A DNA stretch of 47,384 nucleotides from Bacteroidota bacterium (GTDB lineage Bacteria > Bacteroidota > Bacteroidia > Chitinophagales > Saprospiraceae): positions 1-47,384 of the forward strand of contig JAFMDF010000037.1 of assembly GCA_017857395.1 (NCBI GenBank), in the 5' to 3' direction. The translations under genes and the position numbers were made by a program. The notes under the pieces are model-generated. The model was not told the origin of the DNA, made no database searches, and worked only from the letters and a program-made list of their open reading frames with translations. Positions 1-47,384 of the stretch are shown here, piece after piece. Position 1 is the first letter of the stretch; each line of letters begins with the position of its first letter.

Positions 1-536
1 GCAATTTTTGGGAGAATCTCTTTTTATTCTCAACTGGTTAGATAAACTTGTCCTATTTTTTTTAAGATATTTAGGTTAAAAACCTAATAAATATTGGTTT
101 GAAGATGAAATCTTCAAACATCGGCACCATCGTAAATAACTGATTATCAGCATCATTTTTCTTAGCCTGACGGCTATGGTTACAAACTTCGACCATCGAA
201 CTGTGCCGATATTCGAAGATTGTATCTTCGAATCGGTATTTTTTAAGTCTTTGACTTGAGAAGAACAAACTAACATTTCTGCCCTTGATTTAATTACGAC
301 TCCTTTTTTACAGAGCAATTTCTAAAAAATATTCGACCTAAAATTACAAAGGAAGATGATGTTCGCTATAAAGAGAAAATTGATAATTTGTATAGCGAAT
401 ATAAGTAGGACATTTGCAGTCGCAGTAGGCAGTAAAGTTTCGATACTATGCGCTTTCCCATAAACTTATTATATTTACCGCTGTTTTAAAGAACAGTACT
501 CAAAATTACTTTATAAACCTTAAAATTTAACAAAAT
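1..536. other. Gene-free region with paired hairpins
   Basis: No convincing gene lies here; the two overlapping minus-strand reading frames follow hairpin DNA and resemble no protein I know. The stretch holds an inverted set of short hairpins (71-257, listed separately). Further right is a 9-bp inverted repeat, TTCGCTATA (362-370) against TATAGCGAA (391-399), about 140 bases before the superoxide dismutase start, which could be an operator. A TATATTTA box at 470-477 is a weak match to the Bacteroidota -7 box. Confidence 0.6.
71..257. repeat. Symmetric set of tri-nucleotide-loop hairpins
   Basis: Four hairpins with three-base loops are arranged as a mirror image. Left: TTAGGTT-AAA-AACCTAA (71-87), then arms 97-106/110-119 (GTTTGAAGAT). 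Right: arms 211-220/224-233 (ATTCGAAGAT), then AAGTC-TTT-GACTT (245-257). ATCGGCAC (120-127) and GTGCCGAT (203-210) form an inner inverted repeat, and a small TAGCC/GGCTA hairpin lies between. Base changes between the two main hairpins keep pairing intact. This resembles a REP/MITE-like unit or hairpin ends used by single-strand transposases; no transposase is present. Confidence 0.6.
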
Positions 537-1166
537 ATGGCTTTTGAATTGCCCGCATTACCTTACGGATATGATGCTTTAGAACCTAATATTGATGCAA
601 GAACGATGGAAATTCACCACGGAAAGCACCATAACGGATATACCAATAAATTAAACGCTGCTATTGCTGGAACAGATTTAGAAGGCAAGAAAATTGAAGA
701 CATTTTAGCAAATGTTTCTCAATATTCTGCTGGTGTCAGAAATAACGGTGGTGGTTTTTACAACCACTCTTTGTTTTGGACTAGTATGTCTCCAGACGGA
801 GGAGGGGAGCCTTCTGACAGAATGAATATCAAGAAAGCAATCGATAGAGATTTTGGTTCTTTTGAGAACTTCAAAAAGGAATTTGCAGCAGCAGCAGGAA
901 CTCGTTTCGGTTCTGGTTGGGCTTGGTTATGCACAGATAGCAATGATAAATTATTTATCTGTTCAACTCCTAATCAAGATAATCCATTAATGGATGTTGT
1001 GCCAGAAGACGGTACGCCAGTTTTAGGTTTGGATGTTTGGGAACATGCTTACTATTTGAACTACCAAAACAGAAGACCTGATTACATACAAGCTTTCTTT
1101 AATGTAATTGACTGGAAAACAGTTACCGAACGATACAATGATGCCAATCCTGGTGCAATGAAATAA
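537..1166 (+). CDS. sodB: Fe/Mn superoxide dismutase
   Basis: This enzyme converts superoxide to oxygen and hydrogen peroxide in the cytoplasm. The 209-aa length and the whole sequence fit the Fe/Mn SOD family. The four expected metal ligands are visible: H27 in IHHGKHH, H77 in YNHSLFW, and D166 and H170 in [11 protein letters not shown]. There is no signal peptide. The start ATG is preceded by an A-rich run, as usual for Bacteroidota. The metal (Fe or Mn) cannot be decided from sequence alone, so the symbol is by family. It stands alone: nothing is coded to the left within the window, and a terminator candidate lies about 200 bases downstream. Confidence 0.95.
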
Positions 1167-1542
1167 ATTAATTACAGGATAACAGAATTATGCAAGATTT
1201 TACAGGATTTAATATCTATCTATGTTATCTTATAATTTTGTTGGTTTTAAGAAATAAAGAGGATTGATTTTTATAGGGGTATTCGGATGAAATATCATCC
1301 TGTGAACCTTGAAGAATCCAGTCATCTTGTAAATGCTTTTTTTTATTTTTTTTTTTTTACTTTTGGAAGCTCAATGTTCTGCATTGGGCTTTTTTATTTA
1401 CAGGAAGACTCCCCATAGCTATCGGGATTGCAGGGTTTACGAGATTAATTAGTTTTATACTAATTTCCTAAATTCTTTGTTCCTATGCTATAGAATAGCT
1501 CCATCCTGTAAATCCTAAATAATCATGTCATCCTGTAAAATT
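1167..1542. repeat. Three copies of an ATCCTGTAAATCCT-type repeat
   Basis: The intergenic stretch between sodB and the hexosaminidase holds three related ~40-base units: an inverted copy at about 1171-1210 and direct copies at 1296-1335 and 1502-1541. Each contains two CATCCTGTAAA-like motifs about 25 bases apart. The last copy ends at the true start codon of the next gene and supplies a false upstream ATG. Between the copies are a long T-run (1337-1359) and a terminator hairpin. I believe similar CCTGTAAATCC repeats are spread through other Bacteroidota genomes, but I could not check this. Confidence 0.65.
1367..1401 (+). terminator. Rho-independent terminator
   Basis: A 10-bp stem, AAGCTCAATG with CATTGGGCTT (one G-T pair), has a 5-base loop and is followed by a T-rich tract. 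It probably ends the sodB transcript, though it lies about 200 bases after the stop codon. Confidence 0.7.
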
Positions 1543-4176
1543 ATGCGATTAACCAAAATCTTCTTTCTATTATTAGTAACAGTCCTTTTAACTGATTGTC
1601 AACCTGATACGAGTCAATCAACAAAAATTACTTCCGAGGCTCAAGCCATAGCCGTGACCTGGAAATTAGTGAAAAATGATATAGATGAATCGGGTAATAA
1701 TTTTCAATTTGCCACCTTTACCCTAGAAAATGAAGGAAAAACGGCTTTGACGAATAATTGGACACTTTATTTTAGTCAACTAAATGGGCCTATTACAGGA
1801 AAGACGGAAACAGGTAATGTTGAATTTACCCATATTAATGGCGATTTTTATAAGTTAGCGCCAAGCGAAAATTTTAATTTACCAGTTGGAGAGAAGGTAA
1901 TTATTCAATATAAGGGCGCTTATTGGGCAACTAAAAGTAGTGATGGGCCCATCGGTTTATATGCCGTTTATACAAAGGAAGATGGAACAGAAACCGAACC
2001 ACAACCTATCAAAGATTATATCATTGCGCCTTTTATTGCCGACGAACAATTACACCGAGCACCAACGGATAAATTTCCAATTCCTACCAATCAATATCGC
2101 TATAATCAAAATGCTAAACTAACAAAATTACCACAGACGGATTTATTGCCAGTCATTCCAACGCCTGTAAAGGTTAGTAAGGGGGAAGGAATGTTAGACC
2201 TAAATAATGATTTTGTCATCAACTATTTTGGGGATTTAAAAGGAGAAGCGGATTATTTGATGGCTGAATTAGAAGGACTAGGCTTAAATTTAAAAACTTT
2301 TGATGGTGGAGCAATGGGTAATAAAAGTATTGCCCTCTCTATTGTTTCGACGCCAATTGCAAGCAAAAAGACAGAAGCTTACCGATTGAAGGTAGACTCA
2401 GAAAAGGAGATGATTACAATTGAAGGAACAGATGCCGCAGGTGTTTTTTATGGTCTGCAAAGTTTGTTAGCCTTAATCCCCAATGATGCTTATAAACAAA
2501 AAAATGGGACTATCACTTTCGATGAATTAACCATCGAAGATGCGCCAAGATTTGAATATAGAGGCTTGATGTTAGATGTCGCTAGAAATTTTCATTCCAA
2601 GAAATTGGTTAAAAAATTACTAGATTTAATGGGGAGTTATAAGCTCAATAAATTTCATTTTCATATTACAGATGATGAAGGTTGGCGCTTAGAAATACCA
2701 GGTTTGCCAGAATTGACAGAAATAGGGTCAAAGCGTGGACACACCTTAGATGAAAGTGACCGTTTACAGCCTTCTTATGGTTCAGGTCCTTCCACCGAAG
2801 CGATTGGTTATTCAGGTTCGGGCTATTTTACAACCGAAGAGTATATTGAAATAATAAAATATGCAGGGGAAAGACATATTGAAGTAATTCCAGAAATTGA
2901 TTTACCTGGGCATGCGAGAGCAGCCATTATTTCGATGAATGCGAGACACAAAAGGCTAATGGCAGCAGGTAAAACGGAGGAAGCTAACCAATATTTATTA
3001 AATGACCCCAATGATGCTTCCCAATATCGAACTGCCCAAAATTATAACGATAATGTTGTCAATGTTTGCCGACCGTCTACTTATGCGTTTATTGAAAAAG
3101 TAGTAGACGAAGTAATTGAGTTGCATAAAAAGGCAGGTGTTAAGTTAACGTCTATTCATACAGGAGGGGATGAGGTACCAAAAGGCGCATGGCAAAAATC
3201 ACCAATATGTAAAGAATTAGTTGCTAATAACCCAAAAGTTGAAAGCGATGAAATTGGTATGACCAATTACTTCCTTAAAAATATAAATAGCATATTTGAA
3301 GAACGAAATTTGATAGTAGCAGGTTGGGAAGAAATTGCCTTAAAACTAGCAGGCCATGGCGCTCCTCGTCGCCCAAATCCCGAATTTGTGAATAATAATT
3401 TTGTACCGTATATATGGAACTCTATTTTTGGTTGGGGCGGAGAAGACATTGCGTATCAATTGGCGAATTTAGGCTATAAAGTAGTCTTGTGTAATGCCTC
3501 TAATTTATATTTCGATTTGGCTTATGACAAAGACCCAGAAAATGCAGGATTATATTGGGCGGGGTATGTGAATACTAGAACCGCTTATGATTTTGTGCCT
3601 TTTGATTTATTTAAAACCGCAGAAATGGGAAGATATGGGGAGAAATTAGATAGAAAAGCAATGGCAGCAGGCAAGACAAAATTAAACCCCAAAGCGCAAG
3701 AAAATGTCATAGGCATTCAAGGACAATTATGGAGTGAAGTTTTGGTTGCCCCTGAAAGATTAGAGTCAGCCACTTTTCCAAAATTATTAGGCTTAGCAGA
3801 AAGAGCTTGGGCAGTCCAACCAACTTGGGCAACCAATCCTGATGAAACCCAACGATTTGCCAATTTAGGCAAAGATTGGAATCAATTTACCAATACCATC
3901 GGTCAAAAAGAAATGACTCGTTTAGATTATTTGACTGGTGGAGTAGGGTATTACATCCCACCTGCTGGAGCTAAAATTGAAGCAGGAAAATTATATGCCA
4001 ATACGGGTTTTCCTGGCTTATCTATCCGTTATACTTTAGATGGAAGCGAACCAACAGAACAGTCTTTAGAATATACTGAACCAGTAGAAGTGGCTGGAGA
4101 TGTTCGATTAAAAGTATTTAGCGGCGGTGGCAATGCTAGTCGCTCGGTTTTAGTGAAGAAAGAATTGGTGGATTAA
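1543..4176 (+). CDS. GH20 beta-N-acetylhexosaminidase lipoprotein
   Basis: This glycoside hydrolase family 20 enzyme removes terminal N-acetylhexosamine from chitin fragments or glycoconjugates. Order of parts: lipoprotein signal (MRLTKIFFLLLVTVLLTDC, lipid on C19), a chitobiase/CHB_HEX-type N-terminal beta domain, a GH20b domain (~residues 200-325), the catalytic barrel starting near YRGLMLDVARNFHSK, and a short chitobiase-C-terminal-like domain. The Asp-Glu catalytic pair is in HTGGDEVPKG (D543-E544). I start at 1543, not 1525: the upstream ATG lies inside an interspersed repeat and would put six unrelated residues before a good lipoprotein signal. Length (877 aa) fits chitobiase-type GH20. 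The stop is followed immediately by a 65-bp dyad. Confidence 0.93.
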   Translation: MRLTKIFFLLLVTVLLTDCQPDTSQSTKITSEAQAIAVTWKLVKNDIDESGNNFQFATFTLENEGKTALTNNWTLYFSQLNGPITGKTETGNVEFTHINGDFYKLAPSENFNLPVGEKVIIQYKGAYWATKSSDGPIGLYAVYTKEDGTETEPQPIKDYIIAPFIADEQLHRAPTDKFPIPTNQYRYNQNAKLTKLPQTDLLPVIPTPVKVSKGEGMLDLNNDFVINYFGDLKGEADYLMAELEGLGLNLKTFDGGAMGNKSIALSIVSTPIASKKTEAYRLKVDSEKEMITIEGTDAAGVFYGLQSLLALIPNDAYKQKNGTITFDELTIEDAPRFEYRGLMLDVARNFHSKKLVKKLLDLMGSYKLNKFHFHITDDEGWRLEIPGLPELTEIGSKRGHTLDESDRLQPSYGSGPSTEAIGYSGSGYFTTEEYIEIIKYAGERHIEVIPEIDLPGHARAAIISMNARHKRLMAAGKTEEANQYLLNDPNDASQYRTAQNYNDNVVNVCRPSTYAFIEKVVDEVIELHKKAGVKLTSIHTGGDEVPKGAWQKSPICKELVANNPKVESDEIGMTNYFLKNINSIFEERNLIVAGWEEIALKLAGHGAPRRPNPEFVNNNFVPYIWNSIFGWGGEDIAYQLANLGYKVVLCNASNLYFDLAYDKDPENAGLYWAGYVNTRTAYDFVPFDLFKTAEMGRYGEKLDRKAMAAGKTKLNPKAQENVIGIQGQLWSEVLVAPERLESATFPKLLGLAERAWAVQPTWATNPDETQRFANLGKDWNQFTNTIGQKEMTRLDYLTGGVGYYIPPAGAKIEAGKLYANTGFPGLSIRYTLDGSEPTEQSLEYTEPVEVAGDVRLKVFSGGGNASRSVLVKKELVD

Positions 4177-4241
4177 TTGGATGGTTGACTTCAGTCAACG
4201 GGTCGTCTTAAGAGACTGGTTGACTGAAGTCAACCATCCAA
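4177..4241. repeat. 23-bp-arm dyad between two stop codons
   Basis: Perfect 23-bp inverted arms (4177-4199 and 4219-4241) are separated by 19 bases. Each arm itself contains a small hairpin, GTTGACT-TC-AGTCAAC. The dyad begins at the first base after the hexosaminidase TAA (4174-4176) and ends at the last base before the stop of the minus-strand gene remnant (CTA at 4242-4244). It could work as a bidirectional terminator, and it has the same architecture as the dyads at 4694-4758 and 18021-18081. Confidence 0.85.
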
Positions 4242-4693
4242 CTAATAACTAAAGCTCAGTTTCAAACCCCAAGCCACATTATCCGTAAAAGTTTCATTTT
4301 GATAAGGCCCATATCTATAATGCATACCTAACTCAACGCCAACATACGCCATGTTCATTAGAGGTTTTCGGATTAAATTTGATATTATTAAACCAGCTTC
4401 AAAATATCCCTTTTTAAGTGTTGTAAAGAAATATCTTGATGTAGTTGGGGCTGTTTTAAATCTCCAAATGCTAAATTGTGCTCAAAGATGATTTTGGGTT
4501 GAAATTTGTTCTTTTTTAATAATAAAGTACCAAAATCTTGGTGAAAGAAAAAATGTATAAATCTATCTGAAATAAATTCATAAAATTCCATTGTTTGAAA
4601 GCCTTGACTAAGACTAAATGCAGTTCCGTTTATTATAGAACGAGCTATTAGAAGTGTTCTTTCAGATTCGCTTAATTTAACACAAATAAAACC
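4242..4693 (-). pseudogene. 3' remnant of outer-membrane beta-barrel gene (DUF5686-like)
   Basis: About 150 codons of the 3' end of a gene are readable on the minus strand. The 5' part reads LSESERTLLIAR, then SLSQGFQTMEFYEF, FFHQDFGTLLL and KIIFEHNLAFGDL. The 3' part reads KKGYFEAGLIISNL, MAYVGVELGMHYRYGPY and, at the end, NVAWGLKLSFSY, a typical barrel-closing strand. The two parts are in different frames; the shift maps to a run of five A (plus-strand T at 4411-4415), where one extra A would restore the frame. The 5' end stops at the edge of the dyad at 4694. The pattern resembles the C-terminal barrel of DUF5686/carboxypeptidase-regulatory-like proteins, which are normally several hundred residues longer. 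Family assignment is from memory and moderate; the truncation and frameshift are seen directly. Confidence 0.7.
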
Positions 4694-4758
4694 GTAGCTT
4701 GGACATTCTTGTCCGAGTATATCACGTTATGCTGCTCGGACAAGAATGTCCAAGTTAC
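4694..4758. repeat. Dyad of TAGCTTGG..CCGAG units
   Basis: 24-base inverted arms (4694-4717 and 4735-4758) differ at one position and are separated by 17 bases. Each arm contains a small hairpin, GGACA-TTCT-TGTCC. The outer TAGCTTGG and inner CCGAG match the units at 18021-18081, 20023-20046 and 31277-31297, although the central part differs. This copy abuts the broken 5' end of the barrel remnant. Confidence 0.8.
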
Positions 4759-4804
4759 AAACGATATTTTGAGATAACCATCGTCAGAATGACCTCTTTT
4801 TCGT

Positions 4805-4812
4805 TATTTTTG
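4805..4812 (+). promoter_or_regulatory. Candidate -7 box TATTTTTG
   Basis: This matches the Bacteroidota -7 consensus TAnnTTTG and lies 15 bases before the methyltransferase ATG, which would leave a very short leader. No good -33 TTG is found 19-21 bases upstream, so support is limited. Confidence 0.35.
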
Positions 4813-4826
4813 CCTAAAATTGAAGC

Positions 4827-5447
4827 ATGCAGCAAAAACTAAAGCTAATAACCCAACTAGGAAGAATTGACGTCTATTTACTCGATCAACTAATGAAAGG
4901 TCGCATTCATCCCAATATGCGTATCTTAGATGCAGGTTTTGGACATGGCCGAAATGCTCAATATTTTATTGAAAATGATTTTGATATTTGGGGGGTAGAC
5001 CGAAAGGAGGAATTAACCCACTTTATCAATGCGCAAATAGATATATGGAATCCAACCTACGATAAAAGTAAATTCAAAATTGCTGGTTTAGAAACGATTC
5101 CTTTTCCAGACAATCATTTCGATTTTATTATCAGCTGTGCCGTCTTCCATTTTGCGGAAAGCAGAACTCATTTTATTCAATTATTTGAAGAAACGATTCG
5201 GGTTTTAAAAACAGGCGGTATTTTTTGGTTTAGAATGACGACGAAGCATACGTTGGAAATGCATGCACAACATTTGCACGATGATATTTATGCTTTACCA
5301 GATGGTTCGACTCGGTATTTATTGGATTTAGACGTTTTGCGGGAGTTAATGGAAAAATATCATTTGACTTTTGTTGACCCTTTTAAAACGATCAATGTGG
5401 CAGATTTGAGGACGATGTGTGTGGGGGTGTTGCAGAAGAGGAGTTGA
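4827..5447 (+). CDS. Class I SAM-dependent methyltransferase
   Basis: A 206-aa methyltransferase with a Rossmann fold. Motif I is ILDAGFGHGRNAQYF (~residues 32-46), followed by the acidic end of strand 2 in GVDRKEE. Later motifs are FPDNHFDFIISCAVFHF and IRVLKTGGIFWFRM, typical of the Methyltransf_11/25 families. The substrate cannot be told. It resembles small TehB/UbiE-like enzymes, but nothing nearby indicates tellurite resistance or quinone synthesis. It stands alone between a gene remnant and a convergent peptidase gene. There is no signal peptide, so it is cytoplasmic. Confidence 0.85.
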   Translation: MQQKLKLITQLGRIDVYLLDQLMKGRIHPNMRILDAGFGHGRNAQYFIENDFDIWGVDRKEELTHFINAQIDIWNPTYDKSKFKIAGLETIPFPDNHFDFIISCAVFHFAESRTHFIQLFEETIRVLKTGGIFWFRMTTKHTLEMHAQHLHDDIYALPDGSTRYLLDLDVLRELMEKYHLTFVDPFKTINVADLRTMCVGVLQKRS

Positions 5448-5478
5448 ACGTCTTTGAGAGAGGGCAATCAGAAATCAT

Positions 5479-5536
5479 ACATCATACATCATAAATCCGT
5501 CACGTAAAAACTAGACGGATTTATGATGTATGATGT
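5479..5536. repeat. Perfect 23-bp-arm dyad between convergent genes
   Basis: Arms 5479-5501 and 5514-5536 are perfect inverted repeats separated by 12 bases. The arm consists of CATACATCATA-type repeats followed by AATCCGTC. It lies between the methyltransferase stop (5447) and the oligopeptidase B stop (5574) and could end both transcripts, although it lacks a strong T-tract. A weaker continuation (AATCAT/ATGATT) flanks both arms. Confidence 0.75.
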
Positions 5537-5573
5537 AAGATTTATGATTTTGGAGCCCTTACTCATCCTATTC

Positions 5574-7631
5574 CTACTCCGTAATCCCCACCAAATCCAA
5601 TATAAAAGCATATTCCATAGCCGTTTCTTTAAAGCGTTCAAAACGCCCAGAAGCGCCACCATGCCCCGTTTTCATATTCGTATAAAGCAACAATTGTTTT
5701 TTTCCTTTTCTCAAGTCTCTTAATTTAGCGACCCATTTAGCAGGTTCCCAATATTGTACTTGGGAATCATGCAATCCAGTCGTCACTAGTAGATTGGGAT
5801 AAGCCTGTGCGGTTACATTATCATAAGGAGAATAAGATTTAATGTAATCATAGTATTCTTTGTTTTTTGGATTCCCCCATTCATTAAATTCGCCTGTTGT
5901 CAATGGAATAGTTTCATCGAGCATAGTGGTTACAACATCCACAAATGGAACTGCGGCAATGACGCCTTTCCAAAGTTCTGGACGCTGGTTGATAATCACC
6001 CCCATCAGAAGACCGCCTGCACTTCCGCCCATCGCAAATAAGCGCTTTTGACGGGTATAATTTTTAGCCAATAAGAACTCTGCACAATCAATGAAATCAT
6101 TGAAGGTGTTTTTCTTTTTAAGCATTTTCCCATCATCATACCAATGCCGTCCCATTTCTTCGCCACCTCGAATATGTGCAATGGCATAAACAAAACCTCT
6201 ATCCAATAAACTTAGCCGAACAGAACTAAAATAAGGCTCCATAGAATGTCCATAAGAACCATAAGCATACAACATGAGTGGAGACTTTCCATTCCGTTTA
6301 AATCCTTTTCTATAGACAATAGAAACGGGCACTTTTACGCCATCTCTTGCCGTAACAAATTGTCTTTCAGATTTATAATTATTGGAATCAAAATCACCCA
6401 GCACTTCCTGCTGTTTAAGCAAAGTCAATTCCTTGGTGACCATATTATAATCGAAATAGGAATTGGGCGTCGTCATGGAAGTAAAGCCAACTCGTACTAG
6501 ATCGGTATCTAGGACATAATTAGTAGAAGTGGATGCCATAAAGGCTTCTTGACCGAAATCTATATAATGTTCTGCGGTGCCAGCCCAAGGTTTGATGCGG
6601 ATTTGAGAAATACCATTAATCCGTTCAGATAAGACTAAATAATCTTTAAAAATGTCCATGCCTTCCAATAAGACATCACTTCTGTTAGGAATGATTTCTG
6701 TCCAATTTTCTTTTGTGGTAGCCAATTCCGACGTTTCCATTAATCGGAAATTCTTAGCATCTAAATTGGTATGCACATAGAATTTATCACCAAAATGGTC
6801 AATACTATATTCGTGTTTATCTTCTCTTTTTTGGAAAATTCGGAATTCGCCATCTGGATTATCCGCTTCTAGAATTCGATATTCTGTAGAAATAGTCATC
6901 GCTGCTACAATGACTAAATATTTTTTAGACTTAGTTTTATAAATACCTGTTCTAAACGTTTCATCTGCTTCGTGATAAATTTCTACATCTTCACTTGCTG
7001 GTGTTCCTAGTTTATGTTTGAAAATTTTGAAGGGTCTTAAGGATTCATCTTTTCGAGTATAAAAAATGGTTTTATTATCATTTGCCCAAATAGCAGAGCC
7101 AGTTGTGTTTTCTATACGGTCTGTTAAATATTCCCCTGTAGCTAAATTTTTAAAACGAAGCGTATAAATTCTACGACTGACGGTATCTTCCCCAAAAGCT
7201 AATAATTGATTATTAGTACTGACACTTGTTCCACCAACAGCATAATAGTCGAAATCTTTTGCTAGTTCATTAACATTTAGCATGATTTCCTCCTGTGCTT
7301 CTAAGGTCTCTTTTTTTCTAGCGTGAATGGGATATTCTTTTCCTTCTTCATAGCGAGTGAAATAAAAATAACCGTCTTTTTTATATGGAACAGACATGTC
7401 CGTTTGCTTAATTCTTCCAACTATTTCCTTGAAAAGAGATGCCTGAAAATCGGTTGTATGTGCCATTACGCCTTCTCGATAAGCATTCTCTGCATTTAGG
7501 TAATCAATGACGTTTTGGTCTTCTTTGTCATTTAACCAATAATAATTATCTATTCTAGTATCTCCATGGATACTTAATGTTTTTGCAATTTTTTTGGCTT
7601 TTGGCGCTTTTATTTTTTTATTGATGGACAT
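5574..7631 (-). CDS. ptrB: Oligopeptidase B (S9A prolyl oligopeptidase family)
   Basis: This serine peptidase cleaves short peptides after basic residues. At 685 aa it has the usual family length. Residues ~1-410 form the beta-propeller cap that restricts access to peptides, and ~415-685 form the alpha/beta hydrolase domain. The catalytic triad is readable: S537 in GGSAGG, D622 in GLHDSQV and H657 in TGHGG. RGGEEMGRHWYDDGK upstream of the serine is characteristic of oligopeptidase B. There is no signal peptide, so it is probably cytoplasmic. It is monocistronic, convergent with the methyltransferase and divergent from the first giant adhesin. Confidence 0.93.
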   Translation of the reverse strand: MSINKKIKAPKAKKIAKTLSIHGDTRIDNYYWLNDKEDQNVIDYLNAENAYREGVMAHTTDFQASLFKEIVGRIKQTDMSVPYKKDGYFYFTRYEEGKEYPIHARKKETLEAQEEIMLNVNELAKDFDYYAVGGTSVSTNNQLLAFGEDTVSRRIYTLRFKNLATGEYLTDRIENTTGSAIWANDNKTIFYTRKDESLRPFKIFKHKLGTPASEDVEIYHEADETFRTGIYKTKSKKYLVIVAAMTISTEYRILEADNPDGEFRIFQKREDKHEYSIDHFGDKFYVHTNLDAKNFRLMETSELATTKENWTEIIPNRSDVLLEGMDIFKDYLVLSERINGISQIRIKPWAGTAEHYIDFGQEAFMASTSTNYVLDTDLVRVGFTSMTTPNSYFDYNMVTKELTLLKQQEVLGDFDSNNYKSERQFVTARDGVKVPVSIVYRKGFKRNGKSPLMLYAYGSYGHSMEPYFSSVRLSLLDRGFVYAIAHIRGGEEMGRHWYDDGKMLKKKNTFNDFIDCAEFLLAKNYTRQKRLFAMGGSAGGLLMGVIINQRPELWKGVIAAVPFVDVVTTMLDETIPLTTGEFNEWGNPKNKEYYDYIKSYSPYDNVTAQAYPNLLVTTGLHDSQVQYWEPAKWVAKLRDLRKGKKQLLLYTNMKTGHGGASGRFERFKETAMEYAFILDLVGITE

Positions 7632-8618
7632 ATATGGCTAGTCTATTTAAAAAATATGAAGTTGCCAAATTATGTATTTTTTGGAGATTTGTTAACTGTA
7701 TGGAAGAAAAAGATTGAGATTCTATATACTATTTTGAATCTGGTTCTTTCGTTATGAAATAACGCTGATTAGAGGTTATATTTGGTTAGAAAAATAAAAA
7801 ATCAAGTAGATTTTAAATTAAGCAGAATGTTATTAAAAAAAGTTTTGTCAAATATATTACATATTTAATAAATAATAAATTGATAAAATACTGACTAGTA
7901 ATCAATTTAAGTATATAGACTAACAGTTATTTAAAAATATAGATAATTATTATTTAAATAATTTTCATTTCTAATAAAAACCCCTTATTTTTGTAGTAAG
8001 CTAACGATATAGCCTACCACAGACTCAACATTTAATTGACATTTTTATTCGTCCATTACTATCCATATTAAAAAATGGCACAGAATTAGTCAATAGATAA
8101 ATCCCCTCACTAGACAGACTAAAGGTTTAAAGAAACAAAAACAAAAAGGAATAAATATCTTTTAACTATTTATTCGGGACTCAATTTTGAACACATCAAT
8201 CAAATTAGGTATAGGTAAACTGTTTTGCACAATTTATTTAGTTGGTAGCTTCCCACTAGTTATTACTTTATAAAAAGACAACTTTCCTATAGGCCTTATT
8301 GAATTTACATCTTTACTTTCCATTGCATACACTTAAAATTCGCTTTAGTTATTGATTGACTGAGGCCTTGTAAATAAATAATTATATCCAAACTATAAGC
8401 TTGTACGGTACAGCCAAATTAGTGCAAACTAAATTAATGCTGTTTGATGCAAGTATTTTTGTTATCTCAAAATTATAGGTAAACTAGCTTATTCGGAATA
8501 AGACTAAAAGTCAGATATTTTAATCGACCTCCTTTTTTGCTATTTACCTTATACGGAATTAATCCCAGTTGAACATAATCCATCGTCAATTTATTTATCC
8601 CAAATTCACGATCCGATT
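7632..8618. other. ~1 kb gene-free leader before giant adhesin
   Basis: This is very AT-rich and no coding sequence is supported. It contains a candidate -7 box at 7986-7993, a perfect palindrome CTTATTCGGAATAAG at 8488-8502, and a related CTTATACGGAAT at 8548-8559. The last two could be paired protein-binding sites. If the promoter is real, the 5' untranslated leader of the adhesin would be over 600 bases. Confidence 0.6.
7986..7993 (+). promoter_or_regulatory. Candidate -7 box TATTTTTG for adhesin
   Basis: Matches TAnnTTTG. A TTTTC at about 7962-7966 stands roughly where a -33 TTTG would be. Transcription from here would give a leader of about 620 bases. Tentative. Confidence 0.35.
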
Positions 8619-11600
8619 ATGAGAATTCTTTTGACACTTTCTTTTTTCCTACTCCTTGGGGCGGGGATAAAGGCACAAAGAATCCATGAAGTCAATACGG
8701 TTGACGACATGGATGATGGCGTCTGCAATGCGGTGCATTGTAGTCTCCGAGAAGCCATAAATGCTGCTAATGCCGATGGCTTTAACAGCGTGATATGGTT
8801 TAAAATTGATGGACCTGGTACTAAAGTTATTACTTTAGCTACCGAACTTCCTGCTATTTCAGGTAAACTGAAAATAGACGGAAATACCTTAGCTAGTAAC
8901 CTGCCAACTACAGGGCGACTTGTCCTTGACGGTAATGACCAGATTAAAAATGGTTTGCTCCTTGCCACAGATGAGGTAGAAATCTATGGCGTACAATTTC
9001 AACATTTTTTAGACAATGCTATTTTAATTGAAAGTACTAATACGGACTTCATCAGTAGTGTGACGCTTGGTAAACGTGAAAAAGGGAACATTTTTATCAA
9101 GAATGGAAACGCTGTTAAAGCTATAAATTTAAAGAAATTAGTCTTTCAGGCAAATTATGTGGGTACTAATTTTGATTTCGAGGAAGGGCTCGGTAATCAA
9201 AATGGGGTGGTTGTCGATAATAATTTGACTTCTGAGGAAAATTCGCTACTAATTATTGGTGGTGAATCTGATAGATTACAACATAATTATTTTGCTAGTA
9301 CTACAGGAACAGCACTTTCCTTATCGTATCAAGGAATTGCCACGATAGAAGGAAATATCTTTGGAACAGGTAAGATTGGAAATGAGGACTTAGGCAATAA
9401 TATTGCAGTTCAAACAACGAACGGTAGAGGTCGAGTGGATATTGGAGGTGCACCTGATACAAAAAATGTTTTTGCATATAATGAAAATGCCGTTATTATT
9501 GACCAAAATAATTATGTAAATATTAGTGAAAATAGTTTTTATTGTAATGGCTTAGGCTTAAACATTACCAAAAACACTTACCCTATTCCTACCATTACCA
9601 GTGGAGTAGAAACCATGCTTATTGGAATATCTCAGCCTTATGATGTGATTGAAGTTTATATTTCTGATGAAAATACCTGTAATAGCGAAAATTGCCAAGG
9701 GATGATTTATCAAGGTACAGTTACCGCAAGTAGTGCTGGAAACTGGCAATTTCCTGGATTTTTTGATTTTGGTCAGCAAGTTGTTGCGCTTTCTAGAAAT
9801 AGTGGTCGTCAATCCATGTTTTCTCAATGTTTTAAAGTTTGTCCAGGAAATATTGAATCTATCGCTGCCAATGAGGGGCCTTATTGTAAGAATGATACGA
9901 TTCAGTTGACTTCAGACCTAAATATTCATGGTTTTCAATGGGTGACACAATTTGATGAATCAGATATAACTTACGATTGGCAAGGCCCAAATGGGTTTAT
10001 TTCTAATGAAAAGAATCCAAAAAATATTGCGGAAAGAGGAGATTACGTTTTACAAACCTACCTATTAGGATGCCCTTCAACACCTGATACGACAGAAGTT
10101 AAAGTGGCCATACTAGAAGCAGCTATTGTGGACGTTCCTGTTAATTGTCGAGCGGAAAGCATCGAGCTTAATAGTAGCATTACTAGTAATATTGGCAGAG
10201 TAGACTATCATTGGTCAGGGCCAGAAGGATATACTTCTAGTCAAAAAAATCCGACGGATGCAAGAGCTGCGGGTGTTTATCAATTATTTGTTTCAGGCGA
10301 TGAATGCCAGTCAGATATGGCAAGTGTAACGGTGGAAAATCATTTTCCAGTACCTTTTTCTTTAGGTGCAGCTACTGCTTTATGTGTGGGCGAATCTGTC
10401 TCTTTAGCTGTTCCAAACTATAATTATTATCAATGGGGAGGAACACTTGAGGTAAATTGCGATACTTGTGCTAGTATTGAATTGACCCCTAACCAAAGCG
10501 GAACGCTTCAATTAATAGCTGGTTCTACACCTACTTGTACGGTTGAGGCGACGCTTGCCATTGAAGTAATTGCACCAATTAATGTAACAGAAGAACGAAC
10601 TTTATGCCCAGGTAGTAGCATGAATATATTTACCAAAACGATTGACGAACCTGGTACTTACCAAGCTTCCTTTACTGCTCAATCTGGCTGTGATTCTACC
10701 CATACTTTTATTATCACCCAGCCCAAAGTTAATCGAGTAGTAGAAACTAAGGTTATTTGCGAAGGAGAATCTGTGAAACTATTTGGCGAAACTTATGGGG
10801 CGTCAGGAATTTATGCCGCTTCTTTTACTTCCGCAAGTGGTTGTGATTCTACTCATGTCTTAGAATTAGAAGTCCTAAAAGAAACTTTTGTAGAAAAATC
10901 TTACACAATATGTGCAGGCGAAACGATGAACGTTTTTGGGACGCCTGTTGGTGAATCCACTACGATATCTAAAGTTTTTACTGCTAGTAATGGTTGCGAT
11001 TCTACGCTTCAAGTAAATGTATTGGTGAAAGAAGCTTATCAAGAAGCTGCTAAAATTACCCTCTGTGCAGGAGAAACTACCAATCTATTTAATGGACTGA
11101 TTGTAGAAGAAAGCGGTTTTTACCAAAGAGATTTTACGGCTAGTAATGGCTGTGATTCTATCGTTATGGTAGAAGTAGAAGTTTTAATACCTATTGAAAC
11201 TTTCCAACATAATACAATGTGCGATGATGAAGCATTGGACTTATTTGGGGAGGAAAGTGCTTTTCCTAATGATTATGTAGAAACCTTTACAGCACAATCT
11301 GGTTGCGATTCCATCAATCATGTTTCTTACGATATTAGATTTCGACAAGAAGTAGAAGAACATATTACGATTTGTGGTACAGATAAATATCTATTAGAAG
11401 GAAATGAAGTTACGGAGTCTGGTCGATATAGTTATATTTATAGCGCAGCAAATGGTTGTGATTCCATGCATATTACGGATGTTACGGTTTTAGATATACC
11501 TTATGGAGAAGCGACTTATGAATTATGCGCAGGAGAATCTATGGAGGTATTTGGCGTAAATGTAGGAACGGCAGGAATTTACTCCGAAGTATTAGCAAGT

Positions 11601-14600
11601 AGCAATGGTTGTGACTCTTTTCATACGATTACTATTTTTATCAAAGAAACGCAAGTTACGAATGAAGTAAGAACGATATGCGAAGGCGAATCGATTACTT
11701 TATTTGATAAATTAGTGTCTTCAGATGAGGTAGTTAGTAGAACTTTTGCTGGAAATAATGGCTGTGATTCTACCCATACTATCCAAGTAACGATGTTACA
11801 AAAAATAGTTACAGAGGGAACAAAAGCTATTTGCGAAGCAGATTGTATTGAATTATATGGAGCAACGGCTTGTTTAGATAAGGTCTATCAACAGACTTTT
11901 ACGGCTCAGTCTGGTTGTGATTCGACCCATACCCAATTTTTAACGACTATCGCACCGCAAGAAGTGTTACAAGAATACTTGCTTTGTGCAGGCGATTCAC
12001 TAATTGTTTTTGATTCTTTTATTAAGGAAGCAGGTACTTTTTCACAAATGTTTACAGGTGCAAGTGGCTGCGATTCGATGCATACTTTTATTATTACCCA
12101 ACCGAGTGCTAATCAAGTATTTGAAGCGAAAACTATTTGTGAAGGAGAAACTGTCAACCAATTCGGACAAACTTATGCGACGACTGGAACTTATGAAGCG
12201 TCTTATTCGGCAGCAAATGGTTGTGATTCTACTCATATTTTAGAATTGACGGTATTAACGCCAACTTTTGCAGAAGCGACTTATGAAATTTGTGCAGGCG
12301 AGTCCACTATGGTTTTTGGAGAATCTATTGAACAAGCGAGTATTTTGTCAAGGGTTTTTACGGCAGCAAATGGTTGTGATTCTACCCATACGGTAACGGT
12401 TTTTGTGAAAGAAGCGCAAGTGACCAATGAAGTAAGAACGATATGTGAAGGCGAATCTATTACATTATTTGATAAATTAGTGTCTTCGGACGAGGTAGTG
12501 AGTAGAACTTTTGCTGGAGCTAATGGCTGTGATTCTACCCATACTATCCAAGTAACGATGTTACAAAAAAGAACAACAGAAGGAACAGAAGCTATTTGTA
12601 CAGCAGATTGCATTGAATTATATGGTGCTACAGCTTGTTTAAATAACGTCTATCAACAGACTTTTACCGCTCAATCTGGTTGCGATTCTACCCATACCTT
12701 GTTTTTAACGACTATGGAACCGCAAGAAGTCGTACAAGAATACTTGCTTTGTGCAGGTGATTCACTGGCTGCTTTTGATAGTTTTATTAAAGAATCAGGG
12801 ACCTTTTCACAAATGTTTACAGGCGCAAGTGGCTGCGATTCGATGCATACTTTTATTATCACCCAACCGAGTGCCAACCAAGTATTTGAAGCGAAAACTA
12901 TTTGTGAAGGGGAAACAGTCAGTCAATTCGGACAGACTTATGCGACGGCTGGAATTTATGAAGCGGCCTATTCGGCAGCGAATGGTTGTGATTCTATTCA
13001 TGTTTTAGAACTGACGGTATTAACGCCAACTTTTGCGGAAGAGACTTATGAAATTTGTGCAGGAGAATCTACCTTAGTTTTTGGAGAATCTATTGAACAA
13101 GCAAGTATAGTTTCAAGAGTTTTTACAGCGGCAAATGGTTGTGACTCTACGCATACGGTAACCGTTTTTGTGAAAGAAGCGCAAGAGACGAATGAAGCCA
13201 TGACAATTTGTGCAGGAGAATCCATTCAACTTTTTGATAAATTAATTACTTCGGACGAAATAGTTAGTAAGACTTTTACTAGTGCGAGTGGTTGTGATTC
13301 TACCCATACGATAGCGGTAACGGTACTGCAAAAAATTACGACGGAGGAAACAACTTCTATCTGTGCCGCTGCTTGTGTGGAGTTATACGGAGCAACTGCC
13401 TGTGCGGATAAAGTGTATCAACAGACCTTTACAGCTAATGCTGGTTGTGATTCTATACATACCTTGTTTTTGACGACAACGGAGATGGTCGAAACTACTC
13501 AATCTTTTACGCTTTGTTCAGGTGATTCTTTAGCCGCTTTTGATGGTTTTATCAAAGAAGCGGGTATTTTTTCTCAGGCTTTTACAAGTGCAAGTGGTTG
13601 TGATTCTATGCACACTATCGTTCTTGAATTTACAGCAGAAATGACGACTAATATTGTCACTAGTCCTTCTTGTATAGAAAGTAATGGTGGTAGTGTCGAA
13701 CTAACTGTTGCAGGTGGAGTAGCGCCTTATACCGTTTCTTGGGAAGGATATAATATAGGGAATAATTTTGCTGTAGATAATTTAGAACCAGGTAGTTATG
13801 AGGTGCAAATTAATGATGCATTAGGCTGTGAATGGAATCAACATATTCAAATTGAAGCCATTCCGAGCCCTATTATAGAAAAAGAAATTTTGAGTATTAG
13901 TTGTTTTGGTGCCAATGATGGGGCAGTTGATTTATTTTCTAACCAAACAGACTTAAGGTATAGTTTGGATGGTATTAACTATTTTACAGAAGCCTCCTTT
14001 TCCGCCTTGCCACCAGCGACTTATGAGGTATTTATTCAGGATGAGGCTGGATGTAGCTACATGGAAGAATTTACCCTTTTTCAACCAGCTCCTTTAGATG
14101 TAGCATTACCCGCTGAAGAAACGGTTAAATTAGGTGCATCTGTACAACTTGAACCTGTAACTAATACTCAAAATACGATTCGATATGATTGGGAAGCGAT
14201 TGCTTCTTTAAGTTGTTTGGATTGTGAAAAACCGATAGCGACACCTTTTGAAGATACCCAATATACCTTGACTATTTATGATGAAAATAATTGTGAGAGT
14301 CAAGCTCAAATTTGGGTTAGAGTAGACGACAATAAGGATATTTATGTACCCAATGTCTTTAGTCCTGATGGCGATGGATTGAATGACCTCTTTACTATTC
14401 TAACGGTAGATGGCCCTATTCAAGAAGTGGAGACTTTTAAGGTCTATGATCGTTGGGGAAACTTAATGTATGAAGCCAACCATTTTGACCCATTAGATGA
14501 AAATTTTGGTTGGAATGGTCGTTATAAAGGAAAATTAATGGATAATGGCGTTTTTATCTATTTTGCTATTGTCAAATTTGTGGATGGAACAGAAGAAGAA

Positions 14601-14630
14601 TTAAAAGGGGATGTGACCTTGACCAAATAA
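8619..14630 (+). CDS. Giant T9SS type B adhesin with 20 Cys-rich repeats
   Basis: A 2003-aa secreted protein. Signal peptide MRILLTLSFFLLLGAGIKAQ is followed by a CSLREA motif (VHCSLREAINAANAD) and a region with right-handed beta-helix character (~50-330). Two Ig/PKD-like modules follow (~410-640). Then come 20 tandem ~51-residue repeats (~655-1675), each with a C(E/A)GE motif and a GCDSTHT-like motif, so two cysteines per repeat. Two SprB-like repeats follow (~1680-1830), and the end is a gliding-motility-associated C-terminal domain (YVPNVFSPDGDGLNDLF to the end), the type B sorting signal of T9SS. It is probably exported and attached to, or released from, the cell surface; an adhesive role is inferred. 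Units 8-12, 13-17 and 18-20 form a 765-bp super-repeat. A strong terminator follows. Confidence 0.9.
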   Translation: MRILLTLSFFLLLGAGIKAQRIHEVNTVDDMDDGVCNAVHCSLREAINAANADGFNSVIWFKIDGPGTKVITLATELPAISGKLKIDGNTLASNLPTTGRLVLDGNDQIKNGLLLATDEVEIYGVQFQHFLDNAILIESTNTDFISSVTLGKREKGNIFIKNGNAVKAINLKKLVFQANYVGTNFDFEEGLGNQNGVVVDNNLTSEENSLLIIGGESDRLQHNYFASTTGTALSLSYQGIATIEGNIFGTGKIGNEDLGNNIAVQTTNGRGRVDIGGAPDTKNVFAYNENAVIIDQNNYVNISENSFYCNGLGLNITKNTYPIPTITSGVETMLIGISQPYDVIEVYISDENTCNSENCQGMIYQGTVTASSAGNWQFPGFFDFGQQVVALSRNSGRQSMFSQCFKVCPGNIESIAANEGPYCKNDTIQLTSDLNIHGFQWVTQFDESDITYDWQGPNGFISNEKNPKNIAERGDYVLQTYLLGCPSTPDTTEVKVAILEAAIVDVPVNCRAESIELNSSITSNIGRVDYHWSGPEGYTSSQKNPTDARAAGVYQLFVSGDECQSDMASVTVENHFPVPFSLGAATALCVGESVSLAVPNYNYYQWGGTLEVNCDTCASIELTPNQSGTLQLIAGSTPTCTVEATLAIEVIAPINVTEERTLCPGSSMNIFTKTIDEPGTYQASFTAQSGCDSTHTFIITQPKVNRVVETKVICEGESVKLFGETYGASGIYAASFTSASGCDSTHVLELEVLKETFVEKSYTICAGETMNVFGTPVGESTTISKVFTASNGCDSTLQVNVLVKEAYQEAAKITLCAGETTNLFNGLIVEESGFYQRDFTASNGCDSIVMVEVEVLIPIETFQHNTMCDDEALDLFGEESAFPNDYVETFTAQSGCDSINHVSYDIRFRQEVEEHITICGTDKYLLEGNEVTESGRYSYIYSAANGCDSMHITDVTVLDIPYGEATYELCAGESMEVFGVNVGTAGIYSEVLASSNGCDSFHTITIFIKETQVTNEVRTICEGESITLFDKLVSSDEVVSRTFAGNNGCDSTHTIQVTMLQKIVTEGTKAICEADCIELYGATACLDKVYQQTFTAQSGCDSTHTQFLTTIAPQEVLQEYLLCAGDSLIVFDSFIKEAGTFSQMFTGASGCDSMHTFIITQPSANQVFEAKTICEGETVNQFGQTYATTGTYEASYSAANGCDSTHILELTVLTPTFAEATYEICAGESTMVFGESIEQASILSRVFTAANGCDSTHTVTVFVKEAQVTNEVRTICEGESITLFDKLVSSDEVVSRTFAGANGCDSTHTIQVTMLQKRTTEGTEAICTADCIELYGATACLNNVYQQTFTAQSGCDSTHTLFLTTMEPQEVVQEYLLCAGDSLAAFDSFIKESGTFSQMFTGASGCDSMHTFIITQPSANQVFEAKTICEGETVSQFGQTYATAGIYEAAYSAANGCDSIHVLELTVLTPTFAEETYEICAGESTLVFGESIEQASIVSRVFTAANGCDSTHTVTVFVKEAQETNEAMTICAGESIQLFDKLITSDEIVSKTFTSASGCDSTHTIAVTVLQKITTEETTSICAAACVELYGATACADKVYQQTFTANAGCDSIHTLFLTTTEMVETTQSFTLCSGDSLAAFDGFIKEAGIFSQAFTSASGCDSMHTIVLEFTAEMTTNIVTSPSCIESNGGSVELTVAGGVAPYTVSWEGYNIGNNFAVDNLEPGSYEVQINDALGCEWNQHIQIEAIPSPIIEKEILSISCFGANDGAVDLFSNQTDLRYSLDGINYFTEASFSALPPATYEVFIQDEAGCSYMEEFTLFQPAPLDVALPAEETVKLGASVQLEPVTNTQNTIRYDWEAIASLSCLDCEKPIATPFEDTQYTLTIYDENNCESQAQIWVRVDDNKDIYVPNVFSPDGDGLNDLFTILTVDGPIQEVETFKVYDRWGNLMYEANHFDPLDENFGWNGRYKGKLMDNGVFIYFAIVKFVDGTEEELKGDVTLTK
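11652..13620 (+). repeat. 765-bp super-repeat inside adhesin gene
   Basis: Copies start at 11652, 12417 and 13182 (third partial), with an exact offset of 765 bases (255 codons, five 51-aa units) measured at several landmarks. Copies 1 and 2 are nearly identical over long stretches. The repeat is in frame, so unequal recombination would lengthen or shorten the protein without breaking it. Confidence 0.85.
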
Positions 14631-14637
14631 AAAGAAT

Positions 14638-14670
14638 AAGGCGGTTGTTTCCCACAACCGCCTTGTTTTT
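14638..14670 (+). terminator. Strong rho-independent terminator
   Basis: A perfect 11-bp GC-rich stem, AAGGCGGTTGT/ACAACCGCCTT, with loop TTCCC and then GTTTTTTATTTT. It lies 8 bases after the adhesin stop. The trehalase gene converges from the other side. Confidence 0.92.
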
Positions 14671-14677
14671 TATTTTC

Positions 14678-14719
14678 AACTTTAACTTTAACTTTAATAG
14701 CAATAGCAATAGCAATAGC
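14678..14719. repeat. Hexanucleotide microsatellite
   Basis: Three copies of AACTTT (14678-14695) run directly into four copies of AATAGC (14696-14719). The array lies between the adhesin terminator and the trehalase stop codon and is non-coding. Length changes by slippage are likely. Confidence 0.85.
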
Positions 14720-14734
14720 AATTTTAGAATATAA

Positions 14735-16339
14735 TCAATCAACTGCCCCTTCACTAACCAACTTCAACAAAACCCCATTCGTCCATCCAAATCCATCTTG
14801 AACAGGATACTCACCACCGCCAGCGTCTAAACTCAAATCCACCACATTATATTTTTCTACTAATTTACCTGTATTTTTATAAACTTTAGTATTCAATTTA
14901 ATCCATCGGTCTTTAATGGTATTGGCTAAAGTTTTATTGCCATAATTTCGCAAACCTTCAATCGTCATCCATTGTAAAGGTGCCCAACCATTCGGATAAT
15001 CCCATTGTTGCCCATTGTCAGTCAGCGTAGAAACGACGCCACCAGGCATTAAGAATTTATTTTCAATGACTTTAGCTACTTTTTCGGATTGGTCGGTTGT
15101 TGCCATATTAAAAGTTAAAGGATATATCCCTGCAAGAGAAGGAATGCCTGTAAAAGATTGGGCAACAAAATCATAATCTTGGAAATAGCCCATGTCGTTA
15201 TCCCAACAAAATTGAGTTAAAGCAGCCTTTCTTAAATTAGCTTTTTGAGAATATAAATTAGCGGCTTCTTGATTGCCGCTCATCACGTTTGCTTTAGCCA
15301 ATACTAACTCTAAATTATATAATAAAGCATTCAAATCTACAGGAATTATATCCGTGGTATGAATGGTCGATAATTTTTGTGGGTCGCTAAACCAACGGCT
15401 ACTGAAATCCCAACCAGATTCACAAGCTGCTCGTAAATCACTGTACACTTGTTTTTCAGGGCGGTTACTTTCTTTGATGGTTTCGACATCTTCTCGATAA
15501 CTTTCTGCTCTAGGAAAATCACCTTTATCAAAATACCGATTTAAGATACTGCCATTTGGTAAACGAACAATCTTTTTATTGGTCGGGTTTGCTGCATTCA
15601 CTTGTTCTAAGCCATCCATCCAATAGGCATATTCTTTCGTCAGTTGAGGTAAGTAAGTAACGATGGTATTATCGCCCTTTTGCTCTGCTAATACTTGCAC
15701 CATTCTTGCAAAAAAAGGCGGTTGGGAACGAGTCAAAAAATAAGTCCGATTACCATTAGGAATAAACCCTACTTTGTCAATAATGTAAGCAAAATTATTG
15801 ACCATATTTTCAATCATATCTGTTTTGCCAGCTGATTGTAAACCCAACATGGTAAAATAACTATCCCAATAATAGATTTCTCCAAATCGACCGCCGGGGA
15901 CAATATAGGGATTTGGTAAACTAATTAAACTGCCTGTATTAGCGGCATCTGGTTGACGAGTTAAAACGGGCCATAAAGAATTGATGTGTTCCGCTACACT
16001 TTTACTAGTATCTGCTTGAAAGCCTGAGGCATATTGTTTAGGTTTTTCAAAGTGTTTTAATACAAAATCTTTCAGCTTGAAATCTGTTTTATCTTTATCA
16101 GTGGCATAATTTGCCATGATTTGTGCGGTGGTAAACTTAGGCGTGCAATCCACAAAAGTTTTACCATCAGGGAATATTTTGTTAAGTTGTACTTGTTCGA
16201 ATAATGCGCCAAAACGTTCATTTGGAGGCAATTCTTTTTTTGTTTCGACTGCTGATGTTGGCTCCAACTTAGGCGGATTTTTACAACCAAATGCGACCAC
16301 GAAAAACGCGAGCAAAAGGGTAGTGGAAAAGTTTTTCAT
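14735..16339 (-). CDS. treA: Trehalase, GH37 lipoprotein
   Basis: This enzyme hydrolyses alpha,alpha-trehalose to two glucose molecules. Both trehalase signatures are present: PGGRFGEIYYWDSY (residues 148-161) and QWDYPNGWAP (445-454). The ESGWDFSSRW segment carries the expected acid Asp, and E495 in LVEKYNVVD fits the catalytic base by analogy with E. coli trehalase. A lipoprotein signal ends at AFGC (C19), so it acts in the periplasm or at the outer membrane. The 534-aa length is normal for the family. The permease gene upstream on the same strand is 138 bases away and a -7-like box lies between, so it may have its own promoter. Confidence 0.94.
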   Translation of the reverse strand: MKNFSTTLLLAFFVVAFGCKNPPKLEPTSAVETKKELPPNERFGALFEQVQLNKIFPDGKTFVDCTPKFTTAQIMANYATDKDKTDFKLKDFVLKHFEKPKQYASGFQADTSKSVAEHINSLWPVLTRQPDAANTGSLISLPNPYIVPGGRFGEIYYWDSYFTMLGLQSAGKTDMIENMVNNFAYIIDKVGFIPNGNRTYFLTRSQPPFFARMVQVLAEQKGDNTIVTYLPQLTKEYAYWMDGLEQVNAANPTNKKIVRLPNGSILNRYFDKGDFPRAESYREDVETIKESNRPEKQVYSDLRAACESGWDFSSRWFSDPQKLSTIHTTDIIPVDLNALLYNLELVLAKANVMSGNQEAANLYSQKANLRKAALTQFCWDNDMGYFQDYDFVAQSFTGIPSLAGIYPLTFNMATTDQSEKVAKVIENKFLMPGGVVSTLTDNGQQWDYPNGWAPLQWMTIEGLRNYGNKTLANTIKDRWIKLNTKVYKNTGKLVEKYNVVDLSLDAGGGEYPVQDGFGWTNGVLLKLVSEGAVD

Positions 16340-16442
16340 ACAATATTTATTAAAAGAGTAAGGAGGTCTTAAGGTAATGAACGAATGCTAATTTTCTAAT
16401 CAATTCCTTTTTTCTACTATATCTTACAATTTTTTGTAGCAC

Positions 16443-16450
16443 CAAATTTA
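16443..16450 (-). promoter_or_regulatory. Candidate -7 box TAAATTTG for trehalase
   Basis: Read on the minus strand, TAAATTTG matches TAnnTTTG and lies about 100 bases before the trehalase start. Only a weak TTTAG is found at the -33 distance. Confidence 0.35.
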
Positions 16451-16477
16451 ACTAACATTTATTCATAGTCCTAAACC

Positions 16478-17206
16478 TTATTTTATAAAAATCAAAATAG
16501 CTCCAATTGCGGTCACGACCAATAAAAATTGACGGAAGAATTTCTCCGTAAAATAACTGACGATTTTTACACCGACAAAAAAGCCCATAAAGACAAAAGG
16601 CAATAACGTTAAATTGGTTTGTAAGGTATCCCAAGTGATGGTTTTCCAAGAAAAAACATGGAAAGGAACTTTAAAATTATTGACAATAAAAAAGACCCAC
16701 GCTGAGCTACCAATGATTTCATTTTTCGGCAAACGAGTGGCTAAAAAAAATAAATTCGCAAAAGGTCCTGCTAAATTACCAATCATTGTCGTAAATCCAG
16801 CTGCGAACCCTATAGAACCGCCAAATAATCGATCATCGGGCAGTACACTTTTAGCGGTAGACTCTGAAAACCACATAAAAACCACGCTAAATAAAATAAT
16901 ACCTGCCATCCAATTTTTAAAAGTAGCTTCTGGTAAATCTTTTCCAATAAAAGAAGCTACTACGACACCAACTAACATCCAAGGTAAAAAATGAACTAAA
17001 TATTTCCATTTGGTATATTTTTTAAAATAAATAACTGCCATAATATCGCCCGCAATTAATAAGGGTAAAATAATTCCTGTAGAGTTTTTAGCACCATAAA
17101 CAAGTGCCATCAACGTAACCGTAAGAATGCTAATACCTTTAATTCCACCTTTACCAACGCCAAGTAGAAAAGCAGCTAGAAATGCTAAAATTAAGTTAAA
17201 CTCCAT
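16478..17206 (-). CDS. TauE/SafE (TSUP) family membrane permease
   Basis: A 242-aa inner-membrane protein made almost wholly of hydrophobic helices (about seven or eight). The glycine-rich first helix is AFLLGVGKGGIKGISIL, and a second half-repeat begins around GFAAGFTTMIGNLAGPF, the usual duplicated layout of TSUP permeases. Family members move sulfite, sulfoacetate or other organic acids; the substrate cannot be assigned. No sulfur-metabolism gene lies next to it. It is divergent from the DUF4833 gene. Confidence 0.85.
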   Translation of the reverse strand: MEFNLILAFLAAFLLGVGKGGIKGISILTVTLMALVYGAKNSTGIILPLLIAGDIMAVIYFKKYTKWKYLVHFLPWMLVGVVVASFIGKDLPEATFKNWMAGIILFSVVFMWFSESTAKSVLPDDRLFGGSIGFAAGFTTMIGNLAGPFANLFFLATRLPKNEIIGSSAWVFFIVNNFKVPFHVFSWKTITWDTLQTNLTLLPFVFMGFFVGVKIVSYFTEKFFRQFLLVVTAIGAILIFIK

Positions 17207-17404
17207 GTTTTGTCGAACGAATTTAAAGCGAATATAGAACTAAATCGCATCTTGATTTATTTTAATAAATCAAAGGTAGTAGTTCATTTTCAATTCAAGT
17301 AATTCTAAAGGCTTTGATAATTTTGAATTAAACCTTTTTTTTGTATCTTTTTTAGAATTGATAATTGTTTTCCATGACAACTAATTTTAAGATAGTTGGT
17401 CTTT

Positions 17405-17434
17405 AGGGATGAGGTAATTATTTTCCTCATCCCT
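17405..17434 (+). promoter_or_regulatory. Leader hairpin before DUF4833 gene
   Basis: A perfect 10-bp stem, AGGGATGAGG with CCTCATCCCT, has a 10-base loop TAATTATTTT and ends 25 bases before the start codon at 17460. The gene on the other side is divergent, so this is not an upstream gene's terminator. It may be an attenuator or a 5'-leader structure. Confidence 0.55.
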
Positions 17435-17459
17435 TATGGTAAATATTTCCTAGAAATTA

Positions 17460-18017
17460 ATGATAAAAATGCAGCGATTAACTATTACCCTTGTTTTTTT
17501 TCTGTTGAGTATTGTGTGTGTGTTTGGGCAAGAATGGGCGGGGAGAGAAGATTGGCCAGCCGATTTTCCTAGACCAGAACAAACGGAACGAAGTTTATTT
17601 TTCATTCAAAGAAATTTGAATAAGCACACCATTATTTATGATTTAAACCTCAAAGAAGATGGTCAACTTGATAGATCTGAACCCATAGATAATTATTGGC
17701 GACAATACGCAAGTACGGGGCAACGAAGAGAATTGAGTTGGTTAGAATCTTGGTTAGCTTATGGCTACAGAGTAAAAAAACAGAAAGCAGATGCCTTACA
17801 AATAAAATTAAGAGCGCATAAAGAACGCTTTATTGAACTTCGGAAATATGCCGATAGATGGCGAGCGGTGATTACCATTAATGGCGAAGATAGCTATTTG
17901 ACGCATATTTATGCCTATGCGGATGAATCTGGTATTATACCAGATGTTATACATGTTGACCTTTTTGGGATTAATATTAAAACTGGAAAGGAAGTGAAGG
18001 AACGAATTTATGATTAA
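17460..18017 (+). CDS. DUF4833-family exported protein
   Basis: A 185-aa protein with a signal peptide ending at VCVFGQ. The segments SLFFIQRNLNKHTIIYDLNL, DNYWRQYASTGQRREL and WLAYGYRVKKQ are what I recognise as DUF4833, whose function is unknown. The rest is predicted beta-rich and probably periplasmic. A second ATG at 17469 (MQRLTITL) is an equally good start for the signal peptide. The gene is single, with a hairpin just upstream and a long dyad just after its stop. Confidence 0.75.
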   Translation: MIKMQRLTITLVFFLLSIVCVFGQEWAGREDWPADFPRPEQTERSLFFIQRNLNKHTIIYDLNLKEDGQLDRSEPIDNYWRQYASTGQRRELSWLESWLAYGYRVKKQKADALQIKLRAHKERFIELRKYADRWRAVITINGEDSYLTHIYAYADESGIIPDVIHVDLFGINIKTGKEVKERIYD

Positions 18018-18020
18018 CCA

Positions 18021-18081
18021 TAGCTTGGGCTTCCAGCCCGAGTAGCAGTTCATAGACTACTCGGGCTGGAAGCCCAAGCTA
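18021..18081. repeat. Perfect 25-bp-arm dyad (TAGCTTGG..CCGAGTA units)
   Basis: Arms 18021-18045 and 18057-18081 are perfect inverted repeats with an 11-base loop. Each arm contains a small hairpin, GGGCT-TCC-AGCCC. The dyad fills nearly all of the 68 bases between the convergent stop codons at 18017 and 18086, so it probably acts as a bidirectional terminator. A single copy of the same unit recurs at 20023-20046. Confidence 0.88.
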
Positions 18082-18085
18082 CTGT

Positions 18086-19465
18086 TTAATTTAATAAAAC
18101 TGCTTTAATATCAGGACTAGAAGGCCTAGGCGCATTGGCACTAATGATTTTACCTGCTTCATCAATCAATAAAAAACGGGGAATACCTTTGATATTATAA
18201 GCGGTAGCAATATCCGATTTCCAATCACCTTCCGCCATTAATTGTAATCCAGTCAATTCTTTCTCAGCAATAAAATCCAACCACTTTTCTTTGTCTTTGA
18301 CATTATCAATAGAGATGCTAACAAACTCAACATTCTCTCCATGTAATTCAGCTTCCAATTTTTTAAGTGCGGGAATTTCTCGAATACAAGGCCCACACCA
18401 AGTTGCCCATACATCAATATAAACTCGTTTTCCTTTCAAATCAGAAAGGGGCACTTCCACATCATCTCTTTTTTTAGCGATAAAATTAGGGGCGTCTAAA
18501 CCAGATTTTAAGGTTAACCAAGGTGCGATGGTTTCGGTTAATTTATTATTTAAATATTTATTGGGAATGGTGGATTGAAAAACCGTTATCATAGAATCAG
18601 CACCGTCAATACCCGCACCAAAATTCACATCATTATAAAGCATATCATAAAAAAAATAATCACGAAGGAGAGAAGCTGGATATTTTTTGTCTATATTAGC
18701 TAAACAAGCATTATAATACGCAGTAACCGAAGGATAATCCGTGTAGGAAATGTCCTTATTATTCCAAGAAAGCCCCAATCTCCTGCCTTCTTCAAAAGTC
18801 ATAAGGCTAGGGTCTGAAAAATCTAAAGCTTCCAATTCACTATAAAATCCATCAGGTAATGTTGGATATGCTTTATGCCAATAATTATACATGTTTTTAT
18901 AAGTTAGCAAATCATTTCCTTTATTAGCCGTTAACCGATAACTTAATGCGGTTTTAAAAGAGGAACTTAATGCCTCGTCCATTTTAATTTGGGTAACTAA
19001 TTTATCAAGTGGTTCATATTTTTGTTGTACCAGCATTAAGAAAGTATCCACTTCTTTCTTGGTCATATCAGGTGTGAAGAATTCGGCTGATTGTTCCGCT
19101 AATAATTTAGCAAAATCGATTAAATACGTATTTTCTTTAGAAGGGTTTTTACTGACCCCTAGTAGCAATTCTGGACCGCTTAAAGTATCTATATTGAGCG
19201 TTGAATTTGGTGTTACATGAACATAATGGTGGTCTCTTCTCTGCGTTAAATCTAGAATAGTGGCTTCTTTAAGGTCGAGTGCTAAACTATCTTTTTGAGC
19301 GGTTACTTGGTGATGTATTTCTTGTCCAATATGATAAACATCCAATTTGTCGGGGCCAGTTCCTGCAAGGTTAATGATTAAATTAGCTTTTGGGTTTTCT
19401 TTCGGCTGACAATTTGCTAAGAATAAACTGGATAAAAGCAATAAAAAGATAGATAAGTTTCGCAT
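18086..19465 (-). CDS. TlpA-like thioredoxin-fold lipoprotein
   Basis: A 459-aa periplasmic or membrane-anchored thiol-disulfide oxidoreductase. Lipoprotein signal LFLANC is followed by a DUF4369-like beta domain (~25-110), a helical linker region (~110-330), and a C-terminal TlpA/AhpC-TSA domain with the active site WCGPC (W356-C360) in WATWCGPCIREIPAL. A cis-Pro segment, GIPRFLLID, is also present. Such proteins reduce disulfides in exported proteins or cytochrome maturation; the partner is unknown. It is probably first of no operon: the deacylase gene upstream is 70 bases away on the same strand. Confidence 0.88.
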   Translation of the reverse strand: MRNLSIFLLLLSSLFLANCQPKENPKANLIINLAGTGPDKLDVYHIGQEIHHQVTAQKDSLALDLKEATILDLTQRRDHHYVHVTPNSTLNIDTLSGPELLLGVSKNPSKENTYLIDFAKLLAEQSAEFFTPDMTKKEVDTFLMLVQQKYEPLDKLVTQIKMDEALSSSFKTALSYRLTANKGNDLLTYKNMYNYWHKAYPTLPDGFYSELEALDFSDPSLMTFEEGRRLGLSWNNKDISYTDYPSVTAYYNACLANIDKKYPASLLRDYFFYDMLYNDVNFGAGIDGADSMITVFQSTIPNKYLNNKLTETIAPWLTLKSGLDAPNFIAKKRDDVEVPLSDLKGKRVYIDVWATWCGPCIREIPALKKLEAELHGENVEFVSISIDNVKDKEKWLDFIAEKELTGLQLMAEGDWKSDIATAYNIKGIPRFLLIDEAGKIISANAPRPSSPDIKAVLLN

Positions 19466-19535
19466 GATTTTTGATTTTGACTAAAGGTAAAACTTTATTT
19501 TGATTTTGCGATTTTATTACTTCTCTGTTTCAATT

Positions 19536-20006
19536 TTATTCCGCAATTTCCTCAAAAGGCGCATTGGTTGCTTTAGCTAAATCTGCTGGAGATAACCCTA
19601 CTAAAATGCCTCTCAGTCCTGCATTCACATAAACCATTTCGTGGACTAACATAGACGCATCAAGAAAAACAGGAAATTTCTTTTTCATGCCCATTGGCGA
19701 ACAGCCGCCACGAATATAACCTGTTAATGGGAGTAATTCTTTTTGTGGAATTAAGGTCATTTTTTTATTCCCTGATGCTTTGGATAAGGCTTTGAAATTA
19801 AGCGTTTTATCTTTGGGGACAACGCCGACTAAATAGCCCGTTTTATTGCCTTTTCCAACTAATGTTTTGTATAATAAATTAACATCAAAATCGACAAATT
19901 CCTGCATTTTTTCAGGCGTGAAATTAGCAGCGTTATATTCATACGTTGCAACTGTATAGTTGATTTTTTTCTGGTCTAAAAACCGCAGGACGTTTGTTTT
20001 TTTCAT
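19536..20006 (-). CDS. ybaK: YbaK/EbsC-type Cys-tRNA(Pro) deacylase
   Basis: This trans-editing enzyme hydrolyses cysteine mischarged on tRNA-Pro. The 156-aa protein matches the family along its length: NLLYKTLVGKG, VGVVPKDKTLNFKALSKA, LTGYIRGGCSPMGMKKKFP and HEMVYVNAGLRG. I start at MKKTNVLRFL (20006). An ATG at 20081 would add 25 residues, but that extension reads through the interspersed TAGCTTGG..CCGAGTA unit at 20023-20046 and has no family counterpart. It is cytoplasmic. It may be co-transcribed with the histidine kinase upstream, though the repeat lies between them. Confidence 0.88.
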   Translation of the reverse strand: MKKTNVLRFLDQKKINYTVATYEYNAANFTPEKMQEFVDFDVNLLYKTLVGKGNKTGYLVGVVPKDKTLNFKALSKASGNKKMTLIPQKELLPLTGYIRGGCSPMGMKKKFPVFLDASMLVHEMVYVNAGLRGILVGLSPADLAKATNAPFEEIAE

Positions 20007-20022
20007 GGTATTATTTTTAAAG

Positions 20023-20046
20023 TAGCTTGGGCTTCCAGCCCGAGTA
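20023..20046. repeat. Single TAGCTTGG..CCGAGTA unit
   Basis: A 24-base copy of the unit seen twice at 18021-18081, including the inner hairpin GGGCT-TCC-AGCCC. It lies between the histidine kinase stop and the deacylase start, and misleads start prediction for the deacylase. Confidence 0.85.
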
Positions 20047-20099
20047 ACATTAAGTACTTGGACGAAAATAAAGTGAGCCATTTTGCTTTTATCGCCTGA

Positions 20100-21155
20100 C
20101 TAATCCAAATCAATTTTTAAATCGACCGCATAAGAATTTGGTTCATTTTCTACTTTTAAGTCATAATGCTCTGGGTATAAAATATTTAATCGACGACGGA
20201 CATTCACTAAGCCAATTCCGCCACTTCGAGGATGTTCAGGAAGGGGCACAGAATCTGGTTTACTATTTTCAATCCGTAATCTGACCATCTGCTGGTCTAC
20301 GTCTAATCGAATATCTACATAGCCTTGATTAATATGATGATTTAGACCATGTTTGAAACTATTTTCCAAAAAAGGGATGAACATCAAAGGCGCAATTGTT
20401 TGATTGGTAACTTCCCCATAAACGTCGAAATTTATTTCTACTTCCTTTCCTTGTCTCAATGCTTCTAAGTCCAAATAATTCTGGATATAATTGACTTCTT
20501 TAGATAAAGGCACTCGTTTCTCATTGCATTCATACAACATGTACCGCATCATTTCAGATAATTTGATGACTATTTCTGGTGCTTTATCCGATTTTTTAAG
20601 GGTGAGCGCGTATAAATTATTTAAGGTATTAAACAAAAAATGCGGATTGATTTGAGATTTTAAAAACCGCAATTCCGATTGCATTGTTTGAGTTTGTAAA
20701 TCCGTTCTTTCTCGTTGATGTTTGACCCAATCAGAGACAATTTTGACAATGGTAGAAGCGCCAACAATGGTCATATTGATTAAAAAATAAGTATGCTGAT
20801 TAGCCGCTAAATAGTGTTGGTCTCTTGGGAAATCTGAATATTTAAAAAAGAATAAAATGTTACTTAAAGGCGTAACGATGATAACGGAAAGGATTAATAA
20901 ACAACAGTAAATAAAGAAACGGTCTTTCGTTAGATAATTGGCAATTAAATAATAATAATTATAATAAATCATTCCACCAATAATAAGCGTTCGCAATATG
21001 GCATTGGTGACATGGAACATAATAGGATGGGTAAAACTTTCAAAAGAGAATAGAATCAGAAACCCTAGTATCCAAAAAATACTATGGTAAACAGTCCTTT
21101 GAGCAAAAAAGTCGTATATTTTATTCCTGATATTTTCTTTTCGTGAATTCGGCAT
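20100..21155 (-). CDS. LytS-type sensor histidine kinase
   Basis: A 351-aa membrane histidine kinase of the His_kinase (PF06580) type. Four hydrophobic segments (about 23-40, 47-72, 80-104, 122-140) are followed by the phospho-acceptor helix SQINPHFLFNTLNNLYAL (H172) and an HATPase domain with APLMFIPFLENSFKHG and SGGIGLVNVRRRL. In Bacteroidota these kinases usually pair with a LytTR response regulator in the adjacent gene, but none is found here, so its partner must be elsewhere. No separate sensor domain is seen; sensing would be by the membrane region. Confidence 0.9.
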   Translation of the reverse strand: MPNSRKENIRNKIYDFFAQRTVYHSIFWILGFLILFSFESFTHPIMFHVTNAILRTLIIGGMIYYNYYYLIANYLTKDRFFIYCCLLILSVIIVTPLSNILFFFKYSDFPRDQHYLAANQHTYFLINMTIVGASTIVKIVSDWVKHQRERTDLQTQTMQSELRFLKSQINPHFLFNTLNNLYALTLKKSDKAPEIVIKLSEMMRYMLYECNEKRVPLSKEVNYIQNYLDLEALRQGKEVEINFDVYGEVTNQTIAPLMFIPFLENSFKHGLNHHINQGYVDIRLDVDQQMVRLRIENSKPDSVPLPEHPRSGGIGLVNVRRRLNILYPEHYDLKVENEPNSYAVDLKIDLD

Positions 21156-21268
21156 TTGATGAATTGAGTGCTAGTTTAAATACTATTTCAAAGAAAAGCA
21201 TTCTTTTTTAATAGCACCTTAGAAAATAGATAAAAATGAATGGCTTTTAGACGAAAAGAAAGTTTTTA

Positions 21269-21730
21269 TTATGCCAATTTCATCAATAACTTTATTTGTC
21301 CTAAATGATAAAGACTATGATTCACAATTCCAGTCAATAAAAAGAAAAAATTATAGGACCGCCCCGGTACCCCTTCTAATAAGACAGAATCTTCTGTATA
21401 TTTTAATTTTTCCATTAATTGATCATGAATTTCTTGTAAGCGTTTTTGGGCGGCTTTCCAATCTGCTTCGGTAGGATTCTCAATCCTAGTAAAATTAATA
21501 GGGCCAACTACATCAAAATCTGGATCGCCTTCGAGTTTTTTGATAATGAATAATTTCCAAGAAGCGATATGATTCACTAACTCAATAATATTATGACTAT
21601 CATTGATTCGATTTCCAATGATGGCAGGGTCAATTATTTTTATAGTTTCTAAGACAGCAGGGCCATGCCATGCAGGGCCATTATAGCAACTTTTTATTAA
21701 GGAACGGATACGCCTAACTTCTGAGTACAT
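21269..21730 (-). CDS. DinB-fold putative metalloenzyme
   Basis: A 153-aa protein with DinB/YfiT-like four-helix-bundle pattern: AWHGPAVLETI near the start, NIIELVNHIASWKLFIIKKL in the middle and GIVNHSLYHLGQIKLLMKL at the end. The three histidines expected to bind metal are in WHG, NHIASW and YHLGQI. The family includes thiol-dependent transferases, but most members are of unknown role. It is single, with a reasonable promoter directly upstream. Confidence 0.8.
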   Translation of the reverse strand: MYSEVRRIRSLIKSCYNGPAWHGPAVLETIKIIDPAIIGNRINDSHNIIELVNHIASWKLFIIKKLEGDPDFDVVGPINFTRIENPTEADWKAAQKRLQEIHDQLMEKLKYTEDSVLLEGVPGRSYNFFFLLTGIVNHSLYHLGQIKLLMKLA

Positions 21731-21761
21731 AGCTGAATGATTTGATTATTTTGTAATCACG

Positions 21762-21790
21762 AAAATATAAAAAAAATGATGCTTTGCCAA
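21762..21790 (-). promoter_or_regulatory. Candidate Bacteroidota promoter for DinB gene
   Basis: On the minus strand, TTG (21790-21788), an 18-base spacer, and TATATTTT (21769-21762) resemble TTG-N19-TAnnTTTG. The last base differs from consensus. The start codon lies about 30 bases downstream. Confidence 0.45.
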
Positions 21791-22708
21791 TTTTTTTAAA
21801 CCTTGAATAATTATCAATATTTTAGCCGAATATTTAGAGATATTAAGAAATGCTATTAAGTGTCAAATTATCGAAAAAATATACCCGAATTATTGTCACA
21901 AATCCTTTTTTTTCTAAAAAAAAGATAATAGTTTAATTAAATAACAATATGTAAATAATAGGTTTATAATTCTATAAAAATAACTATTTATTTGCTATAG
22001 AGATAGCTTTAATCTAATGAATTTATTAGTGAATAAAAAGAGACAAATAACCTGTCACAAAGGATACTGTGAAAAATGACTTTAAAGCTAAAAATTAACG
22101 ACTTTTAGACCAAAGAATATTGAATTATCTCCCCTTATAGTTTAAAAATTCTTAATACTATGCAAGGTATCAAAAGACGAAAGCTTGATTATCAGCACTA
22201 AACAATTTAGCATTTTTAATTATCAATCTATTTTTAATAGAACTTTGACAGGGTGTTTTTTTGAAAAATCATTCACTATTGTACAAATTTCTCAGTAATC
22301 TACAATCACAACTTTAACCCATCTTTCATTGCTTATTACACTGATAATTGACCACTAAATTGGTTAACTGAAATTTGGGATACTTATTCCCTGATAAATC
22401 AAATTTCTGATTGATTCCCTGCCTTTCCTGATAAGCAAAATTGAGTTACTTAACACTACAAACTTGTAGTACCAATAGGATGAATAGATGAGTTAAAATT
22501 TGTTTCTGCTAAGGTTTCCTTTAAGGATACTTTTAATTGAGGAAGCAAACTTATCTTTTTAGTGATGATGAAAAAATAATTTAGTCTTTTAATGGCTTGT
22601 TTTAGCTTTCTTTTTTACCAGTAATATTGTTTGTAAAAAGAAAGCTAAAGGAAGGTGACCAACTTATTTTTAGGATTATTTAGCTGTTATCCTTTTAAAT
22701 TTTAAAAA
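21791..22708. other. Gene-free leader before SprB-repeat protein
   Basis: AT-rich, with no supported coding sequence. It contains a small palindrome ACTACAA-AC-TTGTAGT (22455-22470), TTCCCTGATAA-like direct repeats around 22389-22433, and a hairpin at 22601-22649 close to the gene start. Like the leader at 7632-8618, it is unusually long for this gene density. Confidence 0.55.
22601..22649 (+). promoter_or_regulatory. Leader stem-loop before SprB-repeat gene
   Basis: Arms TTTAGCTTTCTTTTTTAC (22601-22618) and GTAAAAAGAAAGCTAAA (22633-22649) pair over 17 bp with one bulged T and a 14-base loop. It ends 59 bases before the ATG. It could be an attenuator, an RNA-stability element or the end of a preceding short transcript. 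Confidence 0.55.
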
Positions 22709-25700
22709 ATGCTATTGAAAGCTATTGTGAAACACTGTACAACTTTCTTTTTTTTATTATTTAGCCTGAACACGATACTCGCACAAAGCGGTATGATTGA
22801 TATTGATTATCAAATAGAGGATCCTTCTGCTTGTAATCAATTAGATGGGGCTATTCATATTACCCCGCTTAGTGGAATTGCTCCTTTTGAATATAGTATT
22901 AATGGAGGCGCTTCCTTCCAACCAGATAGTAGTTTTACCAATCTAGGTATAGGTACTTATATTCTTTTAGTTAGAGATGCGGAAAGAAAATTCTCTTCTT
23001 TTATTTTAGCTAAATTAAAGGCAGGTGGTTCTCCAAGTATACGAGGGATTGTAATGGCAAATCCTATGGAATGTGGAAAAGGTGGCACGCTAAAGATTTT
23101 AACGGAAGGAGGATTAGGTATGCTGGAATATAGTATTGATAGCGGGAAAACATTTCAGCCCAATTTTATCTTTATGGATGTGCCAAGTGGGTTTTACCAT
23201 ATTATGGTTAGAAATGAAGATGATTCTTGTCCGTCAAGTTATCCGCCAGTATCTTTTGCGCCCCAATCCCCAATTGATTTTATCAATGTTGAAACAGTAC
23301 TGAATCATCCAGGTTGTGATAGTTTAAATGGAATTATTTCCATCAATGTAAGTGGCGGAAGTGGAGATTATTTATATAGTATTAATAATGGCGCAACTTA
23401 TCAAACGAGCAATATTTTTGATAGTTTGGCAGCTGGTACTTATGCGGTATTGGTAAGGGATACCATCTCAAATTGTGAAAAAGAACCCAACCAAGTTTCG
23501 GAATTAATAGAAGAGAATTGTAGGAACTGTGAAGACATAATCATTAATTACACGACCATTAATTCAGATTGTGATACGGCTACTGGTGAAATAAATGTAA
23601 TGGTTTCAGGCGGAAGTGGAAATTATTTATATAGCCTGAACGAGGATAGTATTTTTCAAAATTCTTCGAATTTTTTAGATTTGCCAGCAGGAAATTATAC
23701 TATTAAAATAAAAGATATAGACTATGAGTGTGAGAAAAATGGGACAGAAATAATAACGGTAGCAGCTAATCCTTGCCCCAATTGTGATTCGATTACTTTA
23801 CAATCTTTCTTGACTTTCCCTACCTGTGATTCCTTAGATGGTCGAATAGAATTGGCCTTAAATGGTGGTTCAGGGAATTATGGCGTAAGTATTAATGGTG
23901 GCGAATTTCAAGCTGCCTTTTCGATTGATAATCTGGGCGAAGGAACTTATACGATTACGGTTAGAGATAATGAAGTTGGATGCGAAAGAATTTTTACAGC
24001 GATAGATTTAGTGGCTATTGATTGTGCCTGTAATCTAAATCTTTTTACAGAAACCAACTATACAACCATGGCAGCCACCTGTGCTGCTATGACAACAGTC
24101 TGTTTAGATATTCCGCTAACGACCTTAATGAAGCTAGAAATACTAGACAATGGGGTGAATTATACTGGAGGCTTGGCTGGCTGTGAGATTGATACGATGT
24201 TGACTTATTTGTATTTCACTTTACCTGGACAAGGTTTGGCAGGGCCTTATCGATTGGATCGCTGGGAATTAAATGATTCTATTTATACTGGAGAATTTCA
24301 AGATATTCACGAGTTAGTCGACATGATGAATAGGCTTGACCCCGCAGCTAATTGGGAAAGAGATGCGGCATCTATGACCTTAAAAGGTGGGTTTTCTGGC
24401 AATACTTATGGTGCTTTAGAGATTACGCAATTAGCTACGGATATGATGGGTGTTTTACAATTAAATACCAATTTCCTACCAAGAAATGCTCAAATTTCTT
24501 TAACTGCTGGGCAGCACGAGCTGATTTTTATAGACCCAATTAATAATTGTAGAGACACGATTAGCGTTAATATAGATTGTCCTGTTTGCCCTGAAATTGA
24601 AGTAGTAGGTAGTGAATTTATTGAAACAGTGGATTGTGATGAACCTGCGCTAGTTTGTTTTACAGGAGTCGATTCTTTAGACTTAAGCGGGTTTACTATT
24701 ACGGATAATGGCGCTAATTATACTGGAACTATAAAAGATTGTCAGGATGTATTACAAGGTTTTGAACTACAATTAGATACAGGAAACCATCAAATAATCT
24801 TTGATAATAGGGCGTTAGATTGTCGATTTGTCTTTGATTTAACGGTGACTTGTGAAGTAGATAATGTTATTCGGATAGATACAGTGATTTATGTAGGGGA
24901 AGTCGATACTATCTGTTTTCCAGTATATTTGATGAATGACAATATTACGAGTATTCAACCTACTTGTGAAGGACTAAATCCTTTTGTAGGTTTTGAAGTG
25001 AATAACCTGAATAACTGCTTGGTTTATGAAGGCTTACAAATCGGGAAGGATACTTTATGTTTGTCTGTATGTGAAAATAATAATGTTTGTGAAGAAATAA
25101 TTATTACGGTAACTGTGCTTGACACGATGACGATGGATACCATGACGATGGATACCATGATGGTCGATACCATGACGATGGATACCATGACGATGGACAC
25201 AATGATGGTTGACACGATGACGATGGACACAATGATGGTTGACACGATGACGATGGATACGGTTTGCCAACCTATTTTTCAAGAAAAGAATGCGACTATT
25301 CAAGTGGCGGATTGCCTGATTGATGGACAATATTGTTTGGGCCTACTAAAGAGTGAATTAGAAAATTATTCATTAAGCATTAACGATAGCCTTTTTACGG
25401 GTGTTTATGTAGATTACGATGTGCCAGAACAAGCTAGTTTGGAATTGCCCATAGGCATCTATCAACTCATTTTGACCGAAAATAATGGTACTTGTAGCGA
25501 TACTGCTATGCTGAGTATTATTTGTGAGGAAATAATGGACATTTTTGAAGATACGGTATTGGTGAATGAAATGGACACTTTCTGTTTAGACAGTTTAAAT
25601 TTGCCTTATACGATTGCTAGTATTGCGAATATTTGTGAGGAGGAATCTGGAGAAAATGTCATTTTTACGATTGATACGGTCAATCACTGCCTTATTTATA

Positions 25701-26344
25701 CAGGAGTGGAAGCAGGAATGGAAACAGCTTGTATTGTAATTTGTGATAGTTTAGACAATTGTGATACGATTACGGTAGTGATTACCGTAGAAGAAATGCC
25801 AGATACTATTCCTCCTCCAATTGCCATTGATGACCGAGATACTATAGGAGAAGGAAAAACTAAAACCATTAATGTATTAGGGAATGATACCACCAATTCT
25901 ACCTTAATTACTGTGGTCATTTTAGAACAACCGACCAATGGTATCGCCACCGTAAATCCAGATTTAACAGTTAATTATATGGCAAATAATGGCGTATGCG
26001 ATACCACGGATATGTTCACCTATGAATTATGCAACCCCAGTGGATGTGATACCGCAACGGTCACTTTTTATATTGAATGCAAAGCGTTTCTTATTTTTAA
26101 TGGTTTTTCTCCTAATGGAGATAATGTCAATGAAACTTTTACCATTGAAGGAATAGAAGATTTTCCTAATAATACCGTACAAATTTTTAACCGTTGGGGA
26201 AATATGGTTTTTGAACAAAGTGGCTATAAAGGCCAATGGAATGGTACTTGGAATAATAAAGATTTGCCAGATGGTACTTATTTTTACTTGCTAGATGATG
26301 GAGAAGGGAAGCAGTATAGTGGATTTTTACAGATAAGACGATAG
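22709..26344 (+). CDS. SprB-repeat T9SS type B surface protein
   Basis: A 1211-aa exported protein with signal peptide ending at NTILAQ. Residues ~25-430 hold five SprB-like repeats (for example SGGSGDYLYSINNGATYQ). Next come several Cys-bearing modules with a DNGxNYTG motif. Residues 805-849 are nine 5-residue DTMTM/DTMMV repeats, a likely flexible Asp/Thr-rich spacer. Then come another Cys module, an Ig/cadherin-like domain (INVLGNDTTN, ~1045-1125), and a gliding-motility-associated C-terminal domain starting at FNGFSPNGDNVNETF, the type B T9SS signal. SprB repeats are known from the Flavobacterium gliding adhesin, but this protein is far smaller than SprB. Surface adhesion is inferred. Confidence 0.9.
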   Translation: MLLKAIVKHCTTFFFLLFSLNTILAQSGMIDIDYQIEDPSACNQLDGAIHITPLSGIAPFEYSINGGASFQPDSSFTNLGIGTYILLVRDAERKFSSFILAKLKAGGSPSIRGIVMANPMECGKGGTLKILTEGGLGMLEYSIDSGKTFQPNFIFMDVPSGFYHIMVRNEDDSCPSSYPPVSFAPQSPIDFINVETVLNHPGCDSLNGIISINVSGGSGDYLYSINNGATYQTSNIFDSLAAGTYAVLVRDTISNCEKEPNQVSELIEENCRNCEDIIINYTTINSDCDTATGEINVMVSGGSGNYLYSLNEDSIFQNSSNFLDLPAGNYTIKIKDIDYECEKNGTEIITVAANPCPNCDSITLQSFLTFPTCDSLDGRIELALNGGSGNYGVSINGGEFQAAFSIDNLGEGTYTITVRDNEVGCERIFTAIDLVAIDCACNLNLFTETNYTTMAATCAAMTTVCLDIPLTTLMKLEILDNGVNYTGGLAGCEIDTMLTYLYFTLPGQGLAGPYRLDRWELNDSIYTGEFQDIHELVDMMNRLDPAANWERDAASMTLKGGFSGNTYGALEITQLATDMMGVLQLNTNFLPRNAQISLTAGQHELIFIDPINNCRDTISVNIDCPVCPEIEVVGSEFIETVDCDEPALVCFTGVDSLDLSGFTITDNGANYTGTIKDCQDVLQGFELQLDTGNHQIIFDNRALDCRFVFDLTVTCEVDNVIRIDTVIYVGEVDTICFPVYLMNDNITSIQPTCEGLNPFVGFEVNNLNNCLVYEGLQIGKDTLCLSVCENNNVCEEIIITVTVLDTMTMDTMTMDTMMVDTMTMDTMTMDTMMVDTMTMDTMMVDTMTMDTVCQPIFQEKNATIQVADCLIDGQYCLGLLKSELENYSLSINDSLFTGVYVDYDVPEQASLELPIGIYQLILTENNGTCSDTAMLSIICEEIMDIFEDTVLVNEMDTFCLDSLNLPYTIASIANICEEESGENVIFTIDTVNHCLIYTGVEAGMETACIVICDSLDNCDTITVVITVEEMPDTIPPPIAIDDRDTIGEGKTKTINVLGNDTTNSTLITVVILEQPTNGIATVNPDLTVNYMANNGVCDTTDMFTYELCNPSGCDTATVTFYIECKAFLIFNGFSPNGDNVNETFTIEGIEDFPNNTVQIFNRWGNMVFEQSGYKGQWNGTWNNKDLPDGTYFYLLDDGEGKQYSGFLQIRR
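25121..25255 (+). repeat. Nine 15-bp in-frame tandem repeats
   Basis: Units encode DTMTM (A) or DTMMV (B) in the order A-A-B-A-A-B-A-B-A. Units differ only at a few third-position and B-specific bases. Being a multiple of three, gain or loss of units keeps the frame. Confidence 0.95.
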
Positions 26345-26994
26345 AATAAAATGAGGTGTATCAAAAGGTAGTTTACACTTTATTATTTTTCCATTACAAA
26401 AGGTATAAAAGTGGAGGCATCTCAAAATGTCGCATTAAAAAATTAATTGAACCTTAAAAGGTAGCTTAGATGGCTGGTCTGATTAGAATGGCTACTCAGA
26501 CCAGTTGAAGTTGAAAATTATTTTACCTAAAATAGGGTGATTGTCCACGACAATCACCCTATTTTAGTTGTTACTATTTTTATTGTCTGAAACGAGTCAA
26601 TTTTTTTGTCGGGTTCTTTTCACAATTCAACAAAATGATTTTTTTTTTATAAAATCTTCTTCTTTTTAAGAAAATAGGCTTTTCTTTAACCTGCATTTAA
26701 CAGGAAGCAACCATTCAATTAATACAAGATTAGCTTCCTAGAAGACATAATTAGTTTTTTCTGAGGAAAAGAAACAACTAACTTTACCAATTTGACACTA
26801 ATTTATTAGTTTTAAGATACTATAAATTATCTAATTTTTTAGACGACCTAATCTATATTCTTGTTTAAAGACTTACCCATAAACATAACAAGGAAGGTAT
26901 TTTATATCTTTACCAATTAATTGTACTGATTGCTTTTCGTCAATCAGCATTCATTCAGCAACTTTTATAAATTTTTAAAATATTAACGGTAGTT
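26345..26994. other. Gene-free region between two T9SS genes
   Basis: No coding sequence is supported. It holds a long terminator-like dyad (26527-26567), a smaller inverted repeat CTGGTCTGA/TCAGACCAG (26474-26482/26496-26504), and a 7-bp hairpin CTGATTG/CAATCAG (26926-26947) shortly before the next start. A TATCTTTA at about 26905 is a weak -7 candidate. Confidence 0.55.
26527..26567. terminator. 19-bp hairpin, probable terminator
   Basis: A perfect 19-bp stem (26527-26545/26549-26567) with loop CAC; the core is AGGGTGATTGTC. The lower stem is A/T-rich, giving T-runs on both strands. It lies about 180 bases after the SprB-repeat gene. Confidence 0.75.
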
Positions 26995-29346
26995 ATGAAG
27001 CAAATTTTTACAAAATTCACTTTATTTTTTGCGGCCTTCTTTTTGAGTGCTTCACTTTATGGACAACGGTTCTATAGTGTAAGTATTGATGGGGTCGATG
27101 GCGATGCTACGGCTTTAAGTAGTTCTTTGCCTGCGCCTTGTACAGAAATAATTTCTGGAGAAATGGTAGCAGGAACACCTGCAGATGGATGTGCTGCCTT
27201 AACTAATCCTGAGGAATTGGCAGGTAAGATTGCGGTTTTAGATAGAGGTAGCTGTAATTTTACGGATAAAATTCAAAATGCCCAAGACGCTGGTGCTATT
27301 GCAGTTATCGTTTGTAATAATCGCCCAGAGTCAGAAGATGGCGGTGGGGTTATTGTGATGGGGGGAGAAGACCCTGGCACGATTAATCTTTTTGCGATAA
27401 TGATTAGTCAAGAGCAATGTGTTGCTTTAAAAACTAGTTTGCCTGCTCAGGTGACTTTAGCTGTTTCAGGATTTGAAGAAACACCTGCAGAGAAAGTACT
27501 TTGGGGAAATGAACCAGGCCAAGGTGATTTTGACGGTGGATTAAATGGCTGGAGTACGGTCACTATTTCTTGTAATGATGCACCTTCTGAATTGGATACT
27601 TGGAAATTTGACCCGGATGCGATATTAGATGAAGGCGTTTTGTCTATTGGTTCTGCACCTGGTCCTACTTTTTGTAATGGAATGATGGCTTTTGATTCGG
27701 ATTATTTAGATAATGAAGGAGGTATTTTAAATGAAGATGGTAGTATTAATAATGGTGCAGTAGGTACTGGCCCATGTCCAGCACCGCAACTTGGGGAATT
27801 GATTTCTCCAATTATTGATATTAGTGGTTTTGATGCGGCGGGTGTTAGTTTAGAATTTTACCAAGAAACTAGACAGTTAAATAGTCAATATGTTATACAA
27901 TACAGTATAGATGGTGGAGATACTTATAACGGAGTGGTTATTAATGAGGAAATAGATGGAAATGCCTTTAATGAAACAAATAAAACTTTTGTACCATTAC
28001 CAGGTGCAGCTGGGGCTGATTCCTTAAGAATTAAATTTACTTATTCAGGTAACTATTACTACTGGTTAATTGATGATGTAAAGATTATTGAAAGAGAGGC
28101 TAATAATTTAAGAGTCAATGAAAACTTCTATGCGGCTGCACCAAATGTGCGGGTGCCAAAGAGTCAAGTAGATGCGATAAATTTCTTAGCAGATATTCAA
28201 AATATTGGTGCATCGACTCAAGAAAATACGACTTTGAGTATTAGTGTCACCAATGATGAAACCGGAGAAGAAGTCTATTCAGATGCAGTCAATTTAGGTA
28301 GCATTACTGCGGATTCATTAACTGAAAATAATTTATTGCCAAATAAATTTACACCAGCAGCAGAAGTGGCAAAATATACAGGTGTTTATACGGTATCAGC
28401 GGAAGCGGATGATACAGATTTATCTGATAATACGCAAACCATTAATTTTGAAGTAACAGATAATGAATTTGCCAATGAAGATGGTACGAATCACGGTAAT
28501 GTAGAAATTACGGATAAAAACCAAATTCCAACTTGGTCATTAGGTAATTATTTTTACCTACCAAAAGGGAATGGTTATAAAGTAACTGGTTTCGGTATTG
28601 GTATCGGAAATGCAGATGAAGTAGGTGGTTTAGAAGTTGGCGTAAGAATGTTTAAATGGACAGATGTGGATGCAGATAGCGATGATTCTGGTTTTCCAGA
28701 AGCAGCACCAGATGAAAGAGAATTCATTGGTTTTGCAGATTATGAAATTTTAGGTAATGAATTAGCAGAAGATATTAACTTAATTGGAGCAGCAGATATT
28801 TTTAATGCAGATGGTGATGAAGTACCCATTTTATTAGAGGACGATGCTCATTACCTAGTAATGATGACAATGGACTCAGAAGTAGGGGCATCTGCTAAAG
28901 ATGATTTGTATACAAGCTATTTAGCTATGAATTTAGCTTCTACAGCAGCTGGTGCACCAAGATATTGGTCTTTCTTTGGTAATGGTTCTGATATTTTTGA
29001 AACGGTTTATGATGCGAATAATTCCTTTACGCCATTGGTAAGAATGTATATTGCACCAGAAGACGCTTCTTCTGTAACGGAATTACCAGCGGATAACTTG
29101 ATTACCGTTACGCCAAATCCTGCATCTGAATTTGTGAACGTATCTATGGATTTTACGAAATCTTTTGATCATGTGAATATTATGATGACAGATATTACAG
29201 GAAGAGTTGTCTTAATGAAAGACTTAGATAATGTGAGCAATCACCAAATGCGTATTGATGTTGGTAACTTAATGAGCGGTACGTTTATTTTGAATATTAC
29301 TACGCCTGATGGGGTTAGAACGGAGAAATTTATTAAGGTAGATTAA
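26995..29346 (+). CDS. PA-domain protein with T9SS type A sorting domain
   Basis: A 783-aa secreted protein. Signal peptide MKQIFTKFTLFFAAFFLSAS... ends at YGQ. A protease-associated (PA) domain spans ~45-150 (ELAGKIAVLDRGSCNFTDKI, AQDAGAIAVIVCNN). Next is a jellyroll-like region (~165-365; GWSTVTISCN, DISGFDAAGVSLEFYQ), CARDB/Ig-like modules (~370-480), and a region with YFYLPKGNGYKVTGFGIG. The end is a type A T9SS domain (VTPNPASEFVNVSMDF to EKFIKVD). No peptidase domain or catalytic triad is seen, so the PA domain probably has a binding or structural role. Similar PA/T9SS proteins are common in Saprospiria. Confidence 0.87.
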   Translation: MKQIFTKFTLFFAAFFLSASLYGQRFYSVSIDGVDGDATALSSSLPAPCTEIISGEMVAGTPADGCAALTNPEELAGKIAVLDRGSCNFTDKIQNAQDAGAIAVIVCNNRPESEDGGGVIVMGGEDPGTINLFAIMISQEQCVALKTSLPAQVTLAVSGFEETPAEKVLWGNEPGQGDFDGGLNGWSTVTISCNDAPSELDTWKFDPDAILDEGVLSIGSAPGPTFCNGMMAFDSDYLDNEGGILNEDGSINNGAVGTGPCPAPQLGELISPIIDISGFDAAGVSLEFYQETRQLNSQYVIQYSIDGGDTYNGVVINEEIDGNAFNETNKTFVPLPGAAGADSLRIKFTYSGNYYYWLIDDVKIIEREANNLRVNENFYAAAPNVRVPKSQVDAINFLADIQNIGASTQENTTLSISVTNDETGEEVYSDAVNLGSITADSLTENNLLPNKFTPAAEVAKYTGVYTVSAEADDTDLSDNTQTINFEVTDNEFANEDGTNHGNVEITDKNQIPTWSLGNYFYLPKGNGYKVTGFGIGIGNADEVGGLEVGVRMFKWTDVDADSDDSGFPEAAPDEREFIGFADYEILGNELAEDINLIGAADIFNADGDEVPILLEDDAHYLVMMTMDSEVGASAKDDLYTSYLAMNLASTAAGAPRYWSFFGNGSDIFETVYDANNSFTPLVRMYIAPEDASSVTELPADNLITVTPNPASEFVNVSMDFTKSFDHVNIMMTDITGRVVLMKDLDNVSNHQMRIDVGNLMSGTFILNITTPDGVRTEKFIKVD

Positions 29347-29396
29347 TGTAACACAGCTCTCTGAGCGGTGCTGCCTAATAAGTAGTGAAAAATCAT

Positions 29397-29440
29397 AAAA
29401 AAGGTTCGATGGTTATTACCGTCGGACCTTTTTTGTTTGG
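29397..29440 (+). terminator. Strong rho-independent terminator
   Basis: A 16-bp stem (29397-29412/29419-29434, two G-T pairs) with a 6-base loop; arm core AAGGTTCGATGG. The A-run on the left and T-run on the right make it able to act in both directions, toward the convergent recN gene as well. Confidence 0.9.
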
Positions 29441-29467
29441 GAGATACCACGGATTTTTTCTGTAGTG

Positions 29468-29482
29468 CCAAGCTCTGCTTGG
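29468..29482. repeat. Small hairpin CCAAGC-TCT-GCTTGG
   Basis: A 6-bp perfect stem within a stretch that also carries two CGGATTTTTT direct repeats (about 29452 and 29498). It is non-coding DNA between convergent genes. Confidence 0.6.
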
Positions 29483-29580
29483 TGGATTTATTATCTCGGA
29501 TTTTTTACTACGGATTGGAGATATTACGAAAATTTGTGGTTAACCTGAATAAAACACATCGAAATCAGCGTCAAAAAATA

Positions 29581-31242
29581 TTATGCCATTGCCAATAACT
29601 CCTTCGCATTCTCAATAGCAGAATCAGAAGGTGGATTCGTACTTAACATAGTCGCAATGGCTCTTATTCTTTCTTGTGGATCTAGTGCTCGTACCTTCGT
29701 TTTCGTGCGCTCTCCATCCACTCTTTTATACACAAAATAATGCGCATCTGCTTTCGAGGCCACCTGCGGAGAATGGGTAATGACAACTACTTGATGTTCG
29801 TTGGATAATTTGCGTAGAATCCGTCCCATTTTTAAGGCAACATCGCCAGAAACGCCTGCATCTATTTCATCGAAAATCAAAGTTGGTAAAGGAATGGCAC
29901 TTGCCACTAAAGACTTGATACACAAGGTTAAACGAGATAATTCTCCACCAGAAGCCACTTGTTTGATAGATAAAAAACGACTGCCTTTATTAGGAGCAAA
30001 TAAGAATTCTACAATATCTCCACCTGTTGGTAATAATTCTTGGGAAGGGGTAATAGACACCTGCAAACGAGCATGTTCCATTGACAAAAGCGCCAATTGT
30101 TGATGTACCAATTGTAGGAAACCATTCACTACAGATTTTCTACGTTTAGTTAATTGAGTAGCTATTTTTCTAAGTTGTAGCTCTGCTTTAGTAATGGCAT
30201 TTTCTAAAGCTATAATTTCATTAGATAAATCCCCGAAAGAAGTTAATTGCTGGATAATAGCATCTTGAATTTCCAATAATTCGGGAACAGAATTAACACC
30301 ATGTTTTTTCTGTAAACGATAGATTAAATCTAGCCGATTTTGTACTTCTGTCGCTCGTTCTGGATGATATTCTGTATCACTTGCAATACTTTCAAACTCA
30401 TTCGCTAATTCGCCTAATTCTAAAACTATCCCATCGTATTTTTCTAGAAGCGGCCCTAAGGTAGGTTGGTATTTCCGAATTTGATTTAAAGAAACGCCCA
30501 AAACTTCTAATTGACTTAACACGGATTGTTCACTTTCGGATAAGTGCATAAAAGCGCTGTTCAATTTAGACTTTATTTCTTCCGCATTATTTAAAGTAGA
30601 TAACTCACCCTCTAATCCATCTTGTTCGTCTGCTATTAATTCTGCGGTATTAAATTCTTCTAATTGAAAGTTTAAAAAATCAGTTTCTTTAGCAGACGTC
30701 TCATTTTGCAAAATGAGTTTTTTGAGCTTCTGTTGATTATTTTTATACCCCTTAAATTGTTGTTCGTATTTTTTAATGATTGCCCCATTATCAGCTAAGG
30801 CATCGACCATTCTTAATTGGAAAGACACATCATTAATATCTTGTGTATCAAACTGCTGATGCAAGTCAATTAAACTGCTGCTTAACTGTTGTAAAACTTT
30901 TAGATTAACAGGTGTATCATTGACAAAAGCCCTAGTTTTTCCGGAGGGTAATAATTCTCTTCTAACCACGGTTTCTTCTTCGGAATCAATATCATTGGCT
31001 TCAAAAAAAGGTCTTAATCCACTATATCTACCTATTTCAAAATTAGCTTCAATGACACATTTTTTACTGACATCGTACAATGCTTTCGTATCTGCTCTTT
31101 TGCCCATAATCAAACCCAAAGCACCCAATAGAATAGACTTTCCAGCCCCCGTTTCTCCCGTAATAATTGTTAAGCCTTTAGAGAATTGTATTTCCAATGC
31201 CTCAATAATGGCGTAGTTTTTTATTTGGAGCGTTTTTATCAT
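29581..31242 (-). CDS. recN: DNA repair protein RecN
   Basis: An SMC-like ATPase acting early in double-strand break repair. Walker A is GETGAGKS (residues 29-36). Coiled-coil arms cover ~150-370. The ABC signature region is SGGELSRLTLCIKSL and Walker B is PTLIFDEIDAGVSGD (D458-E459), with the switch histidine in VITHSPQVA. The 553-aa length is typical. It is single, divergent from mltA, with degenerate repeat DNA upstream. Confidence 0.96.
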   Translation of the reverse strand: MIKTLQIKNYAIIEALEIQFSKGLTIITGETGAGKSILLGALGLIMGKRADTKALYDVSKKCVIEANFEIGRYSGLRPFFEANDIDSEEETVVRRELLPSGKTRAFVNDTPVNLKVLQQLSSSLIDLHQQFDTQDINDVSFQLRMVDALADNGAIIKKYEQQFKGYKNNQQKLKKLILQNETSAKETDFLNFQLEEFNTAELIADEQDGLEGELSTLNNAEEIKSKLNSAFMHLSESEQSVLSQLEVLGVSLNQIRKYQPTLGPLLEKYDGIVLELGELANEFESIASDTEYHPERATEVQNRLDLIYRLQKKHGVNSVPELLEIQDAIIQQLTSFGDLSNEIIALENAITKAELQLRKIATQLTKRRKSVVNGFLQLVHQQLALLSMEHARLQVSITPSQELLPTGGDIVEFLFAPNKGSRFLSIKQVASGGELSRLTLCIKSLVASAIPLPTLIFDEIDAGVSGDVALKMGRILRKLSNEHQVVVITHSPQVASKADAHYFVYKRVDGERTKTKVRALDPQERIRAIATMLSTNPPSDSAIENAKELLAMA

Positions 31243-31739
31243 TGATGTTATTCGTGTAGTAATTGATGGTTGAGTAGTAGCTTGGTTCTAGCCGAGTAAA
31301 ATAAAAACTTCTCCTGCTAAAAGCCTAAGCTACTTCTTATCAATCAATTGAGATTTGTGATACGTTTAGTCTAAATAGTTTATCCCTCTTATCAACAAAG
31401 TTAGGGCTTGTCTAGCATATTTACTAATGCGGCTGTTGAATTTAAGTAGTGATTATTAAATATTTTAAAACTAATATTTAATAAAAAAATAATGCAACTT
31501 TGGCAACAAGCCCAGCAAAATCGGGGCAAGTATACTAATATTTGTTAGAATTTACAATTATTTGTTTTAAAAATTAGTGTTTTGAAATTTTTATATGTTA
31601 TATTTGCATGAGTTAAAACACCCCTTAACAGCAAGTAGTAACTTAAAATCGTTCATAAAAGAAAGATACGGAATACAAGAAGTCTCGATTTTTTCACTAA
31701 GGTTTTTGTATTTAGATAAAATCTATAAAGATTACATTT
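31243..31739. other. Intergenic repeat remnants between recN and mltA
   Basis: No gene is supported. A degenerate dyad of the TAGCTTGG..CCGAGTA family lies at about 31263-31348: left unit TAGCTTGGTTCTAG then CCGAGTA, right arm beginning TAGCTTAGGCT on the other strand. A second possible remnant of ~110 bp is bounded by GGGCTTGT (31404-31411) and ACAAGCCC (31506-31513), with no target duplication. A good -7 box for mltA is at 31599-31606. Confidence 0.5.
31599..31606 (+). promoter_or_regulatory. Candidate -7 box TATATTTG for mltA
   Basis: An exact TAnnTTTG match, 133 bases before the start. The nearest TTTTG (31580-31584) is only 14 bases away, shorter than the usual ~19-base spacer, so the -33 part is uncertain. 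Confidence 0.4.
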
Positions 31740-32969
31740 ATGAATTGCAGTAAAAGAGCCTTTTGGTTTTGCCTTTGGTTAGTACCCCTGCAATGTACGA
31801 TAGATGATACCCCCCAACAAATAGTTGAAGTAGTAGCTTTTGAAGACTTATCCACATTTCCTATACCCATTAAAATACCTAAAAAGAAAAAGCGTACAGG
31901 AAAGCTAAAAAATGCCCTACCACTCCTAAACACCTATTCAAAAACAAATCTTTCTACTTTTTCTCTTCCTAGAATTGATGAAAACTTGACGAAGGCATTA
32001 ATGCAACAACTAAAATTGTTGAAACGTCGAAAACAAAATTATACCCAACAATTTGAGGAGATTTCCTTAAATTTAACAGATTTAGAAACCACTATAGAAC
32101 TCTTGTTACTTTGGCAACAAACTTATCCTCAAGGTTTAGAAAAGCACTTAAATGCCTACCAATTAAAAGGCCAAGATGGTAAAGGAAATGTAAAATTTAC
32201 GGGTTATTTTACACCCGAATTAAAAGTACAAAAGCGACCTTCCAAAAATTATCGGTATGCCATATATGCTTATCCAGAAGATTGGCAAGGTCAATTACCC
32301 TCTCGTCAGCAAATTGACGGAGAAGGCGCACTGAAAGGCAGAGGGCTAGAATTAGCTTATGCTAAACGATTAGAAGATATTTATTACATGCAACTACAAG
32401 GTTCTGGTTTGGTTAAATATGGGAGTGGTCAACGTAAATATTTTGGATTTGCAGGCTCTAACAGACATCCATATAGTAGTATAGGAAAGCATATAAAAAA
32501 TAACGAATCTATTCGATTAAAAAATATTTCGATGGAAGGGGTTAAATCTTACCTAAAATATAACCCAGATAAAGTAGAAGATATTCTTTTTACCAATCCT
32601 TCTTATGTCTTTTTTGAAGCCTCCAATTCTGCTCCCTTAGGTGCAGGACATGTGCCTTTAACTGCGAATTATTCGATTGCGGTAGACCCTAAGCATATTC
32701 CTTTAGGTGGTTGCTTACTAGCGGCGGTACCTATTATGGATGAGGAAGGAGATTTTTCCCATCACGAATATCAATTTTTATTAGCCCAAGATGTGGGCGG
32801 TGCGATAAAAGGAAATGGACATATAGATGTTTATAGTGGTGTAGGCAAGGCTGCAGAACGGAAAGCTATGGAAATGCATCATTATGGACAATTATGGTTG
32901 CTACTTCCAAAACCATCTGACGAACTAGGGCCTATTTTTTCTAATGGCGCATTAACCAGTCAGTTTTGA
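31740..32969 (+). CDS. mltA: MltA-type lytic murein transglycosylase
   Basis: This enzyme cleaves peptidoglycan glycan strands, leaving 1,6-anhydro ends. The 409-aa protein has the MltA barrel (KFTGYFTPELKVQKRPS, LELAYAKRLEDIYYMQLQGSG, FAGSNRHPYSSIG) and the 3D domain with LLAQDVGGAIKGNGHIDVYSG, where the first Asp matches the catalytic Asp of E. coli MltA. A short N-terminal signal with LVPLQC suggests an outer-membrane lipoprotein. The 90 residues after it are basic and of low complexity. The next gene starts 71 bases later on the same strand. Confidence 0.92.
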   Translation: MNCSKRAFWFCLWLVPLQCTIDDTPQQIVEVVAFEDLSTFPIPIKIPKKKKRTGKLKNALPLLNTYSKTNLSTFSLPRIDENLTKALMQQLKLLKRRKQNYTQQFEEISLNLTDLETTIELLLLWQQTYPQGLEKHLNAYQLKGQDGKGNVKFTGYFTPELKVQKRPSKNYRYAIYAYPEDWQGQLPSRQQIDGEGALKGRGLELAYAKRLEDIYYMQLQGSGLVKYGSGQRKYFGFAGSNRHPYSSIGKHIKNNESIRLKNISMEGVKSYLKYNPDKVEDILFTNPSYVFFEASNSAPLGAGHVPLTANYSIAVDPKHIPLGGCLLAAVPIMDEEGDFSHHEYQFLLAQDVGGAIKGNGHIDVYSGVGKAAERKAMEMHHYGQLWLLLPKPSDELGPIFSNGALTSQF

Positions 32970-33040
32970 TTTTTTTGATAAATGGGTTGAAAAAATAAAA
33001 ACAAACGAGTAGCTTGTGCTTTTTTAATTAAATTCAGTAC

Positions 33041-33685
33041 ATGAAATTTTATAGCCTGCTGTTTGTAAGTTTATTTTTTATAAGGTGTGCTAGTTTAGCA
33101 CAAGATAAAAACATGAAAGATACACCATCTAATACTTTAGATATCGCTGCTGTTCCTGAGCTTCCTTACCATCAGATTCCTGATTATCCTGAAAAAGTAA
33201 CTGCGGGAACGACTATTGGAAGAACTTTAGATGGTTTGGGTTATCGTTATTATTGGGCAACTAAAGATTTGACCGAGAAAGATTTAGCCTTTGAACCAGG
33301 GAATGAAGGGCGTCCAGCAAAAGATGTATTGGAACATTTGCTGGGGCTTTCAGATATGATTGCTAATACGGCTCAAAAACTACCTAATATCCGACCTCGC
33401 CCAGAAATAGCGTTGACTTGGGAAGCACAAAGAACAATGACCTTAAATAATATTAAGAAAGCCAGCGATATATTTAAAGCTAGTTCTGATGAAGAAATTG
33501 CGGCAATGAAAATTATTTTTCAGAGAAGAGGAGAACAAAACGCAGTACCTATTTGGCATTTGTTTAATGGACCTATTGACGATGCTATTTCCCATGTAGG
33601 GCAAATTACTTCTTACCGTCGTTCGGCTGGTAATCCAATTAATCCTTTTGTGAATGTATTTATGGGTAAAACGAAGGAGAATTGA
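33041..33685 (+). CDS. DinB-fold lipoprotein
   Basis: A 214-aa protein with a lipoprotein signal (LFVSLFFIRC, C16) and a DinB-like bundle: RTLDGLGYRYYWATKDLTEKDLAFEP, VLEHLLGLSDMIAN and WHLFNGPIDDAISHVGQI, which keep the histidines expected to bind metal. Most DinB proteins are cytoplasmic, so an exported one is less common. Its function is unknown. It may share a transcript with mltA. Confidence 0.75.
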   Translation: MKFYSLLFVSLFFIRCASLAQDKNMKDTPSNTLDIAAVPELPYHQIPDYPEKVTAGTTIGRTLDGLGYRYYWATKDLTEKDLAFEPGNEGRPAKDVLEHLLGLSDMIANTAQKLPNIRPRPEIALTWEAQRTMTLNNIKKASDIFKASSDEEIAAMKIIFQRRGEQNAVPIWHLFNGPIDDAISHVGQITSYRRSAGNPINPFVNVFMGKTKEN

Positions 33686-33764
33686 TAGATTATTATAAAT
33701 TAGAAGTCAGGTCGTTTATTTCTTAAACTGTCAAAAGCCACGTACTACTGCACAAAATAGTTTT

Positions 33765-33809
33765 GGACACAGAGTTCAAAGAATACAAAGCTAAAGGTAC
33801 TCTGTGTCC
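33765..33809. repeat. GGACACAGAGT inverted repeat
   Basis: Perfect 11-bp arms GGACACAGAGT (33765-33775) and ACTCTGTGTCC (33799-33809) with a 23-base loop, followed by GAGTCTTTGCGTGCG. I recall similar CTCTGTGT/TCTTTGCG strings as interspersed repeats in other Bacteroidota, unchecked. It lies before the metallohydrolase gene. Confidence 0.65.
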
Positions 33810-33901
33810 TAAGTTTTTGAGTCTTTGCGTGCGTTAATACTATAAACCGATAGCCTAGAATAATCAACGAGCCAACAAAAGAGCAACATAAAAAACTAAC
33901 C

Positions 33902-36649
33902 ATGAAAAAGCTGCTACCAATCCTACTACTAATGTTCCTCTTCAATGAAGTAATACAAGCCCAAAATGCCACCATTAATTTTGAAATAACCGACGCATCT
34001 ACGGAAAAGTTAACACCTGCTAAGTTAGTCGTTATGCAAAATGAGGAACCTTTTGAACATGGATTGTCTTCTACGGATGATTTAGCTTGCCGAGGACATA
34101 CGATCTATTCTCGTACGGGAAAAGGAAGTTTTCAATTGCCAGCAGGGACTTATGAAATATGGTTTGGCAAAGGCATGGAATATAGTGTAGATGTACAAAA
34201 AATAGTATTAGATAGTCGCCAAAATACGACACTTAAAGCAACTTTAAAAAGAGAATTAAATCCAGAAGGTTACATTGGTGGCGATATGCATTTACATACT
34301 TTTACTTTTTCTGGTCATGGTGATGCAAATGTGGAAGAACGGTTAATTTCTTGTGTAGCAGAAGGACTAGAATGGGCAGTAGCAACCGACCATAATGCGG
34401 TATTAGATTATGCGCCGTATATGAAAAAATTGGGATTAGAAAATTATATGGCAACAGCGGTAGGCAATGAAGTAAGTACGCCAATTGGGCATTTTAATAC
34501 TTATCCTTTGGCAAGTGGTTCGGAAAAAGTAAATGCAAAAATTTCTGTAGGAAAAGAACTATTTGAAACGATTAGAGGACAAGGTTTACCGCATACTTTA
34601 ATCCAAATTAATCATCCAAGATGGGTGGATTCCGACTTTTTTAATACCAAAGGTTTAGACCCTTTTTATGGTATGTCTAAACATCCAGAATGGGATTGGG
34701 ATTTTGATGCTTTTGAAGTACTAAATGAAAATTTTGGGATAGGCTGGAGAGATGCACCCGATAATAAGTTTTCGGTCAAACAAGATTGGTTTAATATGCT
34801 CAATCAAGGTTTGAAAAAAACAGGATTAGGAAATTCAGATAGCCACTCTGTCATTGCTCAAATTGCTGGTGTGCCAAGGAATTATATCAAAAGTTCAACG
34901 GATAATCCTAGCCAAATTGATAATAAAGAAATAATAGAAAGTATTAGAAACCAACAAGTTAGTGTCGCAAGAGGACTTTTTGTAAATCTGGAAACGGTTG
35001 CGGGAGAAGGAATTGGCGCAAAAGTAAATCTTGAAGGAGAACGACAGGAATTAACCTTAAATTTGACCGTGCAAGCGGCTTCTTGGATAACCTGCCATAA
35101 AGCAGAATTAATAGAAAATGGAGTAGTTATTAAAACCTTTGATATTCCTGAAAGCACTAGTGTAGATCGACTCAAAAAAACGCTGACTTTACAACCTAAA
35201 AAAGATAGCTGGTATTTGTTAATTGCTTATGGAGATGTGCCAATGGCACCCATGGTACAAGGTAAAGAAAAACCAGTTTTACCAATGGGTTTCACCAATC
35301 CAATCTGGGTCGATGCTGATGGGGACGGAAAAATCACCTCTATTTATAATTATACGGAACATTTAATTAAAGAATTGGATGGTAAAGCCACAAAAATAGT
35401 AGAAGCTTTAGAAGAAGACGCTGCTCTTATTTATCCAGCTTTTTACCATTTATTTTCCACTAAAAATAAAATGGCAACAAAAGTGACCGCTGATTTTTTA
35501 AAGAAAGCAAATACTCGCCAAAAGCAATTACTCTATAGAGAATTATCTAAGGAGGGAAGTGAAGTAGCCAATAATATTTTACGTGGACAAAAACGAACGA
35601 CTTTAACTCCTTTAGAAGAAGTTGTTTTAAATTATTACATAGAATTCCCGTTGAGTCAAACTAAAGTAGAACGTTTCAAAAAGGAAGAAGCAACGGCATT
35701 AGATGAACAATTGAATTATTTGGAAGATGTTTATCGGTTTAATTATTCGGGTGCGACGGAGAAATGGTTAAAAATCACCAAAGCCAATGAGGTCATTAAA
35801 GGGCAAAATCAGACTTGGACAGAAGGAGTAATACCTACCGATGGTATTTTTCCTATTGGGAAATTATTAGCGGAACAAGCAGGTAATTATTTATATATCG
35901 ACTATCCATTATATGCTCGGATGGATACGACGATTACTTTTTTTATGAATACGAATACCAATGTTCGGATTAGTCGAGCGGGTAGAATTTTACAATCGAT
36001 TTCTGCTAATCACCGTTTTCCATTAAGAGCAAAATTGGTGCAAGTAAAAATGAAAAAAGGCTTAAATGAGTTATTATTTAGGTTGGATAATCGAAAAGAT
36101 GCACAAATTAGTTTACAAGAAGTTAATCCTAATAAGTTGCTAGATGCCAATTTAGCGGATATAAAAACTGTAGACCATTTAGCACTAGATAAAAAAGTGA
36201 CTTACCAAATAGAACCTTCTCCTAAATACCACGGTCACGGTATTGCTTTAACGGATGGCTTTCGAGGAACGACTGACTATGGAAGTCAATTATGGCAAGG
36301 TTGGAGTGGCGAAAATGCCGAATTTATTATTGATTTGGGTAAAGTCGAAACGATTAACAGGGTAACAATCGGGACTTTAATTAACCAAAAATCATGGATT
36401 TTCTCCCCTGAATCTATCGAATGCACTTTTTCTACAAATGGTCAAATTTATACTGATTCTAAAATGATTGAATTAACGAGTACAATGGAAGCAAAGGAAG
36501 CAATGATTAAAGATGTTGTATTGGAAATTGACTTGGTGAAAGCCCGTTATATAAAGATTGTCGCTAAAAAAATAGCAGGTTTGCCAACATGGCATGCTTA
36601 TAAAGGGTCGGATGCTTGGATTGTTTTGGATGAAGTGATGATAGAATAA
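33902..36649 (+). CDS. CehA/McbA-like PHP metallohydrolase with discoidin-type C-terminus
   Basis: A 915-aa exported protein (signal ending VIQAQ). After an N-terminal carboxypeptidase-regulatory-like beta domain (~20-120), a PHP-type metal site begins at GGDMHLHTF (H130, H132) with VATDHNAV (~165), followed by QINHPRWV and GNSDSHS, as in CehA/McbA family hydrolases. A long middle region has no recognised domain. The C-terminal ~150 residues (ALTDGFRGTTDY, FIIDLGKVETINRVTIG, WIVLDEVMIE) look like an F5/8 type C carbohydrate-binding domain, of the kind seen at the end of many GH20 enzymes and sulfatases. The substrate is unknown. The sulfatase gene starts 55 bases downstream, so both probably act on one glycan or ester. 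Confidence 0.8.
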   Translation: MKKLLPILLLMFLFNEVIQAQNATINFEITDASTEKLTPAKLVVMQNEEPFEHGLSSTDDLACRGHTIYSRTGKGSFQLPAGTYEIWFGKGMEYSVDVQKIVLDSRQNTTLKATLKRELNPEGYIGGDMHLHTFTFSGHGDANVEERLISCVAEGLEWAVATDHNAVLDYAPYMKKLGLENYMATAVGNEVSTPIGHFNTYPLASGSEKVNAKISVGKELFETIRGQGLPHTLIQINHPRWVDSDFFNTKGLDPFYGMSKHPEWDWDFDAFEVLNENFGIGWRDAPDNKFSVKQDWFNMLNQGLKKTGLGNSDSHSVIAQIAGVPRNYIKSSTDNPSQIDNKEIIESIRNQQVSVARGLFVNLETVAGEGIGAKVNLEGERQELTLNLTVQAASWITCHKAELIENGVVIKTFDIPESTSVDRLKKTLTLQPKKDSWYLLIAYGDVPMAPMVQGKEKPVLPMGFTNPIWVDADGDGKITSIYNYTEHLIKELDGKATKIVEALEEDAALIYPAFYHLFSTKNKMATKVTADFLKKANTRQKQLLYRELSKEGSEVANNILRGQKRTTLTPLEEVVLNYYIEFPLSQTKVERFKKEEATALDEQLNYLEDVYRFNYSGATEKWLKITKANEVIKGQNQTWTEGVIPTDGIFPIGKLLAEQAGNYLYIDYPLYARMDTTITFFMNTNTNVRISRAGRILQSISANHRFPLRAKLVQVKMKKGLNELLFRLDNRKDAQISLQEVNPNKLLDANLADIKTVDHLALDKKVTYQIEPSPKYHGHGIALTDGFRGTTDYGSQLWQGWSGENAEFIIDLGKVETINRVTIGTLINQKSWIFSPESIECTFSTNGQIYTDSKMIELTSTMEAKEAMIKDVVLEIDLVKARYIKIVAKKIAGLPTWHAYKGSDAWIVLDEVMIE

Positions 36650-36704
36650 AATATATTTTGTATGTTAGTGCCAATTAATATTGACCACTAATTTTTCAAA
36701 CAAA

Positions 36705-38348
36705 ATGATAACCAGACAATACGCCATTTTATTAATAGTAGTAGGTATCTTATTAACTGCCTGCGCTCAATCTGACAATCAAGCGGAAAGTGTTGTTAAA
36801 AAGAAACCCAATATCCTTTTCATCATGTCAGATGACCACGCTTATCAAGCGATAAGTGCTTATTCCAATCACCTGACAGAAACGCCTAATATTGACCGCA
36901 TTGCCAAGGAAGGCATGTTGTTCACCAACGCTTGTGTGACCAATTCTATCTGCGCACCTTCAAGAGCGGTTATTTTAACAGGAAAACACAGTCACCTCAA
37001 TGGGAAGATTGATAATATGTTTCCATTTGATACGACCAATATTACCTTTCCTCAATTATTACAAAATGCGGGTTATCAAACTGCTATGTTTGGAAAATTA
37101 CATTTTGGTAATAACCCAAAAGGATTTGACGAATTCCAAATTTTACCTGGTCAAGGCACTTATTATAACCCAGATTTTATTACTAAACAGCATGGAAAAG
37201 TTAGAGAAACGGGTTACACAACCGATATAATTACAGATAAAACCTTGAACTGGTTAAAGACCGAAAGAAAGGAAGAAGAACCATTCTTATTAATGTATTT
37301 GCATAAAGCCCCACATAGAGAATGGCTTCCACCAGAAAGACATTATAAAAATTTCACTAAAAAAATATTTCCAGAACCTAGTACTTTATTTGATGATTAT
37401 GAAGGAAGAGGCAGCGCTGCCAAAGAAGCAGAAATGAACCTCTTGACCCACATGAATTGGGCAGGAGATTCTAAAATTCGCCCAGAAGTAATGGATGAAT
37501 TAGGCATACCTGAAACAGCAAAATGGGATAAAGGCGCTTATAAAAGAGAAGTTGGTAGACAAAATGAGGCACAACGAGCTAAATGGGATGCAGTTTATGA
37601 TCCGATTAACGAAGATTTCAAAAAGCGATTTCCAACCATGACGGAAAAGGAGAAAATGCAATGGCGCTATCAAAGATATATGCAAGATTATTTGGGTAGT
37701 ATTGCCGCTGTAGATGATGGAGTAGGGGAAGTACTAGATTATTTGGAAGAAAGTGGATTAGCAGAAAATACGATTGTGGTGTATACCTCTGATCAAGGTT
37801 TTTATTTAGGCGAACATGGTTGGTTTGACAAACGATTTATTTACGATGAATCTTTTAAAACACCTTTGATGGTGAAGTGGCCTAATGTAATAAAACCGAA
37901 CCAGATAAATACCACAATGGTACAAAATTTAGACTTTGCCCAAACCTTTTTAGACGCAGCTGGAGTAGCAGCACCAGCCGATATGCAAGGGGAAAGTTTA
38001 GTCCCCTTAATGAAAGGAGAAGCGGAAAACTTTAGAGAAGCGGTTTATTACCATTATTACGAATATCCATCGGTCCACATGGTCAAAAGACACTATGCAA
38101 TTGTTACCGAAGAATACAAACTAGCGCATTTTTATTTTGATGTAGATGAATGGGAATTATACGACCGAAAAAAGGATGGAAATGAAATGAAAAATGTGTA
38201 TCATGAGCCAGCGTACGCAGAGGTAGTGATTGAATTGAAAGAAAAATTAGCAGCGATGCGAGTGAAGTATAAAGATTCAAAAGAGTTAGACCAGAAATAT
38301 ATTGATATGTATGCGGAGAAGATGAAGGGGACGAAATGGTGGAAGTAA
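36705..38348 (+). CDS. Exported sulfatase (family S1, GlcNAc-6-sulfatase-like)
   Basis: A 547-aa formylglycine-dependent sulfatase. The lipoprotein signal ends at LLTAC (C20). Metal ligands start in MSDDHAY (D43-D44), and the modification site is C83 in CAPSR. The segment YTSDQGFYLGEHGWFDKRFIY is typical of S1 sulfatases resembling N-acetylglucosamine-6-sulfatases, but the substrate is not certain. I start at the ATG at 36705; a start at 36681 would use TTG and add eight residues before the signal. It likely forms an operon with the metallohydrolase. A sulfatase-maturing enzyme must be encoded elsewhere. Confidence 0.92.
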   Translation: MITRQYAILLIVVGILLTACAQSDNQAESVVKKKPNILFIMSDDHAYQAISAYSNHLTETPNIDRIAKEGMLFTNACVTNSICAPSRAVILTGKHSHLNGKIDNMFPFDTTNITFPQLLQNAGYQTAMFGKLHFGNNPKGFDEFQILPGQGTYYNPDFITKQHGKVRETGYTTDIITDKTLNWLKTERKEEEPFLLMYLHKAPHREWLPPERHYKNFTKKIFPEPSTLFDDYEGRGSAAKEAEMNLLTHMNWAGDSKIRPEVMDELGIPETAKWDKGAYKREVGRQNEAQRAKWDAVYDPINEDFKKRFPTMTEKEKMQWRYQRYMQDYLGSIAAVDDGVGEVLDYLEESGLAENTIVVYTSDQGFYLGEHGWFDKRFIYDESFKTPLMVKWPNVIKPNQINTTMVQNLDFAQTFLDAAGVAAPADMQGESLVPLMKGEAENFREAVYYHYYEYPSVHMVKRHYAIVTEEYKLAHFYFDVDEWELYDRKKDGNEMKNVYHEPAYAEVVIELKEKLAAMRVKYKDSKELDQKYIDMYAEKMKGTKWWK

Positions 38349-38365
38349 AAATAGCCTAACTGAAA

Positions 38366-38497
38366 ATGAATAACAAAATATTAGATATATTCTCTGAAGA
38401 TAATCGGAATGGAAAAGATAAGATTTGGATGCTTATTTTACAATTCAGTTTTTTCCTTTACTATTTAAATAATAACAGATGGAACAAAAGCAAATAG
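38366..38497 (+). CDS. Possible small ORF overlapping next gene
   Basis: A 43-codon frame starts 17 bases after the sulfatase stop and overlaps the start of the membrane-protein gene by 19 bases. It has one hydrophobic stretch (IWMLILQFSFFLYYL). The overlap would fit translational coupling, but no homolog is recognised, so it may be chance. Confidence 0.2.
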   Translation: MNNKILDIFSEDNRNGKDKIWMLILQFSFFLYYLNNNRWNKSK

Positions 38498-39042
38498 AAA
38501 ATAAATCAACTCAAAGAAGTCTTCAAGATTATTTGTCTTTGGGCTATTTGTATTTATTGATTCTGGGTATTTTTAAAGATGCTATTTTTTATGGTTATTT
38601 AGGGGTAAATATTATTAATTACGCTAATGTCCAAGATATACTGTTAAGTCCAATTATTCATTTGACGTCAGATATTAAGCAATTTTTGATAATCTTTGTT
38701 GGTATTCCTTTAATATCTTATGTAGTAGGGTATGCAGCCAAAAAATACCATAATATTAATAAAAATAAAGAATGGTATCAGGCAAAAAAGAATTACGAAA
38801 AATGGGATAAGGCCTATGGTGAAGAATCCTCTTATGATTTCTTAATGACTCTTACATTTCTCTGTTTATTTGGTGCATTTATTGGTTTTGGTTTAGGAAA
38901 AGGACAGAAAATAGCTCAACGATTAGAAGCAGGAGTATTAGAAAATAATCACGAAATAACGTTTACTGATGCATCAACATTGGAAGTAAATATGATAGGG
39001 CATAATACGCTAGGTTCGCTCAAATTTTTGATTAATACATAA
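38479..39042 (+). pseudogene. Small membrane protein, C-terminus cut by MITE
   Basis: The present frame encodes 187 aa with three hydrophobic segments (~20-45, 65-85, 118-138) and a short C-terminal beta-like domain. The last 11 residues are read from an inserted element (39008-39270). Deleting the element plus one copy of its ATAATA duplication joins CAT AAT A to GC GAA, giving a frame that runs to TAA at 39366-39368 and a 206-aa product ending YVSEKDTVVTIMPIQGN... then IQNLK. The family is not recognised. The truncated protein keeps all membrane segments and may still be made. Confidence 0.8.
39002..39007. repeat. Target site duplication, left copy (ATAATA)
   Basis: Six bases repeated exactly at 39271-39276 on the other side of the inserted element. 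Confidence 0.85.
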
Positions 39043-39270
39043 ATTACACGAAATAATATTCTGTATTAAAAGTATTTTTATCTTTAAAACAGTATTTTGT
39101 TCGTATTTATTTTTATTAAATAAATATAATTAAAATATTATTTTTAACCCTAAAATAATAACCTGAAAAGAGTTTATTTAAAATAAATAAAATTCTGCAT
39201 TTTAAACATAAATCAAAATATTATTTTGATAATATTTTATTTTATTAACTAATTTTGGGCGAACCTAGCG
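39008..39270. mobile_element. 263-bp MITE with inverted termini
   Basis: The terminal inverted repeats match at 18 of the first 20 bases; the first 12 (CGCTAGGTTCGC) are identical. The interior is extremely AT-rich and has no open reading frame, so it must be moved in trans by a transposase not found here. It is flanked by a perfect 6-bp direct repeat ATAATA. Removing the element and one repeat restores a gene, which is strong evidence for a real insertion. The parent IS family is not identified. Confidence 0.9.
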
Positions 39271-39276
39271 ATAATA
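39271..39276. repeat. Target site duplication, right copy (ATAATA)
   Basis: Exact copy of 39002-39007. Confidence 0.85.
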
Positions 39277-39368
39277 GCGAATATATATTTTATGTTTCTG
39301 AAAAAGATACAGTAGTTACGATTATGCCCATTCAAGGAAATATCAAAAAAATACAAAATCTAAAATAA
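39277..39368 (+). pseudogene. Severed 3' end of the membrane-protein gene
   Basis: Reads, in the restored frame, SEYIFYVSEKDTVVTIMPI and on to IQNLK-stop. It has no start codon of its own in a sensible place and is now separated from its gene by the MITE. Confidence 0.85.
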
Positions 39369-39440
39369 AAATGAGGGATTTATGTTAAGCGGTCAACTTT
39401 TTTACCCTTAAACCTCGATACCTCTAAACCTTTCAAAAAT

Positions 39441-41168
39441 ATGCAAATAAAAAAATCATCCACAGTTTATGATGCCATTATTGTCGGTTCTGGCGCTGGT
39501 GGTGGAATGGCGACTAAAATCCTCTCCGAAGCAGGCTTAAAAGTAGCTTTAATAGAAGCAGGGCCATTTTTTGACCCAAAAGACCCCGTTACCCAAACCC
39601 AAATGAAGTGGCCTTGGGAATCTCCAAGAAGAGGGGCAAGTGTCACCCGTGCCTTTGGGGATTATGACATGTCTTATGGCGATTGGAAAGTAGACGGAGA
39701 ACCCTATACCCAAAAAGGGGATACGAACTTTTTATGGTGGCGCTCCAGAATGTTAGGAGGTCGAACAAATCATTGGGGACGAATTTCTCTTCGATTTGGG
39801 CCTACCGATTTTAAGCATAAAGATGTAGATGGATTGGGCGATAATTGGCCCATTAGTTATGAGGATGTCAAGCCTTATTATGACCGATTAGATAAAATGG
39901 TAGGGGTATTTGGTTCCAATGAAAAACGGTATAATGATCCAGATGGCTTTTTCTTACCTGCACCAAAACCTCGGCTACACGAATTATATTATATCAAGGG
40001 CGCAAAAAAAGTAGGGGTAGATGTGATTCCTTCTCGATTGTCTATTTTAACCAAAAAATTAAACAATGAGAGAGGTGTATGTTTTTATTGTAGCCAATGT
40101 AATCGCTCTTGTAATGCTTATGCAGATTTTTCTTCCAGTTCTGTTTTTGTGATTCCAGCGGTGAATGGGACGGGACAAGTTGACTTATATGTGGATAGTA
40201 TGGTTCGGACGGTAACGACCAATGATGAAGGGAAAGCGACGGGTGTTTCTTATATTAATAAAAAGGATAGGAAAGAATATCAATTAAAAGGAAAAACGGT
40301 TGTTTTAGGCGCTTCAGCCTGTAGTACCGCTCGAATATTATTGAACTCTAAGAGCAAGCAACATCCAAATGGATTAGGAAATAGTACCGATAATGTTGGT
40401 CGTTATTTGCATGATTCTACGGGGGCAGGCAGGGCTTATTTTGTGCCAGCATTAATGAATAGAAAAACCGATTATAATGAAGATGGAGTAGGGGGCATGC
40501 ATGTATATTCGCCTTGGTGGCTGGATGCGAAGAAAGATAAACTAGATTTTCCTAGAGGGTATCACATCGAAGTTTGGGGCGGCATGGGGATGCCTTCTTA
40601 TGGTTTTGGTTTTGATGTCTCTAGTTTGAATAAATATATTGGCGGCGCAATTGGTGGCTATGGTGATAAATTGCGCAAAGATGTCAAACAATTTTTTGGC
40701 GCAGTCGTAGGCATGGCAGGTAGAGGAGAATCTATTGCCTTAAGAGATAATTATTGTGAAATTGACCCAGATGTGGTCGATCAATTTGGTATTCCTGTTT
40801 TGCGTTTCAACTATAAATGGTCTGATAATGAACGCAATCAAGCCAAGCACATGATTGATACCTTTGATGAAATTGGACAAGCAATGGGGGGCATTCCGAT
40901 GGGAGAAAGAGCAGGAAAAGACAAAGATTGGGGCTTGTTAAATCCAGGTCAAATTATCCATGAAGTAGGGACCACTAGAATGGGGAATGACCCTAAAAAT
41001 TCGGTAACCAATAAGTATAGCCAATTACACGATGCAGATAATGTATTCGTCGTAGATGCAGGTGTATTTACTTCGCAAGCAGATAAAAACTGTACTTGGA
41101 CGATTATGGCTTTGGCTATGCGGACTTCTGATTATATTATTGATCAGTTGAAGAAGCAGAATATTTAG
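39441..41168 (+). CDS. GMC-family FAD oxidoreductase
   Basis: A 575-aa flavoprotein oxidising an alcohol or sugar. The FAD-binding motif VGSGAGGGM is at residues 15-23. The middle carries NHWGRISLRFGP and a Cys-rich segment CFYCSQCNRSC. The C-terminal substrate part has H507 in IHEVGTTRMG and N550 in DKNCTWTIMA, the usual His/Asn positions of GMC catalysis. There is no signal peptide. It is followed by a gluconate-2-dehydrogenase subunit-3-like gene, the common pairing in Bacteroidota, so the two likely form one complex. The small subunit has a twin-arginine signal and might carry the flavoprotein out by co-export (inference). Substrate unknown. Confidence 0.9.
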   Translation: MQIKKSSTVYDAIIVGSGAGGGMATKILSEAGLKVALIEAGPFFDPKDPVTQTQMKWPWESPRRGASVTRAFGDYDMSYGDWKVDGEPYTQKGDTNFLWWRSRMLGGRTNHWGRISLRFGPTDFKHKDVDGLGDNWPISYEDVKPYYDRLDKMVGVFGSNEKRYNDPDGFFLPAPKPRLHELYYIKGAKKVGVDVIPSRLSILTKKLNNERGVCFYCSQCNRSCNAYADFSSSSVFVIPAVNGTGQVDLYVDSMVRTVTTNDEGKATGVSYINKKDRKEYQLKGKTVVLGASACSTARILLNSKSKQHPNGLGNSTDNVGRYLHDSTGAGRAYFVPALMNRKTDYNEDGVGGMHVYSPWWLDAKKDKLDFPRGYHIEVWGGMGMPSYGFGFDVSSLNKYIGGAIGGYGDKLRKDVKQFFGAVVGMAGRGESIALRDNYCEIDPDVVDQFGIPVLRFNYKWSDNERNQAKHMIDTFDEIGQAMGGIPMGERAGKDKDWGLLNPGQIIHEVGTTRMGNDPKNSVTNKYSQLHDADNVFVVDAGVFTSQADKNCTWTIMALAMRTSDYIIDQLKKQNI

Positions 41169-41176
41169 AGAAATGC

Positions 41177-41211
41177 AATTTTCAATTTTCAATTTATAAT
41201 TTTCAATTTTC
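41177..41211. repeat. Heptamer AATTTTC repeats
   Basis: Five heptamers in a row (four AATTTTC, one AATTTAT) lie between the GMC gene and subunit-3 gene. Low-complexity, non-coding. Confidence 0.85.
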
Positions 41212-41260
41212 AAAAAATACGGGGGATGGTTTAGCCGAAGCCGAATATAAAATATAAAAA

Positions 41261-41983
41261 ATGAAAAGACGTGATTCTTTAAAAACTTTATTAGTTGGTA
41301 CCGTAGCAGGGGCAACTTTAGGTTCAACAATAGGTTGTAAAACCGATGGAACAACGACTACAGAAGCTACTAGTGAGGTGGCAGAGATTGGATTATATGG
41401 TCGGACGCCGAAAGAAATAGCACATGATAAAAAAATAACAGGGCAGGTCTATTTAAATGAACATGAATTGACCACTATTGCTGTGTTGTGCGATATTATC
41501 TTACCTGCTACAGCAGATGCAGGTGCTGCCACAGATGCAGAAGTGCCTGCTTTTATTGACTTTATCGTAAAAGATATTCCTAGCCATCAATTACCCATTC
41601 GTGGTGGTTTAATGTGGTTAGATGGAGAAGCCAATCAGCGATTCAATAAAGAATTTATTACTTGTTCTAATACGGAACAAATTCAAATTATTGAAGATAT
41701 TGCTTATCCTGATGACGATGGAAAAAAGCCACTAATGGCGCCTGGCATCAAATTCTTTAGCCGTATGCGTAATTTAACGCTGACAGGTTATTATACCACT
41801 CGTATGGGCTTAGATGATTTGGGGTATACAGGTAATTATGCTAACGTTTGGGATGGTGTTCCTGCGGAAGTGCTTAAAGATCATGAGGTGGATTATGACC
41901 CAGCATGGTTGGCTAAGTGTGTGGATCAGAGTAAGCGAATGGATATTGCGGAGTGGGATGATGCTGGAAATTTGTTGACCTAA
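41261..41983 (+). CDS. Gluconate 2-dehydrogenase subunit 3-like protein
   Basis: A 240-aa small subunit of the Gluconate_2-dh3 type (PF13618). The N-terminus has a twin-arginine motif (RRDSLK, R3-R4) followed by a hydrophobic run and a lipobox-like STIGC (C26), suggesting Tat export with lipid anchoring. Mature-protein landmarks are LNEHELTTIAVLCDIILPAT, VPAFIDFIVKDI and GYYTTRMGLDDLGY. It lies 92 bases after the GMC gene and is expected to be its partner. Confidence 0.88.
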   Translation: MKRRDSLKTLLVGTVAGATLGSTIGCKTDGTTTTEATSEVAEIGLYGRTPKEIAHDKKITGQVYLNEHELTTIAVLCDIILPATADAGAATDAEVPAFIDFIVKDIPSHQLPIRGGLMWLDGEANQRFNKEFITCSNTEQIQIIEDIAYPDDDGKKPLMAPGIKFFSRMRNLTLTGYYTTRMGLDDLGYTGNYANVWDGVPAEVLKDHEVDYDPAWLAKCVDQSKRMDIAEWDDAGNLLT

Positions 41984-42026
41984 TCTTATCATTAATTATT
42001 AACTTTATTATTATAAAATTAGAAAT

Positions 42027-42314
42027 ATGCCAAACCTAGTAATAATAGCTAAAATAACCGCCGCTGAAGGCCAATCAGCAGCAGCCAAAGCAGCACTACT
42101 AGAACTAGTAGACCCAACCAGAAAAGAAGCAGGTTGCATTCAGTACGATTTCCATCAAGATCTAAAAAATCCGCATCTATTTTATGCTTACGAACAATGG
42201 GAAACAGTGGAGCATTTACAAGCACATGGAAAATCGGAACATATTAATGCGATGCGAGCCAAAACAAAGGGAATTATTTTAAGTTCAGAATTGAGTTTTC
42301 TGAATAGAATTTAA
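42027..42314 (+). CDS. ABM-domain monooxygenase-like protein
   Basis: A 95-aa ferredoxin-like protein of the antibiotic biosynthesis monooxygenase family (YgiN-like). Landmarks: IIAKITAAEGQSAAAKAAL, TRKEAGCIQYDFHQD and FYAYEQWETVEHLQAHGKSEH. Members act as small cofactor-free oxygenases on quinols or aromatic compounds, or have no known activity. It is 43 bases downstream of the subunit-3 gene and is followed by a terminator, so it is the last gene of the GMC operon. Confidence 0.87.
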   Translation: MPNLVIIAKITAAEGQSAAAKAALLELVDPTRKEAGCIQYDFHQDLKNPHLFYAYEQWETVEHLQAHGKSEHINAMRAKTKGIILSSELSFLNRI

Positions 42315-42336
42315 AATACGTAGTCAAATATTTTGG

Positions 42337-42373
42337 GAAGAACTGTTTTTTGATTTTATTAAAACAGTTTTTC
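42337..42373 (+). terminator. Terminator of GMC/ABM operon
   Basis: Stem GAAGAACTGTTTT (42337-42349) with AAAACAGTTTTTC (42361-42373), 13 bp including one G-T pair, and an 11-base loop. T-rich sequence is inside and after the stem. Confidence 0.75.
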
Positions 42374-42457
42374 TCGGAATATAAAACTAGCTTAATTCAA
42401 GTAGTTGATATTTAATTGGTTTAGAAAAAAATCTTGTTAAAAAAAGCGGTTCAGCTA

Positions 42458-42487
42458 TTGTCAATTTCTAAAATACCTGTATATTTG
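42458..42487 (+). promoter_or_regulatory. Bacteroidota-type promoter of SRP RNA
   Basis: TTG (42458-42460), a 19-base spacer, and TATATTTG (42480-42487) match the TTG-N19-TAnnTTTG promoter of Bacteroidota. It places the transcription start 5-6 bases downstream, exactly where the SRP RNA closing helix begins. Confidence 0.82.
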
Positions 42488-42492
42488 TGGCT

Positions 42493-42584
42493 GGTGAGAT
42501 TCCTCGACCAGCTCCTTTTGAACTCCCCCAGGTAGGAAACTAAGCAAGGGTAGAAAGTTGAGCGGTGTGATGGGGTCTTGCCTT
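42493..42584 (+). ncRNA. ffs: SRP RNA (small bacterial 4.5S type)
   Basis: The RNA of the signal recognition particle, which binds Ffh and targets inner-membrane proteins. The conserved domain IV is readable: AGG-TAG-GAAA-CTA-AGCA (42530-42545), a GNRA tetraloop on a 3-bp stem with the asymmetric Ffh-binding loop, followed by AAGGGTAGAAAG and GAGCGGTGTGATGGGG. The 5' end GGTGAGATTCC (42493-42503) can pair along 11 bases with GGGGTCTTGCC (42572-42582), closing the rod. A T-rich tail follows. About 90 nt. Exact ends are inferred from pairing. Confidence 0.88.
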
Positions 42585-42964
42585 TATTGTTTTTAGACTT
42601 TCCTGTTCTTATTATTTTGATCTTACCTTAATTACGGAATCTAAAGTATTCTAAATCATTCCAGCAACTTTCTTTTTTAAAATAAAGAATTTTACTACCA
42701 TGTTGAATCTCTAACAATTTAAGCACATTATTTATTTGTCTTATACGTAGCGAATACTGTTGAAATTGAAGACAAAACATTAGACTGACCCTATCTAAAT
42801 TTGTTCATTTTTGGCAAAAAATTTGTTAGTAATAAAGAAAGAAGACTTATTTATTTGGTATATGAATTTTATTTTATTTATAAATAATCACTATATATTT
42901 CTTTAAAAGCCTATCCCCTCTGTTATAACGAACAATGTTATGGCGTTAAACACAAAAAAATGTC

Positions 42965-43396
42965 ATGGATAGAACTGTACCTTGCATCATGTTGATAGAC
43001 GATGATAGAGCTACTACTGTTTATAATGAAATAATTATAGAAGAACATGGTGCCGCTAAAAACATAATTATCTATAATTCCCCAGAGGAAGCCCTAATTT
43101 ATCTAACCACGCCTTTTACAGATAAAAAAATAAGCCCTGATTTAATACTTTTAGATATAAATATGCCTAGAATGGATGGCTGGGAGTTTATCGAAGCTTA
43201 TAAGGAAGCTCAGAAAGAAGGGCTTGCAAATATAACGATAGTGATGCTTTCTACTACCGCCGATAAACGAGAATATGAAATGGTAGAAACGAATGAATTA
43301 CTAAGTGGAATCAAGAGTAAACCACTTTCTTTTGAAGCTTTAGATGAAATTTTAGATATCCATTTTAATAATTTGTCTTTAACTAAATCATCATAA
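42965..43396 (+). CDS. Single-domain response regulator
   Basis: A 143-aa receiver-only protein. The acidic pocket is IDDD (D12-D14), the phosphorylated residue is D64 in LLDINMPRMDGWEF, the switch Ser/Thr is in VMLSTT, and the conserved Lys is K119 in KSKP. There is no output domain, so it would pass phosphate or act by protein contact, in the manner of Rcp1/CheY-like regulators. A PAS histidine kinase gene follows 202 bases downstream on the same strand and is the likely partner, though a large palindrome lies between. Confidence 0.9.
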   Translation: MDRTVPCIMLIDDDRATTVYNEIIIEEHGAAKNIIIYNSPEEALIYLTTPFTDKKISPDLILLDINMPRMDGWEFIEAYKEAQKEGLANITIVMLSTTADKREYEMVETNELLSGIKSKPLSFEALDEILDIHFNNLSLTKSS

Positions 43397-43472
43397 CTGG
43401 GTTTTGGTATACTGCTAAGAAATTTATAGACATTAGTTTAATACAATTAATAGACTTTATTCCAAAGAACTT

Positions 43473-43505
43473 AGTGCTTCCAGAACTTCAAGTTCTGGAA
43501 GCACT
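43473..43505. repeat. Perfect 16-bp palindrome between regulator and kinase
   Basis: AGTGCTTCCAGAACTT (43473-43488) is followed after one base by its exact inverse (43490-43505). It can form a long hairpin with a small AACTTCAAGTT tip. There is no strong T-tract after it. It could end the regulator transcript or process a joint message, and it shares the GCTTCCAG string with the 18021 dyad. Confidence 0.8.
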
Positions 43506-43598
43506 TCTCATACGATTTATTTTAGAATAAACACTAATGCTTTAGCAAAAATATTTACTGACTTTTCTTATTTAAAATACTGATTTAACGATTCTTTT

Positions 43599-45071
43599 AT
43601 GGAAACCCAAATTCAATCAGCTTGGCAACTTTTTATGACTCACGCTGAGTTTCCAATCATGATTTGTCGTATTTCTACTGCAAGGGTAGAAGAAACAAAT
43701 CAACGAGGACTAGATGCGTTTGGTTATCCATTATCCTTTTTGAAGGCTTCTCATTTTTCAGATTTTTTGGTTAGTGGTAATCCCAATGAATGGGAAGAGC
43801 AAATAGCTTTAAAAAAAGCAGGATTAAGTGATAAATGGGATACTAAAATAATTTGTAGAAAAAATGAAATAAAATCTGTCGAGATAAAATTTATAGAAAT
43901 TCAAGCATTAGAAGATGTATGTTTAATTCGTATTAAAGAACAGGAAACGGAAGATCAGAAAGTAAGAGCATTAAAAAAGCAACTTTCTTTTTATGAGACT
44001 ATTTTGATGCAAATGCCAACCGAATTTGCGGTGTTGAATGCTAAATGGCAGTACCTTTTTGTGAGTCATAATTCTATTAAAGACCCTGAATTTAGGGAAT
44101 GGATGATTGGGAAAACGGATTATGATTTTTGCCGCTATAGGAACAAAGATTATAGTATTGCAGAAAATCGCCATAAACAATATAATGAATTAGCCCGCAC
44201 TAAAACAAAGAAGGAATGGATCGACGAACATAAAACGGCTGATGGCGGGACGAAATATGTACTAAGAAAATTGTACCCCTATTTTATTGATGGAGAATTG
44301 CAGATGAATTTTGGCTTTGGTATTGATATTACGGAGCGTATTAATGCAGAAAAAGAAAGAGAAAAGATTCTGAGAGATATGACCATTCAAAATGAGGAAC
44401 TAAAACAATTTGCACATATTACTTCTCATGACCTGAAAGAACCACTCCGTACTATTGCTAGTTTTACGAATATATTAAAGCGGAGATATGCAGGAAGTTT
44501 TGATGAAAAAGGAAATGAATACATGCAATTTGTAGTAGATAGTGCAGATAGAATGGGAAATTTATTAACAGGGCTCCGGTCTTTTGTGACAGTAGATTTA
44601 GATAGAATTGAAGAGAAAATTACAGATATTAATACACAAAAAGCTATTAGCGATGCTATTGCAAACTTAAAACTAAGAATTGAAGAAACGCATACAAATA
44701 TAACCCTTCCAACAAATTACCCTAACATTAAAGGTCATCCCCAATTCTTTACCCAATTATTTCAAAATCTAATTCTTAATGCCATTAAATTTTGCAAAAA
44801 AAGACCTGAGATAAGGATTGATTGGGCGGAGCAAACAGATTTTTTTCAGTTCTCCGTTCAGGATAATGGAATCGGTATTGATGATAAATATAAAGAACGA
44901 ATCTTTAAACTATTTAACCGTTTAGACCGAGGAAAATATGAAGGTACTGGTGTCGGCCTAGCTATTTGTAAAAAAGTAGTCCAATTGCACCACGGTTCTA
45001 TGTGGGTTGAATCTGACGGAATATCTGGCAGTACCTTTTTCTTTACTGTTAAAAAGAATTATTTGAACTAA
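43599..45071 (+). CDS. PAS-domain sensor histidine kinase
   Basis: A 490-aa soluble kinase without membrane segments. Two PAS-like regions (~1-120 and ~130-250; IMICRISTARVEETNQRG and YFIDGELQMNFGFGIDITER) precede a HisKA domain, QFAHITSHDLKEPLRTIASF (H277), and an HATPase domain with NLILNAIKFCKKRP (N box), DNGIGIDDKYKERIF (G1), and GTGVGLAICKKVV (G2). The pattern is like phytochrome/CikA-type kinases of Bacteroidota. It is probably paired with the receiver protein encoded just upstream. The signal sensed is not known. Confidence 0.92.
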   Translation: METQIQSAWQLFMTHAEFPIMICRISTARVEETNQRGLDAFGYPLSFLKASHFSDFLVSGNPNEWEEQIALKKAGLSDKWDTKIICRKNEIKSVEIKFIEIQALEDVCLIRIKEQETEDQKVRALKKQLSFYETILMQMPTEFAVLNAKWQYLFVSHNSIKDPEFREWMIGKTDYDFCRYRNKDYSIAENRHKQYNELARTKTKKEWIDEHKTADGGTKYVLRKLYPYFIDGELQMNFGFGIDITERINAEKEREKILRDMTIQNEELKQFAHITSHDLKEPLRTIASFTNILKRRYAGSFDEKGNEYMQFVVDSADRMGNLLTGLRSFVTVDLDRIEEKITDINTQKAISDAIANLKLRIEETHTNITLPTNYPNIKGHPQFFTQLFQNLILNAIKFCKKRPEIRIDWAEQTDFFQFSVQDNGIGIDDKYKERIFKLFNRLDRGKYEGTGVGLAICKKVVQLHHGSMWVESDGISGSTFFFTVKKNYLN

Positions 45072-45141
45072 TGAACTTAATATAAAGATTAGGAGTGAAT
45101 TTTTTTAACTATTTAGTAGTTTGAAAAATTGAAGTTTATTT

Positions 45142-45165
45142 TTGAAGTTGAAGTTGAAATTGAAA
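45142..45165. repeat. Hexamer TTGAAG/TTGAAA microsatellite
   Basis: Two TTGAAG and two TTGAAA units in tandem, followed by a pyrimidine-rich stretch to about 45210. Non-coding, between the kinase and the FAD monooxygenase genes. Confidence 0.8.
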
Positions 45166-45300
45166 TTCCCCCTCCCCTCGACGCCCTATTCCCTCCCTTT
45201 TTATACCCTCCACCATTAAATCGACACCTAACACATTTAAACATAGCTTAATCATTTCAGGCCATATACTCTGAGAACAAAGGGCTAACAAATCACACAA

Positions 45301-46401
45301 ATGGATAAATACATTATTCTAGGAGGAGGAATAGCTGGTTTAGCGACGGCTATACAGCTAGTAAATGCTGGAAAGAAAGTTGAATTATACGAAAAAAGCG
45401 CAAAAAATCAATCGCAAGGTCATGCTTTTATATTAATGCCGAATGGTTTGGATGCTTTAAAAAGAATTGGCGTCAAAGATGCTGTACTTAGATTAGCTCA
45501 TCCAATTGATAATTTTCAATTGCATAACCCAGAGGGAGATCTAGAAAATCAACAAAAATTACCAGGAGCACTTGGGATCAGAAGAGGTGTTTTAGTGAAT
45601 ATACTCACTAATGCCTTGCCAGCTAATTTTATTCAATATGAAAAAGGATTTAGCCATTTTGAAAAAGATTTAAATGGGGTTATTGAAAAAGCCGTTTTTT
45701 CTGATGGGACTAAATGCTCAGGCACGGTATTCATAGGAGCGGATGGTATTTGGTCAAAAGCTAGAAAAACAGTGTATTCAGATTTTTCTTTATCTCCCGT
45801 AAGGATTAGAGAAATCGTATCTGTTATAAAAGCGCCTGAATTAGTTAAAGAATATGCAGGAACTTTTATCAAGGTAATTCGGAAAAGTGGTGGAATGGCT
45901 GTTGGTATGTTGCCATGCGATGATACACATCTTGTTTGGTTTATCCAATATGATAGCCAACATCCGCACTTATTGGATATTCCACTAAAGGAACAAAAAC
46001 AGCGCCTTTTTCAGTTGACTAGAAATTGGTGTCATCCTATTCCTAGACTCATTGAAAAAACAGATTTTCAAAAAGCTTATACTTGGCATACGACAGATAT
46101 GAATCCAATACCAAGCTTTCATCGAAAAAACCTTGTGCTGATTGGGGATGCTGCTCATGTTTTATTGACTTTAACGAGCCAAGGAGTTAGCTCGGCTTTG
46201 GAAGACGCTATTTGTTTAACGGATTTAATTAATCAATCAACTGACCAGCCTCAGGCTGTAATTTTTAACCGTTTTTCCAACTTACGAAGAGGAAGAATGG
46301 AAGAATATTTTCAGCTTGGAAGAGATTTACGAGAACAATTTTTGTTTCCTATGCAAAGTATCCAGAAAAGGGATATGCCGTTGATTTATAGTGAAGTATA
46401 A
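45301..46401 (+). CDS. FAD-dependent monooxygenase (UbiH/PHBH class)
   Basis: A 366-aa flavoprotein hydroxylase. The dinucleotide-binding motif GGGIAGLATAIQL starts at residue 8, the DG-type motif is SGTVFIGADGIWSKARK, and the second FAD motif is VLIGDAAHVLLTLTSQGVSSALED (D283). The class hydroxylates aromatic or polyketide substrates with NAD(P)H and oxygen; the substrate is unknown. It lacks any membrane anchor. It stands alone, with MITE-like repeat DNA downstream. Confidence 0.9.
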   Translation: MDKYIILGGGIAGLATAIQLVNAGKKVELYEKSAKNQSQGHAFILMPNGLDALKRIGVKDAVLRLAHPIDNFQLHNPEGDLENQQKLPGALGIRRGVLVNILTNALPANFIQYEKGFSHFEKDLNGVIEKAVFSDGTKCSGTVFIGADGIWSKARKTVYSDFSLSPVRIREIVSVIKAPELVKEYAGTFIKVIRKSGGMAVGMLPCDDTHLVWFIQYDSQHPHLLDIPLKEQKQRLFQLTRNWCHPIPRLIEKTDFQKAYTWHTTDMNPIPSFHRKNLVLIGDAAHVLLTLTSQGVSSALEDAICLTDLINQSTDQPQAVIFNRFSNLRRGRMEEYFQLGRDLREQFLFPMQSIQKRDMPLIYSEV

Positions 46402-46445
46402 AAAGAAATTGTCGCCAATAAAGCCCAATATTAAGGGAATAATAC

Positions 46446-46596
46446 TAGACAGTAAATTAAGGGGGCGGATAAAATTGTTATATTGTTAAAATTGTTTTAT
46501 TGTTATCGTAACGCATTGTCAAACAACAATATAGCAATAAAAAAAATTTAACAATTATTATTCATTAAATATGTTCGACCCCTTAAATATTGTCCA
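46446..46596. repeat. ~150-bp imperfect inverted-repeat element
   Basis: The ends are near-inverse: left TAGACAGTAAATTAAGGGG (46446-46464), right, read on the other strand, TGGACAATATTTAAGGGG (46596-46579), followed by CG in both. The inner part is a long, loose hairpin rich in ATTGTTATATTGTT strings. There is no clear target duplication. It could be a MITE or a degraded end pair of an IS. A partial third copy, CAATATTAAGGG, lies at about 46428. It fills most of the gap before the aminotransferase gene. Confidence 0.5.
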
Positions 46597-46702
46597 ATTT
46601 TGACTACACACACATACTATTAAGGCATAAATCATAACTATTAGAAACCAAGCGAGTTGTTTCTTTATTTTTAATGCTTTAGAGAAAACTAAAACACAAA
46701 AA

Positions 46703-47335
46703 ATGTCCAATTTACCACCATTGACCGCCAGAAATGGTATTAAAAATGGTTTCGACCATTTTCAAAAACCACCTGTGACTGTACCTTCTTTTGACCATGA
46801 GAGCATCAATTATCAAGCGTTAAAAGAAAGAGCATTTAATTTGAGATGGGCTACCGTTCCCAATGGTGTATTGCCTTTAACAGCAGCAGATCCTGATTTT
46901 CCTGTAGCACCAGAAATATCACAAGCCATCCAAGATTACGCAAAGGTGGGCGTGTTTTCTTATGGTCCTTCGGAGGGCTTACCTTCCTTTAAAGAAGCGG
47001 CTGCTAAGGTGATGTTCGAACGTAAAAAAGTACCTTGCAGTGCTAACTTAATCTTACCTATAGATGGAGCTGCTTCTGGTATGTTTACGGTGGCAAGAAT
47101 GGCACTGTCACCAGGAGATGAAGCAATTGTTTTTGACCCGGTTGATTTTTTATTTCAGCAGTCTATAATTGCGGCAGGAGGAAAAGTAGTTCGACTACCC
47201 TTTAATTTAGGAGATAATACCTTTGAAAAAGAAACATTGGAAGCATTGGTTACACCAAGGACAAAAATGATTTGTGTTTGTAATCCGCATAACCCCCTAG
47301 GTCGTGTTTTTACCCTTAAAGAATTAGAGACGTGA
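46703..47335 (+). pseudogene. PLP aminotransferase, class I/II, truncated
   Basis: Encodes the N-terminal 210 residues of a fold-type I aminotransferase: LPLTAADPDFPVAPEI, VFSYGPSEGLPSFKEAAAKV, DGAASGMFTVARMALSPGDEAI and CNPHNPLGRVFTLKEL. Family members are ~390 aa, so the PLP-binding Lys half is missing. The match ends at GAGAC (47333) and none of the three frames in the remaining bases continues it. The break could be an insertion of a mobile element starting near 47333, a deletion, or an assembly edge; only ~50 bases remain, so this cannot be settled here. Confidence 0.75.
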
Positions 47336-47384
47336 GTTTTGGATATAAAAGATTGGTAATCAAATAATTATCGTGAAATATTTG

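Follow-up and report, generated by a model that had tools for sequence, protein, structure and literature searches.

The window analysed here, that is, the whole 47,384-nucleotide stretch of contig JAFMDF010000037.1 from a Saprospiraceae assembly (GCA_017857395.1), contains a short repeat in the form of two inverted pairs, a single copy and a pair that has decayed. These are the four places pointed out in a preliminary description of this DNA (pairs at 4694-4758 and 18021-18081, a single copy at 20023-20046 and a degenerate one at 31263-31348), and all of them were confirmed. The repeat unit consists of GTAG followed by a hairpin, with compensatory changes in the stem and two classes of tip, CATTCTTG and CTTCYAG. 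The first pair is formed by a unit of the CATTCTTG class with its GTAG foot and hairpin (4694..4719, plus strand), found by the covariance model (hairpin fold z -4.2), and an inverted partner whose foot is altered to GTAA (4733..4758, minus strand; 24.8 bits under the covariance model); the arms 4694-4717 and 4735-4758 are 96% complementary and the pair as a whole has a folding energy of -24.9 kcal/mol (z -9.8). At 18 kb, a unit of the CTTCYAG class with a foot altered to ATAG (18020..18044, plus strand; fold z -3.0) is followed by an inverted partner with an intact GTAG foot (18058..18082, minus strand), detected by both the exact pattern and the covariance model. This pair sits between convergent stop codons (the ORFs end at 18017 and 18086), its arms (18016-18045 and 18057-18086) are 93% complementary, and the fold of the whole pair reaches -32.9 kcal/mol (z -11.6).

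The single unit (20022..20046, plus strand) also belongs to the CTTCYAG class and was found by the exact pattern and the covariance model; over 20021-20046 it is fully (100%) complementary to 18058-18083. It lies 53 nt beyond the stop codon of a histidine-kinase gene (20100-21155). In the initial call it also falls within ORF 19536-20081; judging from the sequence, it probably stands just upstream of the true start of that ORF, an inner ATG at 20008. The last pair comprises a unit with a shortened tip, TTCTAG (31277..31298, plus strand; exact pattern, 32.4 bits under the covariance model), and a decayed inverted partner with its GTAG foot on the minus strand (31314..31333), read by eye from the sequence. 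As one strand, 31263-31348 gave a modest fold (z -2.3), equalled in 7 of 200 shuffles.

In the window the pattern AGCTTGGN{3,20}CCGAGT was found five times versus 0.02 expected by chance, while the 8-mer TAGCTTGG alone gave a weaker signal (5 versus 1.55 expected, with five or more in 3 of 100 shuffles). The unfiltered covariance model returned seven matches at E<=1: the six real units and a seventh at E=0.54, apparently a chance hit. It missed the decayed partner at 31 kb. Rfam had no match at the repeats at gathering score, and its sole match in the window at that score is an SRP RNA at 42492-42586. A separate inverted repeat at 4172-4246 was considered as a sister REP family and rejected, its core pattern matching that place alone genome-wide.

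A dispersed family at gene 3' ends

Genome-wide, the exact pattern matched 57 times (28 forward and 29 reverse) versus none for the reversed control pattern. The covariance model gave at least 138 matches at E<=0.1, occupying 104 loci, and at least 123 at E<=0.01; scoring covered 150 of the roughly 3,700 candidates from the first look, so both counts are probably minimum figures. For the dispersed family, the preliminary description had proposed selection on structure or a copying mechanism, to be refuted if only these few copies were found genome-wide or if gene ends showed no enrichment. The family proved to be real and larger than described, and neither of these outcomes occurred. Regarding its arrangement, 34 loci held a clustered pair and 70 of the 104 a single arm. 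Nearly all pairs (33 of 34) were in inverted, plus/minus orientation, with a median gap of 16 nt between members; these dimers have their feet outside and a short spacer. Both members shared the tip class in 30 of 34, according to a rough regular expression that left 7 of the 138 copies unclassified. Among the 70 single copies, 17 had a partner-like foot on the expected side and 4 on the opposite one. Two 'double-foot' copies were also present (C180:2400 and C557:1323).

A G preceded TAG in 55 of the 57 exact copies, and the GTAG foot was kept in 79 of 81 further copies, chosen by a covariance model that rewards foot and stem. The self-complementary variable middle that had been proposed was borne out by column pair 14/23, which in 56 sequences was G-C in 26, A-U in 23, G-U in 3, unpaired in 3 and gapped in one. 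The covariation score and the 23 double-change cells were reached by none of 500 shuffles, measures counting pairs or pair types were not above shuffles (362 of 500 and 500 of 500), and the score was 0.134 in register versus 0.115 when slid by -3. The accompanying view that the outer bases are kept is partly an effect of the search word: in the 81 further copies, compensated variation extends to the fourth stem pair (G-C 53, A-T 23, G-T 3, A-C 2), with the foot retained in 79 of them as stated above. The third stem pair is a T-G wobble in all 56 sequences, where the search word fixed the position, and in 69 of the 81 further copies.

With gene ends defined by ORFs of at least 100 aa and no gene caller, 70 of the 103 gene 3' ends adjoining the loci had an element within 50 nt, versus 17 of 75 5' ends. 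The element lay inside an ORF starting with ATG and at least 100 aa long in only 5 of the 104 loci, though such ORFs make up 79% of those loci, and in 10 when GTG and TTG starts were allowed. Additionally, 42 of 53 elements in tandem gaps were closer to the 3' border, and the single copies between tandem genes lay on the gene strand in 25 cases and on the other in 10.

RAYT genes in relatives and in the home genome

The family is also present in three relatives (G006, G003 and G008). With looser filters all nine genus genomes matched at E<=0.01, and the three of 150 Saprospiraceae genomes that matched at E<=0.001 under stricter filters are for this reason an undercount. The exact pattern occurred in 4 of 60 relatives including the home genome, two of them with a single match each that looks like chance, and a scan of genome contigs returned two, one from Saprospiraceae (apparently G006) and one labelled Planctomycetota. 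Relatives of the window gene 18086-19465 in G008, G007 and G002 have not kept its gene order: one window gene (20100-21155), differently arranged, was found near the G008 relative, whereas the G007 and G002 relatives had none of the tested window genes nearby, so that these loci offer no empty site for comparison.

The likely enzyme of the family is a RAYT (REP-associated tyrosine transposase) found in sister genomes. The stop codon TAG of the RAYT at G006:C271 is part of the GTAG of a pair from the same family, and a close RAYT fragment at G008:C481 begins just after another pair of the family; both genes are cut by contig ends and the hairpin is seen on one side only. A RAYT from another genus (G179), 63% identical, shares the hairpin core: upstream of it are two exact copies of the CTCAGACATTCCTGTCTGAG hairpin and one variant, and these hairpins lack a GTAG foot. 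The NF047646 model (REP-associated tyrosine transposase) matched 10 of 10 genus RAYTs at E<=0.001, the G006 protein at 56.5 bits, below the curated cut-off of 80, and the only solved relative of the RAYT profile found at E<=0.01 was 4ER8, named TnpArep. The G006 motifs (NHVH, WQ and the Y motif YVLNNA) resemble those of RAYT group 4, or TnpA-REP subclass 2.4, an assignment judged by motif alone.

The flanks of 40 RAYT loci (30 with a fetched locus among 46 listed matches, plus 10 from the genus, with the broken or oddly read loci L262 and L263 retained as misses) carried a footed hairpin on at least one side in 28 cases and the same one on both sides in 18; the latter was missing in 22 and any footed hairpin in 12. 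Many other RAYTs carry other hairpins. A first control of 10 ORFs gave no positives and a second of 127 ORFs gave three, one being a RAYT that had passed the filter (L249) and two lying beside repeats of the studied family (L189); 72 ORFs of this second set had a footed hairpin on at least one side, since many of the loci had been picked for the very repeats they carry.

In the home assembly (completeness 100, 631 contigs) no RAYT of the G006:C271 lineage was found; similarly, G003 has 21 model matches, yet no RAYT match in a genome 82% complete. The nearest home RAYT, at C558, aligns in two pieces with 35-43% identity. It was rejected as mover because it is flanked on either side by a hairpin of its own, GACGAATTCATTCGTC; of the 6 exact matches to this hairpin in the genome, 4 are at the gene itself. 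IS200-type Y1 genes and the RAYT-like genes at C496 and C80 were also rejected, as their fetched flanks held no family unit and other hairpins were nearby.

Origin of the repeats and comparison with known systems

All these data make it highly probable that we are dealing with GTAG-type REP elements, many arranged as REPINs, two inverted hairpins with GTAG feet outside. The identification rests on copy number, the compensated hairpin with its GTAG foot, the inverted pairs, a position between genes and close to their 3' ends, occurrence in sister species and physical linkage to RAYT genes in two sister genomes. Nearly identical units at many unrelated loci, and copies that adjoin RAYT genes in sister species, require some form of copying, and we infer that the family is mobile. 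The earlier suggestion of selection on structure or a copying mechanism is thus supported, with REP/REPIN elements fitting both and copying itself being the indirect part; neither the family name nor the GTAG foot had been given. The unit would form its hairpin when the DNA is single-stranded. An HUH-type Y1 transposase, namely a RAYT of the G006:C271 lineage, would bind foot and hairpin, nick beside them and copy or insert the pair at other sites; copies landing in genes would be lost by selection, leaving survivors gathered behind stop codons. The CATTCTTG and CTTCYAG tip classes would be subfamilies, perhaps served by two RAYT alleles.

The strong 3'-end placement (70 of 103 within 50 nt, 42 of 53 in tandem gaps, 25 versus 10 on the gene strand), the very stable fold of the paired elements and the lack of a cognate RAYT in the home assembly are also what hairpins kept chiefly as RNA elements for termination or mRNA protection, not or no longer mobile, could produce. 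We consider this improbable: between 4000 and 22000, a region that leaves the 31 kb copy outside, no intrinsic terminator (GC-rich hairpin plus T run) coincided with the elements and terminator-like matches numbered 9 versus 12.4 in shuffles, Rfam had no match at the elements, the unpaired GTAG foot has no known need in a terminator, and near-identical units recur at unrelated loci and beside sister RAYT genes. These last copies weigh also against MITE-like remnants of a DDE-type transposon with the hairpins as terminal inverted repeats, since RAYTs are the only genes found adjoining the family; inverted repeats with a short spacer do resemble a minimal MITE, but the arms are compensated hairpins in their own right, a feature for which terminal inverted repeats have no need, and 70 of 104 loci have a single arm, making such an origin very improbable. 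Lastly, 631 contigs, 4.82% contamination and an assembly of 10.15 Mb, larger than its eight congeners (3.7-7.1 Mb), could point to chance palindromes or to a contaminated or mixed bin, but the 57 matches versus none for the reversed control, the copies on many contigs (five exact ones on the window contig alone) and the family's presence in G006, G003 and G008 leave an artefact with scarcely any probability.

With the repeats read as REP elements, the coexistence of two subfamilies and no RAYT of their lineage in the home assembly is unusual. One tentative and rather doubtful idea is that both REPIN subfamilies persist without a resident cognate RAYT, either as orphans outliving their enzyme or mobilised in trans by a distant RAYT whose recognition is limited to foot and lower stem, and that in the sister species, where the stop codon of the RAYT lies in the GTAG of the REP, gene and repeat are fused and could regulate each other. 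More than 100 copies with apparently no matching RAYT make the question of whether REPINs can outlive their enzyme testable in this genus. Furthermore, a GTAG REPIN population and its likely RAYT lineage are now placed in Saprospiraceae, a little-described group, and the closest RAYT relatives share the hairpin core while others differ, providing a natural series for the co-change of enzyme and hairpin.

Inverted REP pairs were reportedly recognised as the repeated unit in Pseudomonas by Bertels and Rainey in 2011. This is also how the REPIN is described in PMC6006769; the Pseudomonas REPINs (PMC3116915) have inverted pairs in common with the repeats studied here and differ in their hairpins and in that no RAYT of matching lineage was found in our home assembly. 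In the E. coli REP/BIME and TnpA-REP system, the GTAG foot, hairpin and dimers are shared and the RAYT profile matches 4ER8, whereas the AA-GC bulge required in E. coli contrasts with the T-G wobble at the third pair; in the portion of PMC8266576 compared here, the enzyme-REP pair described as solved and tested is that of E. coli, others being from Stenotrophomonas and Marinomonas. According to Quentin et al. 2018 (PMC6006769), TnpA-REP subclass 2.4, equivalent to RAYT group 4, is abundant in Cyanobacteria and Bacteroidetes, with motifs NH[IFV]H, WQ and YIxNNP, long hairpins with a GT[AG]G foot next to the gene, 'double-foot' REPs and, typically, REP insertion inside the gene. The footed REPs beside the G006:C271 and G008:C481 genes and the two double-foot home copies agree with this, the YVLNNA motif of the G006 protein differing from YIxNNP. 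In Di Nocera et al. 2013 (PMC3733652), GTAG-tagged REPs are short palindromes, one end of which carries an unpaired GTAG. Head-head dimers with GTAG outside are the privileged type in most families, and the repeats lie mostly downstream of coding regions and are associated with RAYT genes; palindrome, foot, dimer type, placement and RAYT association are all common to the Saprospiraceae repeats. The same survey lists GTAG repeats from Proteobacteria, Cyanobacteria, Chloroflexi and the PVC group, and CGTC repeats are the only type for which it mentions Bacteroidetes, unlike the GTAG repeats of this Saprospiraceae genus. The kind of element is thus already known, as REP/REPIN sequences with RAYTs and as a subclass, 2.4, reported from Bacteroidetes, and is found here in a host group that is little described.

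Anatomy and number of the repeat units

The preliminary description had placed copies of the repeat at four sites, all of which were recovered in the window: two nearly perfect inverted pairs (4694-4758 and 18020-18082), a single unit (20022-20046) and a decayed pair (31277-31333) whose second half was recognised by eye only. The core pattern was found five times in the window against 0.02 expected by chance. When folded as single strands, the pairs at 18020-18082 and 4694-4758 gave -32.9 kcal/mol (z -11.6) and -24.9 kcal/mol (z -9.8), respectively, while the single units gave z scores of -2.8 to -4.2 and the decayed pair -2.3. The pair at 18020-18082 almost fills the gap between the convergent stop codons (18017 and 18086) of genes for a DUF4833 protein and a thioredoxin-like protein.

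Matches to the pattern TAGCTTGGN{3,20}CCGAGTA in the 10.15-Mb home genome numbered 57, divided 28 to 29 between the strands, and the reversed control pattern gave none. A G precedes the TAG in 55 of these 57 exact copies, and the unit is therefore described as GTAG followed by the hairpin. The hairpin tips fall into a CAT-type class (CATTCTTG and variants; 27 copies, 14 preceded by ACCG) and a second class (30 copies, mostly CTTCYAG, 10 preceded by AAAG). Stem covariation was analysed in an alignment of 56 distinct copies, in which the sixth stem pair was G-C in 26 and A-U in 23; neither the covariation score nor the 23 double-change cells were matched by any of 500 shuffles. The counts of pairs and pair types did not exceed those of the shuffles, because only two pairs could vary. 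Additionally, the covariance model matches included 81 new copies with the GTAG foot in 79, 549 of 567 stem cells paired and a fourth stem pair that was G-C in 53 and A-T in 23; as the model rewards foot and stem, these copies support the proposed anatomy and are no independent test of it. Two copies were 'double-foot' hairpins (GTAG...CTAC).

The covariance model gave 138 matches at E<=0.1 in the home genome, corresponding to 104 loci (34 clusters of two and 70 single copies). Clustered units were inverted with their feet outside in 33 of the 34 pairs, one being ++, and the two units of a pair were separated by 6-63 nt (median 16). When tips were assigned with a rough regular expression, both members belonged to the first tip class in 20 pairs and to the second in 10, two pairs were mixed and two had one unclassified member. 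A partner-like foot lay on the expected side of 17 of the 70 single copies and on the other side of 4, so some of the single copies are decayed pairs.

Position relative to genes

Genes were represented by ORFs that start with ATG and encode 100 aa or more. Of the 104 loci, 5 lay inside such an ORF, although such ORFs make up 79% of those loci; when GTG and TTG were accepted as start codons as well, the number rose to 10, several of them at ORF ends. The loci were found in 55 tandem, 24 convergent and 10 divergent settings and 10 at edges, and adjacent genes across these loci were tandem in 137 cases, convergent in 40 and divergent in 37. The median distance from an element to an adjacent gene end was 15 nt for 3' ends, 70 of 103 being no more than 50 nt away, and 126 nt for 5' ends, with 17 of 75 that close. 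Furthermore, in tandem gaps with room (n=53) the element was closer to the 3' border in 42 (p 2e-5), and the hairpin of single copies in tandem gaps shared the strand of the genes in 25 cases and lay on the opposite one in 10.

Other repeated or structured features were also seen in the window. A long inverted repeat with 33-nt arms (91% complementary) lies at a GH20 gene stop (4172-4246); its core pattern had no other match in the home genome, and the hairpin may thus be specific to this gene. An AT-rich 36-nt inverted repeat (94% complementary) lies between convergent ORFs (5466-5549), a bacterial small SRP RNA (Rfam RF00169) is found at 42492-42586, and the 2003-aa ORF at 8619-14630 contains 14 copies of a 47-nt repeat (10671-13627, spacing mostly 153 nt) that reads as a Gly-Cys-Asp-Ser motif repeat.

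RAYT genes and distribution among relatives

Two sister genomes carry a gene for a REP-associated tyrosine transposase (RAYT) joined to the repeat, both truncated by contig ends. In G006 (contig C271) the RAYT-like gene shares its closing TAG with the GTAG of a repeat pair (GTAGCTTAGACATTCCTGTCTGAG), and in G008 (contig C481) a RAYT start of 19-20 residues, 79-80% identical to the G006 RAYT over that length, closely follows the repeat pair GTAGCTCAAGCTTCTAGCTTGAG. The closest full relative of the G006 RAYT found outside the genus (63% identity; G179:C15) carries three hairpins upstream, two of them exact CTCAGACATTCCTGTCTGAG and the third a variant, with the core of the home family and no GTAG foot. 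The other nine aligned RAYTs of the genus were 27-47% identical to the G006 protein, and their hairpins, where found, differ from this family. The G006 protein scored 25.8 bits against PF01797 (cut-off 23) and 56.5 bits against NF047646, under its cut-off of 80; NF047646 matches 10 of 10 genus RAYTs at E<=0.001. N-H-x-H, W and Y are invariant in the genus alignment, and a search of solved structures with its profile gave 4ER8 (TnpArep) as the sole match at E<=0.01. Among 40 RAYT loci, a GT[AG]-footed hairpin was present on at least one side in 28, on both sides in 21 (the same hairpin in 18) and on none in 12. An identical hairpin on both sides was found in 3 of 127 control ORFs, one a RAYT included unintentionally and two beside repeats of the family under study. 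A RAYT relative at another locus (L262, G222:C68) has two in-frame TAG stops.

In the home genome, none of the fetched flanks of its seven Y1 matches contained units of the family. The protein there that is closest to the G006 RAYT (contig C558, locus L167 2336-3152) matches it in two pieces with identities of 35 and 43%; its gene lies between copies of a distinct GTAC-footed hairpin (GACGAATTCATTCGTC), which has 6 exact matches in the genome. Both gene loss and an assembly gap are possible reasons for the absent RAYT, because the assembly has a completeness of 100 (contamination 4.82) but consists of 631 contigs. The sister genome G003 also has repeat matches, and no RAYT match was found in it. 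Two other Y1 genes, one of IS200 type (L070, 2601-2835) and one at L071 (3859-4035), are accompanied by their own hairpins (GACCTCTCTGAGGTC; AGTCCCTTTAGGGACT). Three related RAYT-like genes (loci L067, G000:C496, and L068, G000:C80) are surrounded by AT-rich hairpins such as CAAGTTTTCAACTTG; the two scanned against NF047646 were both over its cut-off, and these genes possibly represent the 'atypical' Bacteroidetes subclass 2.6.

All nine genomes of the genus had model matches at E<=0.01 (home 123, G006 26, G003 21, G008 13 and 3-5 in each of the remaining five). Under stricter filters, three of 150 Saprospiraceae genomes matched at E<=0.001, namely home, G001 and G093, the last one, from another genus, with one intact pair with a CTTCCAG hairpin. 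The exact hairpin pattern also occurs once on a contig labelled Planctomycetota (L132), which would reflect a mislabelled bin or transfer.

Proposed mobilisation and known systems

Published facts on REPs and TnpA-REP, together with the anatomy of the repeat, suggest that a RAYT of the G006 lineage would have transferred or copied these pairs in single-stranded form, with predicted binding and cleavage of the units. In this regard, PMC8266576 describes E. coli TnpA-REP as cutting single-stranded REP DNA at a CT next to the hairpin, with GTAG required. Searches that left most subscription papers outside found no publication on extragenic palindromic repeats in Saprospira or on REP-associated tyrosine transposases in Bacteroidota. 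In PMC3733652, GTAG REPs are mostly downstream of genes and mostly head-head dimers, and Bacteroidetes are named there for CGTC, not GTAG, repeats. Bacteroidetes are rich in TnpA-REP subclass 2.4 according to PMC6006769, and the genes of this subclass have GT[AG]G REPs on their borders, including double-footed ones. The kind of element is already known, and the enzyme subclass has already been reported from Bacteroidetes.
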